DNA of 25,150 nt. Origin: a virus. Numbering within the stretch: the stretch's first letter is position 1; every line of letters begins with the position of its first letter. This document shows, piece by piece, positions 1-25,150 of this stretch. The position numbers were made by a program, and so were the translations under genes. Location of the stretch: positions 1-25,150 of IMG/VR virus record IMGVR_UViG_3300033146_001954; one strand, given 5' to 3'. The notes under the pieces are model-generated. The model was not told where the DNA came from. It ran no database searches and was given only the letters and a program-made list of their open reading frames with translations.

Positions 1-38
1 CCCAGGGACACCCTTATGATATATAATACAACTCCCCC

Positions 39-74
39 TTTATACGCGAGTGAAATTTTATACGCGAGTAAAAA
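39..74. repeat. Tandem 18-bp direct repeat
   Basis: The 13-mer TTTATACGCGAGT occurs at 39-51 and again at 57-69. Each copy is followed by a similar A/T-rich tail, which gives a period of 18 bp. The repeat lies in the gene-free leader, about 130 bp upstream of a possible promoter and just before the first 28-bp palindromic element. A regulator-binding or phage promoter-type pair would fit. I did not notice the motif elsewhere in the window. Function unknown. Confidence 0.6.
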
Positions 75-98
75 TTCAGTTCGGTGCGGCGAGCCGCC

Positions 99-126
99 AG
101 TTCGGTCAAAATTTGACCAACCACTG
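99..126 (+). promoter_or_regulatory. 28-bp palindromic element, copy 1
   Basis: The sequence reads AGTTCGGTCAA, then AAT, then TTGACC, then AACC, then ACTG. Its core is the inverted repeat GGTCAA-3 nt-TTGACC (104-118). It matches copies at 6537-6564 and, inverted, at 16191-16218; 22 of 28 positions are identical in all three. Here it lies about 590 bp upstream of the first gene, after a short GCGGC-GA-GCCGC hairpin (86-97) and a second CAGTTCGGT at 77-85. A repressor or stoperator-like site is the favoured but unproven reading. Confidence 0.7.
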
Positions 127-202
127 CAACAAACCCACCGGCGCCATTTCAAGTTGCCATGTCCCGGTCTGCAAATTTATTTGCCCAGCGGTAAAATTTC
201 CC

Positions 203-231
203 TTGCAAACCTTACCCGAATATGGTATAAA
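203..231 (+). promoter_or_regulatory. Possible sigma70-type promoter
   Basis: TTGCAA at 203-208 is followed after exactly 17 bp by TATAAA at 226-231, a fair match to the -35/-10 consensus with ideal spacing. Transcription would start near 238 and produce a leader of roughly 470 nt before the first gene at 707. A second -10-like TATAAT lies at 22-27, but its -35 would fall outside the window. This is a consensus match only. A phage polymerase or an upstream promoter could equally drive the operon. Confidence 0.3.
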
Positions 232-299
232 GGGAAAATAGGCTAGGGAAGATTTATCCTATCCCCCTACAAAATCCCACAAAGTTTAACTGCGATTTA

Positions 300-706
300 G
301 ACTATCTGGACGCCGTTGCCAGCAGACCGGCCGCCACTGCAGGTTATCTACACCTGTCTCCAGAACGCTGGGCGGATTTCCTAGGTTACTCCGCGCCGCA
401 GGCCTGACCAGCCTGGTAACCTCCTTTGCCGCCCGCCGTTCCCAGTCTTAATACCGGACCCAGGCCCGACCGGTATGCCACTGCGACCACGCTGGTAGCG
501 GCCTCCAGATGTTCTAACGCGCTGGTGGGATGAGACGGGAGTTGATTAACGCCGGTTCGGTGGGTTGTGTTCTGTAGTTTGTTCGTTACCGGTGCTCTCT
601 CCCGTTTGCCGATGTGCACTGGTGTGGTTGGTTTGTTGAGTGTGGTGGGTTTGTTTCGGAGGCGGCGGCATGTTCGCCGCCGACTGTAAACTGATTGGAG
701 GATATA
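300..706 (+). other. G+C-rich gene-free leader with inverted repeats
   Basis: About 400 bases without a convincing gene, visibly richer in G+C than the phage genes that follow. Inverted repeats include AGGTTAC (383-389) with GTAACCT (416-422), enclosing CAGGC (399-403) with GCCTG (411-415). Others are ATACCGG (451-457) with CCGGTAT (470-476), and CGGCGGC (663-669) with GCCGCCG (676-682). The last hairpin sits 24 nt before the first start codon and has no T-run, so it is not a typical terminator. The region could be a structured untranslated leader, a non-coding RNA or a remnant of other DNA. No tRNA fold was recognised. Confidence 0.5.
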
Positions 707-958
707 ATGTCTAGGAATTTACCGAGAGCTGGTGGTGATGCTGTTCAGTGTATGCCGATTGAGAATCATGGGAGTACATCAGGTGCTGCAAATATTGATG
801 TTACTAACATGGCATTCATCGAGTTCGATAGTGCTGTGACGGTGTACTGGGAAGGTGAAACCTCAAAAACTTTCGATGTAGCTAAAAATAAAATATATGG
901 AGTTGAAGGAATCAACACTCTCCATGTCAGTGCTGCAGTAAACTATATTTGGCTGTAG
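707..958 (+). CDS. Small phage structural protein, hypothetical
   Basis: An 83-residue protein with no domain I can name. The start is ATG 707, because GGAGG at 697-701 sits 5 nt before it; a TTG 12 bases upstream would lie inside that ribosome binding site. The C-terminal half alternates hydrophobic and polar residues (AFIEFDSAVTVYWEG and HVSAAVNYIWL), as in a small all-beta domain. It is the first gene of the operon and sits directly before two large fibre-type proteins, so a minor virion or tail component is the most likely role. That role is inferred from context and fold style only. Confidence 0.7.
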   Translation: MSRNLPRAGGDAVQCMPIENHGSTSGAANIDVTNMAFIEFDSAVTVYWEGETSKTFDVAKNKIYGVEGINTLHVSAAVNYIWL

Positions 959-967
959 GAGGCAACT

Positions 968-2626
968 ATGCCGATAGGTTCAGATTTTAGTGTAAGTAGT
1001 GGTGGAGACATTCGTCACACTGGTGGAACAGATAAGTATACTGTTCTGGAGTTACACAGGTGGTTGCAAGACCTTGCTGATGATGCAGCAGCTTCTGGTA
1101 ATGACCTGATTGATATCACAAGTGATACTCCGTCAGAGCGTAGTACTGACAATATTATCACACTGAACTCTCCGTATAATATTGACGATATTGCAGCTGA
1201 GTATTTGTACGACGGTAGTATTACTCAGTCCGGAGGTGATGTTGTGTATTCTGGACTGGTTGTTGTGGGGTCAGTATATGGGACTACAACCCTGCAAGTT
1301 GTCCAGAATAACACTTTGTACGATGGCGATTCTCCATTTTGGGGAACTGGTATTAATACTGATGCTGCGAATAACATTCTTACCAGAATGCTCATTAAAA
1401 CCAGGACTGGTGGAAATGACATTGATGGTAAGCGGGTAAGGATTTATGCCCGGGAATGGGGAGCAACGTTTGCTGAGTTCTCTGTTACGATGGGACTTGG
1501 TAATTCCACGGCAGCTATCTTTACCAATGAAGACTTGAATAACAAGACGGCATCTGCTACAGTTGGTGGATGGTCAGGAATCAGTAACACTGAAGGCTAC
1601 CAGACGCTTGACCTACAAAATGGTAATGGAAGTAAGCCGTACTATTCCAAGTGGGATAAGAGCACGTATACAATTAATCAGTTGTATGAACGTGCTAAGT
1701 ATCTTACCCGCAGAGGAACTGCTGAAACAGTGTATGGAATGGACGGAGAACTATTCCGAGGTATAACGCATGAGTGGGACTATGACAATGAGTCTGGTGG
1801 ACCGTTTACTGAGAATGAAACATTAAGTTGGGGTACCGGCGCAACGGCTGGTACTGGAGCGCTTTTGGCGCTTCATGATACTGGTTCTGCGGGAACAATG
1901 TGGATTCAGTTACTTACCGGTGTACCGCCTGCTGATAATACGGCTATTACTGGTGGGTCGTCCAGTGCGACATGCGATGTGAATGGGTCAGTTACTGCCA
2001 GAACTCTTCCGAGTGTCTTTCTTGGACAGTCAACTGGAAGTACAATTATTGGTGGGTTTGGAGTTGGTATTGACCCCAATGACCTTACACACAATGACAA
2101 GGTATTTGACCTTACGAATACTTTGCAGCAACCTCCGAATAACGTTACGTTTACTGTACATGGTCTTGTTTCAGGTGAAGACCGTGTTCTGGTAACAAAC
2201 GATAGTTCTGGGGTTGATACCACACAGATGACTCTTACATCTGCATTGACTGGCTCTGCAGTAACAAGTGTTCCTGTCAACAGTATTCCATCTGATACTC
2301 CAGCAAGTGGTACCATTCGGATTGTCTGTAATAACGGTGTACATAAGCGTGTATCATTCAGTTCATGGAGTGGAAGTACCTTTACGATTACATCAACTAA
2401 TTTCAGCAGCAGTCATGCGGACAGTGGTAACGGTGTATACATTGGGTACATTGATAAACTGGCATCTGGAACATCTGAGCAGTTTACTGTTGTATATAGT
2501 TCTGACAGAACTTTGTTTGTGCGAGTTCGTGACGGGGGCGCAACACCAATTAAAACCTTTGAAACTACTGGCGCACTCAGTTCTGGTGGTGGAAGTACTA
2601 CGGCAATTCGGACTTCTGACGCATAG
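968..2626 (+). CDS. Large tail/fibre-type structural protein
   Basis: A 552-residue protein of Gly/Ser/Thr-rich, beta-strand-prone sequence, typical of phage tail fibres. The start ATG 968 is preceded by AGGAGG (957-962), which overlaps the previous stop codon. The N-terminal segment DIRHTGG...YTVLELHRWLQDLADDAAASG (about residues 14-45) resembles, from memory, the conserved head of a family of large hypothetical phage tail proteins. The remainder lacks catalytic motifs I can identify, although a lyase or depolymerase fold cannot be excluded. It is followed 8 bp later by another large fibre-like gene. Role inferred: virion-exposed tail protein. Confidence 0.7.
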   Translation: MPIGSDFSVSSGGDIRHTGGTDKYTVLELHRWLQDLADDAAASGNDLIDITSDTPSERSTDNIITLNSPYNIDDIAAEYLYDGSITQSGGDVVYSGLVVVGSVYGTTTLQVVQNNTLYDGDSPFWGTGINTDAANNILTRMLIKTRTGGNDIDGKRVRIYAREWGATFAEFSVTMGLGNSTAAIFTNEDLNNKTASATVGGWSGISNTEGYQTLDLQNGNGSKPYYSKWDKSTYTINQLYERAKYLTRRGTAETVYGMDGELFRGITHEWDYDNESGGPFTENETLSWGTGATAGTGALLALHDTGSAGTMWIQLLTGVPPADNTAITGGSSSATCDVNGSVTARTLPSVFLGQSTGSTIIGGFGVGIDPNDLTHNDKVFDLTNTLQQPPNNVTFTVHGLVSGEDRVLVTNDSSGVDTTQMTLTSALTGSAVTSVPVNSIPSDTPASGTIRIVCNNGVHKRVSFSSWSGSTFTITSTNFSSSHADSGNGVYIGYIDKLASGTSEQFTVVYSSDRTLFVRVRDGGATPIKTFETTGALSSGGGSTTAIRTSDA

Positions 2627-2634
2627 GATTACGC

Positions 2635-4893
2635 ATGCCTTGGTCAACTAGCGGTACTTGGACAAATGAAGCATCAAAGACGGTTACTGCAGTTGCTAGT
2701 ACAACTGGTGGCATAACTGTAACTGCAGCTTCGCATGGGTACTCGAATGGTGATTTTGTTCAGTTAATTGATTTAGGTACTTATAACGGTGCGTACTTTA
2801 TTAGTAATGTTACCACTAACACTTTTGACATAGTTAATCAGTATAAACAGGATGGTACATTATTAAGTTATGGTGCTACAGACTCTGGAACCTGCGCAAA
2901 AGGGGCTAAAGATTTCAGTGGCATAACAGGCGTAACTAACGTATCGCAAGTAGTCAATAATTCAAAGGATAAGATTTATCAGTCATCTGGTACAAGTGTT
3001 GAAATAACAATTAAAGGTGCTATCTGTATTGACCCCAAATTTGAAACTGTAATTTTGAATAGAAGTGCTGGTGCTGGGAAAAATGCTCTGACTGTTGACA
3101 CTGGTGGTATACTGCAAATAGGAATACCAGACCTTGAAAATTCCTACTATGATTTTCCTGCTGGAGTAGCTTTTATTTTTCCGGTGTACTCCACAAATAA
3201 CTCTTTTGCGTACCAAGAAACTTGGAGTCCTTTTCGTTGTATTGGTAGTGGTGAGTTAAAGTGGTTTAGCGGAACTGTTTTCTGCTATGGCGCAGTTGCT
3301 TGGTATGGTAAAGTTCTTTGCATGTCTAAGAACTGTATTCTTTCGTCAAGAAATACTGTTGCGCCACAGATACGTCAGCGGTCAAGTAACTGTATAATCA
3401 AGGGATTAACAACACATGACTATAAGTTTACAGCTATTGTAAATGCTTCAGAGATTAAAGGATACGTCCCAATTCAGTCCACATCTGCTATTGATATGTC
3501 GTCAAGTGGTAGTAATAATACCTGGTATACATTCTACAACCTAATTGCTGGGTATGGGAATGATAAAGAGGTAGGCATTAAGAATAAGATGTGGGTAAGA
3601 CTTGTTAATGTTAATAATGGGTCTGATATTACAATACATGCGCAAACTACTGGCTCTACAAACCAAGCTGGAATTTGCGAAATTCGTGAAGAGTTATCAC
3701 TTACGATACAAGAGCAAGATGGAACTAAGATTGAAAACTGTAGAGTGTTTATTCGTGATACAGACCATTCACACAGATTAGCTGCAAATACCTATAATAG
3801 TAATCCTGACTATGAAGATGACAGAACGTATGGCGGTTTAACCGATACTGACGGAGAGATATCATTTACTGGCGATACTGGTAGTATTTTGCTTACGTGC
3901 TACCACAGACCTGATAATGGAGCTACGACAAATGACGTTTGGGATAGTCGTGGTAAGAATAATAATAAAACAGATTTATTTGACGTTGGATTTGCTTGCT
4001 ACGGGTATATTGCAGGTGTGCAGGAGTACGAGCTTAAGGGAAATGATGGTATAGATGTAACGTATGTGCTATTTGCTGATACAGGAATTGTAGAATCTAA
4101 CAAAACAACAGTTAGTGGATATACAAGTATTGATAATCTTAGTAAGCTGTATGACTATGCACAGTACTGGGTACAGAAATCTTCTGATAATATGGAAGAA
4201 ATTGGACTTGGTAGTATGGTAGTTGAGAAGTCTGGTAAAACGATAGACTTTGGAGCAAAACATGTTTATCTTGATTCTTCATATTCAGATGTATTTGATT
4301 ATACTGACTCCAGTAAAAATGTGCAAGTTAAAATTGGGTCTGGATTAGCTGTAACAACTGCATATACTGGAATAAAGGCCACAACGTTTTATCTTAATGA
4401 TGCAATCAATCTTACAGATATTACACTTGATGGTGATTTACATATAAATACTGGAGCGAATTCAACGCTTACATTTAGTAACGTTACTGTTACTGGTAAT
4501 ATATATAACGACGACACCTCGCACACACTAACAATTACTGCATCAAACGGTGCCAGTATAACTGCAGGTGATGCTGGAACTGGAAACGGGCAGACAAATA
4601 TTCAGCATCCAGTTACTGTTAAAGTTACTGTTAAGGATGCAGCAACTGGGGCCGCTATCTCAGGTGCTATGGTATTTCTGGAGGAATCCGTTAGTGGAAC
4701 TGATATAATAAAAACGACTACAAATGCTAGCGGAGTTGCCCAGAATACTACATACGACTACACAACTGATAAAGCAGTTACTGGACGTGTACGTAAAGCA
4801 TCTAGTGGGTCATTATATAAGACTGGAGATATTACTGGTACAATAACCAGCAATGGATTTGACACTACAATACTTCTAATAAAGGATGAGTAA
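2635..4893 (+). CDS. Tail fibre/adhesin with carboxypeptidase-regulatory-like C-terminus
   Basis: A 752-residue beta-rich protein. The N-terminus (about 15-75, with ITVTAASHGYSNGD and VTTNTFDIVN) resembles beta-sandwich modules of tail fibres. Near residue 660 begins HPVTVKVTVKDAATGAAISG, followed by GAMVFLEES and TNASGVAQ. This is the usual signature of a carboxypeptidase regulatory-like/Ig-like domain, known as a surface-binding module. A similar beta element (LTIQEQDGTKIENCRVFI, then GGLTDTDGEISF) occurs near residues 365-420. The ribosome binding site is weak (AGGA at 2625-2628 overlapping the previous stop), so translation may be coupled to the gene before. The stop overlaps the next start (TAATG). 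Likely a host-recognition fibre. Confidence 0.7.
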   Translation: MPWSTSGTWTNEASKTVTAVASTTGGITVTAASHGYSNGDFVQLIDLGTYNGAYFISNVTTNTFDIVNQYKQDGTLLSYGATDSGTCAKGAKDFSGITGVTNVSQVVNNSKDKIYQSSGTSVEITIKGAICIDPKFETVILNRSAGAGKNALTVDTGGILQIGIPDLENSYYDFPAGVAFIFPVYSTNNSFAYQETWSPFRCIGSGELKWFSGTVFCYGAVAWYGKVLCMSKNCILSSRNTVAPQIRQRSSNCIIKGLTTHDYKFTAIVNASEIKGYVPIQSTSAIDMSSSGSNNTWYTFYNLIAGYGNDKEVGIKNKMWVRLVNVNNGSDITIHAQTTGSTNQAGICEIREELSLTIQEQDGTKIENCRVFIRDTDHSHRLAANTYNSNPDYEDDRTYGGLTDTDGEISFTGDTGSILLTCYHRPDNGATTNDVWDSRGKNNNKTDLFDVGFACYGYIAGVQEYELKGNDGIDVTYVLFADTGIVESNKTTVSGYTSIDNLSKLYDYAQYWVQKSSDNMEEIGLGSMVVEKSGKTIDFGAKHVYLDSSYSDVFDYTDSSKNVQVKIGSGLAVTTAYTGIKATTFYLNDAINLTDITLDGDLHINTGANSTLTFSNVTVTGNIYNDDTSHTLTITASNGASITAGDAGTGNGQTNIQHPVTVKVTVKDAATGAAISGAMVFLEESVSGTDIIKTTTNASGVAQNTTYDYTTDKAVTGRVRKASSGSLYKTGDITGTITSNGFDTTILLIKDE

Positions 4894-5126
4894 TGTGGCA
4901 AAAGCGGTATGATTCGGCGCAGCAGACTATCAAAGAGCAAGCTGAAATTATTGATTCTTTGACTAATCTTGTTAATGTACTTAAAGCTGAGAAGGTACAG
5001 TGGGAAGCTGAGCGGAGTAAGCAGTTGCAAATTATTACTCAGCAACTATCTGGCAGTGATGATATTGTACGTAAACTGCAGGATGAAATTCGAGAACTCA
5101 GGTTAAAGTATAACATTAAGGATTAG
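4893..5126 (+). CDS. Small coiled-coil protein
   Basis: A 77-residue protein that is helical almost throughout and rich in Glu, Gln, Lys and Leu (for example IKEQAEIIDSLTNLVNVLKAE, then KLQDEIRELRLKYNIKD). It has heptad-like spacing and no signal peptide or membrane segment. Its ATG overlaps the TAA of the fibre gene by one base (TAATG), implying translational coupling. A trimerising or chaperone helper for the preceding fibre is a reasonable guess. A cytoplasmic partner for lysis is less likely because no hydrophobic anchor is present. Confidence 0.7.
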   Translation: MWQKRYDSAQQTIKEQAEIIDSLTNLVNVLKAEKVQWEAERSKQLQIITQQLSGSDDIVRKLQDEIRELRLKYNIKD

Positions 5127-5128
5127 TA

Positions 5129-5545
5129 ATGGCAATTACTATTGACTGGGGAACAAAGGTTATTAATGTTCCTAAAGCTGACCTTACAGTTGTACAAACT
5201 ACTCCATTTGAGGTACGGAAGCTAGATCTTGACTGGTTTCGTTTACAGCTTAAAGACCTTGAGGATTCAGAAGCTGGTATTCCAATGCCTGATACTCACC
5301 GGCATTATGCCAGTGTTGACGTTGGTGGTGTAACACTTGCTCAGGTTATTGAGCTAATAAATGGGTATACCGTAACGTTTGAAGATGGTCAGTATGCAGT
5401 AAATTTAGTGGGCGCAAACTCAAACGTTGGTGATGTAGTTAATGTAAACCAAGTATCTATTAGGTCACAGAACTCTGCTGGACTGACAGAACCAATAACT
5501 AGCACAGAGTTGGCAGATAAACTCTGGAGGTATACTCGTCCATAA
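5129..5545 (+). CDS. Conserved phage tail-region protein, function unknown
   Basis: A 138-residue protein starting at ATG 5129, two bases after the previous stop. The C-terminal part, with VIELINGYTVTFEDGQYAV and NLVGANSN...VVNVNQVSIRSQNSAG (about residues 71-118), is a strongly conserved block that I recall from many uncharacterised phage tail-fibre or baseplate-region proteins. The pattern suggests a small beta-sandwich. It lies between a coiled-coil gene and the BppU-like gene, so a baseplate or fibre-attachment role is inferred. No enzymatic motif is seen. Its stop overlaps the next start. Confidence 0.7.
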   Translation: MAITIDWGTKVINVPKADLTVVQTTPFEVRKLDLDWFRLQLKDLEDSEAGIPMPDTHRHYASVDVGGVTLAQVIELINGYTVTFEDGQYAVNLVGANSNVGDVVNVNQVSIRSQNSAGLTEPITSTELADKLWRYTRP

Positions 5546-5787
5546 TGGATGTCTGGGAAATATTAAGGTCGCACAGTATGCTTGGCCCTGGGTATGATGC
5601 GTATGAAAACCTACTGGCACAGGGTGAAGTTGGTATTGTAGTTATTAATGATGTGGAGATATTCTTGCAGTGTAGCGACGTAGAGGCTGAGATTGAAGTT
5701 GTTGAGTATGATGTTTCTATCGTTGAGGATGAATACACTGTACTGGTTGAGGAAGAACCTTACACTATAGAGGTATGTGATGTCTGA
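5545..5787 (+). CDS. Small acidic beta-rich protein, hypothetical
   Basis: An 80-residue protein starting at ATG 5545 in a TAATG junction. The second half is dominated by Glu, Asp and Val in an alternating pattern (VEAEIEVVEYDVSIVEDEY, then VLVEEEPYTIEV), giving a very acidic chain of predicted beta strands. No family is recognised. It overlaps the start of the following BppU-like gene by 8 bases, so the two are probably translated together. It may be a small baseplate subunit or assembly partner; this is context only. Confidence 0.6.
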   Translation: MDVWEILRSHSMLGPGYDAYENLLAQGEVGIVVINDVEIFLQCSDVEAEIEVVEYDVSIVEDEYTVLVEEEPYTIEVCDV

Positions 5788-6127
5788 GTTGATTGGTGAT
5801 ATTGAGTGGTATCGTGGTGATAGCTACCCACTAACACTTACCATAAAAAGTAAGTCAACAAAACAGGCGATTGATATTACTGGATATGCGTTCAAGTTGA
5901 CAGTGTCATCAACTAAGGACCCGCCAGATGATAGTACAAAGCTGTTTGATGTAGACGGTGACCTTGACGAGCCAACAGAAGGTAAGGTTGTATTTACACC
6001 TACAGCTACAAATACTGACTTTGTCCCAGGAACATACTACTACGACATTCAGATGACTGATATAAATAGTAATATTCGGACGATTGCTAAGTATAAATGG
6101 AAACAACTACAGGATATTAGCAAATGA
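5780..6127 (+). CDS. BppU-like baseplate/fibre N-terminal domain protein
   Basis: A 115-residue protein. The start is placed at ATG 5780 rather than the GTG one codon earlier, because TAGAGG at 5768-5773 spaces well to it. The sequence WYRGDSYPLTLTIK...IDITGYAFKLTVSS...GKVVFTPT...GTYYYDIQMTD is characteristic of the small Ig-like domain at the N-terminus of BppU-type baseplate upper proteins, which serves as a fibre-anchoring module in tailed phages. Here the domain stands alone as a whole protein. It overlaps the acidic protein upstream and, by ATGA, the endolysin downstream. Confidence 0.75.
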   Translation: MSELIGDIEWYRGDSYPLTLTIKSKSTKQAIDITGYAFKLTVSSTKDPPDDSTKLFDVDGDLDEPTEGKVVFTPTATNTDFVPGTYYYDIQMTDINSNIRTIAKYKWKQLQDISK

Positions 6128-6537
6128 ATAGACTATTACCATACAGTGACCTGGAACTGCTTACATGTCTTGTTGTTGGTGAGGCAGCTAATCAACCGTG
6201 GGCAGGTAAGGTAGGTGTTGCGTATACTGCATACGTTCGCACACAGCATCCTGGGCATTGGCATTGGGGGCATAACTGGCGGGAAGTTATTCTGTGTAAA
6301 AATCAGTTCTCCTGCTTTTTTGACCACAATCTTAATCGGATAATTGAGCAGCGTGAGCAGCATAGTGCTATTTGGCAAGAGTGTTATATGGTTGCATATT
6401 CAGTTTATCTTGAGCTGGTTAGTAGCTATATTGGAGAGCCTACGCATTATCATACACTTAGTGTACAGCCCTATTGGGCAAATGACCTTAGGTATCTTAT
6501 GACTATTGGTGACCATAAGTTCTATACATGTTTTTAA
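6124..6537 (+). CDS. SleB-type cell wall hydrolase (endolysin)
   Basis: A 137-residue protein matching the Hydrolase_2/SleB family, lytic transglycosylase-type enzymes that cut peptidoglycan glycan strands. The motif LLTCLVVGEAANQP carries the family's catalytic Glu at residue 20. It is followed by the family features QFSCF (near residue 60) and THYHTLSVQPYWA (near 105-117). Length and arrangement suit a stand-alone catalytic domain. There is no signal peptide, so release would need a holin or another export route; no holin-like membrane protein is visible nearby. The start overlaps the previous gene by ATGA. The gene ends directly at the second 28-bp palindromic element, which begins at the last base of the stop codon. 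Confidence 0.85.
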   Translation: MNRLLPYSDLELLTCLVVGEAANQPWAGKVGVAYTAYVRTQHPGHWHWGHNWREVILCKNQFSCFFDHNLNRIIEQREQHSAIWQECYMVAYSVYLELVSSYIGEPTHYHTLSVQPYWANDLRYLMTIGDHKFYTCF

Positions 6538-6564
6538 GTTCGGTCAATTTTTGACCTATCACTG
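6537..6564 (+). promoter_or_regulatory. 28-bp palindromic element, copy 2
   Basis: The sequence reads AGTTCGGTCAA, TTT, TTGACC, TATC, ACTG, in the same orientation as the copy at 99-126. Palindrome core: 6542-6556. It begins on the last base of the endolysin stop codon and ends 16 bp before the next start codon, filling most of the only sizeable gap between 4893 and 14183. The 6-bp A/T-containing stem with no following T-run makes an intrinsic terminator unlikely. Confidence 0.75.
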
Positions 6565-6579
6565 GAAAGGAGATTTACT

Positions 6580-6927
6580 ATGAAATGGATTATTAAGATT
6601 CTGTGTCTGATTGTATTGCTGGCTCCGGTTGCTGTATTTGCTGAGTGTGATTTTGCCTGGAATAATGTTGCAGGGCATACGTACACACTTGATACATACA
6701 CGGTACAGTTTTCTCCATCATACTCAGGCCCGTGTCCGCAGGGAAAAGTTGATGTATACAATGAAACCTGTAAGTTGCCGATACTTACCTGTACCTATAT
6801 GACACACTGTGGACAGCGTATTACAGTTACCTGTGGCGATACTGACCTTAATTTTGTATACTGCAGTGGTAAGCTTGTGTACGTCGAATTTACTGATATT
6901 ATGCTAGAATTGGAGTCTGACGAGTGA
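6580..6927 (+). CDS. Secreted Cys-rich small protein
   Basis: A 115-residue protein with a clear Sec signal peptide: Lys2 and Lys6, a hydrophobic run IILCLIVLLAPVAV-type over residues 4-19, and likely signal peptidase I cleavage after VFA (residue 21). The residue before Cys23 is Glu, so a lipobox is not satisfied. The mature part has seven cysteines (23, 52, 64, 71, 77, 85, 95), implying disulfides in the periplasm or outside. Ribosome binding site GGAAAGGAG lies at 6564-6572. It has its own leader carrying the palindromic element and sits between endolysin and the DUF1353 gene. Possible roles include lysis accessory, superinfection exclusion or host-envelope modification; none is demonstrated. 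Confidence 0.75.
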   Translation: MKWIIKILCLIVLLAPVAVFAECDFAWNNVAGHTYTLDTYTVQFSPSYSGPCPQGKVDVYNETCKLPILTCTYMTHCGQRITVTCGDTDLNFVYCSGKLVYVEFTDIMLELESDE

Positions 6928-7361
6928 AAGATTATTACTTCTCTGGCCCAGTAATTGCTGAGTGGCCAGAGGATGAAGTTCGTGATATTATCATTTACAA
7001 GCAGTTAGCGTTCTATACGCCAGCTCATGTCTGGGTAGTTCCTGAGGGTGCTGTTGTAAATGGTGCATCGTTTCCAGTATTTCTGTGGTCAACAGGAAAC
7101 TCACCGTTTATCGGTAAGTACCGGCGTAGTGCAGTATTTCATGACCATTACTGCAATGTACGAACAGAACCTTGGGAATCTGTCCACTTTATGTTCTATA
7201 TGGCAATGCTGTGTGATGGAGTAAATAAGGAAAAAGCATTGCTTATGTATCATGCAGTACGAACATTTGGTCCTCGCTGGGATGAACATGGTGATAGTCT
7301 CCTGTACGAGCCGTGCGAGCAGTGGGAAGAAGATTTAGTACTTGATTATGTTGGGGGCTAG
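6924..7361 (+). CDS. DUF1353 family protein
   Basis: A 145-residue protein starting with GTG 6924, overlapping the previous TGA (GTGA) with GGAG 9 bases upstream. It contains the DUF1353 hallmarks: VPEGAVVNGASFPVFLW, followed by GKYRRSAVFHDHYC, in which His-Asp-His resembles a metal- or catalytic-site motif. DUF1353 proteins are common in phage lysis/tail regions, and their biochemical role is not established; a peptidase-like function has been suggested by pattern only. The position right after endolysin and a secreted protein is consistent with an envelope-directed accessory role. Confidence 0.8.
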   Translation: MKDYYFSGPVIAEWPEDEVRDIIIYKQLAFYTPAHVWVVPEGAVVNGASFPVFLWSTGNSPFIGKYRRSAVFHDHYCNVRTEPWESVHFMFYMAMLCDGVNKEKALLMYHAVRTFGPRWDEHGDSLLYEPCEQWEEDLVLDYVGG

Positions 7362-7363
7362 TT

Positions 7364-7885
7364 GTGGATTTTGACGATACTTGGGAATTGGAGGATGACG
7401 AGGAGTTCAGTCCTGTAACTACAGAAAAGCAGCAGCACGGACGGCCTAAGATTATAATTGATACAGAAGCTGTGTACGACGCTGTTGCTCAGGGAATGAA
7501 TAAGAAGGAAATGGCAGAAACCTTCGGAGTTTCTATCCCCACACTAAATAGCAGGATTGCTGAGATTCAGAAGAAGCAGGGGCTGTTGATGCAGTATCGT
7601 GCACTTCAGTCTTTACAGTTAACTGATATTCAGGCAAGGGTACTCGAGTGCATAACAGACGAGAAGATTCAGGAAGCACCTCTACGGGACTTGGTATTTG
7701 CGTACAAGATATTGAAGGACAAAGAACTGGTAGTCGATGGAAAGCCAAACGAAATAAAAGGGCTGGTTGGGTATCTCATCCAGTTGGAAAAAGAAGAGGC
7801 TGCCGCCGCCGACCCAGTTGAATTGGATATAACACCTGAAGACCATCAATATACAGAAGATGGTGAGAAGTTGCCTGACTTATGA
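7364..7885 (+). CDS. HTH protein, likely small terminase subunit
   Basis: A 173-residue protein with a GTG start at 7364, preceded by a G-run (7353-7357) and two bases after the previous stop. A helix-turn-helix is seen around residues 45-70 (GMNKKEMAETFGVSIPTLNS), preceded by a GRPK basic patch at 26-29, with an acidic N-terminus. The C-terminal half is helical (LRDLVFAYKILKDKELVVDG), a pattern often seen in TerS-like proteins. It lies three genes before TerL. I infer it recognises the packaging site. A transcription factor is the alternative. Confidence 0.65.
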   Translation: MDFDDTWELEDDEEFSPVTTEKQQHGRPKIIIDTEAVYDAVAQGMNKKEMAETFGVSIPTLNSRIAEIQKKQGLLMQYRALQSLQLTDIQARVLECITDEKIQEAPLRDLVFAYKILKDKELVVDGKPNEIKGLVGYLIQLEKEEAAAADPVELDITPEDHQYTEDGEKLPDL

Positions 7886-9867
7886 AATTAACAGATATTG
7901 ATAGTGTACTGCGAAAGAATAAGATAAAACCTCGCGGTAAATTAGCTAGCATATCTGAAAGTTTGTATGATGCTGCTAAGGAGCTGTCGTACTATGACCC
8001 AGTACGTAGAAATACTGACCTAGCTACAGGTCCAGTTCCTATGAAAAAGATACCTACTGCAGCTGGTAAAGTTGCTCGGGTAGTTAAGAAGAATTTTATT
8101 GCGCCAGTTATGGATGCGTACCAGACAATGAATAAGGTAAATACTGGGCAACCGTACAGTATGGGTGAAGCACAGAACTTTGCCGGTGTTGGACTGTTGG
8201 CATCTATGCTTGGTGGGCCGAAAGGTGGATTTGACCCAAGTGAGACAGCAGTGATTAGGCAACCTCCTATTGTGACTAAGGCAATCAGGAAAATACTGAA
8301 AGATGAATACAAGGCACGTGGGCCAGTTGACCAAACTAATCCTATTGATATACTGCTTCGTAGGACGGTATTTAGAGGCGAACTGCATGGAAGGTGGCCG
8401 AAGGTAGTTGAAAATAAAGCTATGGCGCCAAACTTTGGGCACAAATGGCGCACAGCTAGTAACATTGGTGAACCAGTTGGTGTATCATCTACGTTTTCGC
8501 CAGAGGTAGCTGTAAACTCATTTTCTAATAGTGCTGAGATGTCAAGAGCTGTTCCGCTATTTGGGGATAAACCTGAAAATGTAATACTTAATATGCTAGA
8601 CGCAAAGCATAGAGGCATTGTTAAAGGTAGTTATATTACAGCTGTTAATAAGTATCTTGACGAGGCACCTGATGATATTATACTAAAGCTTGCTGGGTCT
8701 AAGAAGCCATGGGAACTATTTAGTCTGGATAAGTTTAATGACCATCTTACTACTGATTTAGAGGAAAAGGGATATAAGGGAATTCTTTATCACCCAGATC
8801 GGTATGGCGAGCAAGAACTTAAAATGTTCAATCCAGCAGACCTTTTACACCTAGATATGCGTAAGCTTGGTGATAAGGCAGTAGATAGATATATAGGAGA
8901 TGTAGTAGAAGCAAAAACTAATCGTGATATAGCATATCAGGACTATTTGAGCACTACTCAGCAAGAGACGTCACTTAGAGATAGTATATACTCTAAAATT
9001 GATACTACAGGCGTTATTCGTAAGCATCCAAAAGTTCAAGATGTTATACGAAAGGAACTTGAGTCGCTACCAAAAGATATTCGTGAGTCTGTTACTGACA
9101 TAGCAGTATTTCCACTAGCAAAACTTGTCTATAATCAGGCAAGTAAACCTGGAAGTACTACATTGAACGACATATACTCAGAGATTATGCGATTGCCATA
9201 CGATACACTACTTGATGCTGCACCGCAACTTGCCGATATTGCAATTAGGCATAATACTGCATTTTCTAATAAGCAAAAAGATATTGCCTTGGAAATGGCT
9301 AGTATGCATCGTGATAACCCAAGTGTAATGTTATCTAAAATCTTAAAGTATACTGATTTTGCTTCGCAGAAACGTAGTAGTATGGGCATGGAGTTACTTC
9401 GAGACGCAGATGAGTTACCGCCGGCAGCTGTTGATGATATTATGCGAGTGGTTACGAATAAACTTGGTGATAATACTGTATATACACCACTCGGTGCTAT
9501 GAATAGCAGTAATGCTGAGACAATTAAAAGCATTTTTAAGTCTGTTGCTACATCGGATAAACTATCCGACGATGCTATACAGTATTTGTCGGAGTTAAAT
9601 TCTGCAATACCTGGATTTGTAGACACTGTATATCCAAAGAATCGAATAGCAACACTTGTTGGTAGAAAGTACGCAAATGCAGTATTTCCACTTAAAGCTG
9701 GAACAACATTTGACGACATAGTTAAAAGCGGTGCGCTAATTAAAAAGTATCCTAACGGTTCATTTGCTATAAATATACCGTACTATCGGTATCTTAGGAA
9801 TGTAATGCCAGAACGTGCTCATGCGGTATGGCGGTTACTTAAAGAGCAAAATCAACAGATTAAGTAG
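7882..9867 (+). CDS. Large virion-associated protein with ADP-ribosyltransferase-like segment
   Basis: A 661-residue protein starting at ATG 7882 in an ATGA junction. Residues about 158-325 show the order expected of an R-S-E ADP-ribosyltransferase, as in the ART found in phage polyvalent proteins. There is TVFRGE with Arg165, then GVSSTFSPEVAVNSFSN with Ser203-Thr204-Phe205, then GYKGILYHPDRYGEQELKMF with Glu310-x-Glu312. ARTs move ADP-ribose from NAD+ to protein targets. The N-terminus is basic, and the last 330 residues look helical and resemble nothing I know. Encoded between the putative TerS and TerL, it may be packaged and injected. The ART call rests on motifs alone; a structural or internal virion protein remains possible. 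Confidence 0.55.
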   Translation: MKLTDIDSVLRKNKIKPRGKLASISESLYDAAKELSYYDPVRRNTDLATGPVPMKKIPTAAGKVARVVKKNFIAPVMDAYQTMNKVNTGQPYSMGEAQNFAGVGLLASMLGGPKGGFDPSETAVIRQPPIVTKAIRKILKDEYKARGPVDQTNPIDILLRRTVFRGELHGRWPKVVENKAMAPNFGHKWRTASNIGEPVGVSSTFSPEVAVNSFSNSAEMSRAVPLFGDKPENVILNMLDAKHRGIVKGSYITAVNKYLDEAPDDIILKLAGSKKPWELFSLDKFNDHLTTDLEEKGYKGILYHPDRYGEQELKMFNPADLLHLDMRKLGDKAVDRYIGDVVEAKTNRDIAYQDYLSTTQQETSLRDSIYSKIDTTGVIRKHPKVQDVIRKELESLPKDIRESVTDIAVFPLAKLVYNQASKPGSTTLNDIYSEIMRLPYDTLLDAAPQLADIAIRHNTAFSNKQKDIALEMASMHRDNPSVMLSKILKYTDFASQKRSSMGMELLRDADELPPAAVDDIMRVVTNKLGDNTVYTPLGAMNSSNAETIKSIFKSVATSDKLSDDAIQYLSELNSAIPGFVDTVYPKNRIATLVGRKYANAVFPLKAGTTFDDIVKSGALIKKYPNGSFAINIPYYRYLRNVMPERAHAVWRLLKEQNQQIK

Positions 9868-9875
9868 GAGTGCAT

Positions 9876-10061
9876 ATGACTTTACTCGAACGTGCCTTGG
9901 CTATGCTTGGCAAAAACAAGAAGAACAAAAAGACTGGTGTTGCTGATGCAAAGAAGGCTATGGCTACCAGGCGTAATCGTGTAGATGATGCTGTTGCGCG
10001 TGCACTTGGTAAGAAGTCTAAAAAGAAGAAAACCAAGCTTGCTACGCCGCCGTCTAAGTAA
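9876..10061 (+). CDS. Tiny Lys-rich basic protein
   Basis: A 61-residue protein. The start is ATG 9876, with TAGGAG at 9865-9870 placed 5 nt upstream; the GTG at 9870 lies inside that site. About 20 of 61 residues are Lys or Arg against roughly 4 acidic ones, in clusters such as GKNKKNKK and GKKSKKKKTK. An amphipathic helix (VDDAVARALG) separates the clusters. The composition suggests binding to DNA, RNA or the negatively charged membrane. It sits between the ART-like gene and TerL and its stop overlaps the TerL start. A packaging cofactor or internal virion protein is a guess. Confidence 0.65.
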   Translation: MTLLERALAMLGKNKKNKKTGVADAKKAMATRRNRVDDAVARALGKKSKKKKTKLATPPSK

Positions 10062-11485
10062 TGAATGACTACATAAAGTCTAAAATTAAAGCCTGGCAAG
10101 CCTCACCACTCTTGTTCGTGCATGAGGGTATCCAGGTTGAACCAAGTTCTCAGCAAGCTGAGGCACTGGTTAAATTTGCTAAGACCAAGCGCATGACTAT
10201 CAGGTCAGGCCATGGTACTGGTAAAGACGCCTGTGCTTCGTGGATAATCATCTGGTTCTTGGTTACTAGACTTTACGCCAAAGTTGTTTGTACTGCGCCA
10301 ACGGCAAGGCAGTTGTCTGACGTACTGTGGTCAGAGTTGTCTAAGTGGATGCGTAAAAGTATTGTTGCTGACGAGTTTGTTATCCAGAAAGATAAGATTT
10401 ATCATAAGCATGCACCAAAAGAGTGGTGGTGTCGTGCAGTATCTGTATCAGCAAGAGCATCTAAAGATGAACAAGCTGAGACACTAGCTGGATTTCACGG
10501 CGACCATATGCTGATTGTAGTTGATGAAGCATCTGGTGTTAATGACCCAGTATATATTCCTCTTGAAGGTGCTATGACTCAGGAGGATAATAAGTGTCTG
10601 CTCATTGGCAATATGACCAAGAACTCTGGATACTTCTACGATTCGCATTTTCATAGTGAATTAAAGAAGAGCTGGACTCGCCTGCACTGGGATTCGCGTG
10701 AGTCCAGTAATGTATCCAAGGAAATGGTACAGTACTTCATTGACAAGTATGGCGAGGATTCCAGTGTATTTGCAGTTCGTGTTGCTGGTAATCCGCCACA
10801 CGCAGATGATGATTGCCTCATCCCACTTTCCTGGAGTATGCAGTGTGTTGATAATGACATAGGTGTTCCAGAGGACGAACCACTGTACTTTGGTGTAGAT
10901 GTTGCTCGGTATGGTAGTGATGACAGCGTTATCCTACCACGCCGCGGTAACTGGATATATGAATGGAAGACTATCCATCACATGAATACTATTTCACTTG
11001 GCGGAGAGATAGTGATGATGGGTACTGACATGGAAGCCGAAGGAATCGCTATTGATGAAATAGGTGTTGGTGCTGGAGTAACTGACTGGTTATATAAGCA
11101 TGGAGCAATTCCAACCTTTGGCATTAATGTAGCATGTTCCTCAAGTGATATAACTAAGTACCATAAACTTCGTGATGAACTGTGGGTACGTGTTAAAGAA
11201 AAATGTATGAAGGGTCTGTATAGATTCCCAAGTGGAAAACTTGGTGACCTACTCTGTAATGAACTTGCATCAGTTGGCTACGACTTTAATACCTACGGTG
11301 GAATTGTAGTTGATAGTAAAAAATTACTGAAAAGTAAAGGCAAGGAATCACCGAATGTTGCAGATGCGCTTTGCTTAAGTGAATACTTTCAGAATGTAGC
11401 AACGCAAGTTTTTCCGAAGAATAAGAATAGGCGAGTTAATCCTGCAGCTCGTCAACCAAACCCATACGCTTGGATGGTGGCATGA
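10061..11485 (+). CDS. terL: Terminase large subunit
   Basis: A 474-residue packaging motor and nuclease that pumps DNA into the prohead through the portal and cuts the concatemer. ATPase motifs are present: adenine-binding PSSQQAEAL (28-36), Walker A RSGHGTGK (48-55) and Walker B LIVVDE (151-156) with catalytic Glu156. A coupling-type IGNMTK follows at 182-187. The C-terminal RNase H-like nuclease has the expected acidic residues: FGVDVARYG (Asp280), IAIDEIGVG (Asp332) and PNVADAL (Asp435). Length is normal for the family. The start ATG 10061 overlaps the previous stop by one base, and the end overlaps the portal start by ATGA. Confidence 0.92.
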   Translation: MNDYIKSKIKAWQASPLLFVHEGIQVEPSSQQAEALVKFAKTKRMTIRSGHGTGKDACASWIIIWFLVTRLYAKVVCTAPTARQLSDVLWSELSKWMRKSIVADEFVIQKDKIYHKHAPKEWWCRAVSVSARASKDEQAETLAGFHGDHMLIVVDEASGVNDPVYIPLEGAMTQEDNKCLLIGNMTKNSGYFYDSHFHSELKKSWTRLHWDSRESSNVSKEMVQYFIDKYGEDSSVFAVRVAGNPPHADDDCLIPLSWSMQCVDNDIGVPEDEPLYFGVDVARYGSDDSVILPRRGNWIYEWKTIHHMNTISLGGEIVMMGTDMEAEGIAIDEIGVGAGVTDWLYKHGAIPTFGINVACSSSDITKYHKLRDELWVRVKEKCMKGLYRFPSGKLGDLLCNELASVGYDFNTYGGIVVDSKKLLKSKGKESPNVADALCLSEYFQNVATQVFPKNKNRRVNPAARQPNPYAWMVA

Positions 11486-13272
11486 AGATAAAAATTGAGA
11501 AAGCACTTGAGTGGCTAGGTGAATGCGAGAACAGCACTCCAGAGACACAGTGGAGAAAAGTGTCTAAGGAAGACTATCGGTTCTATGCTGGCAAACAGGA
11601 TACTGCAGTAGTTGTTGCAACATTACAGGAGCAGCAGCGTCCTAACAGTACATTTAACCAGGTAAAACCGAAGATTGATATGCTGATTGGTATTGCTGCT
11701 CAGTCGCGTAGTGATGGAAAGGTGTTAAATGTTGGTGCTGAAGATGCTCCGATAGCTGAGGTTCTAGATGGAACACTTAGGCATTTTCGTCGTGAGATGC
11801 GGATGAAGCAAAAGGAACAAGCTTGTTTCATGCATACAGTTAAGTCGGGCCGGTCAATGCTGTATTTCTGGATTGATAAAAGTAATCCGTTCAAGCCGGT
11901 GCCTACTGCAAAAAGGATTCCAGGATTTCAGTTCGGTGTTGACCCAGAATCTATTGAACTGGATATGAGTGATGCAAGATACTTTTACGTAGATAAGTGG
12001 GTTGATGAAGATGAGTATAGAGACTTATTCCCGAATTTGGATACTGGGTCAATCTCATCTGTCAGTGACCGCTATGACGATGCACCTGAATTTTTCAATG
12101 AGTCTGCCAATAAGTATCGACTTGTTGAGATGTGGTACAAGACAAAGGAAAAGGTAGTGTGGTTTAAGAATCCACTTAGCGGTAAGGCGGAGTGGCTATT
12201 TCCACGCGAATTTGCTGACTTTCGGTTGACACTAATGAAGGGTGTTAAGTTGGCAAATGGACAGCAGTACAAACTTGCTGACCCGCGACAATTACCTGGA
12301 ATTGGCACAAGAAAGGATGTATACCGCTATATAATTTTCAGCGGTGACCATATTATTGAGGAAGGTCAGTCTCCTTATAAGTATGAAGGATTTCCTGCAA
12401 TACTGTATGGGGCATACAAGGATGACGATACAAATGCTTGGTTTGGCGCAATTACTATGTCAAAAGACCCACAGCGAGCATTGAATACTATTCGGCGTCA
12501 GCTTGTACATCTGTTGCAGACATTGCCGAAGGGAATACTGGCACACGAATCTGGAGCTGTTGTAAACATCGAAGATTATGAAGCTAGGGGAAGTGAACCT
12601 AACTTCCATCTCGAATTAATGCCTGGAAAATTTGAGAAGTATAGATTCGAAACACAGCCTGGAATTTCTCCGCTATACGGTCAGCTGGATATGACATTTG
12701 ACCAGGCTATTAAGGACACATCTGGAATCCAAAATGAGTTAATGGGAATCCAGCAGTCCTCTCGTGAACCTGGGGTTTCAGTACAATTACGGCAGCAGTC
12801 AGGACTTACCGTTCTGTATATGCTGTATGACAACTACCAGGATTCAAGGATTCGTGGGAATAAGTTGTTGTTATCACTTATTCAGCAGTACGTCACCTAT
12901 CAAACTGTTATTAGGATTGAAGGTGAAAAGGGTATGGAACTACTGAAAATTAATAGTCAGCTCAACCCGCAATCCGAAGGATTTAACGATATAAGTACTG
13001 GTGAGTATGACATTGTTGTTGACGAAGTTGATGAGTCACCGACTGGGCGTATGATGATAGCCAGGATGCTTACAGAGTTGAATACAAATAATCCTGGTAT
13101 GATACCACCTGATATTATCCTTGAGTATGCAAATGCTCCGTTTACGGTTAAACAGCGTGTTAAGGCAACTTGGGAAGCCATGATGGCTGCTGAAGAAGCC
13201 AGGAAAAATGCTGAGACTGGTGCAAAGGTCAGTTCGGCGGAAAATAAATCTCAGAAAGGAGAAGGGAAATGA
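11482..13272 (+). CDS. Portal protein, P22-like podoviral type
   Basis: A 596-residue head-vertex protein that forms the ring through which DNA enters and leaves. The start is ATG 11482, in an ATGA overlap with terL; the in-frame TTG four codons earlier lies within the GGATGGTGG ribosome binding region. Supporting features are an early RPNSTFNQVKPKIDMLIGI segment (about 50-70), a central block with SKDPQRALNTIRRQL and QLDMTFDQAIKDTSGIQNEL, and QQSSREPGVSVQLRQQSG near residue 430. These match the style of P22-like portals. The Ala/Glu-rich C-terminus is helical, as in portal barrels. Its place directly after terL and before the scaffold supports the call. Confidence 0.85.
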   Translation: MKIKIEKALEWLGECENSTPETQWRKVSKEDYRFYAGKQDTAVVVATLQEQQRPNSTFNQVKPKIDMLIGIAAQSRSDGKVLNVGAEDAPIAEVLDGTLRHFRREMRMKQKEQACFMHTVKSGRSMLYFWIDKSNPFKPVPTAKRIPGFQFGVDPESIELDMSDARYFYVDKWVDEDEYRDLFPNLDTGSISSVSDRYDDAPEFFNESANKYRLVEMWYKTKEKVVWFKNPLSGKAEWLFPREFADFRLTLMKGVKLANGQQYKLADPRQLPGIGTRKDVYRYIIFSGDHIIEEGQSPYKYEGFPAILYGAYKDDDTNAWFGAITMSKDPQRALNTIRRQLVHLLQTLPKGILAHESGAVVNIEDYEARGSEPNFHLELMPGKFEKYRFETQPGISPLYGQLDMTFDQAIKDTSGIQNELMGIQQSSREPGVSVQLRQQSGLTVLYMLYDNYQDSRIRGNKLLLSLIQQYVTYQTVIRIEGEKGMELLKINSQLNPQSEGFNDISTGEYDIVVDEVDESPTGRMMIARMLTELNTNNPGMIPPDIILEYANAPFTVKQRVKATWEAMMAAEEARKNAETGAKVSSAENKSQKGEGK

Positions 13273-14183
13273 CAGTAGAAGACGTTTTGAAAGACCTGGA
13301 GGAGAACAATGATGGGAGTGGAGATGACAGCGGTAGCAGTTCTGATGATTCAGGTAATGATTCTGGCGATGCTGATAAGGGGAAAGATACCGACAAGGGT
13401 GACGGAACTGATTCTGGTGATGATGGTTCTGATGGCGCTGGTGATGACGGTGATACTGGTAAGAAGTCAGATTCTGACGATGATGACACTGACGACCCGA
13501 TAGAGCAGCTGAAGCAGACCCAGGATGAATTGCGGCAGATGCTTAGAATTTCCCGCCGTGAAAATGCTGCAATGAAAGCCAAGCTTGACCGATTTACTAA
13601 CAAGCAGCAGAAGAATAAGAATTCTGACGAGTTTGACGATGATGATTCTGATGACGACTCAGACAAAGGTGATGGTGGTGAACTGTCACGCATTGAGCAG
13701 TTGCAACAGCAGCTGCAGCAGATTCATGACGTCAAAGGTGCAAGTTTTGAGTTGCTTGCTGAGCAAATGGCTGAGACTCAGAAGTACGCTGACGTGGCTG
13801 AGGTGTGCTCACGGCAGAATATGGATGATATTCTCGAAGCTGCTGCTACGGCACTGCATGAGCAGACTGGCGCCGATTTTAATGAGCTTATTCTCGAGCT
13901 TGAGACAAACATCTGGAATAGGCCGAATCCGTACAAGTACCTGTACAGTCTCGTGAAGGAACATCATCCAAAATACCAGAAGGCTGACGCTACCAAAGAC
14001 ACTGACAAAGATGATGATGTCACCGGTAAGAAGTCGGCGTCTAGTATTCAGGACATGGGCGGTGCAGGAACTAAAGGCGGAGGCGGCTGGACTGCAGAGA
14101 AGATTGACGCAATGCCTGAGGATGAGTTGCACAAAGTTCCGGAAGATGTTTACGACAAATATCTTGCGGGTGAACTGGATTAA
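13269..14183 (+). CDS. Acidic scaffold-like capsid assembly protein
   Basis: A 304-residue protein starting at ATG 13269 in an ATGA overlap, with AGAAAGGAGAAGGG just before. Residues 14-76 are nearly all Asp, Ser, Gly, Thr and Lys, and a second Asp run lies at 119-136. Predicted coiled coils follow at 77-112 (IEQLKQTQDELRQML) and 139-153 (RIEQLQQQLQQIHD). The C-terminus (GGGGWTAEKIDAMPEDELHK) looks like a small helical capsid-contact region. Position between portal and major capsid protein, coiled coil and extreme acidity all fit a scaffolding protein. No protease signature is seen. The family is not named with certainty. Confidence 0.75.
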   Translation: MTVEDVLKDLEENNDGSGDDSGSSSDDSGNDSGDADKGKDTDKGDGTDSGDDGSDGAGDDGDTGKKSDSDDDDTDDPIEQLKQTQDELRQMLRISRRENAAMKAKLDRFTNKQQKNKNSDEFDDDDSDDDSDKGDGGELSRIEQLQQQLQQIHDVKGASFELLAEQMAETQKYADVAEVCSRQNMDDILEAAATALHEQTGADFNELILELETNIWNRPNPYKYLYSLVKEHHPKYQKADATKDTDKDDDVTGKKSASSIQDMGGAGTKGGGGWTAEKIDAMPEDELHKVPEDVYDKYLAGELD

Positions 14184-14198
14184 TTTTTAGGAGGATGT

Positions 14199-15230
14199 AT
14201 GGCTAAAACGAGATTTCTTACAAATGACCCGTTGACTCGGAAACGGTGGGCGAAAGACCTGTTCAGGTATATTCTGCCTAACGTTGAGTTCAACGAGCTT
14301 ACCGGCAAGGGTTCAGATGCAATCGTTGAGATGAAAACTGACCTCGGTAAGGGCGAGGGTGACCAGATTACCTTTGGTATCCGGCTGCCGCTCAAAGGCC
14401 AGGGTATTGTCGGTGACAAGACTGTCGAAGGCAACGAAGAGAAACTGCAGTTTCGTAACTTCAAAATGACTATCGAAGAGCTGAACCACGCCGTCGATAC
14501 TGGCGGTAAAATGGACCAGCAGCGTATTCCGTATGACCTGATGAAGGAAGGTAAGATTGGCCTCCAGGAATGGTGGGTTGACTTGCTTTCTAACTACGTC
14601 ATCAACATGCTGGCTGGTAACAGCAAATTTCGGATTGCTGGTGAAGTGTTTGCCCAGGCTATCGACGAACCGGACACTGACCATCACATTGTCATCAACA
14701 ACAAAGCTGAAACTGCCATTACCTCAGCCGACACGATTGACTTGACCTACCTGGACAAGTTGAAACAGCGTGCTGAGAACCCGACCAACGGCGCCTTCAA
14801 GTTGCGTCCCCTGGTCAAAGGCGGAAAGAAGTACTTCCGTGTTTACCTGCACAACTATGTATTCGATGCTCTTCGGCAGAATACCAACGTTGGTCAGTGG
14901 GGTGACCTGCTCCGTGCTGCCAACAAACTGCAGATGCAGAATGTCGAAATCGAGTACAACGGTATGCTGATTGCCAAGACCGAGCGTCTTCCGCAAGTTC
15001 AGACCAATGTGTACCGCTGTGTACTGCTCGGCAAGCAGGCTGGCGTATGGGCATGGGGCGGTGCTGGTGAGAGCAAATCCAGTACGATGTCTTTTGTTCC
15101 TTACGAAAAAGATGCCAAGCGTTTTGTCATGATTCGAGGCGGCGGCATCTTCGGCTGCACCAAACCTCGGTTCGAAGACAAAGACTACGGTGTTATCACT
15201 GGGGCTACCTGGGGCGAAGCTATTAGCTAG
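14199..15230 (+). CDS. Major capsid protein, N4-gp56/DUF4043 type
   Basis: A 343-residue HK97-fold-type shell subunit. The segment GDQITFGIRLPLKGQGIVGD, continuing VEGNEEKLQFRNFKMTIEEL (about residues 54-95), is the hallmark of the N4-gp56 family major capsid proteins. Later regions (YLDKLKQRAENP, KYFRVYLHNYVFDALRQ, EIEYNGMLIAKTERLPQ) follow the family order. TAGGAGG at 14188-14194 lies 4 nt from ATG 14199. Codons end in G or C far more often than in the fibre genes, as expected for the most highly translated virion gene. It follows the scaffold gene directly. Confidence 0.9.
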   Translation: MAKTRFLTNDPLTRKRWAKDLFRYILPNVEFNELTGKGSDAIVEMKTDLGKGEGDQITFGIRLPLKGQGIVGDKTVEGNEEKLQFRNFKMTIEELNHAVDTGGKMDQQRIPYDLMKEGKIGLQEWWVDLLSNYVINMLAGNSKFRIAGEVFAQAIDEPDTDHHIVINNKAETAITSADTIDLTYLDKLKQRAENPTNGAFKLRPLVKGGKKYFRVYLHNYVFDALRQNTNVGQWGDLLRAANKLQMQNVEIEYNGMLIAKTERLPQVQTNVYRCVLLGKQAGVWAWGGAGESKSSTMSFVPYEKDAKRFVMIRGGGIFGCTKPRFEDKDYGVITGATWGEAIS

Positions 15231-15243
15231 GAAGGAGTAACAA

Positions 15244-15654
15244 ATGATTAGTTTTTTCAGTTATGCTTCTGCCGATAACCTCAGGTTGGCTCGCAGTAAG
15301 GTAATTGCAAGTCCTGACGATGGTACGTATGGGCTTATCCACATTCCCAGGTTTGCGTTTCTGTTAAATGCCTGGTGTCGGATTATGACTGCGTACAGTT
15401 CAAGTTCATCTGGTACAATCAATATCGGACTGTCCGGTAACGGTGTGGCAGACGATAATGATGCCATCTTTACCTCTACCGCACTTGACCCAGAAGCAGT
15501 CGGTTGGTCTAATATGACCGACTCTGGTGGTGCTGCCAAAGGTGGGTACTGGTTCGATGCCGGGTCAGGAGCTGTTACCGCTACGTTCTCTATCGGAGAT
15601 TCTTCGGCGAACTGCACAATCATGGTGTTTGCACTGTACAGCGTGCTGACTTAA
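15244..15654 (+). CDS. Putative capsid decoration protein 1
   Basis: A 136-residue protein with AAGGAG at 15232-15237 before ATG 15244, 13 bp after the capsid gene. It is rich in Ser, Gly and Ala with beta-strand alternation (SGTINIGLSGNGVADDNDA, then AVTATFSIGDSSANCTIMVF) and has no catalytic motif. Gene order and codon use similar to the capsid gene suggest a major virion component, most simply a cement or decoration protein. The next gene encodes another small beta-rich protein of similar style, possibly related by fold. Family not recognised; role inferred from position. Confidence 0.6.
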   Translation: MISFFSYASADNLRLARSKVIASPDDGTYGLIHIPRFAFLLNAWCRIMTAYSSSSSGTINIGLSGNGVADDNDAIFTSTALDPEAVGWSNMTDSGGAAKGGYWFDAGSGAVTATFSIGDSSANCTIMVFALYSVLT

Positions 15655-15686
15655 ACAATAACCCTTTGCCCGAATAGGAGTTTATT

Positions 15687-16196
15687 ATGGGTATGCTTGA
15701 CCTGCGTCGACTTGACGCTCGCACCAACGTACTTGAGAATCCTTTCTGGATTACGTCAGGTATGCTGACCCCTGCCGCTGATGACCAAGAGGCAGTATTC
15801 TTTTCATTCCCGGCTGCATATGGCGACAAGGTCTACCTTGTTCAGTCCGTGTGCTTTGAAACTGTAATCGCGTTTGCTGGTGGTACCCTTGCCCTCAAAA
15901 TTGGTACTGGGACTATTCCGCTGGAGTCGTCAGTTGACGGTGCTACCGTTACGCCGACTGATGATGACTTCTACTTTACCACCGCAGCCATTGCTGGAAT
16001 TGCATCTGTCGGAGTTTCATTTCCCACTGCCGGTGCGTTCGTTACAGCGCGTGGCGGTGGTCTTGACGGCAGTTGTGATATTGTCTGTGCGGATTCTTCA
16101 GTTCCTGTTGTCTATGCTTCCCTTACCAGTTCAGCGACAATTACCGCTGGGGCTGGCCGGTTGCACATGTTGCTGAGTCGTATTCCGGCACAGTAA
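15687..16196 (+). CDS. Putative capsid decoration protein 2
   Basis: A 169-residue beta-rich protein, with AGGAG (15676-15680) 6 nt before ATG 15687; a second in-frame ATG two codons later is less well placed. Strand-like segments include FAGGTLALKIGTGTIPLESS and ASLTSSATITAGAGRLHMLL. It uses G/C-ending codons like the capsid gene. A decoration or head-fibre role is inferred. Its last codons (CAG TAA) form part of the inverted 28-bp palindromic element that follows, so the element and the gene end are physically merged. Confidence 0.6.
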   Translation: MGMLDLRRLDARTNVLENPFWITSGMLTPAADDQEAVFFSFPAAYGDKVYLVQSVCFETVIAFAGGTLALKIGTGTIPLESSVDGATVTPTDDDFYFTTAAIAGIASVGVSFPTAGAFVTARGGGLDGSCDIVCADSSVPVVYASLTSSATITAGAGRLHMLLSRIPAQ

Positions 16197-16218
16197 TAGG
16201 TCAATTTTTGACCGAACT
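16191..16218 (-). promoter_or_regulatory. 28-bp palindromic element, copy 3 (inverted)
   Basis: Read on the minus strand it is AGTTCGGTCAA, AAA, TTGACC, TATT, ACTG. The palindrome core is 16199-16213. The ACTG end overlaps the final CAG TAA of the preceding gene. It marks the boundary between the head genes and the adaptor/tail genes and lies 25 bp upstream of the adaptor start codon. Its orientation is opposite to copies 1 and 2. There is no T-run on either side. Confidence 0.75.
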
Positions 16219-16243
16219 TTGTTGGTAACGTGGGAGTTGCGTA

Positions 16244-16882
16244 ATGACAAAATCTGATATTATTGCAAAAGCAGTTGCCCTTATCCAGGATGGTGCATTT
16301 GGTGAGGATGAAGTTGATGAACTGCTAACACAGGTTGTAGGTATGGTTGCTGCTCGAGTCCGTATACCTAGTACCAAACGAATTGGTGCACTGGATGTAG
16401 CGGCAGGTGAGACTAGTACTAACGTACTTACATCCATTGCTGGCTTTACATCTTCGTATATTTCTCACGCAAGGAATACTACGACGGGTAAGGACCTTCG
16501 CATATATCCAACTCTTGAGTTAATGTTTGAGGACTACGGCACGTTTGATGAAGCTGGAGATATCGAGGCTGTATGCTTTGAGGACTTTATGGTATGGACA
16601 CAGCATGTTGCTCCAGCTGACCAAACTGTCGCATTTGTCTACTACGCAACTCCCACTGTTCCATCTTCTGGTCATATTACCTGGGCACCGCTTGGCTTGC
16701 ACTATGACTTGTTTGTGCATGGCATTGCAGCGGTTGCCTTTGGTGAGATTGAGGATGGCCTGGAGGACAACAAAGTTAATACTGGGTATAACGCCGGTAA
16801 GTTCTTTGGTGCTATTAGTGAACTGCGTGTGCACTATAACCGCAGTCGCCAACACTTTGTATCAGGATACTGGAGCGTATGA
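16244..16882 (+). CDS. Head-tail adaptor, SU10-type
   Basis: A 212-residue protein starting at ATG 16244 with GGGAG at 16232-16236. The N-terminus is helical (SDIIAKAVALIQD, DEVDELLTQVVGMVAARVRI). A middle beta region follows (DFMVWTQHVAPADQTVAFVYYA). The C-terminal helical pair (LHYDLFVHGIAAVAFGEIE, then NAGKFFGAISELRVHYNRSR) matches the pattern of the phage adaptor family typified by the SU10 portal adaptor. These proteins dock on the portal ring and link it to the tail. Position after portal, capsid and decoration genes agrees. It overlaps the next gene by ATGA. Confidence 0.75.
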   Translation: MTKSDIIAKAVALIQDGAFGEDEVDELLTQVVGMVAARVRIPSTKRIGALDVAAGETSTNVLTSIAGFTSSYISHARNTTTGKDLRIYPTLELMFEDYGTFDEAGDIEAVCFEDFMVWTQHVAPADQTVAFVYYATPTVPSSGHITWAPLGLHYDLFVHGIAAVAFGEIEDGLEDNKVNTGYNAGKFFGAISELRVHYNRSRQHFVSGYWSV

Positions 16883-17778
16883 AAGAGATAGCTCTCATAA
16901 CTAAAACTCGCGGTATTAACAGTGCTATCGACCCTCGACAAATACCACTTACAGATGGTGGCTTCGAGAATATAGCAGCGGCTGTAAATGTTAATATAAC
17001 TGACGGGTTTAGAATTGTTCGTAGGTGCGGGTATGCTGCACAGCGGTCATGTGTAGCGCATAGTCTATTTGTGCATGATGGCTTAGGCTTTGGTGTTATT
17101 GACAACACACTTGTACGGATTCGTCCGAATCTTACTACCATTGCATTACGTACTGGAATGACTTCTGATAAAGTCCGGTATGTAGGTGTGGGTGATAAGG
17201 TATTCTACAGTAACACAGCTGTTAACGGTTTTATCCATGCAGACACAGACTATGCCTGGTTGCCAGGACAGTACGTTGGGCCAGATACAGTAAAGGAGTA
17301 CGTGTCACCACCAGTAGGTAAGCATCTCTGTTTGCACAGAGGAAGAGTTTATATTTCAGATAGAAGTGCTATCTGGTATACTGAACCAATGTATTACCTT
17401 GGGATAAATAAGGCAACAAACTTTATTCCTATTAGTTCAGATGTTAGGATGTTACTATCAGTAGGTACAGCATTATTCGTTGCTGATGAGCATAGTATTT
17501 ATGCACTCGTAGGCACAAATCCTGACGACTATACTGTGGTACGAGTTGCAGCTGACCGTGTTGTTGAAGATACTGCAGTTGTAGTACATAAGCCAGTAAT
17601 TTTAGGAAAACAGTTTGCTGGGCCAATCGGAATATTTACTGCACAAAATGCAATATATGCTGCTACCCCAGATGGCAGTATATTTGATATTACAGAAAAC
17701 CGCCTTCGTATGCCCTACGCAAATACTGGTAATGCATATGTTAAGGACGGAATATATACAGCTTTTGTCGATGCGTAA
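16879..17778 (+). CDS. Beta-propeller-like neck/tail hub protein
   Basis: A 299-residue protein with blade-like repeats of the form hydrophobic-strand, turn, S/N/A-D, strand. Examples are GFGVIDNTLVRIRPN, RVYISDRSAIWYTEP, ALFVADEHSIYALVG and NAIYAATPDGSIFDIT. Such propeller or stopper proteins follow the adaptor in podovirus-like phages (P22 gp10-like DNA stabilisation proteins are one analogue), but this one is shorter and sequence identity cannot be judged. The start overlaps the adaptor stop (ATGA). The end overlaps the next gene by 8 bases (ATGCGTAA), raising the possibility that the two form one functional unit. Confidence 0.6.
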   Translation: MKEIALITKTRGINSAIDPRQIPLTDGGFENIAAAVNVNITDGFRIVRRCGYAAQRSCVAHSLFVHDGLGFGVIDNTLVRIRPNLTTIALRTGMTSDKVRYVGVGDKVFYSNTAVNGFIHADTDYAWLPGQYVGPDTVKEYVSPPVGKHLCLHRGRVYISDRSAIWYTEPMYYLGINKATNFIPISSDVRMLLSVGTALFVADEHSIYALVGTNPDDYTVVRVAADRVVEDTAVVVHKPVILGKQFAGPIGIFTAQNAIYAATPDGSIFDITENRLRMPYANTGNAYVKDGIYTAFVDA

Positions 17779-19942
17779 ACCAGTATTTAAATATCTTGGC
17801 GATACTGACAGGTGCCATGAACTTAATCGCTACGCTAAAACCAGACTTAACATCTTACGTAATGAGATGCAGTTTCAAGGTTTACAGCAGCATGAAGATT
17901 TACTTGAACTCTCTGATGGAAGTATTATATACTGTAGGTCAGTATTTGGACGCGATGAAATAGTTATTTATCGTCCTGTAAGAGGCAAAGAGAAGGAAAA
18001 GAAGCCAATACAGCTTTTATCCGTATTAAAAGCAGTATTTTTAATTCAGTCATTATTTGCCTATGGTAGGTACTTTTGGCTATTTGTTGGAACAGATGTT
18101 GAGTTGAGTATGATAGCTGCGGCGTACGCTGAACGTGCAATGTCCAGACACGGTAACGTATTACTTGTTGAGTACGATACGGTAGATGGAAATCCAACTG
18201 TAAATGCACATAAAAGTTCAGGGTCAAAACTTCCATACGAATACTCTGGTGTTGCATACGAACTAAAGATTAATAACTACCCAGGCAAGTTGCGAATAGT
18301 TTGTAGTGACTACACTATATATTTGGACGCTGTAACATGGGATGGTAAGTACCACTACAGTACTTCAAGTAATAGCTTTTATGTGTACGGTAACCAGTTG
18401 CTTAGGTTTCGTACACACGCTGTTCCAGCAACTAGCGAAAATAACTACACTGTCCAGTATGTGTTCATGTTTATGGAGTATACATTTTACACTAAGCGTG
18501 TTGATGGAATTATGAAACTTGCTGCAGACACTGTAACAATAACACGTACTTACGACTTCTACGATGTATGCCAGTATTTAAATCCAGACTCGCCAGGAGC
18601 TATGTCCTCATATAGTTCATGCTTACCACAGCTTTCTGCCAGAGCAAGCTGTGCACTAACAGGTGATAAGTCATATATTAAGATACTACTTTGGGCATAC
18701 GGCCATCGTCATGCAACTGGGTGTGACGAATGGGACTGTTATCATAATAACTATCCTGTTATTTACAACTTTAAATTGGACCGAACATCTGGGATTTTAT
18801 CCGGTGTTACACTGCTGCCATGTACACGAAAGAAAGTAAGTACTGTTACTGGTACTGACACTAATGGGCTATACTACTTTGGCGGATATGATAACTACAT
18901 TGCACTATGGTTTCGTACTAAGTATGGTGATGCAAACAGATATTCATTTGTAGAAGAAATGCGGTTTCCTCTTCGTATAAAGCATGCCCAGACATACCGT
19001 AGACTTAATGTTCCGTGTCCAACAGACTACTGGTGGATAGTTGGATGGAGCCTTAAGGTCACAGGCACTTCACAGTTTATTGGCGGCATAGATGACTTAA
19101 ATGACTATGGAAACGGAAAGTATATTACAAAATACCACGGAACAGCACTGCTTATTATTACTCCATACACTGCAGAGGTAACGAAAGATGACACACACGA
19201 GCATACAACTGAGTATTGGGCAAGCTGGACACCGTGTACTATGGAAAATCCGTGCGAATTTACTGACTGTACTAATAATCTTGCTCCAGCGCAGTTACTT
19301 GGGTCACCGGATTTAACGTGCTATCCTATATGTAACGAGATTGTTGAGGAATCGTCTGAAATTCAGCCATACGGAGTTCCTCTAGGTTATGGGTCTGCAT
19401 GGGTACGTGTTGATTACATTAGTATATCAGATTGGGCTTTTATACTTTTAGCACTACCTAGTCCTGAGGTTGGTGCTGACCCATTATCTGTTCCAGACAA
19501 TACCTCACACTGTGAACGTACGCTTAGTTCAAGTGCAGCAGACGTGAATAAGAAACGGTCTGCAGTTGTACGGGTATGCACAACTGATATGCATGATGGA
19601 ATGAAGTTTACGGTACGCTGGAATGACGATTATGACAGTAATGGAAATATGTCATTTGTTAGGTGGTTTGACAGAAGAATTCATTACCAGCATTTTGACA
19701 GCAGAGTAAATGGTGCTGGTTCATTACTATTCTTTAAGTCTACCCCTAAGCACTGCATATATTCAGAAATTACACATGCGACAGAAACTGAACAAGCATT
19801 TTTATTTGTAAATGGTATAGATTATTTTGACGACATCTGTGAAGCAATCAAGCCACTACTAGAAGCTGAGTTGGAACCATACGAACTTAGTCCAGCGTAT
19901 ATAACTAAGAATCGACTGGTCGGCTACGCTTTTATGGTTTAA
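17771..19942 (+). CDS. Large tail structural protein, unknown family
   Basis: A 723-residue protein placed from ATG 17771, which overlaps the end of the upstream gene. The reading frame stays open about 150 bases further upstream, but that stretch is the out-of-frame shadow of the propeller gene. No ribosome binding site stands at normal distance; AAGGA at 17743-17747 is 23 nt away, so coupling to the upstream gene is likely. The sequence is beta-rich with many Tyr and an unusual number of Cys (for example ATGCDEWDCYHNN and CTMENPCEFTDC). No catalytic motif or known domain is recognised. By position it is a tail hub, nozzle or fibre-attachment protein. Confidence 0.6.
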   Translation: MRKPVFKYLGDTDRCHELNRYAKTRLNILRNEMQFQGLQQHEDLLELSDGSIIYCRSVFGRDEIVIYRPVRGKEKEKKPIQLLSVLKAVFLIQSLFAYGRYFWLFVGTDVELSMIAAAYAERAMSRHGNVLLVEYDTVDGNPTVNAHKSSGSKLPYEYSGVAYELKINNYPGKLRIVCSDYTIYLDAVTWDGKYHYSTSSNSFYVYGNQLLRFRTHAVPATSENNYTVQYVFMFMEYTFYTKRVDGIMKLAADTVTITRTYDFYDVCQYLNPDSPGAMSSYSSCLPQLSARASCALTGDKSYIKILLWAYGHRHATGCDEWDCYHNNYPVIYNFKLDRTSGILSGVTLLPCTRKKVSTVTGTDTNGLYYFGGYDNYIALWFRTKYGDANRYSFVEEMRFPLRIKHAQTYRRLNVPCPTDYWWIVGWSLKVTGTSQFIGGIDDLNDYGNGKYITKYHGTALLIITPYTAEVTKDDTHEHTTEYWASWTPCTMENPCEFTDCTNNLAPAQLLGSPDLTCYPICNEIVEESSEIQPYGVPLGYGSAWVRVDYISISDWAFILLALPSPEVGADPLSVPDNTSHCERTLSSSAADVNKKRSAVVRVCTTDMHDGMKFTVRWNDDYDSNGNMSFVRWFDRRIHYQHFDSRVNGAGSLLFFKSTPKHCIYSEITHATETEQAFLFVNGIDYFDDICEAIKPLLEAELEPYELSPAYITKNRLVGYAFMV

Positions 19943-19966
19943 CCTAAACATCAGAGGAGGAGTACA

Positions 19967-20419
19967 ATGGGATTACGTCTTAGTACCGGACTGAGAAATG
20001 CAATTATGGGAAGTTCTGGTTTCAAAGGAGCTATGGATGGCGGTGTTCTTGATATTTTTTCAGGAACTATTCCGACCGATGCTGACCAGGCTGAAGGGTC
20101 TGGAACCAAACTACTTCGAATTACTGTAAATGGCGGAGCGTTTGCTTCGAATCCACTGCACTTTGCAGCCAGTGCTGTAGGTGGCAAGCTGTCAAAGAGT
20201 GATTCAGAAAGTTGGCAAGGTGATGGACTTGCGGATGGCACAGCAAGTTGGTTTCGTTTCTATGACTCCAATGATACGTCCGGTGCCAGTACGACAGCTG
20301 CTCGGTTTGACGGTACTGTCGGTACCAGTGGTGCTGACCTTATTCTGACAAGTACCAGCATTGTTAATGGAGCTACCACAACCATTGACGCTGCAGACTT
20401 CACGCTGCCTGCTTCGTAA
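19967..20419 (+). CDS. Conserved phage structural protein, hypothetical
   Basis: A 150-residue protein with AGGAGGAG directly before ATG 19967. Its sequence order (GLRLSTGLRNAIMGSSGF, GVLDIFSGTIPTDADQAEGSG, LLRITVNGG, GWxRFYDSND-like TASWFRFYDSNDTSGASTTA, ARFDGTVGTSGADLILTSTS, NGATTTIDAADFTLPAS) is one I recall from many tailed-phage genomes as a conserved hypothetical in the tail-fibre region. It appears to be a compact beta domain. The role is unknown; position at the head of the second adhesin cluster suggests a minor virion component. It is followed by a strong hairpin. Confidence 0.7.
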   Translation: MGLRLSTGLRNAIMGSSGFKGAMDGGVLDIFSGTIPTDADQAEGSGTKLLRITVNGGAFASNPLHFAASAVGGKLSKSDSESWQGDGLADGTASWFRFYDSNDTSGASTTAARFDGTVGTSGADLILTSTSIVNGATTTIDAADFTLPAS

Positions 20420-20428
20420 GATAACCTA

Positions 20429-20456
20429 AGGTAGTGGGGAGAAATCCCCACTACTT
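20429..20456 (+). terminator. Strong intergenic RNA hairpin, possible terminator or processing site
   Basis: GTAGTGGGG (20431-20439) pairs perfectly with CCCCACTAC (20446-20454) across the loop AGAAAT; one G-U and one A-U pair can extend it to 11 bp. Only a short TTAT follows, so it is not a textbook intrinsic terminator. It lies 10 bp after a stop codon and ends 14 bp before the next start codon, with the GGAGA ribosome binding site immediately outside. Partial termination or protection of mRNA ends are possible. Confidence 0.5.
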
Positions 20457-20469
20457 ATACGGAGAACCT

Positions 20470-22641
20470 ATGAGTGAAACACTGGTAAAACGCACACCAA
20501 CGCACGGATATTACTGCCAAGATAATTCACCTACTTCAGCAACTATGACAGAAGCTGCAGGTATTATAAACGGCACAAAAACTGATAATCCGGCTAGTAC
20601 GTACTGGACACAGTACTATCAGTTTGGTATTGACCTAGGGTCAGCTAAGGATATTAATAGGCTGCGTGTGTATTCAAGTGTATACGGCCAAGGTGATTTT
20701 AACTCAAGTTATGATAGCCTACGTGTATATAAGTCATCCGACAATACAAACTGGACGTCGGTAAAGTCATACGATGGTGACGACCTTACATTACACCAGG
20801 AGTCTGACCACTGCTGGTGGGATTTAGACTTTAGTACACTCAACACCAGGTACATTAAGGTGTACAGTGGTAGCGGGATAGCGTTTGGCGCAGGTGGTGC
20901 CTCAGCTATTTTGTCTGAATTGGAAGCGTACTATCGTACAGCGTCTGGGTCAGTAACATTATTTACAGACCCAAGTAAGATTGCTGCTGATATGGCACAC
21001 TTTCCAATGCCAGTAGACATTATGCAGTACTGTCCAGAAATCATAAGCGATTTAGGTGACGACGACAAGTTGAAGCTTAAAGTTATGGCTACTGGTAAGG
21101 CATTTGATGCAGACACAAAATTACTTATACGTTCTGATGAAGTAGATGGCAATGTTCACTTTTACGATGCCTCTCCGGGTAACTTGGATATTGGCCATAG
21201 TGGAAGTACAGTATACCATTCTGATACAAAAAAGAAATTTGGTAAAACAAGTATGTACTTTGGCGACAGCAGTAGCTATATGTCGTTTACTACTGACTCA
21301 ACGGAAGGTGTATTTACTGGTGAGTTTACAATCGACTTTTGGATAAACTTTAATAGTATAGTAGAGCAAACTATTATCGGCTCTACATCAAGTACTGGCT
21401 GGTATATTCAGTATACCGGTAGTGCGATACGCATGATAAGCCATTACGGTACAGTTGTATATCACGCCTGGACGCCAACAGCTGGAACATGGTATCATAT
21501 AGCGTACGTTAGAGATTCTAGTGATGACGTTAAGTTATATATTGACGGTGTACTAGTTGAGACACACAATTTTACTGATGACATTGGCAGCAGTGGAGCT
21601 ACGTTTGATACAAAAACTGCATCAGGTACAGCGTTTAATGGGTACATTGACGAGATGCGATGGAGTCATACAGCTAGGTGGACATCTGCATTTACTCCGC
21701 CAACTAGTATGTATGGGTTCACTACAGTCAGGGAATTGGAGTGTTATGTTGCTGTAGGTGCGTGGAATGGTTCTGACGAGGGAGTACTAACAGTAGGAAT
21801 TCCATGCCTATCTGCTAGTGACAGTTTACAGCTCGAAATATCATGGGATACAACCTGGGCAAAAAATACTGATTATGTTGGTTACAATGGAAACAGCACT
21901 GCAGCTAAGGTATTTGATAATAGGTTTATTTCATTTACGTACTTTGCACGTACCAGTGGTGGACTTAGAGATGAAACAGATGCTAGAGCCGGTACTCTGG
22001 TAAATATGTCAGCAGCTAATCAGGTTACTGGGCCACTCGGTATGGCACTAACATTTGATGGAACTGAGGAGTATGTAAGAAACTTATCATATATTGCTCA
22101 GGCAATGCAGCCGTCTACAGAATCAACATTTACTGTGCTACTTGCGTTTAAGGCAGCAGCTACAGGGTCTGGAACTAGCGATACCATATTTGCAATAGTT
22201 GGTTCTACTACACTGAATAATGTACGCATAGTAAATGGTACTAACATTGATGTCTATATAGGTGATGTTAGGACTATTGCTGGTACAAAAGCTATATCGT
22301 CTACCTTTCAGGTATTTACGTATACAGATTCTCCTGACGGCGGTGAGTTATTTTGCGATGGTGTGTCTGTGGGTACATCTACATCACATGCAACTTGGAA
22401 CAATACGTATAGCAATATTGCATCGTATGGTGCTCGTTACGATAATAGCTCACCGTCTGACTACGCTGCACAGACAACTGCTATCATGATTGTATCAAAA
22501 ACTGTCAGGAGTGATGACTGGATTAAAACAATGACAGCTGCAGTCCTTGACCAAATACTTGGATTTCCAATTAATCAGAGAATGTATCTTCGAACGAGAG
22601 CACAAATACCAAATTCTTTTAACATTCTAGGAGGGATTTAA
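20470..22641 (+). CDS. Tail adhesin with discoidin-like and two LamG-like domains
   Basis: A 723-residue protein. The start is ATG 20470 behind GGAGA (20461-20465); an in-frame GTG at 20434 would place the start inside a hairpin. Residues about 12-155 resemble an F5/8 type C (discoidin) galactose-binding domain (YYQFGIDLGSAKDINRLRVY, TRYIKVYSGSG). Residues about 255-415 are a LamG/concanavalin-like domain (MYFGDSSSYMSF, GEFTIDFWINF, TWYHIAYVRDSSDDVKLYIDG, GYIDEMRWSHTARW). Residues about 440-515 recall DUF2341, commonly found before LamG. A second LamG-like domain spans about 520-690 (ALTFDGTEEYVR, GGELFCDGVSVGT). Such modules bind surface glycans, so this is a probable host-recognition protein. 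Confidence 0.8.
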   Translation: MSETLVKRTPTHGYYCQDNSPTSATMTEAAGIINGTKTDNPASTYWTQYYQFGIDLGSAKDINRLRVYSSVYGQGDFNSSYDSLRVYKSSDNTNWTSVKSYDGDDLTLHQESDHCWWDLDFSTLNTRYIKVYSGSGIAFGAGGASAILSELEAYYRTASGSVTLFTDPSKIAADMAHFPMPVDIMQYCPEIISDLGDDDKLKLKVMATGKAFDADTKLLIRSDEVDGNVHFYDASPGNLDIGHSGSTVYHSDTKKKFGKTSMYFGDSSSYMSFTTDSTEGVFTGEFTIDFWINFNSIVEQTIIGSTSSTGWYIQYTGSAIRMISHYGTVVYHAWTPTAGTWYHIAYVRDSSDDVKLYIDGVLVETHNFTDDIGSSGATFDTKTASGTAFNGYIDEMRWSHTARWTSAFTPPTSMYGFTTVRELECYVAVGAWNGSDEGVLTVGIPCLSASDSLQLEISWDTTWAKNTDYVGYNGNSTAAKVFDNRFISFTYFARTSGGLRDETDARAGTLVNMSAANQVTGPLGMALTFDGTEEYVRNLSYIAQAMQPSTESTFTVLLAFKAAATGSGTSDTIFAIVGSTTLNNVRIVNGTNIDVYIGDVRTIAGTKAISSTFQVFTYTDSPDGGELFCDGVSVGTSTSHATWNNTYSNIASYGARYDNSSPSDYAAQTTAIMIVSKTVRSDDWIKTMTAAVLDQILGFPINQRMYLRTRAQIPNSFNILGGI

Positions 22642-22642
22642 T

Positions 22643-23089
22643 ATGGCTGGACTTATTTGTATTGCACAGACTGCTGAAGTTGCTCTGACAGCTGCTACTG
22701 CCAAAACAGTACTGCAACTGGTAGCCCCAACTAACCAGCGACTCAAACTGAAACGGTGGGGAGTATTTTTTGATGGTACGTCAGGTACGGCAGAACCTGT
22801 TCAGGTGCGTTTACTTCGACAAACCAATGCAGGTACCATGTCCTCACTTACACCCGTGAAGCAGGTTGCTGGAAGTGAAACAGTACAGACAACTGCGCAG
22901 CACACAGCAACCGCCGAGCCAACTGCTGGTGATGTTATTGACGTAGCTGAAGTGCATCCACAGTCTGGGTACGAAGTAATTATTCCATTTGATATGCCTG
23001 TAGAAGTTCCTGGTGGCGGAAGGATTGGTATTGAGTGTACTGCTCCTGCAACTGTTAATGTCCGTGCAAAGTTGGTATTTGAGGAATAA
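22643..23089 (+). CDS. Conserved phage structural protein, hypothetical
   Basis: A 148-residue protein with AGGAGGG at 22629-22635 before ATG 22643, overlapping the end region of the adhesin gene. It contains LQLVAPTNQRLKLKRWGVFF, then DGTSGTAEPVQVRLLRQTNAG, then YEVIIPFDMPVEVPGGGRIGIECTAPATVNVRA, a small beta-sandwich style that I recall in conserved hypothetical phage virion proteins. No enzyme motif is seen. Its codons end in G/C more often than those of the neighbours, perhaps reflecting higher expression. Role inferred as minor structural or fibre-tip protein. Confidence 0.7.
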   Translation: MAGLICIAQTAEVALTAATAKTVLQLVAPTNQRLKLKRWGVFFDGTSGTAEPVQVRLLRQTNAGTMSSLTPVKQVAGSETVQTTAQHTATAEPTAGDVIDVAEVHPQSGYEVIIPFDMPVEVPGGGRIGIECTAPATVNVRAKLVFEE

Positions 23090-23973
23090 TGTATACTGTC
23101 GTCAGACCACCTACACATCCAGTATCTAAGTTTCGACCTTGGCATACTACCTACGGCTTTACAAGCTTAAATAGTATTGCTGCGAGTTTGCCGGCAATTA
23201 CAGGAGCAGTTTCCGGTAGTCAAATTGCAAATAAGATTGAAAGTGATTTACCGGCAATTACTGGGGCTATGCACAGCGGTGGTACGCTTACTGCAAACTT
23301 ACCACTAATAACTTCGTATATTCATGAGTATATAATTTCAGGTGACATTGATAGTACGTTACCTACACTTACTGGGTATATTGAAGCACTGTGGACAGTT
23401 GGTAGTGTTCAGCGCCCACTCCCGGCAATTACTGGTAGTATGTCAAGTGGTGGACGTATTCCAGCTACTGTTCCAGCAATCACTGGAATATTAACAGGCC
23501 GTGTCGGAATTTCTGGTAGTCTTGTCCGTACAATTAACGGTATTACTGGTAAGATGTATGCTGGTGGCGTAGTAATTCAGCCGTTACCCGCAATTACATC
23601 TGATATTACTGGTAGTACTGGCAGCATAGGCACAGCGGATAAAAAACTTCCGGCAGTATATGCCAGACTATCTGGAACTGTAGAGTATCTTGGACAAGCT
23701 ACCCAGAGTATACCTAAGCTTACCGGAAAACTTACTGGTATTACTGGAATATCTGGGCAGCTTATTCGGCAACTGCCACATATAAAATCTAGTGTGTACG
23801 CACATACTGGAAACATTGGTAGTATTAGCAAAAATTTACCTGCAGTATCAATAATTAGTAGCGGAACTGTAGAAAACCTTGGTAACCTTGACGGAACAAT
23901 ACTTATATTTGGTGATATGCGCGGCAGTACTGACAGGTTTGCTAACTATATAATTCAATATCGGAGGCCATAG
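23089..23973 (+). CDS. LPAITG-repeat beta protein
   Basis: A 294-residue protein starting in a TAATG junction. After about 30 N-terminal residues it is built of some 13 repeats beginning with a motif like LPAITG, at residues 34, 54, 71, 91, 111, 128, 149, 166, 187, 208, 229, 250 and 271. The spacings are 17, 20 or 21 residues. The repeat body is Gly/Ser-rich (LPAITGSMSSGGRIPAT as a 17-mer). The regular short period with hydrophobic strands and glycine turns suggests a beta-solenoid or fibrous shaft. No known repeat family is recognised. It sits between virion-type genes; a fibre shaft role is inferred. Confidence 0.7.
   Translation: MYTVVRPPTHPVSKFRPWHTTYGFTSLNSIAASLPAITGAVSGSQIANKIESDLPAITGAMHSGGTLTANLPLITSYIHEYIISGDIDSTLPTLTGYIEALWTVGSVQRPLPAITGSMSSGGRIPATVPAITGILTGRVGISGSLVRTINGITGKMYAGGVVIQPLPAITSDITGSTGSIGTADKKLPAVYARLSGTVEYLGQATQSIPKLTGKLTGITGISGQLIRQLPHIKSSVYAHTGNIGSISKNLPAVSIISSGTVENLGNLDGTILIFGDMRGSTDRFANYIIQYRRP
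23188..23901 (+). repeat. Coding repeat array, 13 units of 17-21 codons
   Basis: The array is visible both in protein (L/V/I-P-A-I-T-G at each unit start) and in DNA, where CCGGCAATTAC recurs at several unit starts in the first half. Units in the second half (residues 128 onward) settle on 21/17 then 21-residue spacing and diverge in sequence (LPAVYARL, IPKLTGKL, LPHIKSSV). This suggests expansion by duplication followed by drift. Confidence 0.7.
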
Positions 23974-24440
23974 TGTTTAAACTTGGCATACGTATAAATC
24001 TTAATAACGGTGGAATGTCACAAGTAACTGGATGGGAGTTTAATTCAGTTGCTGATTTACATGATACACTTATCGCTGCGTCAGATACTGCACTGGCAAC
24101 ACTTGGTGCAGATGATGATAACGGAAATGATATAGACAGTTTTATCCTTGTGCCAACATCTAACTTAAATATTCCAAATCCCAAGCGTATTCGTAAAGGT
24201 TACTTGGAGTATGAGGTAGAGGGAAAACTTTCAATCACATGTAAATCTGGTAATTTACATTTTACTGAGGTTTTGGAAAATTCAGGTCGTCATGAAGGGG
24301 CTAAGGTTTTCAAGGGCAACAGAGGTGTATACGGAGTAAACTGGGAATTTGAAATCAGAAATGTTGATGGCGTGTACTTTGCCATTGACTACTTTGGAGT
24401 TTTACCTGTTGTACTTAATCGGCATAGGAGTCTACTGTGA
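23973..24440 (+). CDS. Hypothetical phage protein
   Basis: A 155-residue protein with GTG 23973 overlapping the previous TAG; CGGAGG at 23962-23967 supports the GTG. The sequence has mixed alpha/beta character (VADLHDTLIAASDTALATLG, RIRKGYLEYEVEGKLSITCK, GVYGVNWEFEIRNVDGVYFA). No family is recognised. It overlaps the next gene by GTGA and lies among fibre-type genes. It could be a tail component or a chaperone for its neighbours. Confidence 0.6.
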   Translation: MFKLGIRINLNNGGMSQVTGWEFNSVADLHDTLIAASDTALATLGADDDNGNDIDSFILVPTSNLNIPNPKRIRKGYLEYEVEGKLSITCKSGNLHFTEVLENSGRHEGAKVFKGNRGVYGVNWEFEIRNVDGVYFAIDYFGVLPVVLNRHRSLL

Positions 24441-25150
24441 GCGAAGTATATGAAGACAACATAGGATTTATAACTGAACGGTTCAATGAAGCACATACAT
24501 ATGCTGCAGCTGCATGGCAGGATTTTACGGAGTTTATGGATAGGATGCAGCATGACTTCACTGAATCAGATTTACCACTTGCTGATATTCAGTTTCCAAC
24601 TACGCCACCGATACTTAATACTGACATTATTGGCTTGCGTCCAGATATGCCAGATTTATCTCTTGACTCTACTACAGTTCCTGCAGCTCCTTGGCTGCCG
24701 TCAGTATCGCCTATTACACTACCAACAATTCCTGTATTTACTGTGCCGCCACCAGTAGTTACGTTACCTACAGTTCCGGATTCTACACTTCCAACTGACC
24801 CTGGCGAGGCACCAGCTACTGAAAATATTGAGATTCCAACAGCACCAGCATTTACACTGCCAGCTGCACCTACATTTTCAGATGTTATACTGCCAGAAAT
24901 GCCAACACTTGATAATATTCAGTTTGAGGGAATACTTCCTACAGCACTTCCTGACCCGCCAGCAAATATGTTTGCGTATAATGAAGCTGTTTACCAGTCA
25001 TTAATAAAAGATGACTTGGATAGAAAGATACTTACTGATATTGTTAGTGGTGGCACCGGACTTGACCCAGACGTCGAGGAAGCAATATACTTACGTGCGC
25101 GGGGTAGATTGAGTGAGGAACGTGAGCTTGCACATGATGAAACACTGAAC
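24437..25150 (+). CDS. Proline-rich tail protein, partial at right edge
   Basis: An open frame from GTG 24437 (in a GTGA junction, with TAGGAG 6 nt upstream) to the window end with no stop: 238 codons are seen. Residues about 1-45 are helical and acidic. Residues about 48-180 are a Pro-rich stretch with Pro every few residues, in the pattern hydrophobic-P-x-x-P (ITLPTIPVFTVPPPVVTLPT, then VPDSTLPTDPGEAP, IPTAPAFTLPAAP). From about 190 it becomes helical and charged (YNEAVYQSLIKDDLDRKILT, RARGRLSEERELAHDETLN). Large tail proteins with an extended Pro-rich linker followed by helical bundles are common. The exact class cannot be decided without the rest. Confidence 0.7.
   Translation, partial: MSEVYEDNIGFITERFNEAHTYAAAAWQDFTEFMDRMQHDFTESDLPLADIQFPTTPPILNTDIIGLRPDMPDLSLDSTTVPAAPWLPSVSPITLPTIPVFTVPPPVVTLPTVPDSTLPTDPGEAPATENIEIPTAPAFTLPAAPTFSDVILPEMPTLDNIQFEGILPTALPDPPANMFAYNEAVYQSLIKDDLDRKILTDIVSGGTGLDPDVEEAIYLRARGRLSEERELAHDETLN

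Follow-up and report, generated by a model that had tools for sequence, protein, structure and literature searches.

The window analysed here is a linear fragment of 25,150 nt that makes up an entire IMG/VR record and carries late phage genes, namely tail-fibre-like, endolysin, terminase, portal, scaffold and capsid genes. The 28-bp palindromic pattern AGTTCGGTCAANNNTTGACCNNNNACTG matched exactly three times in this window (Table 1). A preliminary description of this DNA had reported three copies with 22 of 28 positions identical and with the central triplets AAT, TTT and AAA, and we recovered all three at the same positions and with the same features. By chance 0 matches were expected (100 shuffles), and no further copies were found in the window when up to 3 mismatches were allowed.

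Table 1. Palindrome copies and selected genes in the 25,150-nt window.
Feature	Position	Strand	Remarks
Palindrome copy 1, AGTTCGGTCAAAATTTGACCAACCACTG	99..126	+	Exact pattern match; left of late operon
Palindrome copy 2, AGTTCGGTCAATTTTTGACCTATCACTG	6537..6564	+	Exact pattern match; 42-nt gap between endolysin stop and secreted-protein start
Palindrome copy 3, AGTTCGGTCAAAAATTGACCTATTACTG	16191..16218	-	Exact pattern match; gap between 169-aa and 212-aa genes
Endolysin gene, upstream of copy 2	6124..6537	+	phrog_938, E 1.9e-13
Terminase large subunit	10061..11485	+	phrog_2 and phrog_5902; anchor for finding relatives, 59-85% identity
Major capsid protein	14199..15230	+	phrog_334, E 6e-65; anchor for finding relatives, 59-87% identity

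Copy 1 precedes the first convincing gene (position 695 or 968), is overlapped by short spurious ORFs only, and has a counterpart at 45729 in the related contig G002, likewise left of the late operon. Two copies had been described as touching stop codons, which was correct for copies 2 and 3. Copy 2 begins on the final base of the endolysin stop codon, with the next start at 6580, the gap and the ribosome binding site (RBS) being read directly from the sequence; its counterpart in G002 (39716) lies in the same neighbourhood, upstream of a DUF1353-like gene. Copy 3 covers the last 6 nt of the ORF at 15687-16196 and lies in a gap located 3' of the major capsid gene, the following gene starting at 16244. 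The same gap also holds an element in G002 (32202) and G010 (38076), in the same relative (antisense) orientation. The last palindrome in the window lies 9 kb from its right edge, which is about the distance to the next site in G002. The three copies in the window understate the feature, since near-complete relatives have 7-16.

The exact 28-bp pattern had no match in the other viral contigs scanned, and relatives were therefore sought via their proteins. Terminase (TerL) and capsid searches (59-87% identity) yielded the long contigs compared first, G002 (47.5 kb), G004 (48 kb), G006 (49 kb) and G010 (45.6 kb), and primase and capsid profile searches added twenty further contigs. G010 and G006 are probably complete, as one gene either spans the two contig ends or recurs at both. 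Every contig of this clade that was long enough to tell carried a phage-specific recurring palindrome in 3-16 copies, often 9-14, whose sequence differed completely from phage to phage. Among the forms are GGTCAn5TGACC, GGTCAYnnnRTGACC (G002, 10 copies), AGTCAAnnnTTGACY (G004), RGTCAAnnnTTRACY (G006) and TGTCAAnnnTTGACA (G010). RGTCAN5TGACY occurred 14 times each in G019 and G025 and 8 times in G026, with 0 matches to the reversed control in each. De novo searches identified the other palindromes of the clade: ACAAATACACAnTGTGTATTTGT (G013, 13 copies), AGATAGTTCAn5TGAACTATCT (G021, 10 copies), CGTAAnnnTTACG (16 copies in G028 and 9 in G022), AGTTTGAn11TCAAACT (G014, 8 copies), GAGTSCNCGTCCAATnATTGnACGGGCACTC (G003, 4 copies) and AGAATGTTC...GAACATACT (G030). 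The dyad reaches about 12 bp per side in G025, G021 and G005, and flanks are sometimes asymmetric, one side being longer by 2-3 bp. A host repeat is unlikely, since the sequence changes from one related phage to the next while the kind of location stays the same, and the phage origin assumed earlier is upheld.

Between phages both arms of the palindrome change together, these compensating changes keeping the dyad. In G006 the arm mismatches track the asymmetry of the element itself and, when read in the transcribed strand, are often A-C rather than G-U. Both observations argue for double-stranded DNA that would be read by a dimer, and agree with the earlier preference for a dimeric DNA-binding protein over an RNA hairpin.

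Palindrome cores were largely non-coding, with 128 of 199 outside genes as defined by a crude ORF caller versus 11 expected. In co-directional gaps the median distance of the palindrome centre was 17 nt from the preceding stop codon and 32 nt to the following start. The promoter-bearing divergent gaps showed no enrichment (13 of 129 intergenic sites versus 32 of 354 gaps). In each of the 19 genomes tested, the sites were spaced more evenly than gaps drawn at random from the same genome, the observed coefficient of variation being lower than the simulated mean (Stouffer z -7.9). The copies occupy any short intergenic gap at even spacing, and module boundaries, which had been proposed as their special places, did not stand out. 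Some positions are kept while the sequence differs: a site separates the 169-aa and 212-aa genes in G000, G002 and G010, always antisense, and the gap before TerL holds one in G001 and G002, with the G010 site one small gene upstream. The longer flank points with transcription at 9 of 10 sites in G002 and 10 of 14 in G019, and the sites of G017 and G006 are oriented almost at random. This mixture in the relatives fits the earlier view of dispersed sites with no fixed orientation.

All genomes that cover the early region also encode one ParB-methyltransferase fusion protein of about 435 aa, so that sites and fusion co-occur; the G014 and G031 contigs end before this region. The fusion gene is absent from the window itself, which ends before the early region, and its presence in the window's phage is predicted from the closest relatives, as is an HTH resembling that of G002 and G020 (GKSKA.VV.DIQIADY). 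ParB CTPase motifs are followed by a ParB-type helix-turn-helix (HTH) and an N6/N4 methylase domain, with matches to ParB_N, N6_N4_Mtase and TIGR00180, some of the ParB_N and TIGR00180 matches falling below the curated cut-off. The ParB CTPase fold and its nucleotide-binding motifs are supported by an invariant GGRR, an E90/E92/N94 motif, the domain matches and structure matches. In profile searches against the PDB the fusion matched Spo0J/ParB/Noc at 1e-12 to 1e-9 and also CcrM/M.HpyAVI. Structure models of moderate confidence (mean pLDDT 75-83) resembled methylases best and Noc next at full length, and about 170 residues of the N-terminal model could be matched to Noc, ParB and KorB (Z 10-12). 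Matches to the DNA complexes Spo0J-parS, Noc-NBS and KorB-OB were also obtained (Z 4-5.6). An HTH after the CTPase domain is indicated by sequence (residues 126-160), by model helices (H133-140 and H144-159) and by the structure matches. ParB-like fusions have been tested for nucleotide binding, with CTP, ATP or GTP as ligands and no binding by many of them (PMC12704722).

The preliminary description had named mycobacteriophage stoperators as a precedent and suggested looking for a repressor whose own promoter carries the site. A ParA ATPase (PF13614) was found in 0 of 13 genomes, with the control positive in 14 of 14, and an integrase (PF00589) likewise in 0 of 13 with a positive control. A shared HTH_3 repressor was not found either, HTH_3 scoring above the cut-off in G028 only. 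The DNA-binding dimer of the earlier reading is supported, whereas a temperate repressor is not. Autoregulation of the fusion gene, our candidate for the binder, was considered and rejected: except in two genomes, sites usually lie 1.2-4.8 kb from its start.

Within the fusion, the HTH segment (residues 126-160) correlated with palindrome distance at a Mantel r of 0.67 (p 0.0002), and at a partial r of 0.68 with the methylase domain controlled for, compared to 0.00 for the CTPase and 0.17 for the methylase. The HTH segment also ranked first when some 830 windows of early proteins were compared. In a scan of windows across the whole proteome, capsid and portal windows reached r of about 0.7, at least equal to the HTH; lineage thus accounts for part of the covariation, and the binder is not nameable from covariation alone. 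The signal was weaker once three outlier phages were left out. The most telling pair was G022 and G028, which combine CGTAA-type palindromes with a TEGN recognition helix seen nowhere else in the set, and which are also close in lineage. One prediction failed: the HTH of G030 is like that of G013, so that a TACACA-type palindrome was expected, and a different palindrome was present. That the HTH of the fusion reads these palindromes is indirectly supported but not proven by these comparisons.

We propose, with a probability of roughly two in three, that an orphan ParB, encoded by the phage and fused to a DNA methyltransferase, uses the palindromes as parS/OB-type sites for binding and loading. 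The protein would dock on the palindrome as a dimer through its N-terminal CTPase and HTH, NTP binding would close the clamp as in ParB and KorB, and the closed clamp might then leave the site and slide along the DNA, by analogy with ParB, Noc and KorB, from which the loading and sliding steps are borrowed (PMC12704722, PMC11790492). With a site every 3-7 kb, clamps could reach the entire 40-59 kb genome, where the tethered N6A/N4C methylase would mark, or the clamps would coat, phage DNA but not host DNA, plausibly as an anti-restriction or self tag, with silencing as another possible benefit. Closure and sliding of the clamp, cis methylation and what it serves are inferred, whereas the sites, their even intergenic spacing and phage-specific sequences, and the domains of the fusion are computed observations. 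More tentatively, and at somewhat less than even odds, the ParB clamp may serve as a methyltransferase delivery device, in which rapidly diversifying parS-like sites at even spacing would load sliding methylase clamps that self-mark the whole phage genome. In this joint and equally tentative reading, marking specificity would come from site-loaded sliding, which would replace a long recognition sequence.

Comparative evidence suggests that the system is a variant of the ParB/parS kind. It shares with ParABS/parS and Noc/NBS the CTPase fold, GxRR and ENxQR motifs, an HTH and palindromic sites, but differs in that no ParA was found, in that a methylase stands in place of the C-terminal dimerisation domain, and in that the sites are genome-wide and not clustered. 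KorB/OB of plasmid RK2 resembles it in a ParB-fold clamp, a parS-type HTH, short palindromic operators and a role outside segregation (PMC11790492), and the N-terminal model of the fusion matches KorB. However, KorB lacks a methylase and works at promoters together with KorA, whereas the sites described here are promoter-unlinked and evenly spaced. Phage fusions of a ParB CTPase with an N6_N4 methyltransferase are known, are enriched in phages and are unexplained in function (PMC12704722). They consist of the same fused domains as the clade protein, but we found no DNA sites reported for them in the literature searched, while the clade proteins keep the HTH and accompany dispersed palindromes.

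Dispersed palindromes have likewise been described before. Cluster O mycobacteriophages such as Corndog carry about 34 dispersed copies of the 17-bp repeat TGTTCGGNNNCCGAACA, which has 7-bp arms, a 3-bp AT-rich centre and no clear orientation; many copies lie in short intergenic gaps and about a third inside genes (PMC4351075). These phages are not obviously temperate, lack an integrase and encode a ParB-like gp90; the authors judged a role of the repeat in transcription initiation unlikely, assigned it no function and did not link gp90 to it (PMC4351075). The element in the window is similar in being a dispersed, phage-specific palindrome with a 3-bp centre that is not seen in other phages. 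The Corndog repeat, however, is one sequence across five close relatives, whereas here the palindrome diversifies per phage and is tied to the ParB-methylase. Stoperators of Cluster A mycobacteriophages are also many dispersed repressor-type sites, but they are asymmetric, oriented with transcription and found in temperate phages (PMC4351075). In the literature searched we found no work that connects a ParB-methylase fusion with cognate sites that are evenly spaced and diversify rapidly. The fusions are known but unexplained phage proteins, and no binder had been assigned to the dispersed palindromes of non-temperate phages such as Corndog. Once the two are connected, each becomes open to testing, with every phage offering a matched protein/site pair and several quite different sequence specificities available. 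If true, the proposal would account for the way in which a ParB-methylase fusion locates and coats the genome that encodes it, and would add genome-wide self-marking to segregation and silencing as roles of ParB clamps.

Among the alternatives, the palindromes might be long-range silencer sites of the KorB or stoperator type, where ParB or another regulator blocks or attenuates transcription of long operons and methylation is a separate matter. We consider this rather unlikely, even though most sites lie 25-45 nt ahead of a start codon within co-directional operons, KorB silences with the same clamp (PMC11790492), and the longer flank follows transcription in G002 and G019. The near-random orientation in G017 and G006, the conserved antisense site before the 212-aa gene, the lack of enrichment in divergent gaps, and the failure to find an integrase or shared repressor all speak against it. 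It is a little less probable still that a different protein, either a small phage DNA-binding protein or a host factor, binds the sites for compaction, replication or packaging. Even spacing would suit any genome-wide scaffold, several small conserved early proteins without known function exist, and the conclusion of the Corndog authors was similarly open (PMC4351075). These small candidates are, however, all less universal than the ParB-methylase, and the different site sequences of related phages argue against a single host factor. Further points in favour of the ParB fusion over such a protein are the HTH correlation and the Desulfofustis phage described below.

It is very improbable that the sites are promoters for an RNA polymerase of the phage, such as hairpins like those of N4 with a 6-bp stem and a 3-nt loop. 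N4 early promoters do resemble the palindromes in stem and loop lengths, and an RBS directly follows some copies. Copies nevertheless occur in either orientation and in the early as well as the late regions, the dyad in G013, G005 and G021 is far longer than such a stem, and none of the large proteins tested was recognised as a polymerase (a search for the T7-type family had no match, with no positive control matching either). RNA hairpins acting as terminators or mRNA processing sites are the most improbable of all, for despite the intergenic position and the A-runs and T-runs around the stem in G004 and G006, most copies lack a U-tract, arm mismatches show no G-U bias in the transcribed strand, and sites lie inside single operons.

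Outside the clade, no repeated palindrome was found in Javan49, where the fusion lacks the HTH, or in Vibrio phage MF497422, where the HTH of the fusion is degenerate. Microcystis phage PP438425 has a possible fusion HTH, yet no clear repeated palindrome, and MW202489 gave a weak palindrome candidate only. In the Desulfofustis phage OP947158, whose ParB-methylase is 30% identical and retains the HTH, nine copies of GCTATGTCCCAAnTTGGGACATAGC are spread over 44 kb (evenness p 0.03), and this palindrome is unrelated in sequence to those of the clade.

Adjoining the tail genes of the clade phages is a conserved late protein of 1350-1650 aa, represented by a 1652-aa version in contig G010. No Pfam match was obtained for this protein in G010 or in the related contig G002, and it may be located inside the virion. 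Within the window, the genes for the small terminase and TerL flank a 661-aa ORF, with a very lysine-rich 63-aa ORF placed between this gene and TerL.

Clade phages also encoded a family A DNA polymerase to which an N-terminal uracil-DNA-glycosylase domain is fused. Several paralogues per genome belonged to a small early protein family with the motif EAESLRTGLYRR, a possible additional DNA-binding candidate. The ParB-methylase of contig G030 has a reading frame broken across two frames, reflecting either a frameshift or a sequencing error. MW202489, another phage with a ParB-methylase, contained a weak candidate repeat, GGTTTACn6GTAAACC, whose copies were intergenic for the most part. Genes at one end of contig G006 recur at the other, differing as between strains, and two variants of one palindrome are among the repeated features; G006 probably represents a circular genome whose assembly combined two strains.

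Coordinates of the features described (L-numbers, sequence stretches with their own numbering)
Feature	Source	Position
Late protein	G010, L029	5905-10863
Late protein	G002 (L019/L020)	18393-22451
661-aa ORF	window	7882-9867
63-aa ORF	window	9870-10061
Polymerase fusion	L019	13076-15457
Polymerase fusion	L028	15646-18054
Small early protein	L028	4734-5141, 6755-7168
Small early protein	L019	787-1089
ParB-methylase	G030, L186	8206-9327
Candidate repeat	MW202489, L194	10276, 18888, 24004, 38799
Repeated end	G006, L025	1-600
Repeated end	G006, L027	8085-9061

Follow-up and report, generated by a model that had tools for sequence, protein, structure and literature searches.

The window, that is the whole stretch of 25,150 bases of a virus record that was analysed, carries a podovirus-type module with all genes on the plus strand. 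The module contains a terminase, a portal protein (phrog_156), a major head protein (phrog_334), a nozzle or head-closure protein (phrog_8040) and a virion protein (phrog_3758). An SU10-adaptor-like protein was also present, with a match just under the Pfam cut-off. The features of the tail region are as follows.

16879..17778, plus strand: nozzle/head-closure protein of 299 aa (phrog_8040, Hc3), homologue of ORF008 of Pseudomonas phage KPP25
17615-19942: 775-aa ORF between the nozzle and the phrog_3758 virion protein; its earliest-start version overlaps the nozzle gene
19967..20419, plus strand: 150-aa virion protein (phrog_3758), homologue of KPP25 ORF006
20434..22641, plus strand: 735-aa protein; it has a lectin-like Laminin_G_3 domain and, below threshold, a match to F5/8 type C (discoidin-like)
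22643..23089, plus strand: 148-aa protein between the lectin-like and repeat genes, 82% identical in the related contig L002
23089..23973, plus strand: repeat protein of 294 aa, with 33 N-terminal residues, 12 clear LPxxT-type units, a degenerate 13th unit and a conserved C-terminus
23188..23898, plus strand: the 12 clear units, their starts cross-checked with a matrix from homologues
23963..23967, plus strand: GGAGG, a Shine-Dalgarno-like site for the following ORF, inside the codons for Arg-Arg-Pro at the conserved C-terminus of the repeat protein
23973..24440, plus strand: 155-aa stand-alone C-terminal domain (C-domain), whose homologues in F116- and KPP25-like phages are the C-domains of fused proteins
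24437..25150, plus strand: coil partner gene (phrog_10969), cut by the contig end; its family is homologous to KPP25 ORF003

The 775-aa ORF matched no Pfam or PHROG family at E < 0.01. The coil partner has a Pro-rich N-terminus followed by a long helical or coiled-coil-like part, as seen in its 636-aa versions in the related contigs L002 and L003. Weak matches to neurotoxin binding domains fall in the LamG region of the 735-aa protein, and they most likely reflect only the shared lectin fold.

The clear units of the repeat protein are 17, 20 or 21 residues long. They start at nucleotides 23188, 23248, 23299, 23359, 23419, 23470, 23533, 23584, 23647, 23710, 23773 and 23836, corresponding to residues 34, 54, 71, 91, 111, 128, 149, 166, 187, 208, 229 and 250, and the degenerate unit begins at nucleotide 23899 (residue 271). 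The spacings are therefore 20, 17, 20, 20, 17, 21, 17, 21, 21, 21, 21 and 21. The motif [LIV]P.[ILV][TKSV] occurred 10 times; in 20,000 shuffles, it was present 0.37 times on average and never more than 5 times. A scoring matrix was built solely from the repeat units of the two homologues in L002 and L003. The nine best scores of this matrix in the window protein coincided with nine of the unit starts, and seven of the nine exceeded the 95% quantile of the best scores of the shuffles. The unit at residue 208 scored weakly, the units at 149 and 229 were outside the 16 best-scoring positions listed, and the degenerate unit appeared only as position 270. In the periodicity analysis, lags 63 and 21 were highest, followed by 24, 57 and 38. 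The hydrophobic moment scored alike at 100 and 160 degrees, which leaves helix and strand ambiguous. The repeat observation in this ORF is confirmed: the initial annotation had placed about 13 LPAITG-like units at 23188-23901, and the unit mapping agrees with that number and place, the unit starts running from nucleotide 23188 to 23899. The constant spacing of 21 in the second half was also seen (five times in succession). As for the alternation of 17 with 20-21 described for the first half, the lengths hold, but strict alternation does not, as two spacings of 20 stand next to each other.

Two contigs, L002 and L003, were found via the downstream neighbour at 24437, and each carries a 305-aa repeat homologue at the corresponding place. 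The homologues are syntenic with the window protein and 32-33% identical to it, and the spacing series is identical in all three. A comparison of repeat number between relatives, which the initial annotation had proposed, showed one additional 17-residue unit at the N-terminus in L002 and the lack of the first unit in L003. The two contigs are siblings, with identities of 96% for the nozzle, 94% for the coil protein and 93% for a 1352-aa protein. In the repeat protein of the siblings, BLAST aligned nothing in residues 1-67, and the first six shared units (64 to 158) were only 25-50% identical. The later units were 90, 90, 52, 71, 95 and 96% identical, so that the rise of conservation from the N- to the C-terminus is not smooth. 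The dN/dS of the repeat ORF between the siblings was 0.54 (243 codons), which is mild constraint only. The gene upstream of the repeat gene has been exchanged between them: a LamG gene plus the 148-aa gene in L002 versus an unrelated gene for a 296-aa protein in L003. In L003, a different gene thus takes the place of the 735-aa lectin-like gene of the window, and no homologue of the 148-aa protein was found at the corresponding place. Because the N-terminus is variable, the C-terminus is nearly fixed and the lectin-type genes are exchanged, the C-terminal end would be the anchor and the N-terminal side would face exchangeable modules. Read from these alignments, an anchored stalk facing outward appears to be the best description of the orientation of the repeat protein.

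Two separate observations were made at this place. The lectin-type gene appears exchangeable, being F5/8-like plus LamG in the window (20434-22641), LamG in L002 (L002:7292-8152) and an unrelated gene in L003 (L003:3132-4022). Residues 1-63 of the L003 repeat protein (L003:4019-4936) seem to hold a third kind of repeat (V-L-D-F with G-Y-x-x-P) ahead of the LP repeats.

The repeat ORF ends in a TAG that overlaps the GTG start (23973) of the 155-aa ORF, and the latter lies in the -1 frame. GGAGG is located five bases ahead of the GTG, and the arrangement is identical in the window, L002 and L003. The junction apparently fits translational coupling of two chains.

The distribution of the repeat was then searched. 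Neither Pfam nor NCBIfam gave a significant family for the 294-aa protein. No match was obtained by tblastn of the window protein and its L002 homologue in INPHARED, by a scan of viral contigs with the window protein, or by a search of genome contigs with profile A4. Profile scans of the viral contigs (profiles A1 and A4) returned only the L002 and L003 contigs. When the PDB was searched with a profile of only the repeat, the matches were at the level of chance, the best being ribosomal protein L1 (E 0.13). The 3416 distinct ORFs of 90 other loci were searched with an LP-type repeat profile made from the three window-type proteins. The profile matched L092 (E 6.6e-11), gp22 of mycobacteriophage Charlie (3.1e-8), L056 (2.6e-6), L017 (6.6e-6), gp39 of Caulobacter phage Seuss (1.2e-5), L039 (7.1e-4) and, weakly, KPP25 ORF005 (0.13), and the next match had an E value of 0.72. 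Five of these seven come from the corresponding place of a tail module, and it was the C-domain or other genes that had led to them. The Charlie and Seuss proteins are not independent discoveries, because they were fetched for their weak similarity to the L003 homologue. That homologue matches the minor tail protein family phrog_17035, to which Charlie gp22 belongs, at E 2.8e-5, and the window protein alone gave no match to this family. The repeats of the Charlie and Seuss proteins are of about 21 residues, like those of the window. On the other hand, Charlie gp22 ends in a Gly-rich stretch that is absent, by eye, from the 294-aa protein, and both phages are long-tailed, unlike the podovirus-type module of the window. 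In the initial annotation the repeat was not recognised as a named family, which holds for Pfam and NCBIfam; the protein appears to belong to a phage tail-protein family, however, and its L003 homologue links it to phrog_17035.

Some other candidates were put aside or gave little. A sortase-dependent LPXTG surface protein was rejected, as the motif is LPxxTG and repeated, and a hydrophobic stretch with a basic tail is missing by eye. L099 was considered as a repeat carrier, and a closer look found no repeat in it. HHTV-1 gp48 was a weak tblastn match. Among the papers listed by a literature search, none dealt with the KPP25 structure or the LP-type repeat.

The 155-aa ORF was the key to the family. 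A C-domain HMM was seeded with ten fused homologues, none of them from the window group, and it matched the 155-aa ORF at E 1.1e-18 in a search of the upstream ORFs of 65 loci and nine window-group sequences. Against the F116-type proteins alone, the profile-profile comparison of the window-type C-domain was weak (Prob 77, E 2e-5). The coil-family profile A2 gave 79 viral loci, from the best 80 of 101 relatives, and five bacterial loci. These 84 loci are not independent: the sibling contigs recur among them as L015 and L016, near-duplicates are included, and two of the five bacterial loci (L102 and L104) look like the proviruses L059 and L050 again. A C-domain ORF was found upstream of the coil gene in 78 of the 84 loci, directly next to it in 68 and at a greater distance in 10. 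In five of the six misses (L034, L050, L059, L102 and L104) the C-domain ORF is present and runs into the earliest start of the coil ORF, and only L085 has no C-domain ORF upstream of the coil gene. In 64 of the 70 distinct C-domain proteins, a region longer than 150 aa precedes the domain on the same polypeptide; the other six are stand-alone domains (L015, L016, L017, L039, L043 and L056). L092 carries the LP-type repeat (E 6.6e-11) and the C-domain (E 6.9e-57, L092 itself being in the HMM seed) on one ORF. In L017, L039 and L056, the LP-type repeat is found in the ORF that precedes the stand-alone C-domain ORF, and their junctions differ from that of the window. As a side observation, the fused gene of an F116-like provirus appears as two ORFs of 246 and 141 aa (L043:6716-7878), perhaps owing to a broken gene or a sequencing error.

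Significant periodicity precedes the C-domain in 54 of the 64 distinct fused proteins, with best lags of 56 (17 proteins), 38 (12), 18 (10), 20 (10), 58 (3), 21 (1) and 23 (1); these counts are not independent, because many of the proteins are close relatives. Among the single steps in 22 F116-type proteins, 18 (24 times) and 20 (15 times) were the most frequent. The commonest best lag, found in 17 of the 54 significant F116-like fused proteins, corresponds to a super-period of three units (18+18+20). The fused proteins displayed mostly carry other repeats such as DSAxxSD, and the LP-type profile matches only L092 and, marginally, KPP25 ORF005 among them. A Pfam scan of 12 fused proteins found no domain, lectin or other, in 10. 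LamG occurs in two fused relatives (L022 and L028), and SPRY is located at the N-terminus in the split relative L017. The phrog_12240 proteins of F116- and H66-like phages (Hollowayvirus; 387 aa in H66) resemble the window in position and C-domain. Their units of 18 and 20 residues compare with 17 and 20-21 in the window, and lag 38 is raised in both. They differ in their DSAxxSD instead of LPxxTG chemistry and in being fused, and the H66 protein has no Pfam domain. The features of the phrog_12240 and phrog_26502 families, namely the C-domain, the preceding repeats and the position upstream of a phrog_10969-type coil gene, are all present in the window. The presence of repeat and C-domain on one polypeptide is not, as separate overlapping ORFs encode them in the window, L002 and L003. 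The window thus has a split version of a phage tail protein family that is known but has been described little.

Virion evidence comes from KPP25. Its ORF005 (phrog_26502) resembles the window in the C-domain, in the gene order (150-aa gene, this gene, coil gene) and in an LP-containing middle part. In ORF005 the LP-containing part covers residues of about 205-470, and the C-domain residues of about 461-616. It differs in being one polypeptide of 620 aa with a longer N-terminal part and much less regular repeats, and a 649-aa gene lies between ORF005 and the coil gene in KPP25. ORF005 is annotated as structural and is identical to PDB chain 26gp_Q; it is also present in 26la and 44nx, with three chains in the three entries, one per entry. 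The coil homologue ORF003 is found in 26la and 44nx, ORF006 in 44nx (two chains), ORF007 in 26la and 44nx (four chains over the two), and the nozzle ORF008 and the adaptor ORF014 in 26fb; ORF004 was not found in the PDB. The C-domain profile A6, which includes the 155-aa ORF, matched KPP25 ORF005 in the PDB at E 2.1e-30, and the 155-aa ORF alone matched it at E 0.0066. Six of the 14 window proteins matched at E <= 0.01 against the small database of 15 KPP25 proteins: the portal, the major head protein, a 136-aa protein (0.0023), the nozzle, the 150-aa protein and the 155-aa protein (0.0066). The other eight, including the repeat protein and the adaptor, had no match among the 15. The C-domain of L002 matched ORF005 (1.4e-8) and its coil protein matched ORF003 (6.4e-9). 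By analogy with KPP25, we infer that the window repeat protein would be present in virions. The product of the gene at 24437 is probably in the same assembly, because of the synteny and the shared deposition of ORF005 and ORF003 in 26la and 44nx; the hydrophobic-Pro motifs, for which co-assembly had originally been suggested, do not serve as the reason.

For an understanding of the fold, models were made with AlphaFold2. The window repeat protein, modelled from three sequences, reached a mean pLDDT of only 32, a level that speaks neither for nor against the beta-solenoid or triple-stranded shaft suggested initially. The repeats of L092 were modelled at a pLDDT of about 32-70 and partly helical, and its C-domain (residues 331-470) at about 74-94. 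The first five Foldseek matches of the C-domain model include SU10, Pan3, Pa223 and an ephrin receptor, with a best E value of 6e-4. The C-domain model superposed over about 155 residues on the C-terminal part of tail chains that are taken as members of the nozzle, tail tubular protein B and P22 gp10 family. The Z scores were 9.1 for A4, 8.7 for Pa223 and 8.0 for SU10 over 154-164 residues, and in all three the match covers the end of the chain towards the C-terminus. The nozzle-type chains overall gave Z 6.8-9.1, and unrelated folds (beta-sandwiches) reached 7.5 over about 87-105 residues. Matches in BFVD were named P22 Gp10 or tail tubular protein B. The matched SU10 chain is taken to be the nozzle from the residue numbers in PMC9509320, where the platform domain of the nozzle contacts the adaptor. 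The other matched tail chains are taken to be nozzles from their chain length, helped by the BFVD names. By hhalign, the C-domain showed no sequence relation to the nozzle of the same phages (Prob 0.4). With modest scores, the C-domain model looks similar to the C-terminal part of podovirus nozzle proteins. Nozzles are not known to carry such repeats.

Considering the C-domain family, the fusion in L092, the synteny and the KPP25 homologues, ORF 23089-23973 would be the repeat half of a two-gene podovirus tail protein that is one polypeptide in most relatives, and we assign this a probability of about 0.6. Rather than an isolated novel fibre, it would be one of the two parts of a tail protein whose family is widespread in phages, the other part being the 155-aa C-domain, which the initial annotation did not mention. 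We infer a contact between the 294-aa and 155-aa halves and a spacer role for the former. In the mechanism proposed, the 155-aa domain with its nozzle-like fold would dock on the tail, alongside the coiled-coil protein and small virion proteins. With its conserved C-terminal end the repeat protein would be held at the tail, and the rest of it would project outward as a long spacer. The variable N-terminus would then face the exchangeable lectin-type proteins (LamG, discoidin-like; LamG or SPRY is fused on in some relatives), and host-binding modules could be swapped without touching the tail core. The repeats probably form a variable outward stalk joining the tail to host-binding parts. An unannotated phage repeat protein can thereby be placed in a family and be given a partner as well as a domain for its anchoring, and the point of the podovirus tail is marked where the variable, presumably host-facing side would meet the conserved core. 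A repeat without a significant Pfam or NCBIfam match also links podoviruses to a Caulobacter phage and to mycobacteriophage minor tail proteins. Since the homologue KPP25 ORF005 is in the PDB, the fold and the orientation are directly checkable.

A wider reading is tentative, and we hold it as a possibility. The LPxxTG and DSAxxSD repeats may be variants on a common frame of mixed unit lengths, folding with three units per turn into an undescribed monomeric beta-prism or solenoid on a nozzle-derived anchor. Three units per turn are suggested by the three-unit super-period, which is 56 in the F116-type proteins, lag 57 being raised in the window protein. If this is true, the stalk and the lectin would be an exchangeable, splittable cassette, and the repeat would span short-tailed and long-tailed phages.

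It was also considered that the repeat protein is a homotrimeric fibre shaft of its own, resembling a triple beta-spiral or triple-stranded beta-helix and independent of the 155-aa protein. Triple-stranded shafts are common in phages, and the triple beta-spiral shafts of adenovirus and reovirus are built from short beta-type units with variable loop length. The regular fixed-length units with Gly and conserved hydrophobic positions would suit such a shaft, as would the tail module context. We regard it as unlikely, as the repeat is fused to the C-domain in L092; the AlphaFold2 model of the window repeat protein (mean pLDDT 32) is uninformative here. The single chain of KPP25 ORF005 per entry, against two of ORF006 and four of ORF007 in two entries, does not favour a homotrimer, while imposed symmetry could hide one.

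That the repeat protein itself is the receptor-binding tip, its variable N-terminal units binding host glycans, seems quite unlikely. The unalignable N-terminal residues and the divergence of the first six shared units between the siblings fit such a role, and the protein adjoins the exchanged lectin-type genes, but unit lengths and hydrophobic positions follow a constant pattern, as expected of a scaffold. In addition, the recognised domains (LamG, SPRY) are encoded by other ORFs or precede the repeats, and there is another candidate, the post-coil gene of the siblings, whose products of 731 and 803 aa share about 100 alignable N-terminal residues and diverge in the rest. A merely apparent split, caused by ribosomal frameshifting or a sequence error, is very improbable: the stop/start overlap in the -1 frame and the one-piece protein of most relatives would agree with it, but three contigs share this overlap and the GGAGG five bases ahead of the GTG, L017, L039 and L056 are split at other junctions, and no slippery heptamer was seen at the junction by eye.

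The coil-adjacent gene was observed at several loci. It follows the coil gene in L002 (L002:11906-14101) and L003 (L003:7323-9734), and a related gene is located between the C-domain and the coil gene in L017 (L017:6785-7999), L039 (L039:6105-7964) and L056 (L056:5803-7995). By eye, its products have a similar start of about 100 residues and a divergent rest, with 40% identity over about 100 aa between L002 and L003. Judging from the sequences, it is likely a receptor-binding protein gene that shifts position.
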